From the NCBI RefSeq assembly GCF_030406905.1, contig NZ_CP129137.1, positions 186,001 through 250,000 on the forward strand: a DNA stretch of 64,000 bases, written 5' to 3'. Below, piece by piece: positions 1 to 64,000 of the stretch. This stretch comes from Streptomyces sp. HUAS CB01. GTDB lineage: Bacteria; Actinomycetota; Actinomycetes; Streptomycetales; Streptomycetaceae. How positions within the stretch are numbered: position 1 is the first letter of the stretch; each line of letters begins with the position of its first letter. The notes below the pieces were generated by a model. That model was not told the DNA's origin and ran no database searches. It saw only the letters and a list, made by a program, of their open reading frames with translations. A program made the translations under genes and the position numbers.

Positions 1-2
1 AC

Positions 3-380
3 ACCGGCGGCGTCGCGTCACTGGGCGACGTCGTCGCAGTCCCGCCCGTACGCAGGGCCCGGGACCACGGACTGCTCAAGGCCACACCCATGTTCACCCG
101 TCTGACGGCGGACGGCGTCCAGTGGTCCGACGGCACCCGGGCCGCGGCGGACACCGTCATCTGGTGCACCGGCTTCAGGCCCGCCCTGTCCCACCTCGCC
201 CCGCTCGGGCTCAGGGGCGCACGCGGCCACATCACCACGTCCGGAACCCGCGCCGCCGACGAGCCGCGAGTCCACCTCCTCGGCTACGGGGACTGGACCG
301 GCCCCGCCTCCGCCACCCTCATCGGAGTCGGCAGGCCCGCACGGGACGCCGCACGCGAGATCGCCGCGCTGGTGACCTGA
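3..380 (+). CDS. arsO: ArsO-type flavin-dependent monooxygenase, 3' end only
   Basis: The reading frame is already open at the left edge, so only about the last 125 residues are present. They contain [20 protein letters not shown], then [19 protein letters not shown] (the ATG/CTGF hinge typical of flavin monooxygenases) and a terminal [16 protein letters not shown] helix. This matches the C-terminal NAD(P)/FAD fold of the ArsO family often found in actinobacterial ars loci. The exact substrate of ArsO is not settled. A second, broken 5' piece of the same family lies at 1860-2205. The arsenic-related genes that follow support the assignment. Confidence 0.75.
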
Positions 381-442
381 AGCGTCGCGACAACCGGACG
401 TCGGCTGCGGCACGGACTGTGAAGAGTGGCCCCGAAGCCGAG

Positions 443-799
443 TCAGGACCGGTTCCGGATGACCGGACGTACTCGCCCCGCCACGTTCTCGGGACAGGGG
501 CGCAAGGGCGGCCGGGGTCCAGGACTCTTTGCCCGCGCGCGGACCATCTCGTAGGTGACCAGCACGATCGGGTACGCCCCTTGGCCTTGGTGGCGTCCTC
601 GAACTCCAGGGTCAGGCCTCCTGCCTCGTCCACGACGTCGGCCGCGGCGATGCCGGCTGATGCCGTGGTGGGGGTGGGCTCGACCGGCTCCGAGGCTCCT
701 GTGGACCCGGACGGCGGGGATCTTCAGGCCTACGGCGCAGGCGAGCTCGAAGCAGCCGATCGTTCCTTCATCGCCCGCGCACGGCGGACGCGACCCCAT
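443..799 (-). pseudogene. pstS: Remnant of phosphate-binding protein PstS
   Basis: Three short stretches in different frames line up, in order, with the C-terminal half of actinobacterial PstS: TIGCFELACAVGLKIPAVRV, then a stretch reading roughly EPVEPTPTTASAG...DEAGGLTLEFEDATKAKG, then YPIVLVTYEMV. The piece starts without a proper N-terminus and needs two frameshifts, so it cannot make a working phosphate-binding protein. PstS-like proteins sit in some ars loci because arsenate resembles phosphate; here it is a fossil. Its limits are approximate. Confidence 0.6.
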
Positions 800-889
800 C
801 GGAGCCGGCGGCGGAGTGACCGCCCTTGGCCTGCCACGCCCTTTCCGCCGGGTGGGACAGGCGCTGCTGCGGGGAGATGGCGTTGCGTG

Positions 890-1375
890 TCAGATGACGT
901 GCGGGCTGCGGCGTTCCAGCAGCACGACGTCGCGCCAGACGCCGTGGTGGAGGCCGATGCGTTCACGGAGACCGATGACGCGGAACCCGGCGCGTTCGTG
1001 CAGGGCGAGGCTGGCGGTGTTCTCCGGGAAGATCCCGGACTGGATGGTCCAGACGCCTGCGGCCTCCGTCGAGTCGATGAGGGCTTCGAGGAGCGATGCG
1101 GCAATGCCCCGGCCCCGGGCATCGGGATGGACGTAGACGGAGTGCTCGACGACTCCGGCATACACGCACCGGTCGGAGACCTGGGTGGCCGCGACCCAGC
1201 CGAGCACCGCACCGTTCGCGTCGGCGGCGACGAAGCGGTGCCCCGGCAGTTTCGCGGCGTCGAACTCCGGCCAGTCGGGGGCCGTCGTCTCGAAGGTGGC
1301 ATTGCCCTCGGCGATACCGGCCCGGTAGATCGCCAGGACCTCATCGGCGTGGTCGGCGGTCAGTGGCACGATCAC
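890..1375 (-). CDS. arsN1: GNAT N-acetyltransferase, ArsN1-type
   Basis: A 161-residue GNAT enzyme. It starts with VIVPLTADHADEVLAIYRAG, has the acetyl-CoA loop as DARGRGIAASLLEALI (about residues 85-100), then WTIQSGIFPENTASLALHE and the GFR(V)IGLRERIG segment typical of the phosphinothricin/arsinothricin acetyltransferase family. ArsN1 enzymes acetylate the amino group of arsinothricin or phosphinothricin. I chose the GTG at 1375 because a GGGGGGAG Shine-Dalgarno lies about 5 bases upstream; the frame stays open further upstream across arsR but without homology. It lies just downstream of arsR on the same strand, so it is probably co-transcribed and arsenic-controlled. Phosphinothricin acetyltransferase is the alternative name. 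Confidence 0.8.
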   Translation of the reverse strand: MIVPLTADHADEVLAIYRAGIAEGNATFETTAPDWPEFDAAKLPGHRFVAADANGAVLGWVAATQVSDRCVYAGVVEHSVYVHPDARGRGIAASLLEALIDSTEAAGVWTIQSGIFPENTASLALHERAGFRVIGLRERIGLHHGVWRDVVLLERRSPHVI

Positions 1376-1428
1376 CGGACTCCCCCCTGGGGTCGCACCG
1401 GTCACGGTCCGGCGTGTCCTCGACGTGT

Positions 1429-1800
1429 TCAAGCTGCTGCTGCGGTGGTGAGGAGCTTGCCCATCGCGGCGAGCACCGACGGCTCGACGCGGTAGTAGAC
1501 CCAGGTGCCGCGCCGCTCCGAGCTCAGGAGTCCGGCTTCCTTGAGCTTCTTCAGGTGGTGGGAGACCGTCGGCTGCGAGACGCCGACGTCGGAGATGTCG
1601 CACACGCACGCCTCCCCGCCCTCGTGCGAGGCGATCGAGGAGAACAGCCTCAACCGGACCGGATCGCCGAGCGCCTTGAACATGCGCGCGGCCGTCTCGG
1701 CCTCCTCGGCCGTCATCGGCCGCTCGGTCAGCGGCGGGCAGCACGGCGCCACGCCCTGATCGGCGGGCTCGAGCAGCGGCAGCACCTTCGCGTTCGACAT
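1429..1800 (-). CDS. arsR: ArsR-family metalloregulatory repressor
   Basis: A 123-residue winged-helix repressor of the ArsR/SmtB family. The helix-turn-helix region reads DVGVSQPTVSHHLKKLKEAG (about residues 71-90) followed by the wing ERRGTWVYYRVEP. A CVC motif (Cys65, Cys67) sits next to the DNA-binding helices, as in ArsR proteins that bind As(III) through Cys thiols; an extra CC pair is at residues 20-21. Length is normal. A 32-bp inverted repeat overlaps its start codon and a second copy lies at 2211-2242, so autoregulation and control of the divergent flavoprotein gene are likely. Confidence 0.93.
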   Translation of the reverse strand: MSNAKVLPLLEPADQGVAPCCPPLTERPMTAEEAETAARMFKALGDPVRLRLFSSIASHEGGEACVCDISDVGVSQPTVSHHLKKLKEAGLLSSERRGTWVYYRVEPSVLAAMGKLLTTAAAA

Positions 1801-1824
1801 ACGTCTATGTTGACATACGTCGAA
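1793..1824. promoter_or_regulatory. ArsR operator, inverted repeat at arsR start
   Basis: Half sites TTCGACATACGTC and (on the other strand) TTCGACGTATGTCA face each other across a short TATGT centre. The site covers the arsR start codon. The same architecture recurs at 2211-2242, which supports a real operator. Leaderless or very short-leader transcription of arsR would fit its position. Confidence 0.75.
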
Positions 1825-1859
1825 CCAAACGCCCAGGGGCTGCCCCGTCCTGCCAGTGG

Positions 1860-2205
1860 GAGCGGTACGCGATCCGCCGGGCCGCGCGTGGACGCGGTGA
1901 CGCGGCGGCCGGTGCGGCTCCCCGCGTCCCGACGGTCGGCGTGCCGCACCAGACAGGCGATCACCTCGACTCGGTGCGGGTATCGCTCGGGATCACCGCC
2001 GAGGGCCATTCCGGGCGGAGACTGCACCTCGCCGGGGAGAAGAGGGTGAGGCCGTCGCAGAGGTGCGGCCAGGAGCCCGCCGGCCCCTCGGACGCCTCCG
2101 GCACGACCGGCTTCAGCCCTCTCCCACACAGGGCGTATGCGGCGGCGAGGCCGGACTGACCGCCGCCGATCACGGCGGCATCGACGTGTTCCCTGAACGA
2201 CCCCT
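1860..2205 (-). pseudogene. Broken 5' part of a second ArsO-type monooxygenase
   Basis: Read on the minus strand from about 2205, the DNA encodes HVDAAVIGGGQSGLAAAYAL (a GxGxxG FAD-binding start), then SWPHLCDGLTLFSPAR; a frame change follows to PGMALGGDPERYPHRVEVIA. This is the N-terminal FAD domain of an ArsO-like monooxygenase, frameshifted and cut off before the NADPH domain. It faces the operator at 2211-2242, so it was once divergent from the intact flavoprotein at 2304. Limits are approximate. Confidence 0.7.
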
Positions 2206-2210
2206 CCCAG

Positions 2211-2242
2211 TTCGACGAATGTCTATGTTGACGTTCATCGAA
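2211..2242. promoter_or_regulatory. Second ArsR operator
   Basis: Half sites TTCGACGAATGTC and (other strand) TTCGATGAACGTCA in the same arrangement and with the same TATGT centre as the arsR site at 1793-1824. It lies 62 bases before the ATG of the flavoprotein gene at 2304, where it would control that gene and arsI. Confidence 0.75.
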
Positions 2243-2303
2243 GCAGATGTCATGCTGACGGAACAAGCCATCGACAGATATCGAAACAGCATGGGGAGTC
2301 ATC

Positions 2304-3671
2304 GTGAACGCACCCACCGCCGCTCTGCCCGTCGTGGTGATCGGGGCCGGCCCGATCGGGCTGGCCGCCGCTGCCCACCTCGTCGAACGCGGTCTGGAGC
2401 CCCTGGTCCTGGAGGCCGGAACCAGTGCGGGCAGCGCGGTGCGGGAGTGGGGCCACGTGCGGCTGTTCTCCACCTGGGCCGAGGTCGTGGACCCGGCAGC
2501 CGAGAAGCTCCTGGCCCCCACGGGCTGGGTGAAGCCGGACGGCTCCACCTACCCGACCGGTGGCGACTGGGTACAGCGCTACCTCCAGCCCCTGGCCGAC
2601 GTCCTCGGCGACAGGGTCCGGTTCGGTGCCCGGGTCACCGGTGTCTCCCGGCTCGGCCGCGACCGCGTCGTGGACGCCGACCGCGAACGGCAGCCCTTCA
2701 CCGTGCACCTCGCCCGCGCCGACGGCACCGAGGAGCGGATCACCGCCCGCGCCGTCATCGACGCCTCCGGCACCTGGGCGACTCCCGGCCCCGTCGGCGG
2801 CGACGGCCTGCCCGCCCTCGGCGAGCGCACCGCCGCCGACCGCATCTCCTACCGCGTGCCCGACCTGCGCGACGGCGCCGTACGCGCCCGGTACGCGGGC
2901 AGGCGCATCGCCGTCATCGGCTCCGGCGCCTCGGCCTTCACCGCCCTCGCCCAACTCGCCGACCTCGCCACGGACGCACCGGGTACCCACGCGGTGTGGA
3001 TCCTGCGGCGCGGCATCTCCGGCTCCACCTTCGGCGGCGGAGAAGCCGACCAGCTCCCCGCCCGCGGCGCACTGGGCCTGGCGGCGAAGGCCGCCGTGGA
3101 CGAGGGACACGCCGATGCCGTCACCGGCTTCCGGACCGACGCGATCGAGCGGGACGCCGACGGACGGCTGGTGCTCGTCGCCGAGGACGGCCGCCGCCTG
3201 GAGCCGGTCGACGAGGCCATCGTCCTCACCGGCTTCCGCCCCGACCTCACCTTCCTGACCGAACTGCGACTCGCCCTCGACGAGCGCCTCCAGGCCCCGG
3301 TCGAACTGGCACCGCTGATCGACCCGAACGTCCACTCCTGCGGAACCGTCTACCCCCACGGCGTGGGAGAGCTGTCGCACCCGGAGAAGGACGTCCACCT
3401 CGTCGGCATGAAGTCCTACGGCCGTGCCCCGACGTTCCTCGCCATGACCGGCTACGAGCAGGTCCGCTCCATCGCCGCCGCCCTCGCCGGTGACCACGAG
3501 GCCGCCGCCCGTGTCGAGCTCACCCTCCCCGAGACCGGAGTCTGCGGCGGAGCCGGCCTGTTCGACGAGCCCGAAGCCGCCCAAGCCGGCGGCGACGGCG
3601 GAGGCTGCTGCGCCACACCCGGCACAGTCCGGATCGGTGTCGGCACGCCTGCGGCGTCAGGCGGTTGCTGA
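2304..3671 (+). CDS. FAD/NAD(P)-dependent oxidoreductase of the ars locus
   Basis: A 455-residue flavoprotein with two dinucleotide folds: VVVIGAGPIGLAAAAHLVER at the N-terminus (FAD) and RIAVIGSGASAFTALAQL near residues 200-220 (NAD(P)H). VLTGFRPDL is the usual hinge. It resembles actinobacterial ars-locus flavoproteins (called ArsO or thioredoxin-reductase-like ArsT). The C-terminal tail is unusual: CGG, GGCC and a final GGC, that is, four cysteines plus Gly in the last 45 residues, a possible thiol relay or As(III)-binding tail. It is preceded by an ArsR operator and followed 28 bases later by arsI, so the two form an operon. The true reaction is unknown. Confidence 0.7.
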   Translation: MNAPTAALPVVVIGAGPIGLAAAAHLVERGLEPLVLEAGTSAGSAVREWGHVRLFSTWAEVVDPAAEKLLAPTGWVKPDGSTYPTGGDWVQRYLQPLADVLGDRVRFGARVTGVSRLGRDRVVDADRERQPFTVHLARADGTEERITARAVIDASGTWATPGPVGGDGLPALGERTAADRISYRVPDLRDGAVRARYAGRRIAVIGSGASAFTALAQLADLATDAPGTHAVWILRRGISGSTFGGGEADQLPARGALGLAAKAAVDEGHADAVTGFRTDAIERDADGRLVLVAEDGRRLEPVDEAIVLTGFRPDLTFLTELRLALDERLQAPVELAPLIDPNVHSCGTVYPHGVGELSHPEKDVHLVGMKSYGRAPTFLAMTGYEQVRSIAAALAGDHEAAARVELTLPETGVCGGAGLFDEPEAAQAGGDGGGCCATPGTVRIGVGTPAASGGC

Positions 3672-3698
3672 CCACCCACACGAGCAGGAGGCTCTCTC

Positions 3699-4166
3699 AT
3701 GTCCCGTCTACAGCTTGCCCTCCGTGTCCCCGACCTTGCCGCGTCGGTCGCCTTCTACACCAAGCTCTTCGCCACCGAGCCCGCCAAACTCCGCGACGGG
3801 TACGCCAACTTCGCCGTCGACGATCCCCCGCTCAAGCTCGTCCTCATCGAGGGGGCACCCGGTGAGGCGACCCGCATGGACCACCTCGGCGTCGAGGTCG
3901 ACAGCACCGAGGCGGTACACGCCGCCACCACCCGCCTGGGCGAAGCGGGCCTGGCCACCGAAGAGGAGAACGACACCACCTGTTGCTACGCCCTGCAGGA
4001 CAAGGTCTGGGTTCACGGCCCGGGCCGGGAGCCGTGGGAGGTCTACGTCGTCAAGGGCGACGCCGGCGCCCTGACCAAACAGCAGGGCAGCACCTGTTGC
4101 TCCACGCCCACCGTCGCGCAGGCCGGCGCGCACGAACCGGTCGGCAGCGCCGGCGGCTGCTGCTGA
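3699..4166 (+). CDS. arsI: ArsI/CadI-type C-As lyase (glyoxalase fold)
   Basis: A 155-residue vicinal-oxygen-chelate protein: SRLQLALRVPDLAASVAFYT at the N-terminus, RMDHLGVEV (metal ligand His62) and TTCCYALQDKVWVHGPG with vicinal Cys95-Cys96, then EPWEVYVV with the second acidic metal ligand. The CC pair and the surrounding words are diagnostic of ArsI, a dioxygenase that breaks the C-As bond of trivalent methyl- and aryl-arsenicals. The C-terminal tail carries two more CC pairs (STCCSTP and a final GGCC). A good ribosome site (AGGAGG) precedes the ATG. Co-transcribed with the flavoprotein upstream. Confidence 0.9.
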   Translation: MSRLQLALRVPDLAASVAFYTKLFATEPAKLRDGYANFAVDDPPLKLVLIEGAPGEATRMDHLGVEVDSTEAVHAATTRLGEAGLATEEENDTTCCYALQDKVWVHGPGREPWEVYVVKGDAGALTKQQGSTCCSTPTVAQAGAHEPVGSAGGCC

Positions 4167-4192
4167 CCCGACGATGACCGACGTCCCCGTCG

Positions 4193-4233
4193 GCGAGGCC
4201 GCGACCGGATCGGGGGACCGGTCGCGGCCTCGC
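4193..4233. terminator. Strong hairpin after arsI
   Basis: A perfect 16-bp stem (4193-4208 with 4218-4233; GCGAGGCCGCGACCGG on the left arm) closes a 9-base loop 26 bases past the arsI stop. There is no T run, as is usual in Streptomyces. It should end the ars transcript, which leaves the MFS remnant after it without a promoter of its own. Confidence 0.75.
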
Positions 4234-4740
4234 GCCGCCCTCCCAGCCCTCTGCGCCACCCAGATCACCGGCCGGGGCGTCGTCCCCTGCGCCTTCCCGG
4301 TCCTCAACCCGCCGATCACCGCCCGCCACCGGGTGGTCCGCCGGGCCGACCACGGCCGCGTTCTCCCTGGCCCTGGCCGTCTCCGCGCTCGCCGGCGTAC
4401 GCGTCCACCGCATTCTCGACCCTCGCGGCCCCGCGCACCGTCATGACGAGCGGATCGGTCCTCGCCACCCTGAGCCTCCTGGTCGTCGCGGTCGCGCCGA
4501 AGCAGGCCGTCTTCCAATCCGGTTGGGCCCTGGGCCGGAATCGCCATGGCCCGCACGTTCTGCCGGCCCGCCTTCGCCGCGCTCACCCGCTGGTGGGCAC
4601 CCGAGCACGTCCGCGCCCTGACCGTCGTCACCCTCGCTGCCCTGTCGGCAGCCGCGGCTGCATTCGCCGCCTTCAGCAGGGCAGCACGACGAAGTCCCCG
4701 ACGTGCTGTACGGCCTGACCCTCCGTCGCCCTCCCCGTAG
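4226..4740 (+). pseudogene. Remnant of an MFS efflux transporter
   Basis: Fragments in all three frames read in order as an MFS protein: RAALPALCATQITGRGVV (first transmembrane helix), AAFSLALAVSALAGVRVHRI, then PRTVMTSGSVLATLSLLVVA, then AMARTFCRPAFAALTRWWAP. At least two frameshifts separate them and the C-terminal half is missing. Intact MFS genes of this kind follow arsI in other actinobacterial ars loci; here it is dead. Confidence 0.7.
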
Positions 4741-4836
4741 GCCTGCGGAGGATCCAGGACCTGGGCGCACGTCCCAGCCTTGGGCGGAACTGGCTCTCCA
4801 CCCCGGGGAGGCCCGGCCAACCAGGCCCCTCGCATG

Positions 4837-5033
4837 TTGCCGGTCACCGGCAATGTCGGTCGCAGCGGGGGGCAGCCGCGACACCGAGTGCGTGGAGCAG
4901 GCGCTCGCATTCTGCCGACGGCTGCGGCAGAAGGGTCGTGGCCGTGCCGCCCACCAGTGCGTCCGCAAGGCCCCCGGTCGTGAGGAGTGCCCGACGGCCA
5001 CCCAGCCTTGCCGTGTTTGCCGTCCACCGGCAA
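4837..5033. promoter_or_regulatory. Two copies of a 17-bp palindrome before the PucR gene
   Basis: TTGCCGGTCACCGGCAA at 4837-4853 and TTGCCGTCCACCGGCAA at 5017-5033 are 180 bp apart in the otherwise empty 400-bp stretch before 5141. The second copy lies about 108 bases before the start codon. Repetition plus dyad symmetry suggests binding sites for a dimeric regulator, possibly the PucR-type protein itself. No coding homology was seen in 4741-5140. Confidence 0.5.
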
Positions 5034-5140
5034 TGATTACGTATCCTTGATGGCGGTCCGAGCACGCCGCGGCTTACCGCTTCCTCTGATGTTCGCGTGT
5101 CAGGAACTCGTCACGGACGCACCGAGGAACGGAAAGAGCC

Positions 5141-6202
5141 ATGAGCGAGCCGGAAACGCCGGAGAAGTACCTGAAGGGGTACACCCAGGCCCTGACGAGT
5201 GCCTGCGCCACCGGTCGGCGGCTCACCCGCGACGAGCTGGATTCACTGCGGGGCCAGGGGGAACGGGCGGCGGAGACGGGCATCGGACTGCGTGCTCTGA
5301 TCCGGGCCCACCTTGCCGCCGCGCAGGCCGTGCGCCGCACACTGGCGCCCCCTGCGGCCGAGTACCTCCTCGCCGCCGTCGAACAGGCCGTGGACGCCTT
5401 CGTCGAGGGCCATGAGCGAGCACAGCGCCTCGCGGTACGCCAGGAAGAGGCGGCGCGCCGGGAGTTCATCGACGACCTCCTCTACGGGCGCAGCGATCTG
5501 GGCCGTCTCGCCGAACGTGCCGAACGGTTCGGACTCCTCCTCTCCCGGGCCCACGCGGTCGCCGTGGCGCAGGGCAGCGGCCCGTACGACGACGGTCACC
5601 GCGTCACCCGTAGCGTGGAGACCGCCCTGGTCAGCCGTTTCGGAGACCGTCGCATCCTGCTCACCACGAAGGACGGACGGCTGATCTGCATCGCGCCGGG
5701 CGACCAGTCCGACGTGCTCGACTTCTTCGCCAAGCACGCCGGTGCGGTCACGGGCGGCGGCCGGGTGGCCCTCGGACGTGCCCACCCCGGTGCGGGTGGA
5801 GTCGTCCACTCCTACGAGGAGGCTCTCAACGCACTCGAACTGGCCGGCCGCATGGGTCTGGAGGAACCCGTGCTGCATGCGTCGGATCTCCTGGTCTACC
5901 CGGTACTGACCCGCGATCGGCAGGCCATGGCCGACCTCGTACGCACGGTCCTCGGCCCGCTCAAGGGAGCTCGCGGCGGCGCCCAGCCGCTGATCGAGAC
6001 CCTCACCGTCTACTTCGACACAGGCTGCGTGTCCGCCGAGGCCGCTCGGCGGCTCTCGCTGAGCGTGCGGGCGCTGACCTACCGGCTCGAACGCATCCAC
6101 AAGCTCACCGGCGCAGACCCGGCAGACCCCGTTCATCGCTACACCCTCCAAACGGCCGTCATCGGAGCGCGGCTCCTCGACTGGCCGAACCAGGAAGTCT
6201 GA
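5141..6202 (+). CDS. PucR/CdaR-family transcriptional regulator
   Basis: A 353-residue regulator. The N-terminal 120 residues form an alpha-helical sensory region, the middle (about 110-260) is a GGDEF-like fold as in PucR proteins, and the last 60 residues (LIETLTVYFDTGCVSAEAAR, then LSLSVRALTYRLERIHKLTG) are the HTH_30 domain that binds DNA in this family. PucR/CdaR proteins usually activate nearby catabolic or secondary metabolic genes in response to a small molecule; the ligand cannot be told. ATG with AAAGAG upstream. It stands alone; the next + strand gene is 446 bases away. Confidence 0.8.
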   Translation: MSEPETPEKYLKGYTQALTSACATGRRLTRDELDSLRGQGERAAETGIGLRALIRAHLAAAQAVRRTLAPPAAEYLLAAVEQAVDAFVEGHERAQRLAVRQEEAARREFIDDLLYGRSDLGRLAERAERFGLLLSRAHAVAVAQGSGPYDDGHRVTRSVETALVSRFGDRRILLTTKDGRLICIAPGDQSDVLDFFAKHAGAVTGGGRVALGRAHPGAGGVVHSYEEALNALELAGRMGLEEPVLHASDLLVYPVLTRDRQAMADLVRTVLGPLKGARGGAQPLIETLTVYFDTGCVSAEAARRLSLSVRALTYRLERIHKLTGADPADPVHRYTLQTAVIGARLLDWPNQEV

Positions 6203-6648
6203 ACGACCCGCGCATTCGCCTCGTGCCTTCGGCCTGCTGATCACGACCTTGGCATCCGACGGGGGCCCTGACGGGCGGAATTCCGGCGATCGCGCCGTCC
6301 TGATCACGTCCGTGACGTCGAGCAGATGGATTTCCAGCGCCTCCGGCCGGCCAGGCAGTGCACCCATCAGCTTGCTCGTCGCCGGTTGGACGTTGCGCAG
6401 GCCGATCAAGGCAGCGACGGTGCACGCGGGCGACCGGCCCCATGGAGCACGCGTTGCGGAGCGAGCCGAGCCACCGGCGCCAGGATCGGTGAGAACGCTG
6501 GGATCGAGGCACGGGATGGCTCCGTGGGAGGAGATGCGTGCCCGACCGGGTCCAGCCCCCCATGCCCTGCAGGGGGCACACTGGGTCGGCCGGCAGGTGA
6601 TCCGCGCGCTCTGGCGCGGCCCCTGCCCGTCGCGGTGGGCCACGGGGC
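6203..6648. other. Intergenic stretch, nothing recognised
   Basis: No coding homology or clear repeat was seen between the regulator and the channel gene. A short palindrome around 6568 (TGCCCTGCAGGGGGCA) is the only symmetric element; its meaning is unclear. Confidence 0.4.
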
Positions 6649-7560
6649 ATGCTGGGATTCCTGTTCACCGCGCCCTGGGAGACGCGTATGGGCTGGCTGG
6701 TCTCACTGCTCGGAGCGGGGATGGTCATGATGGCCCTGCGGGACGTGTTCCACACCCTGTGGCACCCGACGCGTCACGGCGGTCTCAGCCGGCACGTCAT
6801 GGCGGGGCTGTGGAGGCTGTCCCAGCGTTTTCCCTTGCGGAGGCAGGCGGCGGGCCTCGCAGGGCCGATCGCGATGGTGGCCGTGGTGGTCATGTGGGCG
6901 GGCGGGGTGGTCGTCGGCTGGGCCCTGATCTACTGGCCCCATATGCCGGACGCCTTCTCCTTCACCGCCGGCCTGGAGCCCGGTGCTCACGACGGGCCGG
7001 TGGACGCGCTCTACGTCTCGCTGGTCACCGTGGCGACTCTCGGCCTCGGCGACATCGCGCCCGCTGAGCCCTGGCTGCGGATCGTCGCCCCGCTCGAGGC
7101 CCTTGTGGGCTTCGTCCTCCTGACCGCCACGGTCTCCTGGATCCTGGAGATCTACCCTGCGTTGACGCGCCGACGAGCTGTGGCCCTGCGGCTGTCCCAG
7201 CTGCAACGCAACGACCCGGCACCGGAGCAGCTGGACTCGGCGCTGGGAGCGGGCATCCTGGACGGCCTCGCCATTCGTCTCGCGGAGATTTCCGCCGACC
7301 TGCTGCAGTACTCCGAGTCCTACTACTTCCACGAGGGGCACGACCAGACCTCCCTCGCAGCGAGCATCCGGTACGCCGCCGATCTGGCAGAGCGCGGCCG
7401 TGGCGCCCAGTGCGCGGAGGTGCGCCTTTCCGCCGCTCTCCTCACCAGCGCCCTCGAGGATCTCGCGGCGGTCCTGGACCAGCGTTTCCTGCACGACGGG
7501 GGCACGACCCGCGACATCTTCCGGGCCTATGCGGAGGATCACGGCAGAAACCGCTTTTGA
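6649..7560 (+). CDS. Two-TM potassium-channel-like membrane protein
   Basis: A 303-residue membrane protein. Hydrophobic segments lie near residues 12-30, 70-95 and 135-165. Between the last two is a pore loop ALYVSLVTVATLGLGDIAP, which aligns with the K+ channel selectivity filter but reads TLGLGD where channels have TVGYGD. The C-terminal 140 residues are cytoplasmic and helical, with no RCK nucleotide-binding motif visible. The family is annotated as ion channel protein in actinobacteria. Start could also be the ATG at 6688. The changed filter makes ion selectivity uncertain. Confidence 0.75.
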   Translation: MLGFLFTAPWETRMGWLVSLLGAGMVMMALRDVFHTLWHPTRHGGLSRHVMAGLWRLSQRFPLRRQAAGLAGPIAMVAVVVMWAGGVVVGWALIYWPHMPDAFSFTAGLEPGAHDGPVDALYVSLVTVATLGLGDIAPAEPWLRIVAPLEALVGFVLLTATVSWILEIYPALTRRRAVALRLSQLQRNDPAPEQLDSALGAGILDGLAIRLAEISADLLQYSESYYFHEGHDQTSLAASIRYAADLAERGRGAQCAEVRLSAALLTSALEDLAAVLDQRFLHDGGTTRDIFRAYAEDHGRNRF

Positions 7561-8112
7561 GCCTCCGGAGGTCGAAGTGTGACAGCACCCCGCTCGACCG
7601 TCACTGCACGGATACGGCAGCCTGACCGACTCAAACTCTGCCGGGTTCCGGAATTCCTCGCCCAACGCACCGCTGTTCCCCGTACTCAGGGCGCCACCCG
7701 CGAACCGCGGAACAGCGATCTCGCTGTTCAGAGAGCCGGAGGTGAAGTCATGATCACTTCTGCGACCACGTTCGGGTTGCGCGCGATGACGTTCGGTAAG
7801 CGAACACGAAGCTCCGGATAACGTTCCGGTCACGCTCACTGGCCCTTTCCATGGTTACTCATCGTTATGTGATTCACCTCACCCAAGGATTCGTAAAGCT
7901 CGTGTTAGAACTGCGCAACTCCGCACTCGGCCTTGCGTCGGGATGCGGAGCGCGCCGGCACCCGTCGGCGCGGCACGACCAGGGCGATCAGGTTCGAGTC
8001 CGCGGACCGAGGCGCCCAGGGTCGCCGATCGGACAACGGCGTTCGCTCCAAGACCGCACACCATCCGGCGCAACGTCCCGTGCGCCGGTCCTGCGCCACG
8101 AGGTAGCCAACT
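7561..8112. promoter_or_regulatory. Long upstream region of the symporter gene with a 20-bp palindrome
   Basis: This 552-base gap includes a perfect inverted repeat GAACAGCGATCTCGCTGTTC (7710-7729) and a locally AT-richer patch (about 7850-7930, with GTTATGTGATTCACC) that probably holds the promoter. A small open frame at 7579-7821 has no recognisable features. I looked for a glycine riboswitch, which precedes some symporters of this family, and did not see its conserved core. Confidence 0.4.
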
Positions 8113-9648
8113 GTGTCACTCGACTCCATGACCGAATCCGTCGACAAGGCAGTCAGCGGGTTCTTCGAACCCATCGCCGGCTGGCTCGGAGACGTCGTCT
8201 TCTACTCCGTACCGGTCGCCGGGACGGAACTCCCCCTGATCGTCGCCTGGCTCGTCGTCGCCGGGCTGGTCTTCTCCACCTGGTTCGGCCTGGTCCAGAT
8301 ACGCAAGTTCCGACTCGCCGTCGACGTGGTGCGCGGGAAGTACGACGAGAAGGGGTCGGCCGGTGAGGTCAACCACTTCCAGGCCCTGACCGCGGCCGTC
8401 TCGGGCACCGTCGGCCTCGGCAACATCGCCGGTGTCGCCGTCGCCGTCTCCATCGGTGGTCCCGGCGCGACGTTCTGGATGATCCTCTGCGGTCTGCTGG
8501 GCATGGCCACGAAGTTCGTCGAGGTCACCCTCGGGGTGAAGTACCGCGAGGTCCACGCCGACGGCACCGTCTCCGGCGGCCCGATGCACTACCTCCCCAA
8601 GGGCCTGGCCGACCGCTTCGGCAAGAAGGGCAGGAGCCTCGGCAAGGTGCTCGCCGTCCTGGCCTCCTTCATGATCCTGTTCTTCGGCCTCTTCGGTGGC
8701 AACCTCTTCCAGGTCAACCAGAGCTACGCGCAGCTCGTCTCCGTCGCCGGCGGCGAGAACGGCGCTCTCGGCTCCTCCGCCGGCGCTCTCTTCTTCGGCA
8801 TCCTCATCGCCGCACTCGTCGGAATCGTGCTCCTCGGCGGCATCCGCTCCATCGCCAACGTCACCAGCAAGCTGGTTCCCGCCATGGCGGGCATCTACAT
8901 CGCCGCCTGTCTGGTCGTCATCCTCGTGAACGTCACGGCGGTGCCCGACGCGGTCGTCACGATCGTCGAGGGCGCGTTCAACCCCGAGGGTGTCGCCGGC
9001 GGTGTCCTCGGCGCACTGATCATCGGTTTCAAGCGCGCAGCGTTCTCCAACGAGGCCGGTCTCGGCTCGGCCCCGATCGCGCACTCCGCGGTGAAGACCA
9101 AGCACCCCGCGAGCGAGGGCCTGGTCGCCCTGCTGGAGCCCTTCATCGACACCGTCATCATCTGCACCATGACGGCCCTCACCATCGTGATCGCCAACCC
9201 GGCGAGCTGGGCCGAAGCGCGTGCGGGTGAGTCGATCGGCGGCGTCACCATCACCTCCGACGCCTTCGGCACCGTGCTGCCCTGGTTCCCGTACATCCTC
9301 ACCATCGCGGTGCTGCTCTTCGCCATCTCGACGGTGCTGACCTGGGGCTACTACTGCCTCAAGGCGTGGACGCACCTCTTCGGCCGCAGCAAGGCCAGCG
9401 AGCTCACCTTCAAGGTGCTCTACACGCTGTTCGCCGTCGCCGGCTCCCTGCTCACGCTGCAGACGCTGATCGACATGGCCGACGCGGTCCTGTTCATGCT
9501 CGCGGTCATCAACATCATCGGCCTCTACCTGCTCGCCCCGGTCGTCAAGCGGGAACTGAACTCCTTCCTGGAGTTCGTCCGCGCCCGCAAGGCCGGCCAG
9601 ACGGACGACGCCGACGACGACCAGGAGCCGGTGAAGACCACCGTCTGA
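8113..9648 (+). CDS. Alanine/glycine:cation symporter (AGCS family)
   Basis: A 511-residue polytopic transporter. Family signatures are GTVGLGNIAGVAVAVSIGGP (about residues 97-117) with ATFWMILCGLLGMATKFVE, and FKRAAFSNEAGLGSAPIAHS near residue 310, both hallmarks of Na+/H+:alanine/glycine symporters. About ten hydrophobic segments follow. GTG start at 8113 with GAGGTAG about 8 bases upstream; an in-frame ATG six codons later is possible. It ends in an acidic tail (DDADDDQE). Single gene closed by strong hairpins. Confidence 0.92.
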   Translation: MSLDSMTESVDKAVSGFFEPIAGWLGDVVFYSVPVAGTELPLIVAWLVVAGLVFSTWFGLVQIRKFRLAVDVVRGKYDEKGSAGEVNHFQALTAAVSGTVGLGNIAGVAVAVSIGGPGATFWMILCGLLGMATKFVEVTLGVKYREVHADGTVSGGPMHYLPKGLADRFGKKGRSLGKVLAVLASFMILFFGLFGGNLFQVNQSYAQLVSVAGGENGALGSSAGALFFGILIAALVGIVLLGGIRSIANVTSKLVPAMAGIYIAACLVVILVNVTAVPDAVVTIVEGAFNPEGVAGGVLGALIIGFKRAAFSNEAGLGSAPIAHSAVKTKHPASEGLVALLEPFIDTVIICTMTALTIVIANPASWAEARAGESIGGVTITSDAFGTVLPWFPYILTIAVLLFAISTVLTWGYYCLKAWTHLFGRSKASELTFKVLYTLFAVAGSLLTLQTLIDMADAVLFMLAVINIIGLYLLAPVVKRELNSFLEFVRARKAGQTDDADDDQEPVKTTV

Positions 9649-9675
9649 CCGCCCTCGCGGTCCGGCTCCTCGGGA

Positions 9676-9757
9676 GGGGTCGCATGCGCTCGCGCCTTGC
9701 GCATGCGGCCCCCACCCACGTTCCCGCAGATGGGACCCCGTCTGGTGGCGGGGCCCC
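9676..9757. terminator. Two hairpins after the symporter gene
   Basis: First hairpin: GGGGTCGCATGCGC (9676-9689) pairs with GCGCATGCGGCCCC (9699-9712). Second: GGGACCCCG (9732-9740) pairs almost fully with CGGGGCCCC (9749-9757). Together they make a convincing Streptomyces-style terminator between the symporter and nhaA. Confidence 0.75.
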
Positions 9758-9870
9758 CTCCTGGATAGGGTGTAAAGAACGCGTCAAGGGACGCGGGGTG
9801 TGCCGGGAAGTCTGGTCGGCGTCAAGGGCGCAGTGTGCCCGCTCCATCGACGGCCCGGAGGCCCCATCCC

Positions 9871-11187
9871 ATGTCAGACGCCCCGCGTCAGCGCACCACG
9901 TTCCTCGGTCTGCTCCCGCTCCCCGAGCGCAACGCCGTGGCCGAGGCCCTGCGCACCGAGACCATCGGCGGACTGGTGCTGCTCGCCGCGGCAGTCGTCG
10001 CCCTCGCCTGGGCGAACACCCCGTGGAGCGACGTCTACGAGCAGATACGCGACTTCCACTTCGGCATCCCCGCCCTCGGCCTCGACCTCTCCGTCGGGCA
10101 CTGGACCTCCGACGGACTGCTCGCGGTCTTCTTCCTGGTCGCCGGGATCGAACTCAAACGAGAGCTCGTCGTCGGTGAACTGCGCACCCCCGCCACCGCC
10201 GCACTACCGGTCATCGCGGCGCTCTGCGGCATGGTCGTGCCCGCCGCGCTGTACGCGGCCGTCGCCACGTCCGGCGGGGGTTCGCTCAACGGCTGGGCCG
10301 TGCCGATGGCCACCGACATCGCCTTCGCACTCGCGGTCCTGGCCGTCCTCAGCACCCATCTGCCGTCGGCACTCCGCGCGTTCCTCCTCACCCTCGCCGT
10401 CGTCGACGACCTCGGCGCGATCCTCATCATCGCGGTCTTCTTCACCAGCGATCTCAACTTCCTGGCCCTGGGGGGAGCCTTCGCCGGGCTGCTCGTCTTC
10501 TACGTGCTCCAGCGCCTGCGGGTGCGGGGCTGGTGGTGGTACGCGCCGCTCGGCGTCGCCATCTGGGCGCTGATGTACAACGGCGGGGTCCACGCCACGG
10601 TGGCAGGCGTCGCCATGGGCCTGATCCTGCGCACCACCCGAGACAAGGGCGAGGACGCGTCCCCCGCCGAGCGCGCCTCGCATCTGCTGCACCCGGTCTC
10701 GGCAGGAGTGGCGGTGCCTCTGTTCGCCCTGTTCGCCGCCGGTGTCGGAGTCTCCGGAGCCGCCCTGGGAGAGGTCTTCACCCGACCCGAGCCACTCGGG
10801 GTGGTGCTGGGCCTGGTCGTCGGCAAGACCCTGGGAATCTTCGCAGGCACGTACCTGGCAGCACGCTTCACCCGCGCCCGGCTGAACCCGGACCTGGCGT
10901 GGGCTGACGTCCTCGCGCTCGCCGTACTGGCCGGGATCGGTTTCACCGTCGCCCTCCTGATCGGCGAGTTGGCCTTCCCGGACCCGGCCCAGGCCGAGCA
11001 CATCAAGGCGGCGGTCCTCGTCGGATCACTGATCGCGGCGGGCCTCGCCGCCCTGCTGATCAGACGCCGCAACGGCATCTACCGGCGCCTGTACGAGGAG
11101 GAGACACGCGACGACGACGCCGACGGCATCCCCGACATCTACCAGCGAGCCGGTTCGGGCCCCGAGGGCGCCGGAACCGTCGGGTGA
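9871..11187 (+). CDS. nhaA: Na+/H+ antiporter NhaA
   Basis: A 438-residue NhaA homologue with the family word LAVVDDLGAI: Asp179-Asp180 correspond to the ion-binding pair Asp163-Asp164 of E. coli NhaA. Other landmarks are GIELKRELVVGEL and MATDIAFALAVLAVL. About twelve hydrophobic segments. I chose ATG 9871 (MSDAPRQ) over the GTG twelve codons upstream because homologous sequence starts there. It exports Na+ in exchange for H+, for pH and salt homeostasis. A small CBS-type frame follows at 11199 with its start near the stop. Confidence 0.93.
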   Translation: MSDAPRQRTTFLGLLPLPERNAVAEALRTETIGGLVLLAAAVVALAWANTPWSDVYEQIRDFHFGIPALGLDLSVGHWTSDGLLAVFFLVAGIELKRELVVGELRTPATAALPVIAALCGMVVPAALYAAVATSGGGSLNGWAVPMATDIAFALAVLAVLSTHLPSALRAFLLTLAVVDDLGAILIIAVFFTSDLNFLALGGAFAGLLVFYVLQRLRVRGWWWYAPLGVAIWALMYNGGVHATVAGVAMGLILRTTRDKGEDASPAERASHLLHPVSAGVAVPLFALFAAGVGVSGAALGEVFTRPEPLGVVLGLVVGKTLGIFAGTYLAARFTRARLNPDLAWADVLALAVLAGIGFTVALLIGELAFPDPAQAEHIKAAVLVGSLIAAGLAALLIRRRNGIYRRLYEEETRDDDADGIPDIYQRAGSGPEGAGTVG

Positions 11188-11198
11188 CGAGGCGCCTC

Positions 11199-11486
11199 AT
11201 GCGCGCCCAGGACCTTGCGGAGCCCTGTCCCTTCGTGACCACGGACGACGACGCGCTCGTCGCGGCCCGGACGCTGACCGAGCAGCAGCTCCCCGCACTC
11301 CTGGTGCTCGACACGGACGGACTGCCCCACGCCGTGATTCCCGGTTCTCAACTCATCCGTGAACGGGTGTCCTTCTGTGCAGGTGACGTTCCGCTGCTCG
11401 CCGCAGGCGCCCCGGTCGCCCGTGGACGGAGGACCGTCCGGGGGAGTGACTCCGCCACCACATTCGCGTTAGTCTCTAACTATTGA
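11199..11486 (+). CDS. Truncated CBS-domain protein
   Basis: The first 60 residues (MRAQDLAEPCPFVTTDDDAL, then LPALLVLDTDGLPHAVIPGS) are the N-terminal half of a CBS pair as seen in actinobacterial CBS proteins associated with transporters. After about residue 65 the similarity stops and the rest (RGRRTVRGSDSATTFALVSNY) looks like read-through. A full protein of this type is at least 150-200 residues, so this is probably a 3'-truncated relic. It lies 11 bases after the nhaA stop. Confidence 0.5.
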   Translation: MRAQDLAEPCPFVTTDDDALVAARTLTEQQLPALLVLDTDGLPHAVIPGSQLIRERVSFCAGDVPLLAAGAPVARGRRTVRGSDSATTFALVSNY

Positions 11487-11499
11487 TAGCGACTAACGC
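11466..11499. promoter_or_regulatory. Likely TetR operator before the FAD hydroxylase
   Basis: GCGTTAGTC (11466-11474) and GACTAACGC (11491-11499) are perfect 9-base inverted arms around an AT-rich centre, 13 bases ahead of the ATG at 11512. The TetR-type gene at the end of this two-gene operon is the natural candidate to bind here and repress both genes. Confidence 0.6.
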
Positions 11500-11511
11500 T
11501 CGGGGTGGGGC

Positions 11512-13047
11512 ATGTCCTCCGTGGTGATCGTCGGGGCCGGGCCAACGGGCCTGGCCCTGGCCTGCGGGCTCGCGGCTTCGGGTGTCCCGGTCCGGATCGT
11601 GGAGAAACGCGACAGGCCCGCGACCACCTCGCGGGCACTCGGCCTCCAGCCGCGCGGAGCCGAGGTGCTGGACCGGCTCGGCGCCCTGGCCGATCTGCCC
11701 GAACGTTCCGTACGCATCTCCCGGGTGGTCACCCACGTGGACGGCAGGCAGATGGCCAGCCTGCAGGTCGGTCGGCCCACGAAACTGGTGACGCGGCCCG
11801 GCCTGCTCATGTCCCAGACAGAGGTCGAAGCAGCCCTGCGACAGCGGCTGAGTGCGCTGGGGGTCGAGGTCGAGTGGGGCAAGGAACTGCTCTCCGTCAC
11901 CCAGGACGCTTCCGGTGTGACGCTGACGTTCCCGGGGGAAGAGCTCCGGTCGGCCTGGCTGGTCGGATGCGACGGCGCCCACAGCCTCGTGCGCAAGGAG
12001 GCGGGAATCGACTTCCCCGGCGTCTCCGTCATCGAGAACTTCCTGCTGGCGGACGTGCAGGCCGATCTGCCCCTACCGTCCGACACGGTGTCCGTGTGGC
12101 TCCGGGCGGACAGCATGCTCGGCGCCTTCCCCCTGCCGGGCGACCACGTCTGGCGCCTCATGGCCCCAGCGCGCCCGGACGCCACGAGTCCCGGAGCCGA
12201 GGGCACGGTCGACGAACTCACGCGGCAACTCCGGCATCACGCCGGCCTCGACCCCTCGGTCGTGGGAAGAGTGCTCTGGTCCTCGACGTTCCGCATCCAT
12301 CGCCGTCTGGCCTCCACCTACCGGCGCGGCCGGATCCTGCTCGCCGGCGACGCCGCCCACATTCACAGTCCGTTCGGGGGCCAGGGAATGAACACCGGGC
12401 TCGGAGACGCGGAGAACCTCGCCTGGAAGCTGGCCATGGTCCTGCACGACGCGGCACCCGGCGCCCTGCTGGACACGTACGAAGCCGAACGCCGGCCCAT
12501 CGCCCGGGAGGTGCTGGCCTCGACGAGTTCCCTCACCCGCATGGTGGTCGGTGACACCCCCCTGGCCCGGGCCGCACGCGACCGTGTGTTCATACCGCTG
12601 ATGAACCGGCCGCTGGTGCAGAGGCTCATCTGGGAGCAGTCGTCACAGCTGAAGATCCACTACCGTCGCGGTCCCCTGGGCGTCCGGCTCACAGAGCGGT
12701 GGCCTCTCGGCATTCCGCAGGCCGGTGACCGGGTGCCCGACGTGCCGTGCACGCGCGCTGACGGCTCCTCCACCCGCCTCCACGCCGAACTCGGAGCCCG
12801 CTGGGCGCTTCTGGTTCCCCCACTCGGCGACGGGGAGGCGCACCGTGCGGTGGCCGAGCGCCACCTCGGGCCGGACACCCCCCTCACTCCCCTGACGCCC
12901 TCCACAGCGCCGTGCCGTCACGTCACACTGGTGAGGCCCGACGGGCACGTGGCCTGGCGGGGCACCTCCACGGCCTCGCTCGACACCTGGTTGAGCACCA
13001 GGCTGGGCACCACGATGCACCACACCCCGGAGAACGAGGACACATGA
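11512..13047 (+). CDS. FAD-dependent aromatic hydroxylase-like monooxygenase
   Basis: A 511-residue class A flavoprotein monooxygenase. It has SSVVIVGAGPTGLALACGLA (FAD, N-terminus), the DG motif LVGCDGAHSLVRKEAGI (about residue 155) and the second FAD motif GRILLAGDAAHIHSPFGGQG (about residue 280) with MNTGLGDAENLAWKLA. These belong to the PheA/TfdB (phenol or pentachlorophenol hydroxylase, RdmE, rifampin monooxygenase) group. The C-terminal 110 residues are the thioredoxin-like domain of that group. It is translationally coupled (ATGA overlap) to a TetR regulator, suggesting inducible detoxification of an aromatic compound; the substrate is unknown. Confidence 0.85.
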   Translation: MSSVVIVGAGPTGLALACGLAASGVPVRIVEKRDRPATTSRALGLQPRGAEVLDRLGALADLPERSVRISRVVTHVDGRQMASLQVGRPTKLVTRPGLLMSQTEVEAALRQRLSALGVEVEWGKELLSVTQDASGVTLTFPGEELRSAWLVGCDGAHSLVRKEAGIDFPGVSVIENFLLADVQADLPLPSDTVSVWLRADSMLGAFPLPGDHVWRLMAPARPDATSPGAEGTVDELTRQLRHHAGLDPSVVGRVLWSSTFRIHRRLASTYRRGRILLAGDAAHIHSPFGGQGMNTGLGDAENLAWKLAMVLHDAAPGALLDTYEAERRPIAREVLASTSSLTRMVVGDTPLARAARDRVFIPLMNRPLVQRLIWEQSSQLKIHYRRGPLGVRLTERWPLGIPQAGDRVPDVPCTRADGSSTRLHAELGARWALLVPPLGDGEAHRAVAERHLGPDTPLTPLTPSTAPCRHVTLVRPDGHVAWRGTSTASLDTWLSTRLGTTMHHTPENEDT

Positions 13048-13631
13048 CCGGCCCGGCAACACCACCCGAGGGCCTGCGCGCACGCAAGAAGGCACAAACG
13101 CGCAGCACGATCCAGGCGGAGGCCCTGCGCCTGTTCCTGAGCCAGGGATACGAGACCACCACCGTCGACCAGATCGCCCGTGCCGCCGGCGTGTCGAGCA
13201 TGACGTTCTTCCGCTACTTCCCCACCAAGGAGTCCGTCGTCGAATCGGACGACTACGACCCCCTCATCGTCCGGCTCATCGAGCGGCGACCGCCCGGGGA
13301 GCACCCTCTGACCGCTCTCCACCAAGCTCTCGCAGAAGGCCTGGCCGCCGTCTACACCACCGACAAGGAGGCACTCCTCGTCCGCACCCGTCTCATCCTG
13401 AGGACTCCGGCGCTGCGCGCCCGCCTCTGGGAGAACCAGCACGCGACGGAACGGATGCTGACGACCGCCCTCGCAGCCCGCTCCGGTGGGGAACCCGACC
13501 TCCCCCTCAGGGTCTACGCCTCCGCCGCCCTCGCCGCGCTCACCACCACGCTGGCCGTCTGGGTGGACGGAGACGGCGAAGGCCACCTGCCCGCCCTCGT
13601 CGACGAGGCCTTCCTGGCTCTGCGCCCGTAG
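13044..13631 (+). CDS. TetR-family transcriptional repressor
   Basis: A 195-residue TetR protein. The helix-turn-helix is TTTVDQIARAAGVSSMTFFR with YFPTKESVVESDDYDPL after it; the rest is the helical ligand domain. Its ATG overlaps the stop of the FAD hydroxylase by four bases. It probably senses the hydroxylase substrate and represses the operon through the inverted repeat at 11466-11499. Confidence 0.9.
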   Translation: MTGPATPPEGLRARKKAQTRSTIQAEALRLFLSQGYETTTVDQIARAAGVSSMTFFRYFPTKESVVESDDYDPLIVRLIERRPPGEHPLTALHQALAEGLAAVYTTDKEALLVRTRLILRTPALRARLWENQHATERMLTTALAARSGGEPDLPLRVYASAALAALTTTLAVWVDGDGEGHLPALVDEAFLALRP

Positions 13632-13956
13632 ACCCGCCCCGTAAGGGCGAGACACGCGGGTTCTCCTCACGGCAACGCGCTGGACGGCCTGACCACTGAC
13701 GGCTGCGGGGCGGGCTGTTGGTCCGCCCGAGCGGTGGCGTCCGGAGCAGAGGCGACGGTCGCGAGGATGCCGGCCACGGAGTGACACGCGCTCGGTTCGA
13801 ACCTGCCGCACGACCGTCCGGGGGACGGTGCCGCGCACCGGTTGCCGGTGTATGAGCGTTCTCGTGTGATGGAGACACAGGCTTCGCACCCCGTTCGTCA
13901 AGGCTTGGGCCGCGTAGGGCACTCGTGTCCGCGGAGTGGCCGGAAGAGGAGTCGAA
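13632..13956. other. Intergenic stretch before the first stress protein gene
   Basis: No gene seen. TTGGGCCGCGTAGGGCACT around 13900 is a poor partial match to the palindrome that marks the dormancy island to the right. The stretch presumably holds the promoter of the universal stress gene. Confidence 0.35.
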
Positions 13957-14844
13957 GTGCATGATCAGCACGCGGCCGGATCGGTAGTGGTGGGAGTGGT
14001 CGAGGCCGAGGGGCAGGAGCAGGTGGCTCTTCGCGCGGCGCACGAGGCCACCCGAGCCGGTACGGGGCTTCGCATCATGCACGCAGCCGAGCGGCCGTCG
14101 ACGCAGGGGCCGGCCGAGGCAGACACGGGTGACGGGACGGATCGGGCGGACCGTGTGATCGCCCGTTTCTCCGAAGCGGTCCACCGGCAGTTCCCGGGCC
14201 TGGCGGTCGAGCAGGAACTCGTCTCCGGTTCACCGGCGGCGGCGCTCATCCACCGGTCGGCCGAAGCGACGCTGATCGTCGTCGGTCATCGGGGGACGGG
14301 AGGCTTCGCCCGGCTGCCACTCGGCTCCGTGAGTCTGCAGGTTGCCACTCACTCCCGGTGCCCGGTCCTCGTCCTCCGGCCCAGTCTCGGCACCGAGCCG
14401 AGCGACAACCGGGTGGTGGTCGGTGTGGACGTCGACGACATTCAGCCGCACGTCATGGAGTTCGCCCTGCATGCTGCCGACACCCCCGGTGCCTGGCTGG
14501 AGGTCGTCCACGCCTCCACACGGCCCGAACTCCTCAGCACCGGCCCCACCGGCCCCCTTCTCCTCGGCCATGAAACACGACCGATCGCCGCGAAGGACCT
14601 GCTGGAGGAGAGGCTGGGCCCTTACCGGTCCCGCTATCCCGACGTGGACATCCGTACACGTGTCGAGCGGGGTCGGCCCGCGAACCTGCTGGTGGACTCC
14701 TCACGCCATGCGAACGTACTGGTGGTGGGCACGCACGGTCGCACCGGTCTGCGAAGACTGATGCTCGGCTCGGTGAGCGGCGAGGTGCTGCACACCGCGG
14801 AGTGCCCAGTCGTCGTGGTGCCCCCTCCGGTTGCGGAGAAGTGA
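13957..14844 (+). CDS. Universal stress protein, two tandem Usp domains
   Basis: About 295 residues. Domain 1 (about 1-140) ends with VGHRGTGGFARLPLGSVSLQ, domain 2 (about 150-290) with VGTHGRTGLRRLMLGSVSGE; both carry the ATP-binding G-2x-G-9x-G-S motif, so this copy should bind ATP twice. The GTG at 13957 is preferred because GAGGAG sits six bases upstream; an earlier in-frame GTG exists at 13936. Such two-domain proteins are a hallmark of the DosR regulon (for example Rv2623). No strong DevR-type box was found right upstream. Confidence 0.85.
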   Translation: MHDQHAAGSVVVGVVEAEGQEQVALRAAHEATRAGTGLRIMHAAERPSTQGPAEADTGDGTDRADRVIARFSEAVHRQFPGLAVEQELVSGSPAAALIHRSAEATLIVVGHRGTGGFARLPLGSVSLQVATHSRCPVLVLRPSLGTEPSDNRVVVGVDVDDIQPHVMEFALHAADTPGAWLEVVHASTRPELLSTGPTGPLLLGHETRPIAAKDLLEERLGPYRSRYPDVDIRTRVERGRPANLLVDSSRHANVLVVGTHGRTGLRRLMLGSVSGEVLHTAECPVVVVPPPVAEK

Positions 14845-15094
14845 CGCTCTCGGACTCAGGTCCACAAGTCCGTGACCAGACGTGCATCCGGCATCTGCAC
14901 AGCCGAAACGTCGAGGGACCGGGAAAGCCGCGCATGAAGGGTGTCCGCCGGCGTCCATCATGGTCTTGTCCTGCGCCGTGCAACTCTCAGCGAGCGAAGC
15001 CGGCTTGCGGGCGAGCACGCGGGCGTCGACGGTCTTGCACTCGGCGAGCGCCTGACCACGGTGCTGCCGTGAGCATCCGCTCCGTGCCCTTCGC

Positions 15095-15727
15095 TCACTC
15101 TCCCCGACGGCCGGACCATCGTGGTTCGACGGCCGCCCACTCGGCCTCCCACGCCTCCAGCGTCCGACCCTCGAGCCGACGGTCACGGAAGCCGGTCACG
15201 GCCGCGGCTGCACCGGCGAGCACGGTGAACACCGACACGCCCGCGAGTGCCGAGGCCATGGCCATGTCGGCGTCCGTAGGAGGCTTCGGGACAACACGCC
15301 CGTGTTCGTCGACCCAGATCAGGACCACGCTTCCGGCCGCGGTGCCGAGCGGCACCTCGACGACGCCCCGGTGCGCGCCGCTCCCCGGCCGGCTCCAGGT
15401 CGCGTCGGCCAGTGCCGCATCCGGCACCCCGGAGCGGGTGTCACTCGCGCTCGTCACGGCCTCGGTCACCGTGGTCGCCCTCACCTGGTGCCGCTCTTCG
15501 TCGAGCACGCGGCGGTGCTCGCTGGTCCACGTGGCCCGGACGGCCGCCACCGCCAGCACCAGCGCTACGAGCACGGCGAGGGCCCCTTCCACCATCAGGC
15601 GGCTGTGGGCCCGGTCCGCCGGGCGGACCAAGGGCCTCGCGTCCCTGCCTGCCGCACGGACCAGGTGCCTCCACAGAGTGTTCCCTGCCGCGCCGTGGGG
15701 CCTCGGCTCGGAGAGTTCGTTCGTCAT
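15095..15727 (-). CDS. Rv1733c-family membrane protein
   Basis: A 210-residue protein with two transmembrane helices, VEGALAVLVALVLAVAAVRA (about 45-65) and SALAGVSVFTVLAGAAAAV near residue 160. Between them is an extracellular domain with GSVVLIWVDEHGRVVPKPPT. The layout and the WVDE(H)G signature match the Rv1733c family, a DosR-induced membrane protein of M. tuberculosis and abundant in Streptomyces. Function unknown. ATG at 15727. A GGGGCCGGTCGGCCC box lies 126 bases upstream (15853-15867). Confidence 0.8.
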   Translation of the reverse strand: MTNELSEPRPHGAAGNTLWRHLVRAAGRDARPLVRPADRAHSRLMVEGALAVLVALVLAVAAVRATWTSEHRRVLDEERHQVRATTVTEAVTSASDTRSGVPDAALADATWSRPGSGAHRGVVEVPLGTAAGSVVLIWVDEHGRVVPKPPTDADMAMASALAGVSVFTVLAGAAAAVTGFRDRRLEGRTLEAWEAEWAAVEPRWSGRRGE

Positions 15728-15852
15728 GACGGGCCTCCCGTCGTGGACCGCCCGGAGCCGGCAGCAGGCAATGCCCTCCGGCTCGATGTCGCGCTGCCTC
15801 CACCCTCGGTGGTGTGCTCCCGTGCGCGTAGGGGGCGACCTTCCCTCTCCCA

Positions 15853-15963
15853 GGGGCCGGTCGGCCCAGGATGAACAGGATGAAGAGGCCTCGGCGGGCA
15901 CCACGCCCCGCCTCCCGCCCCCGCGGCGGGCCTCTCGGCCCTTGGGCACGGCCCCATCAGCCC
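15853..15963. promoter_or_regulatory. DevR/OsdR-type boxes in a divergent promoter
   Basis: GGGGCCGGTCGGCCC (15853-15867), GGGCCTCTCGGCCC (15928-15941) and the weaker GGCCCCATCAGCCC (15950-15963). The first is placed for the Rv1733c-like gene on the left; the last two, centred about 22 bp apart, are placed 81-116 bases before the CBS-BON gene at 16044. They fit the consensus drawn from the whole window, GGGRCCGNNCGGYCCC. Confidence 0.65.
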
Positions 15964-16043
15964 TATCCCGGGTGGGGGTCGCCGGCTGACGCTGGGGGTG
16001 CCGGGAGACGGGGCGCTCCGGACGGCGCCGAAGGGAGCCCGTG

Positions 16044-16775
16044 ATGAGGCACAGCAAGATCGGCAGTCTCATGGTGCGGAACGTGGTCGCGGTGGCGCCC
16101 GAGTCGTCCTTCAAGCAGATCGCCGGACTGCTCGATGAGCACCGGATCAGTGGCGTTCCGGTCGTGGATTCCGAGCGCCGGGTGATCGGGGTGGTCTCCG
16201 AGACCGATCTGGTCCTGCGCCGGCCAGGTCTCGCGCCGGAGTGGGAGGCCGCCCCGGGTGCGCAGACGGAACTCGTCGCGGGCTCCCCGGACAGCGACGG
16301 GCCCGCGCCGACCGCGGCGGACCTGATGTCCGCGCCCGCCGTCACCGTCGACGTCGAGGAAACCGTTGCGGGGGCGGCACGCACCATGGCCGCCCATCGC
16401 GTGGAACGCCTGCCCGTTGTCGACCGCGAGCGACGTCTGATGGGAATGGTGACCCGGCGCGATCTCCTGCAGGTGTTCCTTCGACCGGATGCCGAGATCC
16501 GGGAGGAGATCGTCGAGGATCTCTTCGAGCGCACACTGTGGTTGCCGCCGGGGAAGCTCACGGTCCGCGTGGTCGAGGGAGTGGTGACCCTCGATGGGCA
16601 GCTGGAGCGGCTCAGCGACGTTCTGGTCGCCGTCCGACTGGTCCGGCAGACGGACGGAGTCGTCACCGTCATCGACAGGTTGCGTCACGACTTCGACGAC
16701 ACGCCTGTGGGCCGCGCAACCGGTCCGGCAGGAGAGGCCCGGCGCCGGAAGGCAGTCGGGGAGCGCTCCCCCTGA
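16044..16775 (+). CDS. CBS-pair plus BON domain protein (copy 1)
   Basis: About 243 residues: two CBS motifs (KIGSLMVRNVVAVAPESSFK...GVVSETDL, and TAADLMSAPAVTVDVEE...MVTRRDLLQVF) followed by a BON-like C-terminal domain (KLTVRVVEGVVTLDGQLERL, then DGVVTVIDRL). CBS pairs bind adenosine nucleotides; BON domains bind membranes or partners. The CBS-BON combination is typical of Streptomyces and no reaction is known. ATG 16044 is better spaced from GGGAG than the GTG just upstream. It is one of six CBS-BON copies on the island, probably induced via the boxes at 15928-15963. Confidence 0.85.
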   Translation: MRHSKIGSLMVRNVVAVAPESSFKQIAGLLDEHRISGVPVVDSERRVIGVVSETDLVLRRPGLAPEWEAAPGAQTELVAGSPDSDGPAPTAADLMSAPAVTVDVEETVAGAARTMAAHRVERLPVVDRERRLMGMVTRRDLLQVFLRPDAEIREEIVEDLFERTLWLPPGKLTVRVVEGVVTLDGQLERLSDVLVAVRLVRQTDGVVTVIDRLRHDFDDTPVGRATGPAGEARRRKAVGERSP

Positions 16776-16859
16776 ACCTGTTTCGGAACACGGGTCGGCG
16801 GTGCCCGGTCCGGGTCAGGGCCTCGGTGACGATCGTGACGCGGTCAGGCCGGCGTATCG

Positions 16860-17205
16860 CGTGCCCGGTGGCTGCGTCGCGCCCCTCAGGTGCGCCCGCT
16901 TGATCGTGGATCGAGCGGGACCATCTGTCCGCCCCGTCGGCCAGGGCCCGCAGCGCGTCCAGGGCCTGGTTCCGCACGCCCTCGCGCTGGTAACGGCGGA
17001 GCACCCGATACAGGTTCGACCACAGCCGATACGGTTCGGGCACGTCTCGCCACGGGCACCCCGCCCGGACCGGCGCCGGATCCCGTCGACCTGCCGACAC
17101 AGATTCCGCGCCGGCCGAGCGCACGCTGCGACCGCTAGGAACGCCTCGACCGCCGCCCCGGGCCCATCCGTGAGCTCATGCCGCCCAACTACGTCGACCA
17201 CAGGC
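16860..17205 (-). mobile_element. IS5-family transposase remnant
   Basis: On the minus strand, GRHELTDGPGAAVEAFLAV (transposase N-terminus) is followed in another frame by VRAGCPWRDVPEPYRLWSNL, then YRVLRRYQREGVRNQALDAL and finally the scrambled SVDST/RAHQHAAG region. These are the classic landmarks of the first half of an IS5-group transposase. Frameshifts and loss of the second half make it inactive. It lies between the CBS-BON gene and the YCII gene. No flanking inverted repeats were identified. Confidence 0.7.
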
Positions 17206-17276
17206 CTGCAGCGTGGCGAAACCGCAGGTCACGAGCCCCTTCCGAACCAGCCCCAGCCGCGGCGGGTCGTCAACGA

Positions 17277-17615
17277 TCAGACGGTCGGGTCGGGCATGAT
17301 CTCCCGGACCTCTTGCGCACAGCGGCACGCGGCAGCGATCTTGGCAGCCCACTCCAGCGCGGCCTCGCGTGAGGGCACATCGACGACCGCGAACCCGCCG
17401 AGCACCGCCTTGGTCTCCGGGTACGGTCCATGGGTGACGGTCCCGTCGGTGGCCACGACGCTCGCCTGCTGCCTTTCCAGTCCACCACCGAAGACCCACA
17501 CACCGGCGTCCTGAGCCTCGCGCACCACCTCGTGCGAGGCCTCAACCACCTCGGGCAACTCCTCCTCGGGGAAGGTCATCGCGCCGTCATCGAACGAGAT
17601 CAGATACCGCGTCAC
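17277..17615 (-). CDS. YCII/DGPF-domain protein
   Basis: A 112-residue protein. It begins VTRYLISFDDGAMTFPEEEL and contains GVWVFGGGLERQQASVVATD and DGTVTHGPYPETKAVLGGF, the DGPF-type core of the YCII-related fold. Such small proteins often accompany ECF sigma factors; none is adjacent here. Start is GTG 17615 with GAGGGAG about 4 bases ahead. Role unknown. Confidence 0.8.
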   Translation of the reverse strand: MTRYLISFDDGAMTFPEEELPEVVEASHEVVREAQDAGVWVFGGGLERQQASVVATDGTVTHGPYPETKAVLGGFAVVDVPSREAALEWAAKIAAACRCAQEVREIMPDPTV

Positions 17616-17816
17616 ACATGGCTCCCTCGGTCGTCGGCCGCTTCGGCCGCCTCCCACCCTACGAGGAAGGCCTCTCTTCAGAACCGACACTCCCTCTGGC
17701 TGCCCGGTCAGGCCCTTGTGAGCGCCTGAGGTTCCCGGCGTCGTACGTCGTCGGGCTTGAGGGTGCTCGGCGGGGCGCGGCCGACGTGCGGAGAAGGCCG
17801 ACGTGCAGAAGGGTCC

Positions 17817-18686
17817 TCAGGCAGCCGTCAGGTGATCGACGACCGCGGTGACGTCGGCGATGCCTTCGATCCGGTCGAGCAACCGCCGGGCGTCGGCCGG
17901 CTCCATCCGTCCCCACACGTCCACCGTCCCGTTGCGAACCACGATCTCGATCGCCGGCCTGGTACCGGGAAACTCCTCCGTGAGAATCCTGGATTCGATC
18001 TCTTCACGGATCCCCTCGTCGTCCCTCACGAGCGACGCAAGAAGAGTGTTCCTGCGCACGACACCGACGAGGTGCCCCTCCCTGTCCGTGACAGGCACCC
18101 TCTTCAGCCGGGAGAGCGCTGCGAGCCACGCCGCCTCGGCGACGGTGGACTCCGGGAACACCGTGATGGCAGGAGCGGTCATCAGGTCCTCCGCCGTGTA
18201 CGCACGGGCGCTCTCGTTGAGGCGTCGACGGGCGAGCGCACCCGTCACGCCGGGCCGATGCCCGGTCGCCTCAACCGCCGCCTTGGCCAGCAGGTCCGAT
18301 TCCGACACCACACCCATCACCCGGCCCTCCGGGTCCGTCACGGGCAGCGATCCCACTCCGGCATCGGTGAGGGTTCGAGCAATGGCCATGAAGGGGGAAT
18401 CCCTTGAGACCGATGCGGCAGAGGCGTCCATGACGTCCCCGACCAGCAGCGGATCGGCTTCCACATCGGATGCAGAAGGTGCCCGGTGGCCCGTCCTGCG
18501 GGGCCGCGCCGGTGCTCCGCGGCCGGTCGGAGTCCGGGACTGCTGGTGATGGGAGGACGCCGCCGCCATGGCTCCGATGTACCGGAGCAGCAGGTCCTCC
18601 CGCAGGGGTTCGTCGATTCGGCTCGCCCTTCCGGGCACCGCACGACGCGCCTCGACACCGGCGGCAGAGCCCTCACGCTCATGCAT
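17817..18686 (-). CDS. CBS-domain protein with N-terminal extension
   Basis: About 289 residues. A 75-residue basic, low-complexity N-terminus (DLLLRYIGAMAAASSHHQQS...) precedes two CBS motifs (VGDVMDASAASVSRDSPF...GVVSESDLLAKA, and TAEDLMTAPAITVFPESTVA) and a short BON-like end (IVVRNGTVDVWGRMEPADAR). It differs from the six other CBS-BON copies by its extension and by degenerate second-motif residues (GVVRRNTLL). ATG at 18686 is likely; further ATGs upstream and downstream are in frame. Tandem boxes at 18757-18792 lie 71 bases upstream. Confidence 0.75.
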   Translation of the reverse strand: MHEREGSAAGVEARRAVPGRASRIDEPLREDLLLRYIGAMAAASSHHQQSRTPTGRGAPARPRRTGHRAPSASDVEADPLLVGDVMDASAASVSRDSPFMAIARTLTDAGVGSLPVTDPEGRVMGVVSESDLLAKAAVEATGHRPGVTGALARRRLNESARAYTAEDLMTAPAITVFPESTVAEAAWLAALSRLKRVPVTDREGHLVGVVRRNTLLASLVRDDEGIREEIESRILTEEFPGTRPAIEIVVRNGTVDVWGRMEPADARRLLDRIEGIADVTAVVDHLTAA

Positions 18687-18756
18687 GGCCTGCCTCCTCA
18701 TCCCGACGTGCTCCCCCCTCGTTCCCATTCTTGACTCCCGCGAGGCGTCGCGTCCC

Positions 18757-18792
18757 GGGACCGGTCAGCCCTTCCGGGGACCGATCGGCCTC
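18757..18792. promoter_or_regulatory. Tandem DevR/OsdR-type boxes, divergent promoter
   Basis: GGGACCGGTCAGCCC (18757-18771) and GGGACCGATCGGCCTC (18777-18792), centres about 20 bp apart, that is two helical turns. They lie between the CBS gene on the left and the DMT transporter on the right (start 18974). Confidence 0.75.
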
Positions 18793-18973
18793 TGCCGTCG
18801 CCGCTCCCGGCAGGGCGGCCGGCACCGCGGCGAAGGGCACGATCACGAGGACAGTGCGGCATGTCGCCGTCCGACCGGCGTCCGTCCGACAACGGAACGC
18901 CCTCCGGGACCTCCTCGGCCGCCCCGGGCGTGTCAGCCCCTCCCCCGCACCTCATCGGCGGAATGCTTGCGCC

Positions 18974-19825
18974 ATGAACACCGCCGTCGCGGTGCCGGCC
19001 GCTCTCCTCTCCGCCCTCAGCTTCGGCATCGGATCGGTGCTTCAGCAGCAGGCGGCGAGCGAGGCTCCCACAACGGACTCCCTGCGGCCCCGACTGCTGC
19101 TCGAGCTGGCCCGCCGTCCGAAATGGCTGACCGGCATGGGACTCGTCGTCTCCTCGTACGCCCTGCTCGGCCTTGCCCTGGCCTCGGGCCCTCTGGTGCT
19201 GGTCCAGCCGCTCGCGGCCACGGACCTCGTCTTCGCCCTTCCCTTCCTCGCCTGGCGGCGGGCCGTCCCCCTGACGCGTCCGGAGGTCGCGGGAATCATG
19301 TGCACAGCGGGTGGTGTGGCGATGTTCCTGACCGTGCTGCCCGTGCCTTCCCAGGGGAAGGTTCCGGACCTCGTCGACTGGGTGCCCGTGCTCGCCGCCG
19401 TCGGTGGCGCCGTGCTGCTCCTGGCCCCTGCCGGCCTCCGGCGGCGCGGCAGGACGAGGACCGCACTGTTCGCCGTCTGCGCGGCGCTCCTGTTCGCCTT
19501 GCTCGACAGCCTGACCAAGAGCACGGCCGACAGGTTCCAGACGGAGGGCGCGGGCGCGTTCCTCGCTTGGGAGCCGTACTCGCTGATCGTCGTCGGCGTG
19601 CTGGGCCTGACCATGTCGCAGAGCGCCTATCAGGCCGGTTCCCTGGCCATCAGCCTGCCGATCATCGACACGCTGGAACCGATCGGCGCCGTTCTGATCG
19701 GCATCGCCGTCTTCGGCGAACGGCTCGCGCAGACCCCTTCCGCGCTGGCCGTGCAGATGCTGGGAGCAGCGGTGGCCGTGGCGGGCATCCTGCTCCTGGA
19801 CCGATCGCCGCTGGCTCGTGCCTGA
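18974..19825 (+). CDS. DMT/EamA-type transporter
   Basis: A 283-residue integral membrane protein with about nine to ten hydrophobic helices, starting AVAVPAALLSALSFGIGSVL. ASGPLVLVQPLAATDLVFAL and AYQAGSLAISLPIIDTLEPI are features of DMT-superfamily permeases (EamA or NIPA-like). The tandem repeat of five-helix units is visible. Substrate unknown. ATG chosen for the match to helix 1; the upstream frame is open but without homology. Tandem boxes lie 180 bases upstream. Confidence 0.75.
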   Translation: MNTAVAVPAALLSALSFGIGSVLQQQAASEAPTTDSLRPRLLLELARRPKWLTGMGLVVSSYALLGLALASGPLVLVQPLAATDLVFALPFLAWRRAVPLTRPEVAGIMCTAGGVAMFLTVLPVPSQGKVPDLVDWVPVLAAVGGAVLLLAPAGLRRRGRTRTALFAVCAALLFALLDSLTKSTADRFQTEGAGAFLAWEPYSLIVVGVLGLTMSQSAYQAGSLAISLPIIDTLEPIGAVLIGIAVFGERLAQTPSALAVQMLGAAVAVAGILLLDRSPLARA

Positions 19826-19914
19826 ACACGTCGGACTCCGGCCCGTGTCGTGCCCGACCTCGGACCCGGTCGTTCCAGGACCCGTGCTCCTGCGGGTCCG
19901 AACGTCCCCACGCA

Positions 19915-19950
19915 GGGACGAATGGCCCCTCTCCCTCAGGACCGTGTCCC
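19915..19950. promoter_or_regulatory. DevR/OsdR-type box pair before ppdK
   Basis: GGGACGAATGGCCCC (19915-19929) is a clear match; GGACCGTGTCCC (19939-19950) is a shorter, weaker partner one to two turns downstream. They sit 67-102 bases before the ppdK ATG. Confidence 0.6.
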
Positions 19951-20016
19951 GTGGACAGTGGATTCAGGTGGCCCCGGTCCGTGCCGGAGACCGGTCCACC
20001 GCGGAAGCAGGCATCC

Positions 20017-22794
20017 ATGACCGACTACGTGTACGACTTCGCTCACGGCGGCCGCGCGATGGCCGACCTCCTCGGGAACAAGGGCGCGAATCTCGCGGAG
20101 ATGACCCGCCTCGGCCTGCCCGTGCCGAGCGGGTTCACCATCACCACCGAGGCGTGCCGGGTGTTCCTGTCGACGGGTCAGCCTCCGCCCGAACTGGAGC
20201 GCCAGATGGCCGACCATCTGTCGGCCCTCGAGCGTGCCGCCGGAAAGCGGCTGGGGCAGGCGGACGACCCACTGCTCCTCTCTGTCAGGTCCGGGGCCCA
20301 GGTCTCGATGCCCGGAATGATGGAGACCGTCCTCGACATCGGGCTCAACGACTACTCCGTGCTCGGGCTGGCCAAGACGTCCGAGCGCGAACGATTCGCG
20401 TGGGACTCCTACCGACGCCTCGTGCAGATGTTCGGCAGCACGGTGATGGGAGTGGACGGTTCCCTCTTCGAGGAAACGCTCACGCGCATCGAGGACCAGC
20501 ACCACGTCCCCGACGACAGCCGACTGGACGTCTGCGACCTCATCAGGACCGTCGAGTCGTTCAAGGACCTGATCGGCGAACGGACCGGCCGCGACTTCCC
20601 CCAGGCACCCGCCGAGCAGCTGCGGCAGGCCGTCCTGGCCGTGTTCGCCTCCTGGAACGGGGAGCGCGCACGGCTGTACCGGCGCCGGGAACGGATCCCG
20701 GATGATCTGGGTACCGCGGTCACCGTCCAGACCATGGTCTTCGGCAACCTGGGCCGCGACTCGGGGAGCGGTGTGGCCTTCACCCGGGACCCGGCCACGG
20801 GACTCAAGGGAATCTACGGCGACTACCTTCCCAGCGCCCAGGGAGAGGACGTCGTCTCCGGCGTACGCAACGCCGTGCCCCTCCAAGAGCTCGCCGCACT
20901 GGATCCGGCGTCCTTCGGGCAGCTCCAGGAGTACATGGACCGCCTGGAGAGCCACTACCGCGACGTGTGCGACGTCGAGTTCACGATCGAACGCGGCAGA
21001 CTCTGGATGCTTCAGACACGCGTCGGCAAACGCACCGCCGAGGCTGCCTTCACCATCGCCGCGGACATGGCCGACGAGGGTCTGATCACGAACCGTCAGG
21101 CTCTGGCCCGGGTCAACGGCGACCAGCTCACGCACCTCATGTTCCCGCGCTTCGCCGTAACCGGCGGAGGCGACGTGATCGCCCGGGGTGTCCCCGCTTC
21201 ACCGGGGGCGGCCGTGGGGGCGGTCGTCTTCGACTCTGCGGAGGCGGTACGCAGGGCGGACGCCGGGGAGAAGGTGGTGCTCGTACGCAACGAGACCACC
21301 GCCGCGGACCTCTCCGGCATGATCGCCGCCCAGGCCGTGCTCACGTCTCGCGGAGGGAAGACGAGCCACGCGGCGGTCGTCGCGCGCGGCATGGGCAAGG
21401 TGTGCGTGTGCGGGGCGGAGGACATGATCGTGGACACCCGTGCGCGCTGCCTCGTCGCCGACGGCCTGACCGTGGGCGAGGGCTCGGTCGTCTCCGTCGA
21501 CGGCACGGAGGGCGTCGTCCGCCTGGGGGCCGTGCCCCTGGTCGAGTCCGACGTCATGCACTACTTCGACAGCGGCGCACCCCCGGGCGGAACCGTGCGG
21601 GACTCCGTGCGCCACGTGCACCGGCTCATGCTGGAGGCCGACGCGGCGCGGCACCTGGAGGTGCGGGCGAACGCGGACACCCCGCAGGACGCGGCCCGGG
21701 CACGCCGATTCGGAGCCGAGGGCATCGGGCTGTGCCGCACCGAGCACATGTTCCTCGGGGACCGGCGCCGGCTGGTCGAGGACATGATCCTGGCGGAGGG
21801 TGACGCGGAGAGGAGCGCGGCGCTCGCCGCACTCCTGCCGCTGCAGCGCGCGGACTTCACCGGCATTCTCGAGGCCATGGACGGACTGCCGGTGACCATT
21901 CGGCTGCTGGACCCGCCTCTGCACGAATTCCTGCCGGACCGGACCGATCTGGCCGTCCGCGTCGCCCGGAGAGAGGCTTCCGGAGCCCCGCCGGATGCGC
22001 GCGACACGGACCTGCTCGCAGCCGTCACCCGCATGCACGAGAAGAACCCGATGCTCGGGCTGAGGGGCGTCCGGCTGGGACTGGTCGTGCCCGGTCTCTT
22101 CGCCATGCAGGTGCGCGCCATCGCCGAGGCGGTCGCGGAACGTGTGCGGGCCGGCGGAACGCCACGCGCCGAGATCATGGTGCCGCTCGTGGACACGGTG
22201 CAGGAACTACGGCTCGTCAGGGACGAGGTGGAACGGGTGGTCGAGGCCGTGTCCACCGAGACCGGTGTCGACGTCTCCTGCCCGATCGGGACGATGATCG
22301 AGCTGCCGAGGGCAGCGCTGACCGCGGGGAGCATTGCCCAGGAGGCGGAGTTCTTCTCCTTCGGCACGAACGATCTCACCCAGACGACCTGGGGGTTCTC
22401 ACGCGACGACGTCGAGGCCGCCTTCTTCTCCGCCTACTTGGAGCAGGGCGTGTTCCAGGCGTCCCCGTTCGAGACCATCGACCGCGAGGGAGTGGGCCGA
22501 CTCGTACGGATCGCGGTCGCCGAGGGCCGCGCGGCCCGCCCCGGGTTGGAGCTCGGTGTCTGTGGAGAGCACGGAGGCGATCCGGCATCGGTGCACTTCT
22601 TCCACGAGGCAGGGCTCGACTACGTTTCCTGCTCGCCGTTCCGCGTACCGGTCGCCCGGCTGGAAGCCGGCAGGGCGGCCATTGCGAGTTCACCCGAGGC
22701 GGCCGGGCCCGCCATGCGCCCGGACCGTCACACCGGGGGCGCGCCCCGGCCCCGGGCGGATCAACCAGACACGCACGGACTCACGGGCGCATGA
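20017..22794 (+). CDS. ppdK: Pyruvate, phosphate dikinase
   Basis: A 925-residue cytoplasmic PPDK that interconverts pyruvate + ATP + Pi and PEP + AMP + PPi. The N-terminal ATP-grasp region begins with YDFAHGGRAMADLLGNKGAN; the swivelling phosphohistidine domain carries GGKTSHAAVVARGMGK with His451; the C-terminal PEP/pyruvate barrel has GIGLCRTEHMF, SFGTNDLTQTTWG and GVCGEHGGDP. All catalytic words are intact and length is normal, apart from a short Pro/Arg-rich tail. A ppdK also lies in the S. coelicolor OsdR-controlled region. Under hypoxia it may recycle PPi and keep PEP/pyruvate balanced. Boxes at 19915-19950 suggest OsdR control. Confidence 0.95.
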   Translation: MTDYVYDFAHGGRAMADLLGNKGANLAEMTRLGLPVPSGFTITTEACRVFLSTGQPPPELERQMADHLSALERAAGKRLGQADDPLLLSVRSGAQVSMPGMMETVLDIGLNDYSVLGLAKTSERERFAWDSYRRLVQMFGSTVMGVDGSLFEETLTRIEDQHHVPDDSRLDVCDLIRTVESFKDLIGERTGRDFPQAPAEQLRQAVLAVFASWNGERARLYRRRERIPDDLGTAVTVQTMVFGNLGRDSGSGVAFTRDPATGLKGIYGDYLPSAQGEDVVSGVRNAVPLQELAALDPASFGQLQEYMDRLESHYRDVCDVEFTIERGRLWMLQTRVGKRTAEAAFTIAADMADEGLITNRQALARVNGDQLTHLMFPRFAVTGGGDVIARGVPASPGAAVGAVVFDSAEAVRRADAGEKVVLVRNETTAADLSGMIAAQAVLTSRGGKTSHAAVVARGMGKVCVCGAEDMIVDTRARCLVADGLTVGEGSVVSVDGTEGVVRLGAVPLVESDVMHYFDSGAPPGGTVRDSVRHVHRLMLEADAARHLEVRANADTPQDAARARRFGAEGIGLCRTEHMFLGDRRRLVEDMILAEGDAERSAALAALLPLQRADFTGILEAMDGLPVTIRLLDPPLHEFLPDRTDLAVRVARREASGAPPDARDTDLLAAVTRMHEKNPMLGLRGVRLGLVVPGLFAMQVRAIAEAVAERVRAGGTPRAEIMVPLVDTVQELRLVRDEVERVVEAVSTETGVDVSCPIGTMIELPRAALTAGSIAQEAEFFSFGTNDLTQTTWGFSRDDVEAAFFSAYLEQGVFQASPFETIDREGVGRLVRIAVAEGRAARPGLELGVCGEHGGDPASVHFFHEAGLDYVSCSPFRVPVARLEAGRAAIASSPEAAGPAMRPDRHTGGAPRPRADQPDTHGLTGA

Positions 22795-22941
22795 TGGAAA
22801 GGGGGCGCGAGTGGGGTGGGTGGCGAACGCCACCCGGTCGGCGACCGGCACGGTCGCGGCAGTCGTGAGGCATGTGGTGCCCGTTGCACCGGCCGGACGC
22901 CTGCGCCCATGCGGCGTCCCGCAGCGAACAGGAGGCTGACG

Positions 22942-23289
22942 ATGACCCGAACCTCGACCCTCGAACGCAGTCAGTGGCAGGCGGCCCTCGACGGCGTCAC
23001 AGCCGACCACGACGGAAAACTCGTATCCGTCGAACTGCTGGACGTCTCGGTCGGCCACCAGTACGAGGCCGAGCGGATGCCGTTCGCCGATCTCTCGTAC
23101 GACCCCAAGGACGATGTCGTGATCGTCGCCGTCGGCGGGAAGTCGCCACGCTATCCGGTGGTGCTGCGCCACATGGTGGCCCACCCGAAGGAGATCGACA
23201 TCGCGACCGAGGACATTCCGGAGACCGCCGTGCGCGTGGTCGCCCCGGACGACACAGCTACTTTGATCACCTTCTTCCCGGCGGGATAG
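22942..23289 (+). CDS. DUF5335-family protein
   Basis: A 115-residue soluble protein: TLERSQWQAALDGVTADHDG at the N-terminus, then VELLDVSVGHQYEAERMPF and HPKEIDIATEDIPETAVRVV. It matches DUF5335, small proteins found in actinobacterial stress loci. Function unknown. Good ribosome site (AACAGGAGG). Follows ppdK by 147 bases and precedes a stress protein gene. Confidence 0.75.
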   Translation: MTRTSTLERSQWQAALDGVTADHDGKLVSVELLDVSVGHQYEAERMPFADLSYDPKDDVVIVAVGGKSPRYPVVLRHMVAHPKEIDIATEDIPETAVRVVAPDDTATLITFFPAG

Positions 23290-23414
23290 GGCTCGGCGCC
23301 CCGGTTGCGCAGCCGCCCCTCCCGCACGACGCTCCCCACAGGTCGGCGGGCGGGCGCCGCCGATCGCGCCCGCGTAATCCCCCGTCGGGACTCGCAGCAG
23401 AAAGGCGGAAGGAC

Positions 23415-23888
23415 ATGAACAGGCACGACTCCGGTGCCCGCATCGTGGTGGGTGTCGACGGTTCGCCTTCCTCACGTGCGGCGCTGCGCTGGGCAGTTCG
23501 GTACGCCGGACTCGTCGGGGCCACGGTGGACGCCGTCGCGGCCTGGGACGTGCCGGGCGCGCGCAGTTGGTCGGCCCCTGCCGTGGACACCGAGTTCGAC
23601 GAGGAGCAGGCCGAGCGCGGCCTGGTGGAGGAAGTACGCGACGTCCTCGGCGAGTCGGGGGCCTCCCAGGTCCACGAGCGCTTGGTGCGTGGGGACGCGG
23701 CGGAGGTGCTGCTCGACGCCGCCGAGGGGGCCCAGGCACTGGTGGTGGGAAGTCGTGGCCGAGGCGGCTTCCGTCGTGCGCTGCTGGGCTCGGTGAGCCA
23801 TCAGTGCGCCATCCACGCCACGTGCCCTGTCGTGATCGTGCGCCCGGAGACCTACGCAGGGAAGGGAGATGAGCCCCGGGCATCGTGA
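23415..23888 (+). CDS. Universal stress protein, single Usp domain
   Basis: A 157-residue single-domain Usp. It starts RIVVGVDGSPSSRAALRWAV and carries the complete ATP-binding G-2x-G-9x-G-S motif as VGSRGRGGFRRALLGSVSHQ. It is the only single-domain Usp in the window; the other four are tandem. AGGCGGAAGGAC precedes the ATG. Possibly co-transcribed with ppdK and the DUF5335 gene. Confidence 0.9.
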   Translation: MNRHDSGARIVVGVDGSPSSRAALRWAVRYAGLVGATVDAVAAWDVPGARSWSAPAVDTEFDEEQAERGLVEEVRDVLGESGASQVHERLVRGDAAEVLLDAAEGAQALVVGSRGRGGFRRALLGSVSHQCAIHATCPVVIVRPETYAGKGDEPRAS

Positions 23889-24008
23889 TCGGCGTGATCG
23901 GCGCGCGAGCGTCCCGGACGCAACGGGCTCACAGCACGTCCCGCCGGCCCAGCACGTCCCGCCGGCCGCACACAGCGCCAGGTACGCCGGCGGATCGGCC
24001 CTCGAAGG

Positions 24009-24668
24009 TCACGAGGGGGCCGTCGCATCCGTGGTCGGTCCGGACGGAGCGGCGAGTTCGCAGCGCACCACGACGACGCCCTCGACGGCCTGAGCCAGGC
24101 GGCAGGCAAGGGGCACGAGGCTGCTGTCACCGACCGCGCCCCCGAGCGTGACGACCCCGTCACGGACACGTACGCCCGGTCCAGAGCCTGCGAAGAGGCG
24201 GTCGAGTACATCCCGAACCTCTGCCGCGATGTCGTCGTCCGCGCGGAAGAAGACCTTGAGGAGGTCGGCCCGGCTGACGATGCCTTTCAGAAACCCCTGT
24301 GCGTCCACGACAGGCAGGCGCTTCACGTGTCGTCGCGCCATGAGGCGGGCGGCGTGCGGCAGAGTCGCGGCGGCCCGGATCGTGACGGGTGGAGCGCTCA
24401 TGAGGTCTTCGGCCCTCACGGCACCCGCCCTCGCGGCGCCCGGACTCCGGTCCGTGAGGACCTGATCGGTTCCGCGGAGCTCCTCCGTGCGCAGGAGATC
24501 GGCTTCGGAGACGATTCCGACCACACGGCCCTTGCCGTCGACGACCGGGACGGCGGTCACGTTCCACCGGCCCATGGCCGTCACGATGTCCTTGAACCGC
24601 GCATGCAGGGCGACCGCGACGACGGTCTTCGTCATCACGTCTTCGACGCAGTGCGGGGCTGACAACAT
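24009..24668 (-). CDS. CBS-pair plus BON domain protein (copy 2)
   Basis: A 219-residue protein. CBS 1: HCVEDVMTKTVVAVALHARF ... GIVSEADLLRTE; CBS 2: RAEDLMSAPPVTIRAAATLP ... GIVSRADLLKVFFRADDDIA; BON-like end: GVRVRDGVVTLGGAVGDSSL. It is closest in layout to the copy at 36358-37038. ATG 24668 follows GAGGC; the frame is open far upstream but homology starts here. Divergent from the XRE-flavin gene, with the tandem boxes 24754-24788 in between. Confidence 0.85.
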   Translation of the reverse strand: MLSAPHCVEDVMTKTVVAVALHARFKDIVTAMGRWNVTAVPVVDGKGRVVGIVSEADLLRTEELRGTDQVLTDRSPGAARAGAVRAEDLMSAPPVTIRAAATLPHAARLMARRHVKRLPVVDAQGFLKGIVSRADLLKVFFRADDDIAAEVRDVLDRLFAGSGPGVRVRDGVVTLGGAVGDSSLVPLACRLAQAVEGVVVVRCELAAPSGPTTDATAPS

Positions 24669-24753
24669 CACCCATGCCTCACCGGGGAACAGGCTGCACC
24701 AGGTCGTGCGAGCATCTGGAACGACTTTCGCATGCCCGGGACACGTCGCGGAT

Positions 24754-24788
24754 GGGCCGACAGGGGCCGCCTCGGGGCCGTCCGGCCC
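24754..24788. promoter_or_regulatory. Tandem DevR/OsdR-type boxes, divergent promoter
   Basis: GGGCCGACAGGGGCC (24754-24768) and GGGGCCGTCCGGCCC (24774-24788), centres 20 bp apart. Located 86 bases before the CBS-BON gene (left) and 68 bases before the XRE-PNPOx gene (right), so one pair may serve both. Confidence 0.75.
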
Positions 24789-24855
24789 AAGCGCCGCACA
24801 CCACGTGCAGGTCACGCTTGCGGTGCAGGGACCTGATGAGGAGAGGTGGACCACG

Positions 24856-25545
24856 ATGAGCGGCACTTCCGCGCCCGGTTCCGCCGCCGAGCCGTCGCGC
24901 TCGCACACCGACATCGGCCGCCGACTCGCCGGCCGGCGCGAACAACTCGGGCTGTCCCGGGAGGACGTGGCCGAGCGCAGCGGGGCTGCGGTCACCTATG
25001 TCGCGTATCTGGAGGAGCAGCCTGCGGCGCCCGACACGGCCACGCTGCAGCAGATCGCCGCCGCCCTGGAGACGACCGTGGCCGAACTGACGGGCGGGAC
25101 GGCGGACCAGCCACCGGGGCTGGGCGTCGCGCTCAGGGATGCAGGACTGGCCGAGCTCGACGAGGCGGAGTGCCGGACTCTGATGTCCGGCCACGGTGTC
25201 GGGCGCGTCGGGGTCCTCACGCCCCAGGGGCCGGCGGTGGTACCGGTGAACTACGTGGTCGACGGAGCCGAAATCGCCTTCCGCACCGCACTGGGGAAGG
25301 TCCCCGCCTTCGCCGCGGGAAGCGAGATCGCCTTCGAGGTGGACCGCATCGACGACGCCTTCAGCAAGGGGTGGAGCGTGCTGGCGGTGGGAACCGCGCG
25401 CGCCGTCACCGAGGAGGACGCGATCCGACGGCTGACGGAACTCGCCCCTACGGCGCCGTGGGCAGGAGGAGCGCGTGACCTGTGGGTCGAGCTCTCGCCG
25501 TCCCGCATCACCGGACGCAGGATCGTCGCGACGGGCGGCGGCTGA
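24856..25545 (+). CDS. XRE helix-turn-helix fused to pyridoxamine oxidase-like flavin domain
   Basis: A 229-residue two-domain protein. Residues about 20-80 are an XRE/Cro-type HTH (IGRRLAGRREQLGLSREDVA, then LEEQPAAPDTATLQQIAAAL). Residues about 100-225 are a split-barrel flavin-binding domain of the pyridoxamine 5'-phosphate oxidase family (LMSGHGVGRVGVLTPQGPAV, VPVNYVVDGAEIAFRTALGK, IAFEVDRIDDAFSKGWSVLA). Such domains bind FMN or F420. The fusion suggests a redox- or flavin-sensing DNA-binding protein, but this is inference; the flavin domain alone may be the working part. Enzyme-only relatives exist in the DosR regulon. Confidence 0.85.
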   Translation: MSGTSAPGSAAEPSRSHTDIGRRLAGRREQLGLSREDVAERSGAAVTYVAYLEEQPAAPDTATLQQIAAALETTVAELTGGTADQPPGLGVALRDAGLAELDEAECRTLMSGHGVGRVGVLTPQGPAVVPVNYVVDGAEIAFRTALGKVPAFAAGSEIAFEVDRIDDAFSKGWSVLAVGTARAVTEEDAIRRLTELAPTAPWAGGARDLWVELSPSRITGRRIVATGGG

Positions 25546-25706
25546 GCGGGGTGCCCGGGCTGCACCGGGACGCGGTCCGACGCTCACCGACGGCCAGCGA
25601 CGCCATGGCCTCTCGCCGTGCGTACACCGCCGAGGGGCATGTCCGGAGGGACCGCAGGCAGGCCCTCGTCCGCTGGTGCCGGCGTCGGACAGGAAGGGAG
25701 TACGGC

Positions 25707-26210
25707 ATGACCACCAAGCGCGTTCTCGTGGCCTACGGCAGCAAGCACGGTGCCACCGCAGGCATAGCGGAAGAGATCGGCGCCACCCTCCGAGCGGACG
25801 GCTACGACACCGCCGTGCTGCCCGCCCGTGACGTGAAGGACGTCGAACACTACGACGCCGTGGTGCTGGGTGGGTCGCTCTACGCGAACCGCTGGCATCA
25901 CAGCGCCCGCCGTTGCGCGAGGCGCAACGCGGAAGCTCTCGAAGGGCGACCGGTGTGGCTGTTCAGCAGTGGCCCGGTCGACAGCTCCGCCGAACAGCAC
26001 GACATTCCCCCCGTGCGCGGGGTGGCACGGCAGATGGAACGGTTGCACGCCCGCGAGCACATCACGTTCGGCGGCAGCATCACGGCGTCGACGCCCGGTT
26101 GGGTCGCTCGACATCTCGTGCGCCACGGTGAGGGAGGCGACTTCCGGAACCCGGAGCGCATCCAGGCGTGGGCACACCACATCGGGTCCGAACTCGCCGC
26201 TTCCGTGTAG
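25707..26210 (+). CDS. Flavodoxin-domain protein
   Basis: A 167-residue flavodoxin. The FMN phosphate loop is VLVAYGSKHGATAGIAEEIG; YDAVVLGGSLYANRWHHSAR and PVWLFSSGPVDSSAEQHDIP follow the fold of menaquinone-dependent protoporphyrinogen oxidase (HemG)-like flavodoxins, though the function may simply be electron transfer. ATG at 25707 with AGGAAGGGAG upstream. It lies 161 bases after the XRE-flavin gene, same strand. The mobile remnant region begins right after its stop. Confidence 0.85.
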   Translation: MTTKRVLVAYGSKHGATAGIAEEIGATLRADGYDTAVLPARDVKDVEHYDAVVLGGSLYANRWHHSARRCARRNAEALEGRPVWLFSSGPVDSSAEQHDIPPVRGVARQMERLHAREHITFGGSITASTPGWVARHLVRHGEGGDFRNPERIQAWAHHIGSELAASV

Positions 26211-26534
26211 CAGTTGCCGGGCGGCACGCACCGGCACGAGGCCGGTCCTGGGTCGGGGCGGAGATCCGGCACGCACAACGGCCTGCCAGGCGCTCGGCCG
26301 GTCCTGCCCAAGCCCGTCCGGCCGGGCCGGGCCTGCCCGTGGTCCGTCGTCCCGACACCTGCCCACGTCGACGATCCGCTGTCTCGGCGCAGTCGTGGAC
26401 CGGTCGCGGTACCTCGGCCTGCGGTCGGCGGACCGCCGCGGGCCCACAGCGGTCGTCGCGCGCAAGGGCGCGGTGTCGCCGATGCCCGGGCCCGGCGGTC
26501 CTGCGGACGCCCACAACCTGGTTCACCGCTCTAA
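26211..26534. other. Degenerate stretch before the ISL3 remnant
   Basis: No convincing gene. It probably includes decayed N-terminal parts of the ISL3 transposase that follows, but I could not recognise its catalytic words here. Confidence 0.35.
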
Positions 26535-27393
26535 CGGGCCGTCGCCCAGCACCGCCGCTGCCTCCGTGCCCTTGTCCCGGCGGCTTCCGAACCCGAGCCG
26601 GAGCCCGCCCCGGAGGAGGAGCCGCCCGGTTCACCCTGGCCGACCGGGCACCGGTTCGCCGACCGCACCCGGGCCCGGCATGCCGCTGTCCACGCACTGC
26701 TGGAGGCCGGGCACAGCCGCCGCTCGATCCAGCGTCAGCTCGGCATGACCTGGCGGACCGTCAAGCAGCTCGTCGAGGCGAAGGCTCCGGAGGAGCTGTT
26801 CACCGGCCAGTGTCAGAACCGGCCCTCGGTCCTTGATGACTACAAGCCCTACCTGGACGACCGGTGGAGCGAGGGTTTCACCAACGCCTGGAAACTGTGG
26901 GAGGAGATCGTGCCGCTCGGCTACAAAGGCAGCTACCAGCGTGTCCGTGCCTACCTGCACAAGAAACGCACCTCACCGCGACCGGTGACCGCCCGGCCGC
27001 CGTTCGCCCCGGACGGTCTCCGGATGGATCCTCAGCCGCCCGGAGACCCTCACCGATCCTGAACAACTCCAGCTCGAGACCGTCCGCACCCACTGTCCCG
27101 AGCTCGATGCCCTCACCCGGCACGTCCGGTCCTTCGCGGTCATGCTCACCCAGCGCCAGGGCGAACACCTGCTGGCCTGGCTCGACGCCGTCCGGCAGAA
27201 CGACCTGCCCAGTCTCCATACCCTCGCCGCCGGCATCGACCGCGACCTTGACGCGGTCATCGCCGGACTCACCCTGCCCTGGAGCTCGGGCGTGGTCGAA
27301 GGGCACGTCAACCGGATCAAGATGCTCAAGCGTCAGATGCTCGGGCGTGCTGGCTTCGCCCTTCTGCGGAAGCGCGTACTGCTCGCACAGTGA
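26535..27393 (+). mobile_element. ISL3-family transposase remnant
   Basis: One frame reads AVAQHRRCLRALVPAASEPE ... HAAVHALLEAGHSRRSIQRQ ... DDYKPYLDDRWSEGFTNAWK ... GYKGSYQRVRAYLHKK; near 27000 the frame changes and continues PETLTDPEQLQLETVRTHCP ... LPWSSGVVEGHVNRIKMLKR and stops at 27393. This is the C-terminal two-thirds of an ISL3 transposase with one frameshift; the N-terminal zinc finger and first catalytic residues are missing. Inactive. No terminal repeats were found. Confidence 0.8.
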
Positions 27394-27449
27394 TCGCGAT
27401 GTCGGCGGCTGATGCGAGGATCCTGGCGCAGCTACACGAGGAGATCAAC

Positions 27450-27881
27450 ATGGGCACCTGGGACACTGGCCCCTTCGACAACGACACGGCCGCGGATTTC
27501 GCCAATGCTCTCGACGACGGCAAACCCGAGGAGCGCGAGGCACTGGTCCGTGGCATCCTCACGCGCACCGTCGACGCCACCGGCTGGCTCGCCGAAGGGG
27601 AAGAGGCGGTGGCCGCCGCCGCGCTGATTGCGGCGCAATGCCCTGGCGGCGGCCCAATCGACACACCTTACGGCCCTGAAGAACCCATGCCCGCCTTCCC
27701 TGACGATCTCCGGACGCTCGCTGACGAGGCCCTCGCTCGCGTCATCAGCGAGGAGGCCGGGCCAGCCTCGAACTGGGTCGACCCGGAAGACTGGAAGCAG
27801 TGGCGAGCCAACCTCAACCGCCTTCGCACAGTCCTTGCTCCGCCATCGCCGTCCATCCCGCTGTTCGATATCGAGCAATGA
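27450..27881 (+). CDS. DUF4259-family protein
   Basis: A 143-residue acidic protein starting MGTWDTGPFDNDTAADFANA, the signature of DUF4259, with EREALVRGILTRTV and ASNWVDPEDWKQWRANLNRL later. Function unknown. The ATG at 27450 follows GAGGAG by six bases; an earlier start at 27390 would overlap the transposase remnant and is unlikely. It has no island-type box nearby and may have come in with the insertion. Confidence 0.8.
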   Translation: MGTWDTGPFDNDTAADFANALDDGKPEEREALVRGILTRTVDATGWLAEGEEAVAAAALIAAQCPGGGPIDTPYGPEEPMPAFPDDLRTLADEALARVISEEAGPASNWVDPEDWKQWRANLNRLRTVLAPPSPSIPLFDIEQ

Positions 27882-28166
27882 CAGAGCGTCACCCGCCACA
27901 GAACCTGAGCCAGAACCCATTCCCGTCAGCGAAGCCCCCCGGGGCGCGGGGCGCGGTCCGTTCCACGGTGCGTCATGCGCGTGTCCCCTTTTCCCGTTTG
28001 CCCAGTGAAGGGAGTTCCCGTGCCCCCCCGTGGCCCGGTGGTTCACCCTCAGCTCGGACACCCGCCGCGGGCGAGGTCACGTGCCCGGACCGGGGCCGGC
28101 TGTCGTCGGTCGAAGAGTGAAGCCCCCGGCGGTGCCATGCCGTTCCTCGGCCCGGTGGGACGGCTG

Positions 28167-29066
28167 TCAGTCGTGGGCGATGACGGCCACCGGAGCGGTG
28201 GCGTGGTGGAGTACGGCGTGGGCGACGTGCCCGAGGTGCCCGGCGACCGGGGCCCGCCGGATGCGGCGGCCGACGACGACGAGTTCCGCGTCGGCGGCTT
28301 CGTACAGCACCTGCTCGGCGGGCGCGCCGACGAGCACTCTCTCCTCGGTCTTGACCGAGGGGTACTGCTCCCGCCACGGCCGGAGCCGCTCGGCGAGAGC
28401 ACCGGAGATGCCGTCGGCCACCTCCTGCCTGACACCGGGATCGAGCCCGGGCGCGTAGCTGAACGCGAACGGCAGCGACCACCCGTGCACCGCACGGACC
28501 CCGCAGCCCCGCCGCGCCGCCTCGCCGAAGGCGAACGCCAGCACCGCATCGGCGTTCTCGTGGATGTCCACCCCCACCACCACGTCCCGCCCGGAGTGCT
28601 CAGGGGGTCGCGGCGCCTCCTCGTCCGGCGGGCGCACGACCACGACCGGAGTGTCCGTGAGCCCGATCGCGGCGGACCCGACGGATCCGGTCACGAATCG
28701 CTCGACCGCCCCCCGCCTGCGCGACCCGAGGACCAGCAACTGGGAATCGGCGGCTTCGACGGTGAGGACTGCGGCCGCGCGCCCGGTCAGGCGTCGCGCG
28801 GACACGGCGAGGCCGGGGTGCCGTCGGCGCAGGTCGTCCGACACCTCCTCGAGAACCCCGTCCACCTGCCGCCGGAACTCCTCGATGTCCGGCCACTCGA
28901 CGCTCTCCAGGTGATCGACCGGGGGCACGGACGGAACGATCGGCCACTCCTCCACGTGCACCAAGCGCAGAGGCGCTTCCCTCAGCACCGCCTCCCGCGC
29001 GGCCCATTCCGCCGCAGCCCGGCTCTCCGGGAACCCGTCCACTCCGACTGTCACAGGGGGAGTCAT
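28167..29066 (-). CDS. Universal stress protein, two tandem Usp domains
   Basis: A 299-residue tandem Usp. Domain 1: PVTVGVDGFPESRAAAEWAA ... LGSRRRGAVERFVTGSVGSA, an ATP-type motif. Domain 2: DVVVGVDIHENADAVLAFAF ... VGRRIRRAPVAGHLGHVAHA, in which the final GS is replaced by GH, as also in the copy at 56812-57717. It is therefore likely to bind ATP only in domain 1. ATG at 29066 preceded by GGGGGAG. A box at 29334-29348 lies 268 bases upstream. Confidence 0.88.
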   Translation of the reverse strand: MTPPVTVGVDGFPESRAAAEWAAREAVLREAPLRLVHVEEWPIVPSVPPVDHLESVEWPDIEEFRRQVDGVLEEVSDDLRRRHPGLAVSARRLTGRAAAVLTVEAADSQLLVLGSRRRGAVERFVTGSVGSAAIGLTDTPVVVVRPPDEEAPRPPEHSGRDVVVGVDIHENADAVLAFAFGEAARRGCGVRAVHGWSLPFAFSYAPGLDPGVRQEVADGISGALAERLRPWREQYPSVKTEERVLVGAPAEQVLYEAADAELVVVGRRIRRAPVAGHLGHVAHAVLHHATAPVAVIAHD

Positions 29067-29333
29067 GTCCGTACGCCTCCTTACCGGCCGCCCGTGCGGC
29101 CGAAGGACCCTCCGACCGCTCCGTGCCGGACGGCCTCTCCGGGCGACGGGCGGACGGTTCCCGTCCGGCGCGGCACGAGTGCCGCCCGGGGCGACAGCAG
29201 GATCCGGAAGGCCGCCGTGCCGCCGGCGTCACCCGCAACGCCATGGCCGCACCCACGTTCATGATCGGCCTCTTGCCACCGCGTCGCGGTTGTCTTCCTG
29301 ACACCACGATGCGACCGACGGAGGGCTGCCGCG

Positions 29334-29348
29334 AGAGCCGAACGGTCC
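29334..29348. promoter_or_regulatory. DevR/OsdR-type box
   Basis: On the minus strand this reads GGGACCGTTCGGCTC, identical to the box at 51709-51723. It lies between pncB and the stress protein gene at 28167-29066. The distance to the latter is long (about 270 bases), and no clear partner box was found. Confidence 0.5.
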
Positions 29349-29358
29349 CGTGCCGGGG

Positions 29359-30735
29359 TCAGGAGGCCCCGTCCTCAGACGGGCGTCGCCCGCTCCGCGC
29401 ACGCGTCATCCTGACGGCCTCCTCGATCTCGTTCCGCGTCCTGGCCGTCAGGGCGGCCAGGCGTGGGGAGACCCCGGGGCGTGGTGGGGGCTGGACGCCG
29501 CGGATACGGCGTGCTGTTTCCGGCAGGGACGCCAGGTCGGCCTCGAAGCGCGCCCGGGCGGCTGCCAGGGTGTCCGGTGGTCCGGTTCTCCGGCCGCCCA
29601 GCATGACTGTCCGCAGCAGCGGCTCCCCGCCGTCCGGCGGCTCCTCACCCTCCAGCCCCACGACGTCCCGGCCGCCCGGTCCGCGGAACACCTGCTTGGG
29701 GGCAGGCGCGGTGGCCTTCGCCGACGACAGCTTCATGACCGGCCGCCCGGCGTACTCGACGAGCTTGTAGGCCGCGTCCAGATAGGGTGCGTCCGCGGCG
29801 GTACCCACCTTGGTGCCCACCGCGTACACGTCGATCGGCGCGCCGCCGCGCACCAGTTCGTCGACGGCGTACTCGTCCAGGCCGCCACTGGCGATGATGC
29901 GGACCTCGGCGAGCCCCGCCCGGTCGAGAATCCCCCGTGCCCGGTGGGCCAGAGCGCCCAGGTCACCGCTGTCGAGGCGGACGGCGCACCCTGCTCCCCT
30001 TCGGATGTCGGCCAGTACCCGGGCGGCCGTCCTGACACCGAGGTCGGTGTCATAGGTGTCGACGAGGAATGTCACCGGGCCGGGATGCGCGCGGGCGAAG
30101 GCTCTGAATGCCTCTTCCTCGCCGGGGAAGGCCTCGACGTAGGAGTGGGCCATGGTCCCGGATCCCGGAATCCCGAGTTCCGCCGCGGCGGCCACATTGC
30201 TGGTACCCGCGAACCCGACCATCACGGAGACGCGAGCGGCCTGGAAACCCGCCTGCGGACCGTGCGTGCGCCGCAGGGAGAAGTCCACGACGGGTCGTCC
30301 GGCGGCGGCCATGACGCAACGCGCGGCCTTCGAGGCGACGACCGTCTGATGACAGATCTGTCCCAGCAGGTAGGTCTCCACGAACTGCGCCTGCGGCAAC
30401 GGCGCGGTGACCTCCATCAGCGGCTCTCCGGCGAAGACCAGTCGGCCCTCGGGCACCGCACGGACGTCACCCCGGAACTCCATGCCGAGCAGCTCCTGCA
30501 GATCCTCCTCGGGGCGATGCAGCGTCGCTGCGAAGTCCCGCACGTCCTCCGGTCCCACATGGAGGCGGGACAGGTAGTCCAGGGAGGGTTCGAGGCCTGC
30601 AGCGACGAGAAAACCCCGCTCAGGTGGCAGGTCTCGTACGAACAGACTGAAGGTCGCGGGCCGGTCCATGCCCTCCCGGAGGTAGGACATGACCATGGTG
30701 ACCTCGTACAGGTCGGTGGTGGTCGCGTCGGTCAC
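29359..30735 (-). CDS. pncB: Nicotinate phosphoribosyltransferase (PncB2-like)
   Basis: A 458-residue cytoplasmic enzyme that joins nicotinate and PRPP to nicotinate mononucleotide in NAD salvage. It starts VTDATTTDLYEVTMVMSYLR. FSLRRTHGPQAGFQAARVS carries the catalytic His region, VRLDSGDLGALAHRARGIL and IIASGGLDEYAVDELV shape the phosphoribosyl site, and YAVGTKVGTA follows. GTG start at 30735 with GGAGG eight bases ahead. M. tuberculosis pncB2 (Rv0573c) is in the DosR regulon, consistent with the boxes at 30877-30912. Divergent from the P-type ATPase gene. Confidence 0.92.
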   Translation of the reverse strand: MTDATTTDLYEVTMVMSYLREGMDRPATFSLFVRDLPPERGFLVAAGLEPSLDYLSRLHVGPEDVRDFAATLHRPEEDLQELLGMEFRGDVRAVPEGRLVFAGEPLMEVTAPLPQAQFVETYLLGQICHQTVVASKAARCVMAAAGRPVVDFSLRRTHGPQAGFQAARVSVMVGFAGTSNVAAAAELGIPGSGTMAHSYVEAFPGEEEAFRAFARAHPGPVTFLVDTYDTDLGVRTAARVLADIRRGAGCAVRLDSGDLGALAHRARGILDRAGLAEVRIIASGGLDEYAVDELVRGGAPIDVYAVGTKVGTAADAPYLDAAYKLVEYAGRPVMKLSSAKATAPAPKQVFRGPGGRDVVGLEGEEPPDGGEPLLRTVMLGGRRTGPPDTLAAARARFEADLASLPETARRIRGVQPPPRPGVSPRLAALTARTRNEIEEAVRMTRARSGRRPSEDGAS

Positions 30736-30876
30736 GGCGAGCACCCTCCTCGAAGTGCACTTCGCGGGACGAGCGATCCGGGACTCCGGACTGTCGAGCA
30801 ACGCCCTGCCGCCCCGGTCGGTTGCAGCCATGGGGAACGCGGTTCCAGCCTGCGCCGGGACCACCCCCACCGGGCA

Positions 30877-30912
30877 GGGCTGATCGGCCCCCGGCCGGAA
30901 CCGACCGGCCCC
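30877..30912. promoter_or_regulatory. Tandem DevR/OsdR-type boxes, divergent promoter
   Basis: GGGCTGATCGGCCCC (30877-30891) and GGAACCGACCGGCCCC (30897-30912), centres 20 bp apart, 142 bases before pncB and 167 before the ATPase gene. A weak third element, GGGACCGTGTCC at 31019-31030, lies nearer the ATPase. Confidence 0.7.
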
Positions 30913-31078
30913 CGCGCCCACCGCGCCCCGAACGGGCAGGATGAGATGAGAGCCCGTTCGCCCGGCTCCGACCCGGAGTGCTCGAACCGCGGCCCCGTCC
31001 GGGAAGACGGAGCCGTCCGGGACCGTGTCCTCCGCGGTACGGGGCCCCGACACCCTGCCGAACCGACGGGAGGGGAGC

Positions 31079-33739
31079 GTGACCTCTCATCGCACGCGGA
31101 TCATGGCGCCCGACGACACACGGCCGGCCGGTCTGACGGACGAGGAAGCGGCGCGGCGGCTGCGCGAGCACGGTCCGAACGAGGTGGAGGCGCGTCGCAG
31201 GCTGCCCCTCCGCAGTCGTGTGCTGGCCCAGCTTCGCGATCCGCTCATCATGGTTCTGCTCGGCGCGATCGTCCTGACCGTCGCGGTCGGGGACCATGCC
31301 GATGCCGTGGTGATCGCCCTGGTCGTCGTCGTCAACACCACCGTGGGTGTCGTCCAGGAGATCAGGGCCGACAACGCCGTCGCGGCGCTCTCGGCGCTGT
31401 CCGCGCCGGCCGCACGCGTGGTGCGGGACGGGGCCGACCGGGAGGTGCCGGCGAGGGACGTCGTGCCCGGAGACGTGCTGCTGCTCGGTGAGGGCGACAT
31501 CGTGGCCGCCGACGCACGACTTCTCGAGTCGTCGTCACTCCTGGTGGACGAGTCCATGCTGACCGGGGAGTCCGTTCCGGTCGACAAGGACGTCCGCTCC
31601 GGGAAACCGGGCGCCTCCGTCCTCAGTGCCGGGACCGTCACCGTCAGGGGCAGGGCCGTGGCCGAGGTTCTCGCCACGGGCAAGGGCAGCGCACTCGGCC
31701 GGATCGCGTCCCTCCTGGAGGGCCGGCCCGAGCCCACTCCCCTGCAGCGCCGACTCGCGGCACTGGGCCGGGTGCTGGCGCTCGTCACCGTGGCCCTGTG
31801 CGTGCTGGTCTTCGCCCTCGGGCTGTTGCGGGGGCTGCCGCCGGCCACGATGGCCGTGACGGCGATCAGTCTCGCCGTCGCCGCCGTACCGGAATCGCTG
31901 CCGGCCGTCGTGACGCTCGCGCTCGCGCTGGGGGCGCGGCGGATGGCGGCACGGCACGCCGTGGTACGCCGGCTGCCCGCCGTCGAGACCCTCGGTTCCG
32001 TGACCGTCCTCGCCACCGACAAGACCGGGACGCTCACCGAGGGCCGGATGGTGGTGGAGCAGATCTGGACCCCCCGTGGGCGGGTGGAGTTCACCGGGGT
32101 CGGCTACGAGCCGAGGGGCGAGGTGCGCATCGCCGGAAGAGCGGCGAGGGCCGCGGAACTCGGGCCCGTTCGTGATCTGCTGACGGTCGCGACGCTGTGC
32201 AACGACGCCGCCCTCCGGCCGCCGGGCGGGACGGGAGGATCCGGCGACCGCTGGACGGCGCTCGGGGATCCGACCGAAGCCGCGCTGCTCACCGCGGCGG
32301 CGAAGGCGGGCTGCGAGGAGCGCAGCCTCCTCCGGGAGAGATGCCCGAGGACCGGCGAAGCGCCGTTCGACAGTCTCCGGAAACGGATGACCACCGTGCA
32401 CAGGACGCCCTCCGGACGATCGTTCGTCTGCCTCAAGGGCGCGCCGGAGACCGTGCTCGATCCCACCGTGCTGGACGACGGCTCCGAGCTGATCGCCGAA
32501 GCACGGCAAGAGGCGGCACACCTGGCGTCCCGTGGCTTCCGCGTCCTCGCCGTGGCTTCCGGCGAGCGCTCGGGTCGACCGCCGGAGGCCTCGGACGCGG
32601 AGCACGGCCTGCGGTTCCTCGGTCTGGCCGCCATCAGCGACCCCCCGAAGCCCTCCGCGGCCACGACCCTCGCCGCCTGCCGCGCCGCCGGGATCACCCC
32701 CGTCCTGGTCACCGGGGACCATCCGGCAACCGCCCGTGCGGTGGCCGCACGCGTCGGTCTCGTGGGCCCGGAGGACTCCAACGAGGCGGTCGCCACAGGA
32801 GCGGACCTGGCGGCCGGCCGTGTCGGTGATCCGACTGCGGTGACGGTCTTCGCCCGCACGGACCCGCAGCAGAAGCTGGACATCGTCCAGGCGTGGCACG
32901 CCCGCGGCCACGTGACGGCCATGACCGGCGACGGCGTCAACGACGGCCCCGCTCTGCACGCCGCGGACATCGGCGTGGCCATGGGGCGCCGCGGCACCGA
33001 GGTCGCCCGTCAGTCGGCCGACCTGGTGCTCACCGATGACGAACTCGCCACCGTCGTGGCTGCTGTCGAGGAGGGACGACGGGTGTACGACAACATCCGC
33101 AGGTTCCTCGTCTACGCCCTCGCCGGCGGCACGGCCGAGATCCTGGTGATGCTCGTCGGGCCCCTGCTGGGGCTGGCCCTGCCGCTCCGGGCCGGCCAGA
33201 TCCTGTGGATCAATCTCCTGACCCATGGCCTCACCGGCGTCGCGGTCGGAGCGGAGCCCGTGTCCCCGCAGGCCATGCACCGGCCGCCCCGTCCGCCCGA
33301 CCAGCACGTGATGGGCCACGGCCTGTGGCAGCGCGTGCTCTTCCTGGGCGCCGTGGTGACCGCGGTCTGCCTGGTCGTCGGGCTGCTCGCGCGTACCGTC
33401 GGCTCCCCCTGGCAGACGGTGCTCTTCCTCTCCCTGCTGGCGGCCCAGCTGGGGGTCGTGCTGGGACTGCGCAGCCGCCTGTTCACGCGGGCGAATCTCT
33501 TTCTCCCGCTGTCGGTACTGGCGTCGGCGGCCCTGGGCGTCGCCGCGGTGTACGTGCCCTTCCTGCGTTCCGTTCTGGAGACGCGCCCCCTCGAAGCGAT
33601 GGAGGTGGGACTCGCGTGCGCTGCGGGCCTGCTCGGCTTCGCCGCGGCACGCCTGAGCCGGCAGGCATGGGTGGGGCGGCTCATCGGGCACGCGCCCGCC
33701 GGGGACGGACGTCCGGACCCCCGGCGCCGTCGTGCGTGA
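31079..33739 (+). CDS. Cation-transporting P-type ATPase (P2 type, CtpF-like)
   Basis: An 886-residue P-type ATPase. Phosphorylation motif ATDKTGTLTEG with Asp314; LTGESVPVDKD in the actuator domain; AVAAVPESLPAVVTLALALG in helix 4 (PEGLP-like, P2 group); ARTDPQQKLDIVQAW and MTGDGVNDGPAL in the hinge. Helix 6 reads ILWINLLTHGLTGVAVGAEP: where Ca2+ pumps have an Asp (VTDG) this protein has His, so the transported ion is uncertain. Ten membrane helices as expected. GTG 31079 with GGGAGGGGAG. CtpF (Rv1997) is its DosR-regulon counterpart. Confidence 0.9.
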   Translation: MTSHRTRIMAPDDTRPAGLTDEEAARRLREHGPNEVEARRRLPLRSRVLAQLRDPLIMVLLGAIVLTVAVGDHADAVVIALVVVVNTTVGVVQEIRADNAVAALSALSAPAARVVRDGADREVPARDVVPGDVLLLGEGDIVAADARLLESSSLLVDESMLTGESVPVDKDVRSGKPGASVLSAGTVTVRGRAVAEVLATGKGSALGRIASLLEGRPEPTPLQRRLAALGRVLALVTVALCVLVFALGLLRGLPPATMAVTAISLAVAAVPESLPAVVTLALALGARRMAARHAVVRRLPAVETLGSVTVLATDKTGTLTEGRMVVEQIWTPRGRVEFTGVGYEPRGEVRIAGRAARAAELGPVRDLLTVATLCNDAALRPPGGTGGSGDRWTALGDPTEAALLTAAAKAGCEERSLLRERCPRTGEAPFDSLRKRMTTVHRTPSGRSFVCLKGAPETVLDPTVLDDGSELIAEARQEAAHLASRGFRVLAVASGERSGRPPEASDAEHGLRFLGLAAISDPPKPSAATTLAACRAAGITPVLVTGDHPATARAVAARVGLVGPEDSNEAVATGADLAAGRVGDPTAVTVFARTDPQQKLDIVQAWHARGHVTAMTGDGVNDGPALHAADIGVAMGRRGTEVARQSADLVLTDDELATVVAAVEEGRRVYDNIRRFLVYALAGGTAEILVMLVGPLLGLALPLRAGQILWINLLTHGLTGVAVGAEPVSPQAMHRPPRPPDQHVMGHGLWQRVLFLGAVVTAVCLVVGLLARTVGSPWQTVLFLSLLAAQLGVVLGLRSRLFTRANLFLPLSVLASAALGVAAVYVPFLRSVLETRPLEAMEVGLACAAGLLGFAAARLSRQAWVGRLIGHAPAGDGRPDPRRRRA

Positions 33740-33802
33740 CCCGTGCGGCCCGCCGTCACCGGCCGGACACACGAGCCACCCGAGAGCGAAGCGGTAACGT
33801 AG

Positions 33803-35560
<1,758 letters not shown>

Positions 35561-35582
35561 CCGGCCGGACTCGAGCGCCTGC

Positions 35583-36263
35583 CTACCGCTGGTGCTCGTG
35601 GTGCGCCGCGATGACCGCGGCCTGGACACGGCGCTCCACACCCAGTTTGGACAGCAGCCGTGAGATGTGGTTCTTGACGGTCTTCTCGGAGAGGTAGAGC
35701 TCCTTGCCGATCTGACGGTTCGTCATTCCGCGCCCGATCAGCTCAAGGACCGCGCGTTCGCGCGGGGACAGCACGGCGAGCCGTTCGTCCTCGGGTGCCG
35801 GGGCTTCTTCGGGGAATCGCAGCGAGTGCATCAGACGAGCCGTGGTGGCGGGGTCGAGCATCGACTGGCCGGTGGCCACGGTTCGTACGGCGGAGACGAG
35901 GTCGGAACCCTTGATCTGTTTCAGCACGTACCCGGCCGCTCCTGCCATGATCGCGTCCAGCAGCGCGTCCTCGTCGTCGAACGACGTCAGCATGAGGCAG
36001 GCCAGCTCCGGCATGCGAGACCGCAGTTCCCGGCAGACCGTGACGCCGTCACCGTCGGGAAGGCGGACGTCCAGCACCGCCACGCGCGGTCGCACCGCAG
36101 GTCCCCGTGCCAGCGCCTGCTGCGCTGTGCCGGCCTCGCCGACGACCTCGATGTCCGGTTCGGCGTCGAGCAGATCTCGCAGACCGCGCCGGACCACCTC
36201 GTGGTCGTCGAGCAGGAACACGCGGACGGGCGCCTCGGCCGAAAAGGCCGGTGCCTCGGACAT
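35583..36263 (-). CDS. osdR: LuxR-type response regulator, DevR/DosR/OsdR type
   Basis: A 226-residue two-component regulator. The receiver has acidic pair Asp19-Asp20, phosphoacceptor Asp65 in VAVLDVRLPDGDG, and Thr/Lys in LMLTSF and GYVLKQIKG. The C-terminal LuxR HTH (LSPRERAVLELIGRGMTNRQ, then LSEKTVKNHISRLLSKLG) keeps the KTVKN recognition helix of DosR and nearly the whole ERRxQAAV end. ATG 36263 gives the usual length; an in-frame GTG lies upstream. The perfect palindrome at 36326-36341 lies 63 bases ahead, so autoregulation is likely. It is the probable reader of the box family in this window. Confidence 0.93.
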   Translation of the reverse strand: MSEAPAFSAEAPVRVFLLDDHEVVRRGLRDLLDAEPDIEVVGEAGTAQQALARGPAVRPRVAVLDVRLPDGDGVTVCRELRSRMPELACLMLTSFDDEDALLDAIMAGAAGYVLKQIKGSDLVSAVRTVATGQSMLDPATTARLMHSLRFPEEAPAPEDERLAVLSPRERAVLELIGRGMTNRQIGKELYLSEKTVKNHISRLLSKLGVERRVQAAVIAAHHEHQR

Positions 36264-36325
36264 GTCGGCCCCCTGACGGTCGGCTCTCCTCGTCGAGGAT
36301 GCCGTACGCCGGACCCGGGCCACCA

Positions 36326-36341
36326 GGGGCCGAACGGCCCC
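36326..36341. promoter_or_regulatory. DevR/OsdR-type box before osdR
   Basis: GGGGCCGAACGGCCCC, a palindrome perfect except for the central AA, 63 bases upstream of the osdR start and 17 bases past the 3' end of the next CBS-BON gene. It is the best single match to the consensus and points to autoregulation. Confidence 0.8.
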
Positions 36342-36357
36342 GGCCCGCGCCTGTGCC

Positions 36358-37038
36358 TCAGTCTTCCCCGCCTTCGTGAAGGGGGTGGGGTCGATCGGGT
36401 CGAGCGACGCCCCCGGTCAGATCCACGCGTATGTCCACCACGCCTTCCACCGCGCGGACGGCCTTGGCCAGCAGGGGGACCAGCCGGCGGTCCCGAAGCT
36501 CCCCGCTGAGCGTGACCACCCCGTCCGTGACGGACACGTCCACCCCGACGGCGGCCGGAAGGTCCGCGAGGACATGGCGGCGGATGTCCTCGGCGAGCTC
36601 GTCGTCCGTACGCAGGAACACCTTCAGCAAGTCGCTGCGGCTGACCACTCCCTCCAGCATCCCGACCCGGTCGACCACCGGGAGCCGCTTCACCCGGCGC
36701 CGTGCCATGATCCGCGCGGCCTCCGCGATGGTCGCCCCCGGCTGGACGGTCACCGCGGGGCTCGACATCAGCTCGCCGGCCGTCACCGCACCCGCCTTCC
36801 ACAGGTCCGACCGGGCCCCTTCGCCGAGCGTGGGGGCGTCGAGGTGGAACTCCTCCTTCGGCAGGAGATCGGCTTCGGACACCACGCCTATGACCCTTCC
36901 GTCGCCCTCCACGACCGGCAGGGCACTGATCTTCCACTGGTCCATCAGTTCCACGATCTCCTTGTACGCGGCATGACGACCCACCGCGACCGCGGTGTGG
37001 GTCATGACGTCGCTCACCGTGCGCGGAGAATCGGTCAT
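36358..37038 (-). CDS. CBS-pair plus BON domain protein (copy 3)
   Basis: A 226-residue protein: CBS 1 TVSDVMTHTAVAVGRHAAYK ... GVVSEADLLPKEEF; CBS 2 TAGELMSSPAVTVQPGATIA ... GVVSRSDLLKVFLRTDDELA; BON-like end GVDVSVTDGVVTLSGELRDR ... EGVVDIRVDLTGG. It is immediately upstream of osdR on the same strand, so partly co-transcribed with it. ATG 37038; the nearest box (37186-37199) is 148 bases upstream. Confidence 0.85.
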   Translation of the reverse strand: MTDSPRTVSDVMTHTAVAVGRHAAYKEIVELMDQWKISALPVVEGDGRVIGVVSEADLLPKEEFHLDAPTLGEGARSDLWKAGAVTAGELMSSPAVTVQPGATIAEAARIMARRRVKRLPVVDRVGMLEGVVSRSDLLKVFLRTDDELAEDIRRHVLADLPAAVGVDVSVTDGVVTLSGELRDRRLVPLLAKAVRAVEGVVDIRVDLTGGVARPDRPHPLHEGGED

Positions 37039-37185
37039 GACAGTGCCTCTTCCTGTGTCGGCGGGAGCCCACCGGGCGGGCCGGAGCCTCCGTGGCACGA
37101 GCCGGTCAAGTGGTGACGGGCGCGGGGCGGGCGCGCGTGCGCCGTCCCTGCGTCCACGCTGACTCCGCGCCGCGGCCGGGGACAT

Positions 37186-37199
37186 GGGCCGAACGGCCC
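37186..37199. promoter_or_regulatory. DevR/OsdR-type box between CBS-BON copy 3 and the hydrogenase protease
   Basis: GGGCCGAACGGCCC, same core as the osdR box. It lies in a 407-base divergent gap: 148 bases from the CBS-BON gene (left) and 247 from the protease gene (right). No clear partner was seen; the rest of the gap shows no gene. Confidence 0.65.
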
Positions 37200-37445
37200 C
37201 GGAGCGGGGGCCGCCCCGCCTGCCCTGCGCGAAGCCTTGTCCTCGGCGCCTGCTGACCCATGGATTCCGCATCCGCGCCCCTGCGACACGTACGTCGACG
37301 CGCCGCGCGCCCTCGCCTGCGTCGTCGACGATGGCTGCGGCCGACCCGCTCCGGCAAGAGCGTCCGCCGGAGCACGTCGGCACCGGATGTGGAGGCCACA
37401 GCAGCAATGATCGATTGATGATTCCGGACGAGGAAGCAGGTATCG

Positions 37446-37967
37446 ATGGAACCGATCGCCCGCACGGCGGTCATCGGGATCGGCAACGAGTTCCGCCGGG
37501 ACGACGGGGTCGGATGGGCCGTCGTCGCCTCGTTGAAGGACCGGGCCGCGCGGCGGCCGCTGCCCTCGGGCACCGTACTCGCACCGTCCGAAGGGGACCC
37601 CGGCCGGCTGATCGGCCTCTGGGAGAACGCCGCCCTGGCAGTGGTCGTCGATGCCTGCTTTCCCCCGTCGGCGCAGCCGGGGCGGACGCACCGGTGGTCC
37701 GGGACCCCGGGCGGCTCGCTGCACGCGGCGGGCCCGGGGAGGCACAGCACGCACGGACTCGGCCTCGCCGAGGCGCTGCAGCTCGGCGACGTCCTCGGGC
37801 GCAGTCCTCTCCGCCTCGTCGTGTACGCGGTCGAGGGAGCGGACCGTTCGCTGGGCACCGGACTCACCCCGGCGGTGGCACGGGCGGTGCCGGGTCTGGT
37901 CCGGCGGATCGAGGCGGACATCCGGGGCCACTGCGCGATTCCGGCCCACGGTCCTCGGGACGAGTGA
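37446..37967 (+). CDS. Hydrogenase maturation protease
   Basis: A 173-residue HybD/HyaD-type endopeptidase that trims the C-terminus of the [NiFe] large subunit after Ni insertion. It starts RTAVIGIGNEFRRDDGVGWA (the GxGNxxxxDDGxG signature with a nickel-ligand acidic residue), then LAVVVDACFPPSAQPG with a second ligand Asp, and STHGLGLAEALQLGDVLGRS with a His ligand. Length is normal. It opens the hydrogenase gene set. The general hypABCDEF maturation genes are not in this window. Confidence 0.88.
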   Translation: MEPIARTAVIGIGNEFRRDDGVGWAVVASLKDRAARRPLPSGTVLAPSEGDPGRLIGLWENAALAVVVDACFPPSAQPGRTHRWSGTPGGSLHAAGPGRHSTHGLGLAEALQLGDVLGRSPLRLVVYAVEGADRSLGTGLTPAVARAVPGLVRRIEADIRGHCAIPAHGPRDE

Positions 37968-38101
37968 GCACCGGCGCCACCCTCCGGGGACGCACCGAGG
38001 ACACGCCGGGACCCATATCGGAGGCGGAGAGGCGGGTACCTGACACCCTGTCCACGACCGACAGCACACCGTACGGCCGTGTCCCAGCGGATCGCGGCGT
38101 A

Positions 38102-38132
38102 GGGGTCTGTGCCTCCCGGGCCGTACGGCCCC
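38102..38132. promoter_or_regulatory. DevR/OsdR-type box before the hydrogenase operon
   Basis: GGGCCGTACGGCCCC (38118-38132) is a near-perfect palindrome; GGGGTCTGTGCCTCCC (38102-38117) may be a weak partner. The strong box ends only 17 bases before the annotated ATG, much closer than elsewhere in the island (60-130 bases), which may mean that translation starts later, at GTG 38201. Confidence 0.7.
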
Positions 38133-38149
38133 CGGACGAGCGGCAAACC

Positions 38150-39319
38150 ATGACGGATCCCGAGAACACCGGTGTCGTACCCGGCGCTCCGACCGACGCG
38201 GTGCTCGACCGCGACGGACTGGACGAACTCGTCCGCGTCCTCGTGCGCCGCGGCCGCACGGTGATCGGTCCCACCGTCCGTGACGGCGCCATCGTCCTGG
38301 ACGAACTCGAGTCGGCCGAAGCGCTGCCTTACGGGTGGGGTGTCGAACTCGAGGCGGGGCAGTACCGGGTCCGCCGACGTGCCGACGAGGCCGCCTTCGC
38401 GCACAGCGCGGGGCCGCAGTCGTGGAAGTCGTTCCTCCATCCGGAGCGCGTCCGCCAGTGGAGCGCCGATCGCCGCCCCGACGGCGGGCTGAGCGTGCAC
38501 CCGGAGGCACCCGAGAGCGTTTCCTACGCCTTCCTCGGCGTGAGGCCCTGCGATCTGCGGGCCATTCGGATTCTCGACCGGGTGATGGCCGGGGGCCGTT
38601 ACCGTGACCCTGCCTACCTCTCCCGGCGCACGGGTGCCTTCCTGATCGCGGTCGAGTGCACCGAGCCGGGTGCCACCTGCTTCTGCGTCTCGGTGGGCAC
38701 GGGACCGGCCGCGGACGCCGGATTCGACCTCGCGCTCACCGAGGTCGTGGACGCCGCCGGCCACCGCTTCCTGTGCCGCAGCGGCAGCCCGGAGGGTGCG
38801 GCGGTGCTCGCGGAGCTCCCGCGCCGCGACGCCGACGAACCCACCCGCGCGGCAGCCGCCTCCGCGGTGAGCGAGGCGGCCGAACGCATGGGCCGGTCCA
38901 TGCCGCCGGTGGACCTGCGCACGCTGATGCGGGACACCCTGGAGGCGGACCGCTGGGACGATGTCACGGCCAGATGCCTGAGCTGCGGGAACTGCACCAT
39001 GGTCTGCCCCACCTGCTTCTGCACGACCACCGAGGACGTGACCGACCTGACCGGCGACCACGCGGAGCGTTGGCGCCGCTGGGACTCCTGCTACGACCTG
39101 GACTTCTCGCTCCTCCACGGCGGACCGGTCCGGGCCACCCCGCGCAGCCGCTACCGCCAGTGGCTCACCCACAAACTGGGCACCTGGCACGACCAGTTCG
39201 AGAGTTCCGGATGCGTCGGCTGCGGCCGGTGCATCGTCTGGTGCCCCACCGGCATCGATCTCACCGAAGAGGCGCATGCCCTCCACCAGGAGGCCACGCG
39301 GACGGAGAGCGCACCGTGA
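38150..39319 (+). CDS. hyhB: Group 3b [NiFe]-hydrogenase Fe-S subunit (HyhB-like)
   Basis: Up to 389 residues. It belongs to the beta subunit of cytoplasmic sulfhydrogenase-type hydrogenases. Two 4Fe-4S motifs near the C-terminus: CLSCGNCTMVCPTC (from Cys276) and CVGCGRCIVWCPTG (from Cys355), plus Cys-rich GATCFCVSVG. The N-terminal half starts its family match at VLDRDGLDELVRVLVRRGRT, so GTG 38201 is a real alternative start. It relays electrons between the FAD/NAD subunit and the NiFe module. GTGA overlap with the next gene. Confidence 0.88.
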   Translation: MTDPENTGVVPGAPTDAVLDRDGLDELVRVLVRRGRTVIGPTVRDGAIVLDELESAEALPYGWGVELEAGQYRVRRRADEAAFAHSAGPQSWKSFLHPERVRQWSADRRPDGGLSVHPEAPESVSYAFLGVRPCDLRAIRILDRVMAGGRYRDPAYLSRRTGAFLIAVECTEPGATCFCVSVGTGPAADAGFDLALTEVVDAAGHRFLCRSGSPEGAAVLAELPRRDADEPTRAAAASAVSEAAERMGRSMPPVDLRTLMRDTLEADRWDDVTARCLSCGNCTMVCPTCFCTTTEDVTDLTGDHAERWRRWDSCYDLDFSLLHGGPVRATPRSRYRQWLTHKLGTWHDQFESSGCVGCGRCIVWCPTGIDLTEEAHALHQEATRTESAP

Positions 39320-39801
39320 TCCCGGGGACGGGCGAGCCCGCCGGCGAAGGGGCGCTCACGGCCCTGCCGGCCGAGCACCGCGGTCGGTTGATGGCCCTCG
39401 CCCGCGAAGCCGCCTTCCCGGGCGCCACGCGGATCTTCGAGGAGGGCGAGGAGGCGGACCGCTTCTGGATCATCCGCTCGGGCACCGTCGCGCTCGACGT
39501 CCACGTGCCCGGCCGCGGTCAGACCGTCGTCGAGACCATCGGCAGGGGCGCCCTGCTCGGCTGGTCGTGGCTGTGCCCGCCCCGGCACTGGCACCTCGGT
39601 GCCGAGACCCGGGGACCGGTGCGGGCCTGGGAGTTCGACGCCGCCGCCGTGCGTGGTCTGTGTACCGAACGCCCCGAACTGGGGCTGGCGTTGGTCACGG
39701 TCGTCGCCGAGACCATCGGCGACCGGCTCAGGGCGACCCGGACCCGCCTGCTCGACCTCTACGGGCCGCCCGGAACCCCGGGGAGCGTGACCAGCCCATG
39801 A
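39316..39801 (+). CDS. Cyclic-nucleotide-fold protein without DNA-binding domain
   Basis: A 161-residue cupin-like CNB domain: ALAREAAFPGATRIFEEGEE, DRFWIIRSGTVALDVHVPGR and ETIGRGALLGWSWLCPPRHW. The phosphate-binding cassette that normally reads GExAL...RxA is here LGWSWL..PPRHW, lacking the Glu and Arg that hold cAMP, so it probably does not bind cAMP. There is no HTH after the domain. Start GTG 39316 overlaps the stop of hyhB by four bases and its own stop overlaps hyhG, so it is made in step with the enzyme. Possibly a structural or regulatory partner of the hydrogenase. Confidence 0.8.
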   Translation: MIPGTGEPAGEGALTALPAEHRGRLMALAREAAFPGATRIFEEGEEADRFWIIRSGTVALDVHVPGRGQTVVETIGRGALLGWSWLCPPRHWHLGAETRGPVRAWEFDAAAVRGLCTERPELGLALVTVVAETIGDRLRATRTRLLDLYGPPGTPGSVTSP

Positions 39802-40604
39802 CCCTCACTCCCCTCCCCTACCGGGTGGTTGACCGCCGGGACGAGACGCACGACACCGTCACGCTCGTCCTGGAGCCGGCCGGAGAGGCCCTGAGCCCTT
39901 TCACTCCGGGCCAGTTCGCGATGGTGTACGCCCTCGGCGCAGGCGAGATCCCCGTCTCGGTGTCCCGCATCCCCGACGGGCAGCGGCTGACACACACCGT
40001 GCGCGCCGTCGGCGCCGTCACCCGTGCGCTGTGGACCCTGCGCACCGGTGCGTGGGTCGGCATGCGCGGCCCGTTCGGCACACGCTGGGACCTGGCGGCC
40101 GCCCGAGGCAACGATCTGCTCGTCATCGCCGGCGGCATCGGCATCGCGCCGCTGCGGCCCGTGATCGACGCGGTTCTCGCCGAGCCGCACGGGTACGGGC
40201 GGCTGAACGTCCTCGCAGGTGCCCGGACTCCCGCCGACCTCCTGTACCGGGGCGAGTTCCCCACCTGGGAACGGCCGTTCAGCGCCGTCACGGTCGACCG
40301 GCCCGACGACGACTGGACCGGTCGGGTCGGAGTCGTCACCACACTCCTCGGCGAAGCCCACTTCACGCCGGCGGACACGACCGCCTTCGTCTGCGGCCCC
40401 GAGGTCATGATGCGCGCGACCGCCCGCGACCTGATCCACCGAGGAGTCCGCCCCGACCGCGTCCAGGTCTCCCTCGAACGCAACATGCGCTGCGCCACCG
40501 GCCATTGCGGGCACTGCCAACTCGGCCCTCTGCTGCTCTGCCGCGACGGCCCCGTCGTCGGCTACGACCGGGCCGAACCACTGCTCTCCGTACGGGAACT
40601 GTGA
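39798..40604 (+). CDS. hyhG: Group 3b hydrogenase FAD/NAD(P)-binding subunit (HyhG-like)
   Basis: A 268-residue ferredoxin-reductase-type subunit. FAD domain: [23 protein letters not shown](P) domain: [20 protein letters not shown] and [19 protein letters not shown]. The C-terminal cysteines [19 protein letters not shown] bind the [2Fe-2S] cluster. It connects the hydrogenase to NAD(P)H. ATG 39798 overlaps the stop of the upstream gene; the next gene starts one base after its stop. Confidence 0.92.
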
Positions 40605-40605
40605 G

Positions 40606-41397
40606 ATGACCACCCCCACCACGCCCCGGCCGCCCGCCCGCCCCCGACTGGGCGTGTTCAAGTTCGCCTCGTGCGACGGCTGCCAGCTCACCCTCCTCGA
40701 CTGCGAGGACGAACTGCTCGGTATCGCCCACGAGCTGCAGATCGCCCACTTCCTGGAGGCGTCCAGCGACGTGGCACCGGGCCCGTACGACCTCTCGCTC
40801 GTCGAAGGGTCCGTCAGCACCCCCGAGCACGTGGAACGCGTGCGGCGCATCCGCGCCGAGTCCCGCCACCTCGTCACCATCGGCGCCTGCGCCACCGCCG
40901 GAGGCGTCCAGGCCCTGCGCAACTACGCGAACGTCGAGGAGTACCTGGCGACGGTCTACGCCCGTCCCGACTACATCGAGACACTCGCCACGTCCACACC
41001 GATCTCCGCTCACGTACCGGTCGACTTCGAGCTGCGCGGCTGCCCCATCGACCGCGGGCAGCTCGTGGAGGTCATCACGGCCTTCCTCGCCGGACGGAAG
41101 CCCGGCATCCCGAACCACGCCGTCTGCTTCGCCTGCAAGCGGCGCGGCAACGTATGCGTCACCGTCGCCCACGGCACGCCCTGCCTCGGCCCGGTCACGC
41201 ACGCGGGCTGCGGTGCCCTGTGCCCGACGTACGGGCGCGGCTGCTACGGCTGCTTCGGGCCGGCCGGGACGACGAACATCCCGGCGCTCGTCCCTCTCAT
41301 GCACCGCGACGGGATGAGCGACGAGGACGTCGGAAGGTTCCTGCACACCTTCAACGTCACCGCCTTCACCGCCGTGGAGGAGGAAGGACCCGGTTGA
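40606..41397 (+). CDS. hyhS: Group 3b [NiFe]-hydrogenase small subunit (HyhS-like)
   Basis: A 263-residue small subunit without a Tat signal, as expected for a cytoplasmic enzyme. The proximal cluster ligands start with [11 protein letters not shown] (Cys23, Cys26) and [15 protein letters not shown] [35 protein letters not shown] and [19 protein letters not shown] hold the remaining cluster cysteines. The stop codon TGA (41395-41397) appears to be donated by the end of the inserted TnpB element; without the insertion the protein would also end ...GPG, so it is unharmed. Confidence 0.93.
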
Positions 41398-41403
41398 CCT
41401 CTT

Positions 41404-41423
41404 CCCCCTCGTGAACGAGGGGG
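41404..41423. repeat. Right-end hairpin of the TnpB element
   Basis: CCCCCTCGT and ACGAGGGGG form a 9-bp stem around GA, followed on the plus strand by ATTCCTAC, the usual look of an IS605 right end. On the minus strand it lies 3' of tnpB, where the guide (omega) RNA scaffold would end. Confidence 0.75.
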
Positions 41424-41427
41424 ATTC

Positions 41428-42612
41428 CTACGGTTCGCGCCGTGGGGTTTTCTGCTTCGTCGCCGACTGCCCGCCCGGAGTGCTCCGTTGAGGTCTTATA
41501 CCGGCTCCACAGACTGCCACCGCCGGCCCGGCGGCCAGAATGTTCTTCGCCGCGTTCACGTCCCGGTCGTGGGTCGTACCGCAGCCGTCGCACGTCCAGG
41601 TGCGGACGTTGAGCGGCATCTTCTCTCGCAGAGTGCCGCAGGCGGAGCACAGCCTGGAGGAGGGGAAGAAGCGGTCCACCGCGATCACTTCCCGCCCGTA
41701 CCAACTCGCTTTGCACTCCAGAAGGCATCGGAACTCCGACCACGCCACGTCGCTGATGGCGCGGGCCAGACTCCGATTCATGACCATGTTGCGCACGGTC
41801 AGGTCCTCGATCACGATCGTTTGGTTCTCACGAACGAGACGAGTGGTCAGCTTGTGCAGGCCGTCACGGCGTCGGTCGGCGATCCGGGCATGGATCTTCG
41901 CGACCTTGCGCCGGGCCTTGGCCCGGTTGGCGCCGTCCCCGTTGGACTTCTTCGCCAGACGGCGCTGGGCCAGAGCGAGCCGGGCACGATCCTTGCGTTC
42001 GTGCCCAGGGTTGGCGATCTTCTCCCCGGTGGACAGGGTCAGCAGATGGTCCAGGCCGACATCGATACCCACCGCGTTGCGGTTGGCGGGGAACGGCTTC
42101 ACGGACGCGTCTTCGCACAGCAGGGAGACGAACCAGCGTCCCGCAGCATCCTGCGAAACGGTCACGGTGGACGGCTTCGCCCCCTCGGGGAGCGGGCGCG
42201 ACCACACGATGTCCAACGGTTCGCCGATCTTCGCCAGCGTGAGCCGGCCGTCGCGGAAGCGGAACCCGCTGGTGGTGTACTCGGCGGACTTGTGCGACTT
42301 CTTCCGCGACTTGAAGCGCGGGTACTTGGCCCGCTTGGCGAAGAAGGTGGCGAACGCGCTCTGCAGGTGCCTAAGACACTGCTGGAGCGGCACCGAGGAC
42401 ACGTCGTTCAGGTAGGCCAGCTCCTCGGTCTTCTTCCAGACGGTCAGCATGGCCGAGGTCTGGTTGTGGTTGACCCGCTCCTGCCGCGCCCACGCCTGCG
42501 TACGGGCGGCGAGCGCCAGGTCGTAGACCTTGCGCACACACCCGAACGTACGCGACAGCTCAGCTGCCTGCGCATCGGTCGGACAGAAGCGGTACCTGAA
42601 CGCCCGCTTCAC
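41428..42612 (-). CDS. tnpB: TnpB, RNA-guided RuvC nuclease of IS200/IS605 type
   Basis: About 394 residues from GTG 42612 (VKRAFRYRFCPT, the normal TnpB beginning); TTG 42651 would add 13 residues. The RuvC triad is intact: VGIDVGLDHLLTLSTG (Asp184), TIVIEDLTVRNMV (Glu269) and DRDVNAAKNIL (Asp351). The zinc ribbon CSACG...CDGCG (Cys322, 325, 341, 344) is complete. TnpB proteins are guided by an RNA made from their own 3' end and cut DNA next to a short 5' motif, favouring retention of the element. Length and motifs suggest a working protein. Basic throughout, like its family. Confidence 0.9.
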   Translation of the reverse strand: MKRAFRYRFCPTDAQAAELSRTFGCVRKVYDLALAARTQAWARQERVNHNQTSAMLTVWKKTEELAYLNDVSSVPLQQCLRHLQSAFATFFAKRAKYPRFKSRKKSHKSAEYTTSGFRFRDGRLTLAKIGEPLDIVWSRPLPEGAKPSTVTVSQDAAGRWFVSLLCEDASVKPFPANRNAVGIDVGLDHLLTLSTGEKIANPGHERKDRARLALAQRRLAKKSNGDGANRAKARRKVAKIHARIADRRRDGLHKLTTRLVRENQTIVIEDLTVRNMVMNRSLARAISDVAWSEFRCLLECKASWYGREVIAVDRFFPSSRLCSACGTLREKMPLNVRTWTCDGCGTTHDRDVNAAKNILAAGPAVAVCGAGIRPQRSTPGGQSATKQKTPRREP

Positions 42613-42741
42613 GCATGCCGTGGTCACGCCCACAAACTGGCAATGCTGCAAGTGAAGATCAAAACTGCGGGTCAGAGCACTGCGATCCGCCCTGGCGGCG
42701 CATCACGGCTCCCTGCCCCAATCCGCAGGAGACCGACTCCT

Positions 42742-42761
42742 CCCCCGCCTGAAGGCGGGGG
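42742..42761. repeat. Left-end hairpin of the TnpB element
   Basis: CCCCCGCCT and AGGCGGGGG form a 9-bp stem around GA, the same design as the right-end hairpin. It sits 18 bases before the hyhL ATG; GGAGG at 42769-42773, inside the element, may act as the hyhL ribosome site. Confidence 0.7.
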
Positions 42762-42779
42762 TCCCCTCGGAGGTATTCG

Positions 42780-44162
42780 ATGAGCGAGTCACAGGCCCGG
42801 TCCCAGGTGCTGCGCGTTCCCGCCCTCTCCCGAGTCGAGGGCGAGACCGCACTGCATCTGCGCATCCACGACGGCATCGTCACTCAGGCCCGGCTCGGCA
42901 TCTACGAAGCTCCGCGGTTCTTCGAGGCCTTCCTCCGAGGAAGGGCCCACACCGAGCCGCCCGACCTCACCTCCCGCATCTGCGGCATCTGCCCGGTCGC
43001 CTACCAGCTGAGTGCCTGCCGGGCCGTCGAGGACGCGTGCGGCATCGTGGTCGACGGACAGATCGCCGCCCTGCGCCGCCTGCTGTACTGCGGCGAGTGG
43101 ATCGAGAGCCAGACGCTGCACATCCACCTGCTGCACGCCCCGGACTTCCTCGGCCACGAGGACGTGATCAGCATGTCCCGCTCCCACCTGGCACACGTCG
43201 AGCGCGGACTGCGTCTCAAGCAGGCCGGCAACGCCGTCGTCGAACTGCTCGGGGGACGCGCGATCCACCCCGTCAACGTCCGGCTCGGCGGTTTCCACCG
43301 CGCCCCGACCCGTACCGAACTCCGTCCCCTCACCGAGCGGCTGCGTACCGCCCTCGACGACGCCTGGGACACCCTGCGCTGGGTCGCGGGCTTCGACTTC
43401 CCCGACGCCGAGTGCGACGCCGACCTGCTCGCCCTCAGCGAGCCGGGCACCTACGCGATCGAGTCCGGAACCCCGGCCGTCCTCCCGTACGACCGCACGC
43501 TCCCACCACGCGGCTTCCCGCTCCGATCCTTCTCCGAGCACGTCATCGAGGAGCAGGTCCCCCACTCCACGGCCCTCCACTCCCGGCTGGACGGCCGAAG
43601 GCACCTCACCGGCTCCCTCGCCCGTTACGCCGTCAACGGCCACCTGCTCTCTCCGACGGCCCTCGAAGCCGCACGCGAGGCCGGGCTGGGCACTCCCCCG
43701 CTGGCCTCGCGACCCGAGGGCGCCGGGCCGGGAGAGGTCTGCAGAAACCCGTACAGGAGCATCCTCGTCCGTGCTGTGGAGGTTCTCTACGCAGTGGAGG
43801 AGGCCCTCCGGATCATCGCGGCGTACGAGCGTCCGGCCCGGCCCTACGTGGAGGTGCCCGCCCGGGCGGGCGTCGGCCACGGTGCGACGGAGGCACCGCG
43901 CGGCCTGCTCTACCACCGCTACGGCTTCGACGGCGAGGGACGCATCACCGACGCCTGCATCGTGCCGCCGACCGCTCAGAACCAGGGCGCCATCGAGGAG
44001 GACCTGCGCAGAATCGTCCAGGCCGGGCTCGACCGCGGCGAGGAGTCCGAGGCCGAGCTCACCCGGCTGTGCGAGCTCGCCATCCGCAATCACGACCCGT
44101 GCATCTCGTGCTCGGCCCACTTTCTGGACCTGGACATCGAGCGGACGCGGGGACCTGCCTGA
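42780..44162 (+). CDS. hyhL: Group 3b [NiFe]-hydrogenase large subunit (HyhL-like)
   Basis: A 460-residue catalytic subunit. NiFe ligands: SRICGIC (Cys68, Cys71) near the N-terminus and DPCISCSAH (Cys441, Cys444) at the C-terminus; the 13 residues after His447 are presumably removed by the maturation protease encoded at 37446. Other family words: PALSRVEGETALHLRIHDG, GRAIHPVNVRLGGFHRAPT. It oxidises H2 or evolves it at the expense of NAD(P)H. ATG 42780 is kept right after the TnpB element, with GGAGG inside the element. Confidence 0.94.
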   Translation: MSESQARSQVLRVPALSRVEGETALHLRIHDGIVTQARLGIYEAPRFFEAFLRGRAHTEPPDLTSRICGICPVAYQLSACRAVEDACGIVVDGQIAALRRLLYCGEWIESQTLHIHLLHAPDFLGHEDVISMSRSHLAHVERGLRLKQAGNAVVELLGGRAIHPVNVRLGGFHRAPTRTELRPLTERLRTALDDAWDTLRWVAGFDFPDAECDADLLALSEPGTYAIESGTPAVLPYDRTLPPRGFPLRSFSEHVIEEQVPHSTALHSRLDGRRHLTGSLARYAVNGHLLSPTALEAAREAGLGTPPLASRPEGAGPGEVCRNPYRSILVRAVEVLYAVEEALRIIAAYERPARPYVEVPARAGVGHGATEAPRGLLYHRYGFDGEGRITDACIVPPTAQNQGAIEEDLRRIVQAGLDRGEESEAELTRLCELAIRNHDPCISCSAHFLDLDIERTRGPA

Positions 44163-44367
44163 GTCCGTCCCGTGGAGTGCCGCCGTGGCCTCGGCAGGCC
44201 ACCCCGTCCACCGCATCACCCGAACCGTCCACCCGTCCGAGCGCAGCTCGTGCAGCCGCCGGCGGTGGTGGCGGCCGCGCGGCAGCCGGGACGGGCCGTT
44301 GGGCGCTCTTCGCGAGACGACGGGATCGGCGCCCTCCGTCACGGGGAGAGGCGAAGGGGGAGTGCCA

Positions 44368-44382
44368 GGGCCGTTCGGCCCC
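44368..44382. promoter_or_regulatory. DevR/OsdR-type box before the acyl-CoA ligase
   Basis: GGGCCGTTCGGCCCC, 88 bases before the ATG at 44470, within a 307-base gap after hyhL that shows no other feature. Confidence 0.72.
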
Positions 44383-44469
44383 GTCGCTGCCCCGAGCAGC
44401 CCTCGGCCCGTCCGCTCCCGCGTCGGATTCTGGGTGAGAGGCTCCGTTCGAAGGCTGCGGGAGTGGGAC

Positions 44470-47167
44470 ATGTCCGATGCCGATCCGGACCGGACCGCCC
44501 GGACAGGGGACGCCGTGCACGTGCTGCTCTCGGACGGCGCCACCGTCCGCGTGCGGCCCGTCGAACCGGATGACCAGGATGCCGTGCGCTGCCTGTACGA
44601 GGACATGTCGCCGGAGAATCTTCGCCTGCGCTTCTTCACCCTCGGCCGCGACTCCGCCCGGAAGGCCGCCGAGCGCTTGTGCGCCCATGTGCGACCCGGA
44701 ACCCGTGCCCTGCTCGCCGAGTCGGGTTCCCAGGTCGTGGGACTCGCCCAGTACGAACGGCTCGACGGCGACCACGCGGACGTGGCCCTCGCTGTCGCGG
44801 ACCGGTGGCACCACCGGGGCGTGGGAACGCTGCTCCTCGAACACCTGGTGTCCCTGGCGCGAGCCGACGGCATCACCGCCTTCGACGCGGACGCCCTGTC
44901 CGAGAACCACGACGTCCTCAAGGTGTTCGCCGACCTCGGCCTGCCTGTCAGGAGGCACTTCGACGGACCGGAAGTGCACTGCGTCGTCGGGCTCGCCGTG
45001 GACGAGTCGTATCTCTCCGCAGTCGAGAGACGGGCGCGAACAGCCGACGTGGCCAGTCTGGAGCCGCTGCTTCGCCCGCGATCCGTCGCGGTGATCGGGC
45101 CGGGGCGCCACCCCGGGTCAGTGGGCCGGGCGGTACTGCGCAATATCCGCACCCGCTACGGAGGGCGGCTGTACGCCGTGCATCCCGAGGCCTCCGTGAT
45201 CCTCCCTGCCGACCTACCACTCGGTCACCGCGCTTCCCCAGCCACCCGACCTCGCCGTCGTCGCCGTGCCCGCCAGGGCTGTACCCACCGTGGCCGAGGA
45301 GTGCGGCGCCTGCGGGGTGCGGGCCTTGCTGGTCCTCTCCGCAGGCCTCGACGCCGGGCAGGGACGGGAACTGCTGGCTGCGTGCCGCCGACACGGCATG
45401 CGGCTCGTGGGACCCAATTGCCTGGGACTGACCAACACCGAGGAGTCCGTACGGCTCGACGCGACGTTCGCCGCCGCCCCGCCCCGCTCCGGATCCGCCG
45501 GGGTCGCCGTCCAGTCGGGCGGGGTCGGAATCGCCCTGCTGGCCGGACTCTCCCGGCTGGGCATCGGAGTGTCGAGCTTCGTGTCGCTGGGCGACAAGTA
45601 CGACGTCAGCGGCAACGACATGCTGCAGTGGTGGGAGGGCGACGGCAGAACCGATCTCGCCCTGCTGCACCTGGAGTCGTTCGGCAACCCGCGTCTGTTC
45701 TCGCGCACCGCCCGCCGCGTCACCCGCCGCATTCCCGTGCTCACCGTCGATGCGGGCCGAACGGACGCCGGCCGGCGGGCCGCGGCCTCGCACACCGCGG
45801 CGGCCGCGTCCTCCACCATGATGCGGCAGGCGCTCTTCCTGCAGGCAGGCGTCACGGCGACCCGCAGCATCGCCGAGCTGCTCGATACCGCCGCACTGCT
45901 CCACGCGCAACCGCTCCCCACTGGACGCCGGGTGGTGGTCGTCTCCAACGCCGGCGGCACCGGGGTGCTCACCGCGGACGCCTGTGTCGAGGCCGGGCTG
46001 CTGGTGGACGCGCTGCCGCAAGGACTGGTGGAGCGGCTGCGCGCCGTGCTGCCGGAGGGAGCGTCGGCAGGCAATCCGGTGGACACCGGTGCGGCGGTGC
46101 CGGAGGCCGAGCTGCGTGACTGCCTCGACCTTCTCGTCGCACACGAGGAGGTGGACGCCGTGGTGGTGTGCCTCGTGCCCACCGCCGTGGGCACGGCGAC
46201 GGGCGAGGACCTGACACGGGCCGTGACCGATGCCTCGGAACACGCGTCATGCCCGCTGGCGGTGGTGCTGCCGGACCAGGAGGCATCCGTGCGCCTGCTC
46301 CCGGCGGGCAGCCGTGCACTTCCCGCGTACGCCGATCCTCAGGCCTCCGCGCGGGCACTGGGACACGCCGCGACACGCGCGGAATGGCTCGCCCGGCCCG
46401 CCGGAACCGTACCCGCACTCGACCGGACCGACACCCGCGGGGCGACGGCGGTCGTCGAGGCGTTCCTCGCCCGTCACCCCGCAGGCGGCTGGCTGTCCCC
46501 CCGGGACTGCGCGGCGCTCCTCGACTGCTACGCAGTTCCACAGCTGCCCTGGGTCTGGGCCGAGAACGAGCGGGACGCGGCGACCGGAGCCGCTGCGCTG
46601 AGCGGGCCGGACGGCGCCGTGGCCGTCAAGGCCCATTGGCCCGGCCTGGTGCACAAGAGCGAGGAGCACGCGGTGCGGCTCGGCCTGCATGGTGAAGAGC
46701 ACATACGGTCGGCCTACCGGGACTTCGTCGCACGCTTCGGGGACAAGCTCGACGGCGTGCTGATCCAGCCCATGGCCGAGCGCGGTGCCGAACTCTTCGC
46801 GGGAGTCACACAGGACGAGGTATTCGGGCCCGTGGTGCTGTTCGGTCTGGGCGGCACGGCGACGGAGGTCCTGGGGGACCACGCCGCCCGGCTCGCCCCC
46901 TTGACGGTCGAGGACGTCCGTGAGCTGACGGAGGCGCCTCGTTGCGCACCACTGCTTCACGGCTACCGCGGCGCCGAACCCGTGGACCTGGAGGCGATCG
47001 AGCAGCTGCTCCTGCGGCTCTCCCGCATGTCCGCGGACCTGCCACAGCTGGCCGAAGCCGACTTCAACCCGGTACTGGCGGGACCCACTGGCGCGGTGGT
47101 GGCCGACGCCCGCGTACGGTTGGCCCCTCGCACACCCCATGACCCATACCTGCGCCGACTGCGCTGA
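44470..47167 (+). pseudogene. GNAT / ADP-forming acetate-CoA ligase, frameshifted
   Basis: Part 1 (from ATG 44470) is a GNAT domain (VRVRPVEPDDQDAVRCLYED, HHRGVGTLLLEHLVSLARAD) followed by the CoA-binding start LEPLLRPRSVAVIGPGRHPG. Near 45200 the frame must shift by one base (SVIL, then PTYHSVTALPQPPDLAVVAV); part 2 runs to 47167 with SGGVGIALLAGLSRLGIGVS, VSNAGGTGVLTADACVEAG and the ATP-grasp KAHWPGLVHKSEEHAVRLG. Together they would be an approximately 900-residue Pat/Acs-like bifunctional protein. As it stands, the gene is split; part 2 could start at GTG 45266 without the CoA-binding site. A sequencing error or a recent mutation cannot be told apart. Confidence 0.75.
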
Positions 47168-47407
47168 GGATGGCCGGAAGTCAGGCGAGAGGCGGGACGG
47201 GTGGACGGGGCAGCCGGAGAGACGGGCTGCTCGGTGCGTCGGCTGCGGCACCGGTCAGACCGCGACGGCGGGAGGGGCCCATCCGCTTCTCGCGGATCCT
47301 GATTGCGCGGTGCGCGATGGTGTGTCGGCCACGTCCACCGCTCCCCCGCGTCCCTCACGGCCCCTCCCGTCATCCACAGGAAAGCAGTCCTCCCGGGGTG
47401 GGAACCA

Positions 47408-47443
47408 GGACCGACCGGGCCGGCCCGGCGGTCCGATCGGCCC
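47408..47443. promoter_or_regulatory. Tandem DevR/OsdR-type boxes without an obvious gene
   Basis: GGACCGACCGGGCC (47408-47421) and GGTCCGATCGGCCC (47430-47443), centres 22 bp apart. They lie in the 411-base gap (47168-47578) where two genes converge, so neither annotated gene starts nearby. A small gene or RNA may be controlled here; none could be recognised. Confidence 0.6.
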
Positions 47444-47578
47444 ATTCGAGCCTGCCGATCGGCGCCCCACCGAGTCGTGGCCCTGCCACACGCACGCGGC
47501 ACACCGTTGTGGTCCCGACACCGGGCGGGGTCGCCGACGCCCCGGCGTCGTGCCCTTCCCCTCGCACGCGGCGAATCG

Positions 47579-48439
47579 CTAGGCGGGAACGGTCACCACC
47601 GGGCAGAGGGCCCGGTGCAGCAGGCCGTGAGGGACGGAGCCCAGTCGCATCCCGGCGAAGCCCTCCCGTCCCCGGCGGCCGACGACGAGGGCCAGCGCGT
47701 GCTCGGCGGCGCCGGCCAGTACGTCGACCGGGTGGCCGGTCAGCACCTCACGGCGCAGGGAGACGTCGGCCCACGCACCGGACCGCCTCTCGGTCGCCGC
47801 GTACAGGTGGCGTTCGCATGCCTCCCTCGCGGCTTCCTCGTCGCAGAAGCCGAATCGTGGCCGCTGCCATGCCCACACCGCGCGCACCGAGGCCCCGGAC
47901 CGCACTGCGGCCCCGCAGGCGTAGTCCACCGCGGCGTCGGCCGACTCGCTGTCGTCCACCCCCACGACGACGAACGGCGGGTCCTCCACCGTGCGGTCGG
48001 CTTCCGGCACCACCACCACCGGACAGGCGGCATGGGCGCTCACCGGAACGACCGTCGAGGCCACGCTGAGCACCTCGGCCAGGCGGCCCAGACGTCGGGA
48101 CCCCAGAACGACCGTGTGAGCGTGCGCGGACTTCCGTACCAGGACCGGAGCCGGGTTGCCCGGCACGACGGACATCGTGACATCGAGGTGCGGATGGCGT
48201 TCCCGTGCTCGCCCCGCCGCTTTGTCGAGCGCTTCCTCACCGAGCGCGCGCATGGCCTTGTGATGTGCCGTCTCCTCGGCACCCCGGACGTGATGGGTCA
48301 CGGGCAGCAGTGCGTGCACGAGATGGAGACGCACTCCGCAGCGCGCGGCTTCGTCGGCGGCCCAGTCCAGGGCTGCGTCGGCGGGCTGTGCCGCGTCGAC
48401 GCCGTACATGATCGGGAGTACTCCGCTGTCGGACGTCAT
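47579..48439 (-). CDS. Universal stress protein, two tandem Usp domains
   Basis: A 286-residue tandem Usp. Domain 1 has VLGSRRLGRLAEVLSVASTV, lacking the final GS; domain 2 has VGRRGREGFAGMRLGSVPHG with the complete ATP motif. The start of domain 1 (PIMYGVDAAQPADAALDWAA) is less typical than in the other copies. ATG 48439 preceded by GGAGCC. A box lies 89 bases upstream (48528-48542). Confidence 0.87.
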   Translation of the reverse strand: MTSDSGVLPIMYGVDAAQPADAALDWAADEAARCGVRLHLVHALLPVTHHVRGAEETAHHKAMRALGEEALDKAAGRARERHPHLDVTMSVVPGNPAPVLVRKSAHAHTVVLGSRRLGRLAEVLSVASTVVPVSAHAACPVVVVPEADRTVEDPPFVVVGVDDSESADAAVDYACGAAVRSGASVRAVWAWQRPRFGFCDEEAAREACERHLYAATERRSGAWADVSLRREVLTGHPVDVLAGAAEHALALVVGRRGREGFAGMRLGSVPHGLLHRALCPVVTVPA

Positions 48440-48527
48440 GGCTCCTCCAGCCGCTTGCGAACGAGTACGTCCCCCGCAGGACGATGTCCGCACCTGCACG
48501 TTACGCAAGGGTGAGGGCCGGTTGCGA

Positions 48528-48615
48528 GGACCGACCGGCCCCCTCCGAAGCTCTGTTGGTCCCGAACGAGCGGTCCGCCGGGACCATCGGGCCCCGCTAC
48601 GGGCTGTTCGGCCCC
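48528..48615. promoter_or_regulatory. Three DevR/OsdR-type boxes, divergent promoter
   Basis: GGACCGACCGGCCCC (48528-48542) is placed for the stress protein on the left. GGGACCATCGGGCCCC (48580-48595) and GGGCTGTTCGGCCCC (48601-48615), centres about 21 bp apart, are placed 67-102 bases before hsp20 on the right. Confidence 0.78.
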
Positions 48616-48681
48616 TGCGGGGGAGGCGGGGGCGGCGGTTGACTGGTCGTGTCGCAACCGCAAGACCGAGGAGGCCGGATC

Positions 48682-49104
48682 ATGGCTGTACTCGCACGCA
48701 AGCAGAGGTTCCCGTTCCCCGATCTGCCGGACTGGTTCGAGGACTTCCCCGCCCGGTTCAGCATGCCGGCCATGGCCGATCTGCACAGCATGAGGATCGA
48801 GGAGTACACGGAGGACGGCAGGCACGTCATCCGCGCGGAGCTCCCGGGCGTCGAGGTGAAGGATCTGGACGTGACCGTGGAGGACGGCATCCTCACCATC
48901 AAGGCGGAACGCACTGAGCGCGAAGTGGACAAACACCGCAGTGAGATCAGGTACGGATCGATCACCCGAGCTCTCGCCCTGCCGAAGAGTGCCGACGAGG
49001 GCGACGTCCGCGCCGAGTACACGGACGGCATGCTCACGGTGAGCGTGGGTTTGGGCGAGGAGAAGCCGGAACCCAAGCACATCGAGATCAAGCACGCCAC
49101 GTGA
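48682..49104 (+). CDS. hsp20: Hsp20/alpha-crystallin small heat shock protein
   Basis: A 140-residue small heat shock protein. The alpha-crystallin domain (about 45-135) includes MRIEEYTEDGRHVIRAELPG, LDVTVEDGILTIKAERTERE and TDGMLTVSVGLGEEKPEPKH; the C-terminal IxI-like IEIKH is present. It is the likely counterpart of HspX/Acr (Rv2031c), the marker protein of mycobacterial dormancy. ATG 48682 with GAGGAGG upstream. Tandem boxes precede it. Confidence 0.92.
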   Translation: MAVLARKQRFPFPDLPDWFEDFPARFSMPAMADLHSMRIEEYTEDGRHVIRAELPGVEVKDLDVTVEDGILTIKAERTEREVDKHRSEIRYGSITRALALPKSADEGDVRAEYTDGMLTVSVGLGEEKPEPKHIEIKHAT

Positions 49105-49281
49105 GCCACAGGAACGGGCGGTGCCGTCCGGGCGGGCCGTGGAATCTCGTACCATCCGGCGACCCGCACCGGGGCCCGGTTCCCAGGTGTGTCAGCGCCC
49201 TGGCTCCGGGCCCTGGCAGGACCCCTCACGGCCTCTGCGCATCCCGAATCACAGCCCCGTGACAGGCCACCAGGAGGGGCG

Positions 49282-49998
49282 ATGACGAAGCACAGCAAGG
49301 TCGGAGGCCTGATGACGGGTGAGGTCGTCTCCGTCGTGCCGTCAACGCCGTTCAAGGAAGTCGCCAAGCGGCTCGCGGAGCACGACATCAGTGGCCTGCC
49401 GGTTCTCGACGAGGACGACCGGGTGGTGGGCGTGGTCTCCGAGACCGACCTTCTGGTGCGCCAGGCCCTGGCCGCGAACACGGTACGGGGACCACGGCAG
49501 CCCGGAGCGGGAATCGGCGCAGTGAGCCGCGACGAACGCGACGCGATCACAGCAGGCCGGATGATGTCGGCTCCGGCGGTCACCGTCCATGCGGACGAGA
49601 CCGTCGCCGCGGCCGCACGCACCATGCTGCGGCGCTGCGTCGACCGGCTGCCGGTCGTCGACGACGAGAACCGGCTCGTCGGCATCGTCACCCGGCGAGA
49701 CCTCCTCCGCGTCTTCCTCCGCCCGGATCCGGAGATCCGCCTGCGGGTGATCGAGGAAGTGGTGGTGGACACGATGGGCCTGGCGCCGGATGCGGTAGCC
49801 GTCCATGTCGTCGACGGACGGGTCACCCTGGAGGGTGCGTTGGAGACCCCGGCCCAGATCCTCGTCATGAAGAAGCTCACGGAGCAGATGGACGGGGTGG
49901 TCGCCGTGACCGACCGCCTCACCGCCCGGGGCGACGGGTCCCCCGCCGCGGGGGGCGTCGCCGAACGGTCCGGGTCGTCAGGGCCCAGAGGCACCTAG
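49282..49998 (+). CDS. CBS-pair plus BON domain protein (copy 4)
   Basis: A 238-residue protein. CBS 1 KVGGLMTGEVVSVVPSTPFK ... GVVSETDLLVRQ; CBS 2 TAGRMMSAPAVTVHADETVA ... GIVTRRDLLRVFLRPDPEIR; BON-like end AVHVVDGRVTLEGALETPAQ ... GVVAVTDRLTAR. It is closest to copy 1 (16044-16775). ATG 49282 with CAGGAGGGG. The only possible box nearby (GGGGCCCGGTTCCC, about 49171) is weak; it may share the hsp20 transcript. Confidence 0.85.
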   Translation: MTKHSKVGGLMTGEVVSVVPSTPFKEVAKRLAEHDISGLPVLDEDDRVVGVVSETDLLVRQALAANTVRGPRQPGAGIGAVSRDERDAITAGRMMSAPAVTVHADETVAAAARTMLRRCVDRLPVVDDENRLVGIVTRRDLLRVFLRPDPEIRLRVIEEVVVDTMGLAPDAVAVHVVDGRVTLEGALETPAQILVMKKLTEQMDGVVAVTDRLTARGDGSPAAGGVAERSGSSGPRGT

Positions 49999-50083
49999 CG
50001 CTGTCGGTTCCGCCGGGCGCGGGCAGGAGCACGGCTGCCCGGTCGCCCACACAGGGAAGACGGGCCAGTACTGGAGGGCTCCG

Positions 50084-51550
50084 GTGGCATGCGACGCAGC
50101 CGGTATCGAACGGCCGGAGGCCGTGTTCGACCGAGAGGCCGAGTGGAAGGCGCTGACGGCCTTCGTGACCGACCAGCGGCCCGGGCCCGCTCTCGGCCTG
50201 GTCACGGGTCGGCGCAGGCAGGGGAAGACGTATCTGCTGGAGGCGCTGGCGAGAGCGACCGGGGCCTTCCTCTTCAGGGCACACGAAGGCACGGAACGGG
50301 AGAGCCTCCAGCGTCTTGCCGAGGCGTTCGCCGGCCACACCGGGTCACCGCGCGTGCCGGCATGGCGCAATTGGGACGACGCCGTCGACGCGCTGCTCGG
50401 GTCCGGCGGCAAGAACCCTGCTCCCGTCGTCATCGACCAGTTTCCGGATCTCGTCAGGCAGAGCCCCGCCCTCCCCTCCGTCGTCCACCGAGCCTTCACA
50501 CGGGCCGGGCACACCCTGCGCACCCGGCTCCTGCTCGGCGGCGACTCGTCTCTGGTGGCGAACAGGCTGTTCACCGACCACTCGGCACTGCGCGAACTGG
50601 CCGGGATGTCGATCACCGTCGAGCCCTTCGACTTCCGGCAGGCGGCGGCCTTCTGGGACATCGACGATCCGCGCCTGGCCACGCTCCTGCACACGGTGGT
50701 CGGCGGCACCCCTGCTCACCGCAGCCTTGCGTCCGGCGAGGGTCCCACCGGATTCGAGGACTTCGACGCCTGGATGTGCAGGACCGTCCTCAGCCCGAGG
50801 ACCCCCCTCCACTGGGAGGCCACCCGGCTCCTGAACGAGGAGGCGGATCAGCAGGACCGCCCCTTGTGCCATTCGATTCTGACGGCGGTGGTCCTCGGCC
50901 ACGCCACCACCTGGGCCGTCACACGGCACGTGAGCCGACCCCTGACGGACGTCTCGCACGCCCTGCGGCTCCTCGAGCACTGCGGACTTCTCCGAGGCGA
51001 ACCGGACGCGTTCCTCACCTCGGCACTCCGGTACCGCATCGCCGAGCCGCTGCTGGCCTTCGACCACGCGGTGGTCGCCCCTCATCGTTCGACCCTGGAG
51101 GAGGAGGCCACCGACGGTGCCTGGGAGAGGCTCTCGTCCGACTTCCACGGCACCGCCGTGCCTGCTGCCTTCGCGCAGCTCTGCCGCGACTGGGCGCTTC
51201 GCTTCGCGGACCCCGACACGTTCGGGGCGCCTGTCGCCACCGCTGCCCACGGCACCCTGCCACGCGGGGAGAGCGGTCCGGAGCGCGAGGCCGAGGTGGT
51301 CGTTCGCGGCGGGGGAGGCCACCGGCCCCTGCTGTCCGTGGGTCAGACCCGATGGAACGAGATCATGGACATCCATCATCTGGACCGCCTGCGCCATGTG
51401 CTCGCCGTCCTCGCCGTGCGGGGCGAGGACATCAGCCGGACGAAACCCGCCTGCTACGGCGGCGCGGGCTTCAGCCCCCGGCTCCGCGCGGCCGAGGACC
51501 GGGGAGAGGTGGTGCTCGTCGACCTCGATCGGCTCTATCACGGTGGGTGA
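50084..51550 (+). CDS. AAA-type ATPase with C-terminal DUF234-like domain
   Basis: A 488-residue ATPase. It starts PEAVFDREAEWKALTAFVTD; Walker A is GRRRQGKTYLLEAL (about residues 43-56), Walker B-like APVVIDQFPDL, followed by the archaeal-ATPase-type words HSALRELAGMSITVEPFDFR and ILTAVVLGHATTWAVTRHVS (winged helix). The last 100 residues resemble the DUF234 nuclease-like region. Role unknown; relatives occur as stand-alone ATPases in Streptomyces. GTG start with GGAGGG. No clear box nearby. Confidence 0.8.
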   Translation: MACDAAGIERPEAVFDREAEWKALTAFVTDQRPGPALGLVTGRRRQGKTYLLEALARATGAFLFRAHEGTERESLQRLAEAFAGHTGSPRVPAWRNWDDAVDALLGSGGKNPAPVVIDQFPDLVRQSPALPSVVHRAFTRAGHTLRTRLLLGGDSSLVANRLFTDHSALRELAGMSITVEPFDFRQAAAFWDIDDPRLATLLHTVVGGTPAHRSLASGEGPTGFEDFDAWMCRTVLSPRTPLHWEATRLLNEEADQQDRPLCHSILTAVVLGHATTWAVTRHVSRPLTDVSHALRLLEHCGLLRGEPDAFLTSALRYRIAEPLLAFDHAVVAPHRSTLEEEATDGAWERLSSDFHGTAVPAAFAQLCRDWALRFADPDTFGAPVATAAHGTLPRGESGPEREAEVVVRGGGGHRPLLSVGQTRWNEIMDIHHLDRLRHVLAVLAVRGEDISRTKPACYGGAGFSPRLRAAEDRGEVVLVDLDRLYHGG

Positions 51551-51688
51551 TTCACCAGGACCCCCGTCCCTCGGCTCGGGGGCGGTCGGGGGCTGTGCGA
51601 GTCCGAAGGGTGCGGAGGTCCGAGACCGTCGCACGCGGCCGGAGGCCCAGTGGGACACGCCGCTCTCCGCTCGCCGGAGGCGTCGCTT

Positions 51689-51723
51689 GGGGCCATCAGC
51701 CCCATGACGGGACCGTTCGGCTC
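51689..51723. promoter_or_regulatory. Tandem DevR/OsdR-type boxes
   Basis: GGGGCCATCAGCCCC (51689-51703) and GGGACCGTTCGGCTC (51709-51723), centres 20 bp apart, 92-126 bases before the CBS-BON gene at 51815. Confidence 0.75.
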
Positions 51724-51814
51724 TGATGCCGTGACGGGATCCGGAAGGAGAGTCGGGAGGGAGGGCAGTCCGCCGAGGCGGCGTGAACGGCTCCAGGGCG
51801 GAAGGAGTGAGGAC

Positions 51815-52534
51815 ATGCAGCACCGCAGGATCTCGGAGGTGATGACACGGCGTGTCGTCACGGTGAACCACGACTCGTCCTTCAAGGAGATCGTGAGACT
51901 CTTCGACGACAACGACATCACGGCCGCACCGGTGGTGGACGACGACGGCCGGCCTCTGGGCGTCGTCTCCGAGGGAGACCTGCTGCGCAAGGCGTCGAGC
52001 CTGCCGGACCCGGACGGACGTTGGACCCGGCTGCGACTTCTGCCCATGGACGAGGCGCGGGCGGAGGCCGAGACCGCCGGGGCCATGATGACCTCCCCCG
52101 CCGTCACCGCCAGGCCGGACTGGAACATCGTCGAGACGGCACGGACCATGGACCGCCACAAGGTGAAGCGACTGCCGGTCGTCGACGAGAGCGGCAGGAT
52201 CGTGGGCCTCGTGAGCCGACGTGACCTGCTGCGCCCCTTCCTGCGCCGCGACGAGGCCATCGCCGAGGAAATCAGGACGGAGGTGCTCGACCGCACCCTC
52301 GGAGTCGCGCCCGACAGCGTTCGGGTGTCCGTCCACCAAGGGGTGGTCACCCTCACCGGCCGGGTTGCCGAACGCGCCGACATCCCGGTCGTCGAACGGC
52401 TCTGCCGCTCGGTGGACGGGGTGGTCGCCGTGCACCACACGCTGGAGTACGAGTACGACAACCTGGCCCTGGACGTCGAGCCCCCGAGCGAGCACCCGGC
52501 GACGGCGGCCGGCACACGCGAACGCCCGGCATGA
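51815..52534 (+). CDS. CBS-pair plus BON domain protein (copy 5)
   Basis: A 239-residue protein. CBS 1 RISEVMTRRVVTVNHDSSFK ... GVVSEGDLLRKA; CBS 2 AGAMMTSPAVTARPDWNIVE ... GLVSRRDLLRPFLRRDEAIA; BON-like end VRVSVHQGVVTLTGRVAERA. It shares several words with copy 6 (53531-54184), so these two look like a recent local duplication. ATG 51815 with GGAAGGAG. Confidence 0.86.
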   Translation: MQHRRISEVMTRRVVTVNHDSSFKEIVRLFDDNDITAAPVVDDDGRPLGVVSEGDLLRKASSLPDPDGRWTRLRLLPMDEARAEAETAGAMMTSPAVTARPDWNIVETARTMDRHKVKRLPVVDESGRIVGLVSRRDLLRPFLRRDEAIAEEIRTEVLDRTLGVAPDSVRVSVHQGVVTLTGRVAERADIPVVERLCRSVDGVVAVHHTLEYEYDNLALDVEPPSEHPATAAGTRERPA

Positions 52535-52643
52535 GGGGAGGCGCGTCTGCGCGTGGTGGGCCGTGGAGGACCGGCTACGGGCCCGTACCGCTCCTCGGGG
52601 AGCGAACCCGCTTTCCGCACGCACGCTGAAGGACGGTGTCGTC

Positions 52644-53345
52644 GTGGAGGAAGACCGCCGCACAACGCACTCGCACCACCTGCACACCCATTGCGGCCGC
52701 GCGATCCGCGTAGCGAGATTCGCGCCGCACGAACTGCCCCCGGGGATGGGACGCGTGGTCCTGGACACCCTCCGTGCACCGTACGACGACCGCGAGGTAT
52801 GGGCGTCCCTGACTCCGGAGGAAGCCAGGCGGCTCGCCGGACTCCTCCTCTCGGAGGCGGAGGCGGTCGAGAGCCGCACGCGCACCTCCGAACCGCATGT
52901 CGCCGTCGTGCCGCTGAGCGGTGACGCCTTCCAAGCGACGGTGCGAGGTCACGCACTGAGGGTCGATCAGCCGCTCGATGACGGCGGCCAGGACACGGGT
53001 CCTACACCCGTCGAGATCTTCGTGGCGTCGCTGGCCACGTGCGTCGCCCACTACGCCGGGCGCTTCCTCGACCGGCACGGCCTCGATCGCGGAGCACTGC
53101 GCGTCACCGCCGTTCACACGATGGCCGCCGACCGCCCTGCGCGCGTCGCCGCACTGACCGTCGACGTCGAAGTGCCCGAACTGCCGCCGGCCCGCGCCAG
53201 GGCCCTGGAGGCGGTGGCTTCCCGCTGCACCGTCAAGAACACGCTCGAGCACCCTCCTGCGATCACGGTCCGACTCAACGGTGACGGCCGCGCTCCGCGG
53301 CCGGTGCCCAGTTCCGCGGCCGGCGGCGACCGGCCTCGCCGGTGA
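52644..53345 (+). CDS. OsmC-family protein with N-terminal extension
   Basis: About 233 residues. The C-terminal 150 residues are an OsmC/Ohr-type domain (DQPLDDGGQDTGPTPVEIFV, ASLATCVAHYAGRFLDRHGL with the conserved Cys, and ALEAVASRCTVKNTLEHPP with the second Cys), a thiol peroxidase fold. The first 85 residues are a separate His-rich unit (THSHHLHTHCGRAIRVARFA) and LTPEEARRLAGLLLSEAEAV. The GTG at 52644 is likely; the frame is open further upstream inside the preceding gene. It lies 109 bases after CBS-BON copy 5. Confidence 0.78.
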   Translation: MEEDRRTTHSHHLHTHCGRAIRVARFAPHELPPGMGRVVLDTLRAPYDDREVWASLTPEEARRLAGLLLSEAEAVESRTRTSEPHVAVVPLSGDAFQATVRGHALRVDQPLDDGGQDTGPTPVEIFVASLATCVAHYAGRFLDRHGLDRGALRVTAVHTMAADRPARVAALTVDVEVPELPPARARALEAVASRCTVKNTLEHPPAITVRLNGDGRAPRPVPSSAAGGDRPRR

Positions 53346-53382
53346 CGCACGGCGGGGCACGCATCGGCGTCACGTGCGGACC

Positions 53383-53419
53383 GGGCCCGTTCGGACCGTC
53401 AGTGGGACCGGTTGGGCCC
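53383..53419. promoter_or_regulatory. Tandem DevR/OsdR-type boxes
   Basis: GGGCCCGTTCGGACC (53383-53397) and GGGACCGGTTGGGCCC (53404-53419), centres about 21 bp apart, 112-148 bases before the CBS-BON gene at 53531. Confidence 0.73.
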
Positions 53420-53530
53420 TGTGCCGGGGACCTCGCGCATACGAGATTGGAGGGAGACCAGCGCGACGAGGGGCGTCGGACCCGGGCCGACCAGTACCGC
53501 CCGAAGGCGCTCGGAAAGGGCTGACGAACG

Positions 53531-54184
53531 ATGAGGCACCGGCACGTTGCCGACCTGATGACTCCTGATGCCGTCACCGTCCCTCCCGGCACCACTTTCA
53601 AGGAGATCGCCCGGTTGCTCGACGAGTTCGGCATCAGCGCCGTACCCGTGGTCGATGTCGACGGGCGACCGCTGGGCGTGGTGTCCGAAGCGGATCTGGT
53701 GCGCCGTCAGGCGTCCGGTGGGGGCGCTCCCACGGCCGAGGGACTCATGACGAGTCCCGCCGTCGTCGCGCGTCCGGAGTGGAGCGTGGTCAAGGCCGCC
53801 AGAGTGATGGACAGACACCGGATCAAGCGGCTTCCGGTGACCGACGACGCCGGCCGCGTGATCGGAGTGCTCAGCCGCAGCGATCTGATCCAGCTGTTCC
53901 TCCGAAGGGACAGGGCGATCCAGGAGGAGATCCTCGAGGACGTCCTCACCCGTACGCTCCGTCTGTCGCCGTCAGCGCTCTCCGTCGAGGTCACGGACGG
54001 CCGGGTGACTCTCAGCGGCACGGTTCCGCGCAGGAGTCTGGTTCCCGTGACCGTGAGACTCTGCGAGAGCGTCGACGGTGTCGTGGACGTCACCGGCCGG
54101 CTGACCTTCACCTGGGACGACACCGTGGACACCTCGAACCAGCCGACCGCCGCGGCCGGCGAGGCGCCCCACGGAGCGCGGTGA
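53531..54184 (+). CDS. CBS-pair plus BON domain protein (copy 6)
   Basis: A 217-residue protein. CBS 1 HVADLMTPDAVTVPPGTTFK ... GVVSEADLVRRQ; CBS 2 TAEGLMTSPAVVARPEWSVV ... GVLSRSDLIQLFLRRDRAIQ; BON-like end LSVEVTDGRVTLSGTVPRRS ... GVVDVTGRLTFTWDDT. Similar to copy 5. ATG 53531; the upstream AAAGG is a moderate ribosome site. Confidence 0.86.
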   Translation: MRHRHVADLMTPDAVTVPPGTTFKEIARLLDEFGISAVPVVDVDGRPLGVVSEADLVRRQASGGGAPTAEGLMTSPAVVARPEWSVVKAARVMDRHRIKRLPVTDDAGRVIGVLSRSDLIQLFLRRDRAIQEEILEDVLTRTLRLSPSALSVEVTDGRVTLSGTVPRRSLVPVTVRLCESVDGVVDVTGRLTFTWDDTVDTSNQPTAAAGEAPHGAR

Positions 54185-54287
54185 CCGCCGGATCGGCGAC
54201 GATCGCGCTGCGAGGACGCCGAAGGAACATCGGGGTCCCGCGGTGTTCCTCTGCCGTGCACCACGGGCGTCCACCGCACGACCCGCC

Positions 54288-55844
54288 TCAGCCGGGCGTC
54301 ATGTAGGGGCGCCGGAACGGCGGCCGCTGTCCGGCTCCCTCGGGGTGGATCGCCGCCAGCGCCTGTCCGACCGCCGTGGCGAGAACTCCGCCCGTGTCCA
54401 CCTGCACCGCCTCGGGCCACGGATCGGCCGCCCTTGCCATCGCCTGCGCGACGGCGGCGTCGGCGTCGGACGGGCCCGGGCGCCGCACGGTCAGCCTGCG
54501 GTCGGCGACCGCCTGCGGCACGGAGCAGACGAGCGGGACCAGGTCGGCGCTGCACAGGCGCGCCGCGTCAGCCGCCCTGTCGCGCAACTCGCGGGACGTC
54601 CAGGTGGCGTCGACGACGACCGATTCACCGGCGGAAAGCAGTGCCGTGGCTCGTGCGACCAGTTCGCCGTATGTCCGCCGGGTCCACGACGGGGAGTAGA
54701 TGCCTCCGCCGTACTCCGCTCCGGCCGGCGCCTCCGGCGGCTTCCCGGACAGCTCCTTCCGGACCCGGTCACTGCTGAGCAGAGTGAAGCCCAGCCGGTC
54801 CGCGAGCTCGGCGGCCAGGGTGGACTTGCCGGAGCCGGGAAGCCCGCCGACCAGAATCATGCGCACTGCTGAGGTGCGCAGGTGGCCCACGGTGATCCCG
54901 GCCAGTCGTGCGGCCTCCGCACGGGCCTCGGGCGCTCCTTGGCGGGCGCGGAGGACGGACACCTTCTCCCTGACGAAGGCCCGGTAGGCGACGTAGTGAT
55001 GCCAGAGCGAGGTGGGGGCCGGGTCGCCGGCGTACTCGCTGTAGCAGGAGAGGAAGTATGCCGCCGTGTCCGGCGCGCCGAGACGTTCCAGGTCCATGGC
55101 GAGGAATGCCGCGTCGTCGAGACCGTCGACGTGGCGAAGTGTGTCGTCGAACTCGAGACAGTCCAGCAGCCGCGGCCCGTCGTCCAGACAGAAGATGTCC
55201 TCGGCCAGCAGATCCCCGTGCCCGTCCACCACTCGGCTCTGTCGGATGCGGCGGTCGAACAGGTCCTCACGCCCTGCGAGGTAGCGCCGCACCCGCTCCT
55301 CGGTCTCCTCGAGGCTGGGCATGGGAGCGACGCCTTCTCCCAGTTCGCGCACCTGCGCGATGCCGGCCTCCCACCGCGAGAGAAGAGCGTCCCTGGTGCC
55401 GTCCCGTGAGATGTCCGCGCTGCGGGACGAGCGGGCGTGGCAGGTCGCCAGCAGCCGCGCCACCTGACGCACGTGCTCCGTGACGGGGGCGCCGACGGCC
55501 ACGAGGTGTGAGAGCCGACGGGAGCCGGGCATCCGACGCATCACGACGACCGGCTCCGGCTGGAGGCCCCCCGGCCCTCGGAACTCACCCACTCCCTCGT
55601 ACACATCAGGGGAGAAGCGCCGGTTCAGCTCGACCTCCCGGATGCACGCCCGCTGACGGGCGGATGCGCTGCTGAAGTCGAGGAACCCCATGTCGACGGG
55701 CTTCTTCGCCTTGTACGCCCGGTCTCCGACGAACACCACGACCGCCGTGTGCGTCTCGGCGACGGCCGGATGCAGGTCCGCGGCGGCTGCGAGTGGTGTC
55801 TCGGCACCTCGCGCCGCGACGGTTCCCGTGTGCGGAAGTGTCAC
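54288..55844 (-). CDS. Aminoglycoside phosphotransferase-like / P-loop kinase fusion (Rv2004c-like)
   Basis: About 518 residues. The first 330 residues are a kinase-like fold (FVGDRAYKAKKPVDMGFLDF, the catalytic loop SRVVDGHGDLLAEDIFCLDD, LLDCLEFDDTLRHVDGLDDA). Residues about 335-500 are a P-loop kinase (MILVGGLPGSGKSTLAAELA, VVVDATWTSRELRDRAADAA). This two-domain order matches Rv2004c of the DosR regulon. Substrate unknown. GTG 55844 (VTLPHTG) is my choice; in-frame upstream codons are possible. A box (55935-55948) lies 91 bases ahead. Confidence 0.85.
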   Translation of the reverse strand: MTLPHTGTVAARGAETPLAAAADLHPAVAETHTAVVVFVGDRAYKAKKPVDMGFLDFSSASARQRACIREVELNRRFSPDVYEGVGEFRGPGGLQPEPVVVMRRMPGSRRLSHLVAVGAPVTEHVRQVARLLATCHARSSRSADISRDGTRDALLSRWEAGIAQVRELGEGVAPMPSLEETEERVRRYLAGREDLFDRRIRQSRVVDGHGDLLAEDIFCLDDGPRLLDCLEFDDTLRHVDGLDDAAFLAMDLERLGAPDTAAYFLSCYSEYAGDPAPTSLWHHYVAYRAFVREKVSVLRARQGAPEARAEAARLAGITVGHLRTSAVRMILVGGLPGSGKSTLAAELADRLGFTLLSSDRVRKELSGKPPEAPAGAEYGGGIYSPSWTRRTYGELVARATALLSAGESVVVDATWTSRELRDRAADAARLCSADLVPLVCSVPQAVADRRLTVRRPGPSDADAAVAQAMARAADPWPEAVQVDTGGVLATAVGQALAAIHPEGAGQRPPFRRPYMTPG

Positions 55845-55934
55845 GTCCAACCCCGTCCTTCGCCCCGAGTGGTGGGCACTTCCAGCATCATCGCCGCACG
55901 GCCGCCGGCCCATGGGCTTCCCGGGCCCTCCGCA

Positions 55935-55948
55935 GGACCGTGTGGCCC
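55935..55948. promoter_or_regulatory. DevR/OsdR-type box
   Basis: GGACCGTGTGGCCC, between the Rv2004c-like gene (91 bases away on the left) and the small membrane protein gene (158 bases away on the right). Confidence 0.65.
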
Positions 55949-56105
55949 TTCCCGCCCGTCGTCACCCCCCGCGAGCGGCAGGTCGAGCCGCAGACCGTGT
56001 GCTACCGCTGCCTCAGCCTCGCCCCCGGGCACGCGCCGGGGCGAGGACGGCATGCTCCGGCCGCTCCGGGGAAGCCGGAGGGGACCCCGACCTGAGGAGT
56101 GCATC

Positions 56106-56348
56106 ATGATGGCTGCCGGAATCATCGCCCTGTGCGCGGTGCTGCTTGTCCTGGCCTTCGTTCTGCCGCGTCTGTCCAGGCACCCGCAGAACGGCGCTCA
56201 GCGTGTGCTGGGCACGGGTGCCCGCGCGGGCGGGAAGGCGCCGGGCTTCCTGGGACGCATCTTCAGCAGGTCGTTCCACAGCAGTTCCCGGGCTGTCGGA
56301 CGGTCCGGATCGGCGGGGCGCCGGGCGAGGAACCGGCTGCCGTTCTGA
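56106..56348 (+). CDS. Small single-TM protein, DUF6411-like
   Basis: An 80-residue protein: one N-terminal membrane helix (IIALCAVLLVLAFVLPRLSR) and a basic, Gly/Ser-rich tail (GTGARAGGKAPGFLGRIFSR ... SAGRRARNRLPF). Similar short proteins are widespread in Streptomyces (family name given from memory). GAGGAG lies six bases ahead of the ATG. Function unknown. After its stop, 56349-56811 holds no recognisable gene except the boxes at 56712-56747. Confidence 0.7.
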   Translation: MMAAGIIALCAVLLVLAFVLPRLSRHPQNGAQRVLGTGARAGGKAPGFLGRIFSRSFHSSSRAVGRSGSAGRRARNRLPF

Positions 56349-56711
56349 GGTCCCACAGGTGATGGATCTGCTGTCGCGCGGGTGACGGAGTCGTCCAGGC
56401 CCTTCCTGGGCCGGGCCCGAGACCTGTTGCGCCCCTTCGGCGCACTCCGCCACGCTCGGATCGTCCGCCGGATCGCCCGCACCGACACGACCACGGTGCG
56501 GGCGCCGCATGTGACGATCCTTCGCGCCTGCCCGACCGTCTGTGCGCCCGTCCCCGCGGACTGCGGAAGCACCGGGGTGGCGAGGCTCTCGAGTCGGTTC
56601 CCGGAACGCCGACGCCGCCTCTGCGAGGGCCATGAGGGCCGGCACCGGCACGGGGCCGGGGACCCGAAGTGCCGCACCCGGGGCGGCCGGTCCGGACCGT
56701 GCGCCGGGGAA

Positions 56712-56747
56712 GGACCGGCCGGCCCGACGATGGGGCCGTGTGGCCCC
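56712..56747. promoter_or_regulatory. Tandem DevR/OsdR-type boxes
   Basis: GGACCGGCCGGCCC (56712-56725) and GGGGCCGTGTGGCCCC (56732-56747), centres about 21 bp apart, 65-100 bases before the stress protein at 56812. Confidence 0.77.
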
Positions 56748-56811
56748 TGATCACGCCGGGGCCGGGGCGCCACGCTGGGTATGGCAGAGCTCACCACCGG
56801 AGGTGGAGACC

Positions 56812-57717
56812 ATGTCCCGAACCGTCACCGTCGGCCTCGACGACTCACCCGAGAGCCGGGAGGCAGCGGAGTGGGCGGCACGCGAGGCACTACTGCGCGG
56901 ACTTCCCCTGAAGGTCATGTACGTCCAGGAGCACGTGTCGCGGTACGTCGCCCGCACTCCGCTGCTGGACCTCGACAGCCACCAGCGCTGGGCCGAGCGG
57001 ATGACGCAGGAGTCGGCGGACGCCATACGGCTTCGCCATCCGGGCGTCGAGGTGGTCACCGAGCACCCCACGGGGACCGCGGCTGACGTCCTGAGTGAGG
57101 CGGCGGGCTTCGCCGAGCTGCTGGTGCTGGGCTCGCGCGGACTCGGCAGGCTCACGGGGTTCATGGTCGGCTCGGTGAGTCTGGGGGTCGTCGCCCGCGC
57201 CGAGCGACCGGTCGTACTGGTACGGACCGCAGAGCGGGCCGACGACGAGCACACGCCGGATGCGGCGGGCGTGCCCTCGGCAGCGACGCCGTTCCGGCCC
57301 GTCGTCCTCGGCCTGGACATCGACCGCCCGGACGACACGCTGCTGGACTTCGCCTTCGACGCCGCCGCCCGCAGAAAGGCCCCCCTGCGGGCCGTCCACG
57401 CCTGGCCCGAACCGCCGCCTTCCTTCTACGGCCTCTCGGGGGGCGCGGAACTCCATGAAAGGCTCGAGCGCGAACAGGCCTCGCTCCTGAACGAGGTGCT
57501 GCATCGCTGGCGGCAGAAGTTCCCGGACGTCGAGGTGATCGAGGCGAGCCGTTGCGGCAACGCCGCGCAGGTCCTCGTCAACGAGGCCCGTGACGCCTCC
57601 CTCGTGGTCGTCGGCCGACGCATCCGCTCCGGAGCGCTGGGTCCTCACATCGGCCACGTCACCCACTCCGCCCTGCACCACATCGCCGCTCCCGTGGCGG
57701 TCGTCGCCCACGCCTGA
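56812..57717 (+). CDS. Universal stress protein, two tandem Usp domains
   Basis: A 301-residue tandem Usp. Domain 1: [20 protein letters not shown] ... [20 protein letters not shown], full ATP motif. Domain 2: [20 protein letters not shown] ... [20 protein letters not shown], with GH instead of GS. It is a close relative of the copy at 28167-29066. ATG 56812 with CGGAGGTGGAG. Clear island-type promoter. Confidence 0.9.
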
Positions 57718-57884
57718 GGCGCCCGGCAGCGAACCGGGCGCGGCACGGGCCCGGCCCCCGATCGCCGGCCGGCCCCGTCCCGCCGGGCGGGCGGTCCGTG
57801 CCGGGGCCCGTCCCGCAGGCGCCGGAGGAGGCCCCGCGGGGCGAGGTGGAAGACGTCCGTCAGCGCGAGGAGGCGGCACCCTTG

Positions 57885-59321
57885 ATGGACCCCATGGCGG
57901 CCGGTACCGGCGCGTACCGCTTCCGGCCACCCCGGCCGGCACTCCTGAGCTTCCTCGGCGGCGTGGGCACCGTCACGGGGAGCAAGTTCCTCGTCGAGAG
58001 CGACCACGCCCGCATCCTGGTCGACTGCGGACTCTTCCAGGGGCTCGCGGACCTGCGCCGCCGCAACTGGCGTCCGCTGCCGTGCGACGCCGCGGACATC
58101 CACGCCGTGGTCGTGACCCACGCCCATCTCGACCACTGCGGCTATCTGCCCCGCCTCGTCCGCAACGGCTTCCGCGGCCCGATACTGACCAGTCCGTACA
58201 CGGCCCGGCTTGCGGAGATCGTGCTGCGTGACAGCGCGCGCCTCCAGATGGAGCAGGCCCGGCACGCCAATGAGCGGGCCTGGTCCAAGCACCGGCCCGC
58301 CAGACCGCTGTACGACGATCACGACGTCGAAACCACGCTGACGTACTTCGACCCGGTGCCACCCGACAAGGAGATCGAGATCGTGGCAGGGATCCGACTG
58401 ACGCTTCGCGGCGCCGGCCACATCCTCGGATCGACCTGGGCACACCTCACGCTGGAGGACGGGCACAGCCTGGCCGTCAGCGGAGACCTCGGCCGCCCCG
58501 GGCACCCGCTGCTCCGCCCGGCCGAGCCCTTCTCCGGCGCGGACGTGCTCCTCGTGGAATCGACGTACGGCAACCGCCGGCACGACGACGAAGCGGGACG
58601 CGCCCGCCTCTCCGACGTACTGACCCGTGTGCTCGGCCGCGGCGGCACGGTGGTCGTCCCCGCCTTCGCCGTCGACCGCACCGAGGTCGTCCTGCACGAG
58701 CTCGCCGGACTGCGCCGCGCGGGTGTCCTGCCCGTGTCGGTGCCGGTGTACGTGGACAGCCCCATGGCCCTCGCCGCCCTGGACGTGTACCTGGAGGCCG
58801 TCCGGGCACGGGCGCCGGAGCTGCGTCCCGACGTCGCCACGCACGGCGCGGCCGACCTCGGCCCGGAGCCGTTCGTGGTCGCACGCACCGTCCAGGAGTC
58901 CATCGAGATCAACCGCGCCCCGGGCCCGTCCGTCATCGTCTCCTCGGCCGGCATGGCGACCGGCGGCCGTGTACTGCACCATCTGCGGCGTGTGCTGCCC
59001 GATCCGCGCAACGCTGTGGTGATCGTGGGTTTCGCTGCCGAGGGAACCCGGGCCCGGGACCTGGTCGACGGGGCACGCACCCTCAAGATGTTCGGCGAGT
59101 ACGTGCCCGTGCGCGCCGAGATCGCCGACGTCCCGCACTTCTCGGCGCACCCCGACGCCGGACAGCTCCTGGACTGGCTGCGGAGTGCACCCGCCCCTCA
59201 CACGACCTACCTGGTGCACGGCGAGCCCGACGCCGCCGCGACCCTGCGCGAGCGCATCGACCGGGAGCTGGGCTGGACCGCGGTCGTGCCCCGGTCGGGG
59301 GAAGCCGTCCTCGTACGCTGA
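57885..59321 (+). CDS. MBL-fold beta-CASP hydrolase (RNase-like)
   Basis: A 478-residue metallo-beta-lactamase-fold enzyme. Metal motif [20 protein letters not shown]; then [45 protein letters not shown]; beta-CASP words [16 protein letters not shown] and [21 protein letters not shown]-terminal RNA-specificity region [20 protein letters not shown] and [10 protein letters not shown]. This is the Ysh1/CPSF-73-like bacterial group, usually RNA nucleases. ATG 57885 follows GAGGAGG by about 10 bases. Probably on the stress protein transcript. Confidence 0.88.
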
Positions 59322-59444
59322 GGCCCTGCTGTGTCCCTTGGGCCCGCCCTCAACCGGCTTCGCACGCTGACGCCGTACAGGGTGTCTGGTCGGGGCATCA
59401 TCACCTTCCCGGCGGAACTTGGGCATCGACCGAGAGCAGCAGCC

Positions 59445-60014
59445 ATGGCGCACGCGCATCCGATGGATCGGCAAGCGGTGTACGACGACCTCGAGCGGGT
59501 CCGGCGGACCTTCCATCATCTCCTCGACACCGCCTCCGAGTCCGACCTGGCCCGACCCACCAGCGGAACCCGGTGGAACAACGAGCAGTTGCTGTGGCAC
59601 ATGCTCTTCGGCTACATGGTCACCGTGCGGCTGCTGTTCCTGGCGCGCTTGTTCGGGCGGCTTCCCGCGGTCGTGGGGAGGTGGTTCGCCCGGCTGCTGG
59701 ATGCGTCGACGGTGCCGTTCGACCTCATCAACCATCTCGGTCCGTGCGGGGCCGTCAAGGTCTACGGGCGGCGCCGGATGGGCGCCGCGTTCGACGACCT
59801 CGTCGACACACTGCACCGCAAGCTCGTGGCGGAGCCCGAGGATGCCCTTGCCTGCGGGATGCACTACCCCACGCGCTGGGATCCGTTCTTCAAGGACTTC
59901 ATGACGCTCGCCGACATCTACCGCTACCCGACGCAGCATTTCGACTTCCACCACGCCCAACTCACCTTGGACGGTGGCGCCGCCGGCGCTGAGGGCGCCG
60001 GTTCCCCGGGCTGA
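59445..60014 (+). CDS. DinB-family (four-helix) protein
   Basis: A 189-residue helical protein: QAVYDDLERVRRTFHHLLDT, RWNNEQLLWHMLFGYMVTVR (conserved metal-site His) and YPTQHFDFHHAQLTLDGG at the end, with the HxxxH pattern of DinB/MDMPI-type metal-binding proteins. Thiol-related or unknown function. ATG 59445. Confidence 0.75.
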   Translation: MAHAHPMDRQAVYDDLERVRRTFHHLLDTASESDLARPTSGTRWNNEQLLWHMLFGYMVTVRLLFLARLFGRLPAVVGRWFARLLDASTVPFDLINHLGPCGAVKVYGRRRMGAAFDDLVDTLHRKLVAEPEDALACGMHYPTRWDPFFKDFMTLADIYRYPTQHFDFHHAQLTLDGGAAGAEGAGSPG

Positions 60015-60215
60015 ACGCCTGCGACTGCGCGAGACGGCGAGGCGTTGTGCCAGGCCGGGTGAGCGGGACCAGGAGGGCGTCGTGCGGCCTTCGCCCGAGT
60101 ACGACGACGTGGTGCCGGGCGCGGCCGGCCGGCCACCGTCGTCTTCGCAGCCGTCGTCGCGGACGAGTTCGACTTCCCGGCCTTCCTGTGCAGCCCCACG
60201 CAGGCGACCAGGTCC

Positions 60216-60251
60216 GGGCCGATCGGTGCACCCGCCGGGCCCGGACGGCCC
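60216..60251. promoter_or_regulatory. Tandem DevR/OsdR-type boxes
   Basis: GGGCCGATCGGTGC (60216-60229) and GGGCCCGGACGGCCC (60237-60251), centres about 21 bp apart, 98-133 bases before the lipoprotein gene at 60349. The 334-base gap shows nothing else. Confidence 0.7.
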
Positions 60252-60348
60252 TGGGCGGGTCGTGCACCCCGGAGGGAGGCTGAAACGGACGGACCCGCAG
60301 GCGCCCGCTCCAGCGGCCGCAGCAGGAACGGCCGGAAGGGTGATGATC

Positions 60349-61104
60349 ATGCCCAGCACGAGCAGCCGGGCCGCCGCCGCGCTGGCGGCCCTCGCGCTGG
60401 CCGGCACGCTGGCCGCCGGATGCGCGGAAGTCGGCAACACCTCCCGGGGCGCCTCTCCTCGCCCGGCCGCCGTGCCAAGTCCCTCCGGCAGCGATTGCTG
60501 GAGGGCGGGCACATCGGGCGACGACTGGGACGACTGGGACTCGTGGGGGCCCGGCATGGGGCCGGGAATGATGGGCCGCGATGACTGCTCGTGGGGGCCG
60601 GGCATGATGGGCGGGCACTACTGGCAGCGGGGCGACGGCACCCCGGTGACCACCCTGGACCAGGCCCGGCAGCGGGCCGATGCCTTCGCCGACAGGCTCG
60701 ACCTGCGGGTCGGTGAGGTCATGCAGTTCTCGAAGAACTTCTACGCCGAGCTGGAGACCCCCGGCGGTGAACTGGCCACCGAGATCCTCGTCGACCCGAC
60801 CGACGGTGACACCGGGATCGAGTACGGCCCGGCGATGATGTGGAACACCGGCTACGGCATGCACGTCGGTGGTCAGACCCGGACCCGCGTCTCCCCCGAC
60901 CAGGCCCGGGACCGCGCCCTGAAGTGGCTGCGCGACCGGGGCAGCGACCTGGTTGCCGGCGAGGCCGAGGCGTTCCCCGGCTACTACACCCTGCACACGC
61001 TGCGCAACGGGAAGATCGACGGCATGCTCTCGGTCAACGCCTCCACCGGCGCGGTGTGGGACCACACCTGGCACGGGACCTACGTCGCCACCAGCGAGCA
61101 CTGA
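60349..61104 (+). CDS. PepSY-like lipoprotein, Met/Gly-rich
   Basis: About 251 residues. Signal peptide with lipobox LAGTLAAGC (Cys near residue 25), then a low-complexity segment with GPGMGPGMMGRDDCSWGPGM, which may bind metal, then a C-terminal domain resembling PepSY repeats (TLDQARQRADAFADRLDLRV ... GMLSVNASTGAVWDHTWHGT). Exported and membrane-anchored. ATG 60349 is best spaced from GGAAGGG. Role unknown, possibly protease inhibition or metal binding at the cell surface. Confidence 0.75.
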   Translation: MPSTSSRAAAALAALALAGTLAAGCAEVGNTSRGASPRPAAVPSPSGSDCWRAGTSGDDWDDWDSWGPGMGPGMMGRDDCSWGPGMMGGHYWQRGDGTPVTTLDQARQRADAFADRLDLRVGEVMQFSKNFYAELETPGGELATEILVDPTDGDTGIEYGPAMMWNTGYGMHVGGQTRTRVSPDQARDRALKWLRDRGSDLVAGEAEAFPGYYTLHTLRNGKIDGMLSVNASTGAVWDHTWHGTYVATSEH

Positions 61105-61273
61105 CAGTCGCCGAGGAGGACACCGGGCCCCTGACCAGGTCCTGCCGCACCCGCACCCCAGCACCCCACCCGCGATCCGTCGTTCAGCTCGGCGGGCGAC
61201 CTCCGAGAACGAGGCCGACACAGGTGCGCAGCGCCACGTGTCACTTCGTCGTGGCCGTACGGGAACAGGGCCC

Positions 61274-62419
61274 TCACGCGCGGCCGCTTCGCCCGGGGCC
61301 GGGGTTCATCAGCCACGTCACGGTGCGGCTGATGTCCGACGCGGAGAGGATGCCGACGAGCCGGCTGCCGTCGAGGACCAGCACTCGATGGGCGCCGCCC
61401 GGCTGGATGCGGGGCAGCAGCTCCGCCAGCCCCTCGTCCGGAAGCGCCACGGTGACCTCGGCCAGCGGCAGCATCACGTCGCCCACGGTCACGACCGCCT
61501 GCCGTTCACGCCGTACCGCCCGCGCGGCCTCCAGGGTCACGAGGCCGACGGGGGCGCCGTCGTCCCCGGTCACCGGGAACGCGGAGTGCCGGAACCGGTA
61601 CAGCGGGTCGGACAGGAATCCTTCGACGGTGAGGCCGGCCCGGACCGAGACCGGATCAGCAGTCATGGCATCACGGACCGGGACGCCGGTGAGCGTGGCG
61701 CGCAGCTCCGCCTGCCTGCTCTCCAAGGTGGCCGCCGCGATGAGGAACCAGCCCAGCACGGCAAGCCAGAGCCCGCCGAAGGAACCCGTCCTCATCAGCA
61801 GGAGCAGTCCCCACAGTGCAAGGAACCATCCGAAGAGCCGGCCTGCGGTCGCCGCCCCCTTCGTCGCCCGCAGCCGGTCCCCCGTCCGCCACCAGAGGAA
61901 AGCCCGCAGGAGCCTTCCGCCGTCGAGCGGTGCCGCAGGAACGGCGTTGAACACGGCGAGCAGCAGATTGATTCCGGCCAGCCAGGTCATGCCCTCCACC
62001 ACGAGACCTGGCGCGGAGGCCCGGGCGGCCAGCCATGCCCCGGCCGCGAAGACGCCGCCGAGCGCCAGACTGAGGAGCGGGCCGATACCGGCGATGCGCA
62101 CCTCTGCGGCGGGGCTGGAGGCCTCCGTCTTGAGCCGGGCAGCTCCACCCAGCAGCCAGAGGACGATGTCCTCGACTTCGACGCCGTTACGGCGGGCCAC
62201 GACGGCGTGGGCGATCTCGTGGGCGAGCAGGGAGGCGAAGAAGACGACCGCCGCGGACAGGCCGGTCAGCCAGTACAGGACGGCGGGGTGGCCGGGGTGC
62301 GTCTCCGGCAGGCGCCCCTGGGCGAGGCCCAGCGCGATGACGGCGAAGACGAGGAGCACGCTCCAGTGCACTCCGACCCTGACGCCGGCGATACGTCCCA
62401 TGGGAAACGTCGCTCGCAC
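61274..62419 (-). CDS. Site-2 metalloprotease with CBS pair (Rv2625c-like)
   Basis: A 381-residue membrane protease of the M50 family: LLAHEIAHAVVARRNGVEVE with zinc ligands His67, His71 and catalytic Glu68; FNAVPAAPLDGGRLLRAFLW with the third ligand Asp. About six membrane helices, then a cytoplasmic CBS pair (VRDAMTADPVSVRAGLTVEG ... VGDVMLPLAEVTVALPDEGL). The pairing with the next gene (Hrp1-like) copies Rv2625c-Rv2626c of the DosR regulon. ATG 62419; it starts 49 bases after the Hrp1-like gene ends. Confidence 0.9.
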   Translation of the reverse strand: MRATFPMGRIAGVRVGVHWSVLLVFAVIALGLAQGRLPETHPGHPAVLYWLTGLSAAVVFFASLLAHEIAHAVVARRNGVEVEDIVLWLLGGAARLKTEASSPAAEVRIAGIGPLLSLALGGVFAAGAWLAARASAPGLVVEGMTWLAGINLLLAVFNAVPAAPLDGGRLLRAFLWWRTGDRLRATKGAATAGRLFGWFLALWGLLLLMRTGSFGGLWLAVLGWFLIAAATLESRQAELRATLTGVPVRDAMTADPVSVRAGLTVEGFLSDPLYRFRHSAFPVTGDDGAPVGLVTLEAARAVRRERQAVVTVGDVMLPLAEVTVALPDEGLAELLPRIQPGGAHRVLVLDGSRLVGILSASDISRTVTWLMNPGPGRSGRA

Positions 62420-62468
62420 CTCGTACTCCCGACTCGACCGTTGTCGGCGCAGACCGGTGGAAGGGGTG

Positions 62469-62927
62469 TCAACCGTCGAGCAGCGGAGCCTTGTCCGTCC
62501 CGTGGAAGACCTGGGGCACCTTCCGGGCGGCGTCCACCACGACTGCCAGATCCGAGAGCTCCTGAGTGAGCTGCCAGAACAGGTCGTCGAAGGAGACGAT
62601 GCCGATGAGGCGTCCCTCCGCCACCACCGGGAGGTGACGCACCCGGGCCGATCGCATGATGAGGATGGCGACCGCCACGGCGGTGTCCGCCTCCACGGTC
62701 ACGGGGTCGGTCGACATGACCCTTTTGACCGGAGACCCCGTCGACAGGCCCCGGGCCATCGCCCGGACCACCAGATCTCGTTCGGTGACGACGCCGATCA
62801 CCCGGTCGCCGTCGACCACCGGGAGCGCTCCGACGCCTGCATCGGCCATGTGGCGTGCGGCGCTCTCGAGCGGTTCGGCTTCGGACACACAGACCGGCGG
62901 CGTGTTCATCATGTACTGGATCTGCAT
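62469..62927 (-). CDS. hrp1: Hrp1-like CBS-domain protein
   Basis: A 152-residue protein consisting of two CBS motifs: IQYMMNTPPVCVSEAEPLES ... GVVTERDLVVRAMARGLSTG and VKRVMSTDPVTVEADTAVAV ... GIVSFDDLFWQLTQELSD. It matches hypoxic response protein 1 (Rv2626c), a secreted or cytoplasmic CBS protein with no bound nucleotide in the mycobacterial structure. ATG 62927 with AAGGGGC upstream. It lies 75 bases downstream of the 68-residue gene and the box cluster. Confidence 0.88.
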   Translation of the reverse strand: MQIQYMMNTPPVCVSEAEPLESAARHMADAGVGALPVVDGDRVIGVVTERDLVVRAMARGLSTGSPVKRVMSTDPVTVEADTAVAVAILIMRSARVRHLPVVAEGRLIGIVSFDDLFWQLTQELSDLAVVVDAARKVPQVFHGTDKAPLLDG

Positions 62928-63002
62928 CTGGCAGCCCCTTCGATGCCGAGTCGGCGATCACCGCATGACCGGACCGGCTCGTCGGTGACGCGGGGTGTGG
63001 TG

Positions 63003-63209
63003 CTACAGCCCTTGCGAGAGCAACAGCTCATGGGCCATGCGGGCGCCGCGGGCCGCTTGCTCGTCCTGCTTCACGTCCTGGGACGGAATCGGCTCGAGGC
63101 CTTCGGCGAGAGCCTTGATGGCACCGGCGAGCGTCTCCACCTGCGATTCCAGCCGGCGCAGACGCTGATCGGTGGTCTGTGGCGTGTGTCCGCCGTTCCC
63201 TGTCGTCAT
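63003..63209 (-). CDS. Small coiled-coil protein of unknown function
   Basis: A 68-residue protein; TDQRLRRLESQVETLAGAIK is a predicted coiled coil (about 13-40), followed by an acidic and basic tail ending AHELLLSQGL. I do not recognise a family. ATG 63209 follows GAGGTAG. It opens the three-gene unit with Hrp1-like and site-2 protease genes, and tandem boxes lie 125-158 bases upstream. Confidence 0.65.
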   Translation of the reverse strand: MTTGNGGHTPQTTDQRLRRLESQVETLAGAIKALAEGLEPIPSQDVKQDEQAARGARMAHELLLSQGL

Positions 63210-63333
63210 CGTCTACCTCCATCAGCAGCGGAAGTGCGGGACTGGAGTGCCGGGCGACGGCCGGGGCGCGAGGCCTTTTCGCGCGTTCACCGCGGCGTAC
63301 TCCAAGCGTCACTTTCGGGGACGCACTTGCCGA

Positions 63334-63447
63334 GGGCCGAACGTCCCTCCCTGGCGCCGAACGACCCATCGCCGCTCATGGCGAGGGATGCGCCCGGAGC
63401 GGTCCGGCCTGGGCTTGTCGGACCCACCGGACTGGACCGGTCGGCCC
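63334..63447. promoter_or_regulatory. DevR/OsdR-type box cluster
   Basis: GGGCCGAACGTCCC (63334-63347) and GGCGCCGAACGACCC (63353-63367), centres about 20 bp apart, are placed for the 68-residue gene and its operon on the left. GGACCGGTCGGCCC (63434-63447) is placed 225 bases before the acetyl-CoA synthetase start on the right. The 462-base gap shows no other gene. Confidence 0.68.
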
Positions 63448-63671
63448 TGCTGCGCGGCGGGTGGGCGGAGGTGCCATGACGACGAGAGGCGCGGCGAAGT
63501 GGTGCAGCGCCGTGCCTCCGGAAGCACGGGAAGCGACGTCCGAGTCCACGGGCTGCCGTGTCCGCACGCCGTATGCGGTTCCGGACCCCGCCGGACAGGC
63601 AGACCGCGTCGCCGTGCGCCGCGGTTCCCGATCCGCGACGCTGGAGGCGGGGCAGTCGTCGGGAGGAGCGC

Positions 63672-64000
63672 ATGCGCGGGAAGACGATCCACAAGGACGC
63701 GGTGCCCGGCGTCCCGCCCAACCTCGCCGACTACGAGAAGGCTCGCGCCGGCTTCACGTGGTCGCAGGCGCGCAGCGAACTGGCGGGCCTGCCCGGAGGC
63801 GGCCTGAACATGGCGCACGAGGCGGTCGACCGGCATGTCGCCCAGGGCCGCGGAGACAGGGTCGCGCTGTGCTGCATCGCCCGCGACAACGCCGTCTCGA
63901 CGGTCACCTACGCCGAGCTGGCGGTTCGCACATCACGCTTCGCCGACCTTCTGCAATCACTCGGCATCGGCCGCGGCGACCGGGTGTTCACCCTGCTCGG
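63672..64000 (+). CDS. Acetate-CoA ligase (AMP-forming), 5' end only
   Basis: The first 109 residues of an acetyl-CoA synthetase are visible before the window ends: VPPNLADYEKARAGFTWSQA, GLNMAHEAVDRHVAQGRGDR and TYAELAVRTSRFADLLQSLG, GIGRGDRVFTLL. These are the N-terminal words of the ANL adenylating enzymes of the Acs group. ATG 63672 with GGGAGGAG. It would activate acetate, consistent with the split acyl-CoA ligase nearby being a second route. Confidence 0.8.
   Translation, partial: MRGKTIHKDAVPGVPPNLADYEKARAGFTWSQARSELAGLPGGGLNMAHEAVDRHVAQGRGDRVALCCIARDNAVSTVTYAELAVRTSRFADLLQSLGIGRGDRVFTLL

Follow-up and report, generated by a model that had tools for sequence, protein, structure and literature searches.

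Genes and boxes of the locus

The window analysed here is a 64,000-nucleotide stretch of the genome of Streptomyces sp. HUAS CB01 (contig NZ_CP129137.1, positions 186,001 to 250,000). It carries a response regulator gene, osdR1, a sensor kinase gene, osdK1, and the genes and palindromic sites (boxes) listed below. Box scores, in bits, refer to a matrix built solely from the 25 OsdR sites published for S. coelicolor (PMC5069765, Table 1) and independent of the window.

15095–15727, minus strand: membrane protein of the Rv1733c family (NF050032, 98 bits against a cutoff of 80)
15831–15868: tandem boxes, 22 bp apart, 7.7 + 15.3 bits, between the Rv1733c-family gene and the CBS/BON gene at 16044
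15927/15949: second box pair between the same two genes, 9.1 + 8.0 bits
16044–16775, plus strand: CBS/BON protein
17817–18686, minus strand: CBS/BON gene
18757–18792: tandem boxes, 20 bp, 11.1 + 11.8 bits, between the CBS/BON gene at 17817 and the DMT transporter gene
18974–19825, plus strand: DMT transporter
19894–19929: tandem boxes, 20 bp, 13.0 + 14.8 bits, preceding the next gene
20017–22794, plus strand: pyruvate phosphate dikinase (PPDK)
24009–24668, minus strand: CBS/BON gene
24774–24789: box, 14.7 bits, between its two neighbours in this list
24856–25545, plus strand: HTH-pyridoxamine oxidase
29359–30735, minus strand: nicotinate phosphoribosyltransferase (NAPRTase)
30876–30912: tandem boxes, 21 bp, 16.7 + 7.0 bits, between the NAPRTase and ATPase genes
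31079–33739, plus strand: P-type cation ATPase
33845–35560, plus strand: osdK1, DosT/DevS-type kinase with tandem GAF, HisKA_3 and HATPase domains
35583–36263, minus strand: osdR1, DevR/OsdR-type response regulator of the NarL family, 226 aa
36326–36341, strand not set: OsdR box of osdR1, 18.1 bits
36358–37038, minus strand: CBS/BON protein
37185–37200: box, 16.5 bits, common to the CBS/BON gene at 36358 and the divergent gene at 37446
37446–44162, plus strand: [NiFe] hydrogenase genes, sulfhydrogenase-like (protease-like 37446; 4Fe-4S 38150; cNMP-binding 39316; NAD/FeS 39798; small subunit 40606; large subunit 42780)
38117: box, 16.2 bits, with the called start of 38150 just 25 bp farther on
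44367–44382: box, 20.0 bits, preceding acyl-CoA synthetase/GNAT reading frames at 44.4–47.17 kb
47579–48439, minus strand: USP
48527–48615: three boxes, 14.9, 8.8 and 12.9 bits, between the USP and Hsp20 genes
48682–49104, plus strand: Hsp20
51688–51724: tandem boxes, 21 bp, 3.6 + 10.0 bits, preceding the CBS/BON gene at 51815–52534
53383–53419: tandem boxes, 21 bp, 9.3 + 5.7 bits, preceding the CBS/BON gene at 53531–54184
56711–56747: tandem boxes, 21 bp, 11.8 + 8.1 bits, preceding the USP gene at 56812–57717; -10-like CACGCT at +31
60215–60252: tandem boxes, 22 bp, 7.0 + 14.6 bits, preceding 60340–61104, a gene of no known family
62469–62927, minus strand: Rv2626c-like CBS gene, box 413 bp away
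63333–63448: boxes, 20.5 + 13.3 bits, between the Rv2626c-like CBS gene and the gene at 63672
63672 (start), plus strand: gene with boxes 331 and 231 bp away

The initial annotation had recognised relatives of DosR-regulon members downstream of the palindromes, and the families present bear this out: Rv1733c, Rv2626c, TB31.7-type USP, NAPRTase, Hsp20 and P-type ATPase. The hydrogenase is a candidate for group 3b: its large subunit is closest in the PDB to sulfhydrogenase 1 alpha (E 2.6e-61) and has CxxC motifs at both ends (RICGIC and DPCISC), with scores below the NCBIfam equivalog cutoffs. Within about 10 kb, a hydrogenase was found in 5 of 80 OsdR loci, so we regard it as an accessory and not as a conserved member of the island.

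Regulator and kinase

Among solved structures OsdR1 best matches DevR (3c3w, E 3.8e-70). D65 is the candidate phospho-acceptor, and the recognition helix EKTVKN at residue 193 is that of DosR, as had been noted before. OsdR1 thus combines sequence features expected of an OsdR/DosR regulator: a NarL-type protein closest to DevR, a phospho-acceptor Asp and the EKTVKN helix. The GAF domain of OsdK1 matches that of DosT (2vzw, E 5.3e-55), and His138 and Tyr160 were measured to lie 22 residues apart, so that the heme His-Tyr spacing is kept; we take His149 and Tyr171 to be the heme ligands of DevS. OsdK1 therefore has the heme-GAF-related domain with proximal His and distal Tyr that is expected of an OsdK/DosT/DevS kinase. 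Since NarL is a family relative of OsdR1, one could suppose a general stress island, with boxes read by a redox or nitrate regulator of the NarL type that has nothing to do with hypoxia. This is improbable, because the NarL match (E 5.1e-33) is far poorer than that of DevR, the kinase GAF matches DosT/DevS, and a matrix of published OsdR sites finds the boxes.

The centre of the osdR1 box is 70 bp before the start codon; a box upstream of osdR is a mark of the regulon, and that of S. coelicolor osdR is published at -81 (PMC5069765). osdR1 is likely to be autoregulated via this box.

Concentration of candidate OsdR boxes

All 12 positions listed in the initial annotation carry palindromic sites, some offset by 1 bp. 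Its count of about 30 copies is right when up to two mismatches to GGGRCCGNNCGGYCCC are allowed, with 30 matches in the window and 27 of these at 15.8–63.5 kb. Shuffled windows gave a mean of 14.3 (sd 4.1), and none of 100 shuffles reached 30; many of these matches are nevertheless of a grade that chance would yield. The published-site matrix is more selective. At 15.5–64 kb it finds 38 matches of at least 8 bits, 19 of at least 11 and 13 of at least 13, whereas the first 15.5 kb contain 3, 0 and 0, in line with the earlier remark that good copies are missing there. An evenly spaced genome sample of 1.58 Mb, which leaves out one sample stretch because it turned out to be an island, has 16 matches of at least 13 bits. 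The 13 such matches in 48.5 kb compare with 0.49 expected from this sample (P ~1e-14), and 12 of the 13 lie no more than 400 bp upstream of a gene, against 3 of 16 in the sample. Matches to the published sites thus cluster upstream of genes around osdR, as expected of an OsdR regulon.

The palindrome had been described as standing in front of most transcription units. In agreement with this, 24 of the 41 genes called at 15.1–63.7 kb have a site of at least 8 bits within 450 bp upstream, and 17 have none of that strength. Among these 17 are an IS gene, several genes whose position suggests the inside of an operon, and the gene at 45290, which has a doubtful start and a 20-bit box farther upstream.

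Could the palindrome be a GC-rich repeat that is common in the background, with a terminator-like or structural role and no regulator? Genome-wide counts lend this some colour: at up to one mismatch the 8.10-Mb genome has 170 sites against 133 for a reversed control, and a related loose pattern, chosen from 14 that were compared on island and sample DNA, behaves like background in 58 of 61 whole genomes, exceeding its reversed control in only 3 (160 against 177 in the own genome). The ratio to the control has a median of 0.82 in genomes with arm-type osdR (n=44) and 0.72 in those without (n=17; P 0.02), a difference so weak that such counts were dropped as a co-occurrence test for osdR. The idea is nonetheless very hard to maintain, given that 12 of 13 strong island matches are upstream of genes, that the boxes are phased at 20–23 bp with a preferred distance to a -10-like element, and that 80 OsdR loci from Streptomyces and its kin (1.58 Mb) hold 258 matches of at least 13 bits against 20 for a control matrix (16.3 against 1.3 per 100 kb). 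These loci are related to one another and include some species twice; 72 have at least two such matches and 3 have none. The window itself has 10 sites at up to one mismatch, against 1.3 by its share of the genome. An equal frequency elsewhere, which the initial annotation had named as the result that would count against it, was not seen, as strong matrix matches are far denser in the island than in the genome sample.

Box spacing and promoter geometry

Boxes were said to be often paired with centres 20–22 bp apart, and 15 of 24 pairs at 8–60 bp have this spacing, against 9 of 115 in a 1.6-Mb sample; once overlapping matches are merged, it is 14 of 22. Some tandem pairs in the window have a weak partner of 3.0–5.7 bits. 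Among box pairs 8–70 bp apart, distances of 20, 21, 22 and 23 bp occur 37, 44, 30 and 20 times, and any other distance 0–7 times. A promoter in Table 1 of the S. coelicolor study has boxes at -268 and -248, that is, 20 bp apart (PMC5069765).

In about half of the promoters the proximal box precedes a -10-like hexamer by about 31 bp, so that its centre would be near -43. With the offsets +30 to +33, picked after the peak had been seen, NANNNT occurs in 16 of 28 own promoters (null mean 1.8, maximum 5), in 170 of 325 other promoters (null mean 19.9, maximum 32), and in 45 of 127 promoters thinned to below 50% identity (null mean 9.0, maximum 16). The remaining 12 of the 28 own promoters have no -10-like element. 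TANNNT was rejected as a -10 model since it gave no peak; T is seldom the first base of the element. The hydrogenase box at 38117 misfits the -43 geometry unless the called start is wrong.

Further osdR islands

Four OsdR paralogues are encoded in the genome, and strong boxes surround three of them (arm-type): in the window, at 0.52–0.56 Mb, where the boxes are mostly 30 kb from osdR, and at 5.96–5.975 Mb. Each of the two further groups has an osdR/osdK-like pair. The regulon is therefore divided, and the earlier idea of a nearly complete physical regulon does not hold, because these groups, 0.3 and 5.7 Mb away, and scattered upstream sites lie outside the window. The concentration predicted for a matrix scan was found. 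In 2.8 Mb scanned, 57 matches reach 13 bits; the three islands account for 26, the window for 13 of these, and of the 31 others 7 are no more than 400 bp upstream of a gene. Since the 2.8 Mb were partly chosen for pattern matches, non-island sites are over-sampled in these counts.

The boxes may be real and yet be read mainly by OsdR2, OsdR3 or an OsdR4-type orphan, with osdR1 not the main controller. We consider this a minority possibility. The recognition helix EKTVKNHISRLLSKLGVERR is identical in OsdR1 and OsdR2 (OsdR3 differs at two positions), the gene adjoining osdR4 has upstream boxes of 11.6 and 10.9 bits, and the S. coelicolor kinase is described as a partner also of the orphan SCO3818 (PMC5069765). 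Against it, every arm-type osdR copy has its own upstream box (18.1, 11.2 and 16.2 bits), and ten 5-kb OsdR4-type stretches contain 0 matches of at least 13 bits and 5 of at least 11; ten arm-type stretches of lower identity contain 13 and 17. OsdR1 and OsdR2 may cross-talk at the boxes. In the OsdR tree each of them clusters with an S. wuyuanensis copy, the deep order being poorly resolved, and in OsdK2 the segment following the heme His has diverged. At 70% identity or more, arm-type osdR occurs in 44 of 61 genomes, in 24 of them with two or more copies.

A probable OsdR core regulon in another Streptomyces

We conclude that an OsdR (DosR/DevR-type) regulon for low oxygen and stress very probably has its core island in the window. 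This reading draws on computed results: how the sites concentrate, which genes are present, how similar the regulator and kinase are, how the boxes are spaced, where the -10 lies, and the box groups near two other osdR genes. From these we infer an oxygen signal, phosphorylation, binding and activation as follows. A heme GAF domain probably lets OsdK1 sense oxygen or redox state, and the kinase would phosphorylate OsdR1. Dimers of OsdR1, perhaps of paralogues too, would bind the 16-bp palindromes, commonly as tandem pairs whose centres are 20–23 bp (two helical turns) apart. At many promoters the gene-proximal box near -43, followed after about 31 bp by a weak -10-like hexamer, would take the place of the -35 element, and OsdR bound there would recruit RNA polymerase.

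The island corresponds to the core OsdR regulon described in S. coelicolor, SCO0167–SCO0219 (Urem et al. 2016, PMC5069765), here in another Streptomyces. The two share the palindrome (consensus AGGGCCGATCGGCCCT) and its clustering around osdR, as well as genes for regulator, kinase, USP, PPDK and pyridoxamine oxidase. The S. lividans equivalent of this region is reported to be co-expressed with osdR (PMC6302529). Unlike the S. coelicolor island, that of the window contains a [NiFe] hydrogenase, and arm-type osdR is present three times in the genome; the main text of PMC5069765 uses none of the words "tandem", "paralog" and "hydrogenase". Pyruvate formate-lyase (PFL) and its activase belong to the SCO0206 region in S. 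lividans and S. coelicolor (PMC6302529), whereas here they are in a separate island with its own osdR3/osdK3. For the gene at 5959663 an AdhE-like identity, proposed by eye, was not borne out, a 112-residue piece in one stretch having no Pfam match.

The island also resembles the DosR/DevR dormancy regulon of M. tuberculosis in regulator, kinase and gene families, a likeness to a different genus that was drawn at the level of gene families. There, close-packed boxes are bound cooperatively, the proximal one over the -35 (PMC3029386). The nearest parallel to the layout is M. smegmatis, with two DosR-type clusters (msmeg_3932-3955 and 5241-5246), each with its own devR, and the low-oxygen-induced [NiFe] hydrogenase Hyd3 (msmeg_3931-3927), numbered next to one of them (PMC2799521). 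It has two devR clusters as against three arm-type copies here, and the hydrogenases are likened by position. Titles and abstract openings among the literature matches listed mention neither several OsdR islands nor PFL or hydrogenase links in Streptomyces.

More speculatively, and with rather low probability, the three islands could form a duplicated modular dormancy program, each with its own OsdK/OsdR, sharing one operator code (tandem boxes at 20–23 bp, the proximal one near -43) and serving different modules: hydrogenase, PPDK and NAD salvage in the window; USP, CBS, alcohol dehydrogenase and an Rv1733c-like protein at 0.52–0.56 Mb; USPs, a GAPDH-like protein and pyruvate formate-lyase at 5.96 Mb. 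Kinase set points may differ, given the diverged segment of OsdK2, and would then give a graded response as oxygen drops. We rate the idea somewhat lower because the pyruvate formate-lyase gene has just a 7.8-bit box and the matrix finds none above 7 bits at the chaperone and phosphoketolase genes near the 0.52–0.56 Mb island.

The results carry the OsdR regulon beyond S. coelicolor, where it was worked out, towards a layout general to Streptomyces, and the measured promoter geometry sharpens the prediction of targets and provides start sites that can be tested. Like the two M. smegmatis clusters, the arrangement in several islands offers a route to how aerobes split and re-use a low-oxygen regulon. 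As to the extent of the island, the last strong box is at window 63.4 kb, the best match at 250–264 kb of the contig scores 11.6 bits, and USP- and CBS-like genes, by reading, continue to about window 77.5 kb.

Palindromic sites of the window

Palindromic sites were present at the positions named for them in the initial annotation. When up to two mismatches to the consensus were allowed, the window contained 30 sites against 14.3 expected from shuffles, and 27 of the 30 were located at 15.8-63.5 kb. Because circularity was to be avoided, sites (16-bp OsdR-type palindromes, or boxes) were then scored with a symmetrised matrix made from 25 S. coelicolor sites published by Urem et al. 2016 (PMC5069765, Table 1). 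At 13 bits or more, this matrix found 13 sites at 15.5-64 kb (the cluster, here called island 1) and none at 0-15.5 kb. Sampling the genome at even intervals (1.6 Mb in all) gave 23 such matches, seven of them in one stretch, L100, which turned out to be a further island and was therefore dropped from the background. The remaining 16 matches in 1.58 Mb predict 0.49 in the cluster, where 13 were observed. Non-coding matches in the 400 bp upstream of called genes numbered 12 in the cluster and 10 in the sample, or 3 without L100. The reversed matrix, used as a control, reached 13 bits nowhere in the cluster and 21 times in the 1.6 Mb sample. An upstream site of at least 8 bits was absent for 17 of the 41 called genes of the cluster. 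Genes were called with our codon-usage script, and certain start positions are uncertain: that of osdR1 was shifted by eye to 36263, and two alternative starts were obtained for the gene at 17817.

The regulon type itself is already known. The 2016 study describes for S. coelicolor an OsdR core regulon with a consensus and a core around osdR, both of which island 1 shares (PMC5069765), and S. lividans RNA-seq shows co-expression of the equivalent region (PMC6302529). What is added here is the three-copy layout, together with a promoter geometry measured at many loci.

Regulator and sensor kinase

33845-35560 (+), OsdK1, DosT/DevS-type kinase
35583-36263 (-), OsdR1, DevR/OsdR-type response regulator

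The two genes are convergent. OsdR1 matched DevR (3c3w) with an E-value of 3.8e-70, compared with 5.1e-33 for NarL, and OsdK1 matched the GAF domains of DosT and DevS. His138 and Tyr160 of OsdK1 are 22 residues apart, the same spacing as in the aligned DevS pair, which we take to be heme ligands.

OsdR loci in relatives and promoter anatomy

An OsdR-like match at E ≤ 1e-60 was found in 57 of 61 Streptomyces genomes; 44 had a copy of at least 70% identity (arm-type), and 24 had two or more. In the best 80 of 567 confirmed OsdR loci (Streptomyces and kin, some species twice), there were 258 matches of at least 13 bits in 1.58 Mb versus 20 for the control matrix; 72 loci had at least two and three had none. 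Ten 5-kb stretches at lower-identity arm-type genes gave 13 matches of at least 13 bits and 17 of at least 11, and ten at orphan-like OsdR4-type genes gave 0 and 5. Counted over whole genomes, a loose pattern was commoner than its reversed control in only 3 of the 61, and such counts set genomes with arm-type osdR apart from those lacking it only weakly (P 0.02).

In these best 80 of 567 loci, site pairs at 20, 21, 22 and 23 bp numbered 37, 44, 30 and 20, with 0-7 pairs at each of the remaining distances between 8 and 70 bp. Between the proximal box end and the start codon, 82 of 353 promoters have 80-90 bp, the peak of the distribution. A NANNNT hexamer (e.g. CACGCT, CAGGCT) stood at +30 to +33 of the box centre, an offset window selected after the peak was seen, in 16 of 28 own promoters (null mean 1.8) and 170 of 325 others (null mean 19.9). 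A thinned set of 127 promoters had 45 with the hexamer at this offset (null mean 9.0, maximum 16). A lesser second peak, roughly 21 bp beyond the first, is read as promoters with a sub-threshold proximal box. If the last T of NANNNT is at -7, the box centre would lie near -43, in agreement with the close-packed sites described for DevR promoters, in which the proximal site overlaps -35 (PMC3029386). The hydrogenase box is too close to the called start to suit this model.

Further islands in the genome

The genome has more than one OsdR-box island and four close OsdR copies: OsdR1 and those at 556.6 kb (88%), 5,965.7 kb (77%) and 4,068.5 kb (63%). Within the contiguous DNA examined, island 2 (osdR2/osdK2) has five boxes of at least 13 bits at 520-526 kb and a single one at 555.8 kb, which puts most of the island 30 kb from osdR2. 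Island 3 has seven at 5,964.8-5,973.7 kb, surrounding osdR3. Around osdR4, no match of at least 13 bits was among the intergenic matches listed within 8 kb; the adjacent gene has upstream boxes of 11.6 and 10.9 bits. Identity to OsdK1 is 68% for OsdK2 and 59% for OsdK3, and the segment following the His diverges in OsdK2. M. smegmatis, as described, has two DosR-type clusters with one devR apiece, one of which Hyd3 adjoins in numbering (PMC2799521).

In the 2.8 Mb examined, which was partly chosen for pattern matches and so over-represents matches outside the islands, 57 matches reached 13 bits, 26 inside the three islands and 31 outside. Seven of the latter were upstream of genes, two of them at 176.8 kb before a gene that reads as P-type-ATPase-like.

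Family scans near island 2 found a nitroreductase, a zinc alcohol dehydrogenase (box of 10.9 bits), PPK2, phosphoketolase, Hsp70 and a ClpB-type protein; nitroreductase, PPK2 and Hsp70 had no box of 6 bits or more, and the ClpB-type and phosphoketolase genes none above 7 bits. In island 3 they confirmed a pyruvate formate-lyase (box of just 7.8 bits) and a radical-SAM activase, at contig 5969284-5972276 (L100:9284-12276), a region that also carries an osdK/osdR pair of its own and seven strong boxes.

Gene content of island 1

15095-15727, Rv1733c-family protein (family match)
27142-27393, ISL3-type transposase remnant in gene-poor surroundings
39316-39801, small cNMP-binding protein within the hydrogenase gene set
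41428-42537 (-), TnpB/IS605 OrfB-type gene separating the hydrogenase small- and large-subunit genes

Pfam identified eight CBS-domain proteins, seven of which also match BON (one of them scoring under the Pfam threshold). It also identified five universal stress proteins at 13.9-57.7 kb, [NiFe] hydrogenase genes, pyruvate phosphate dikinase, nicotinate phosphoribosyltransferase, a P-type ATPase, Hsp20, an OsmC-like protein and an M50 protease with CBS domains adjoining a short CBS protein. The nearest PDB entry to the short CBS protein was Rv2626c (E 3.5e-18), and the top two for the universal stress protein at 56812 were 3cis (unnamed there) and 2jax, which is TB31.7 (E about 6e-23). Rv1733c, Rv2626c and TB31.7 are members of the M. 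tuberculosis DosR regulon. Relatives of the cNMP-binding protein (at least 45% identity over half its length) occurred at 48 of the best 80 of 567 OsdR loci.

An acyl-CoA synthetase at 44.4-47.17 kb appears broken, with the GNAT domain in frame 43771-46119 and the ATP-grasp and CoA-ligase domains in frame 45290-47167; the split may be a real frameshift or a sequencing error. The top-scoring box of island 1 (20.5 bits) lies 331 bp before an operon-like set that starts at 63672 (contig 249672-255168) and by eye encodes an acyl-CoA synthetase, two PDH E1-like proteins, an E2-like protein and an acyl-carrier-like protein.
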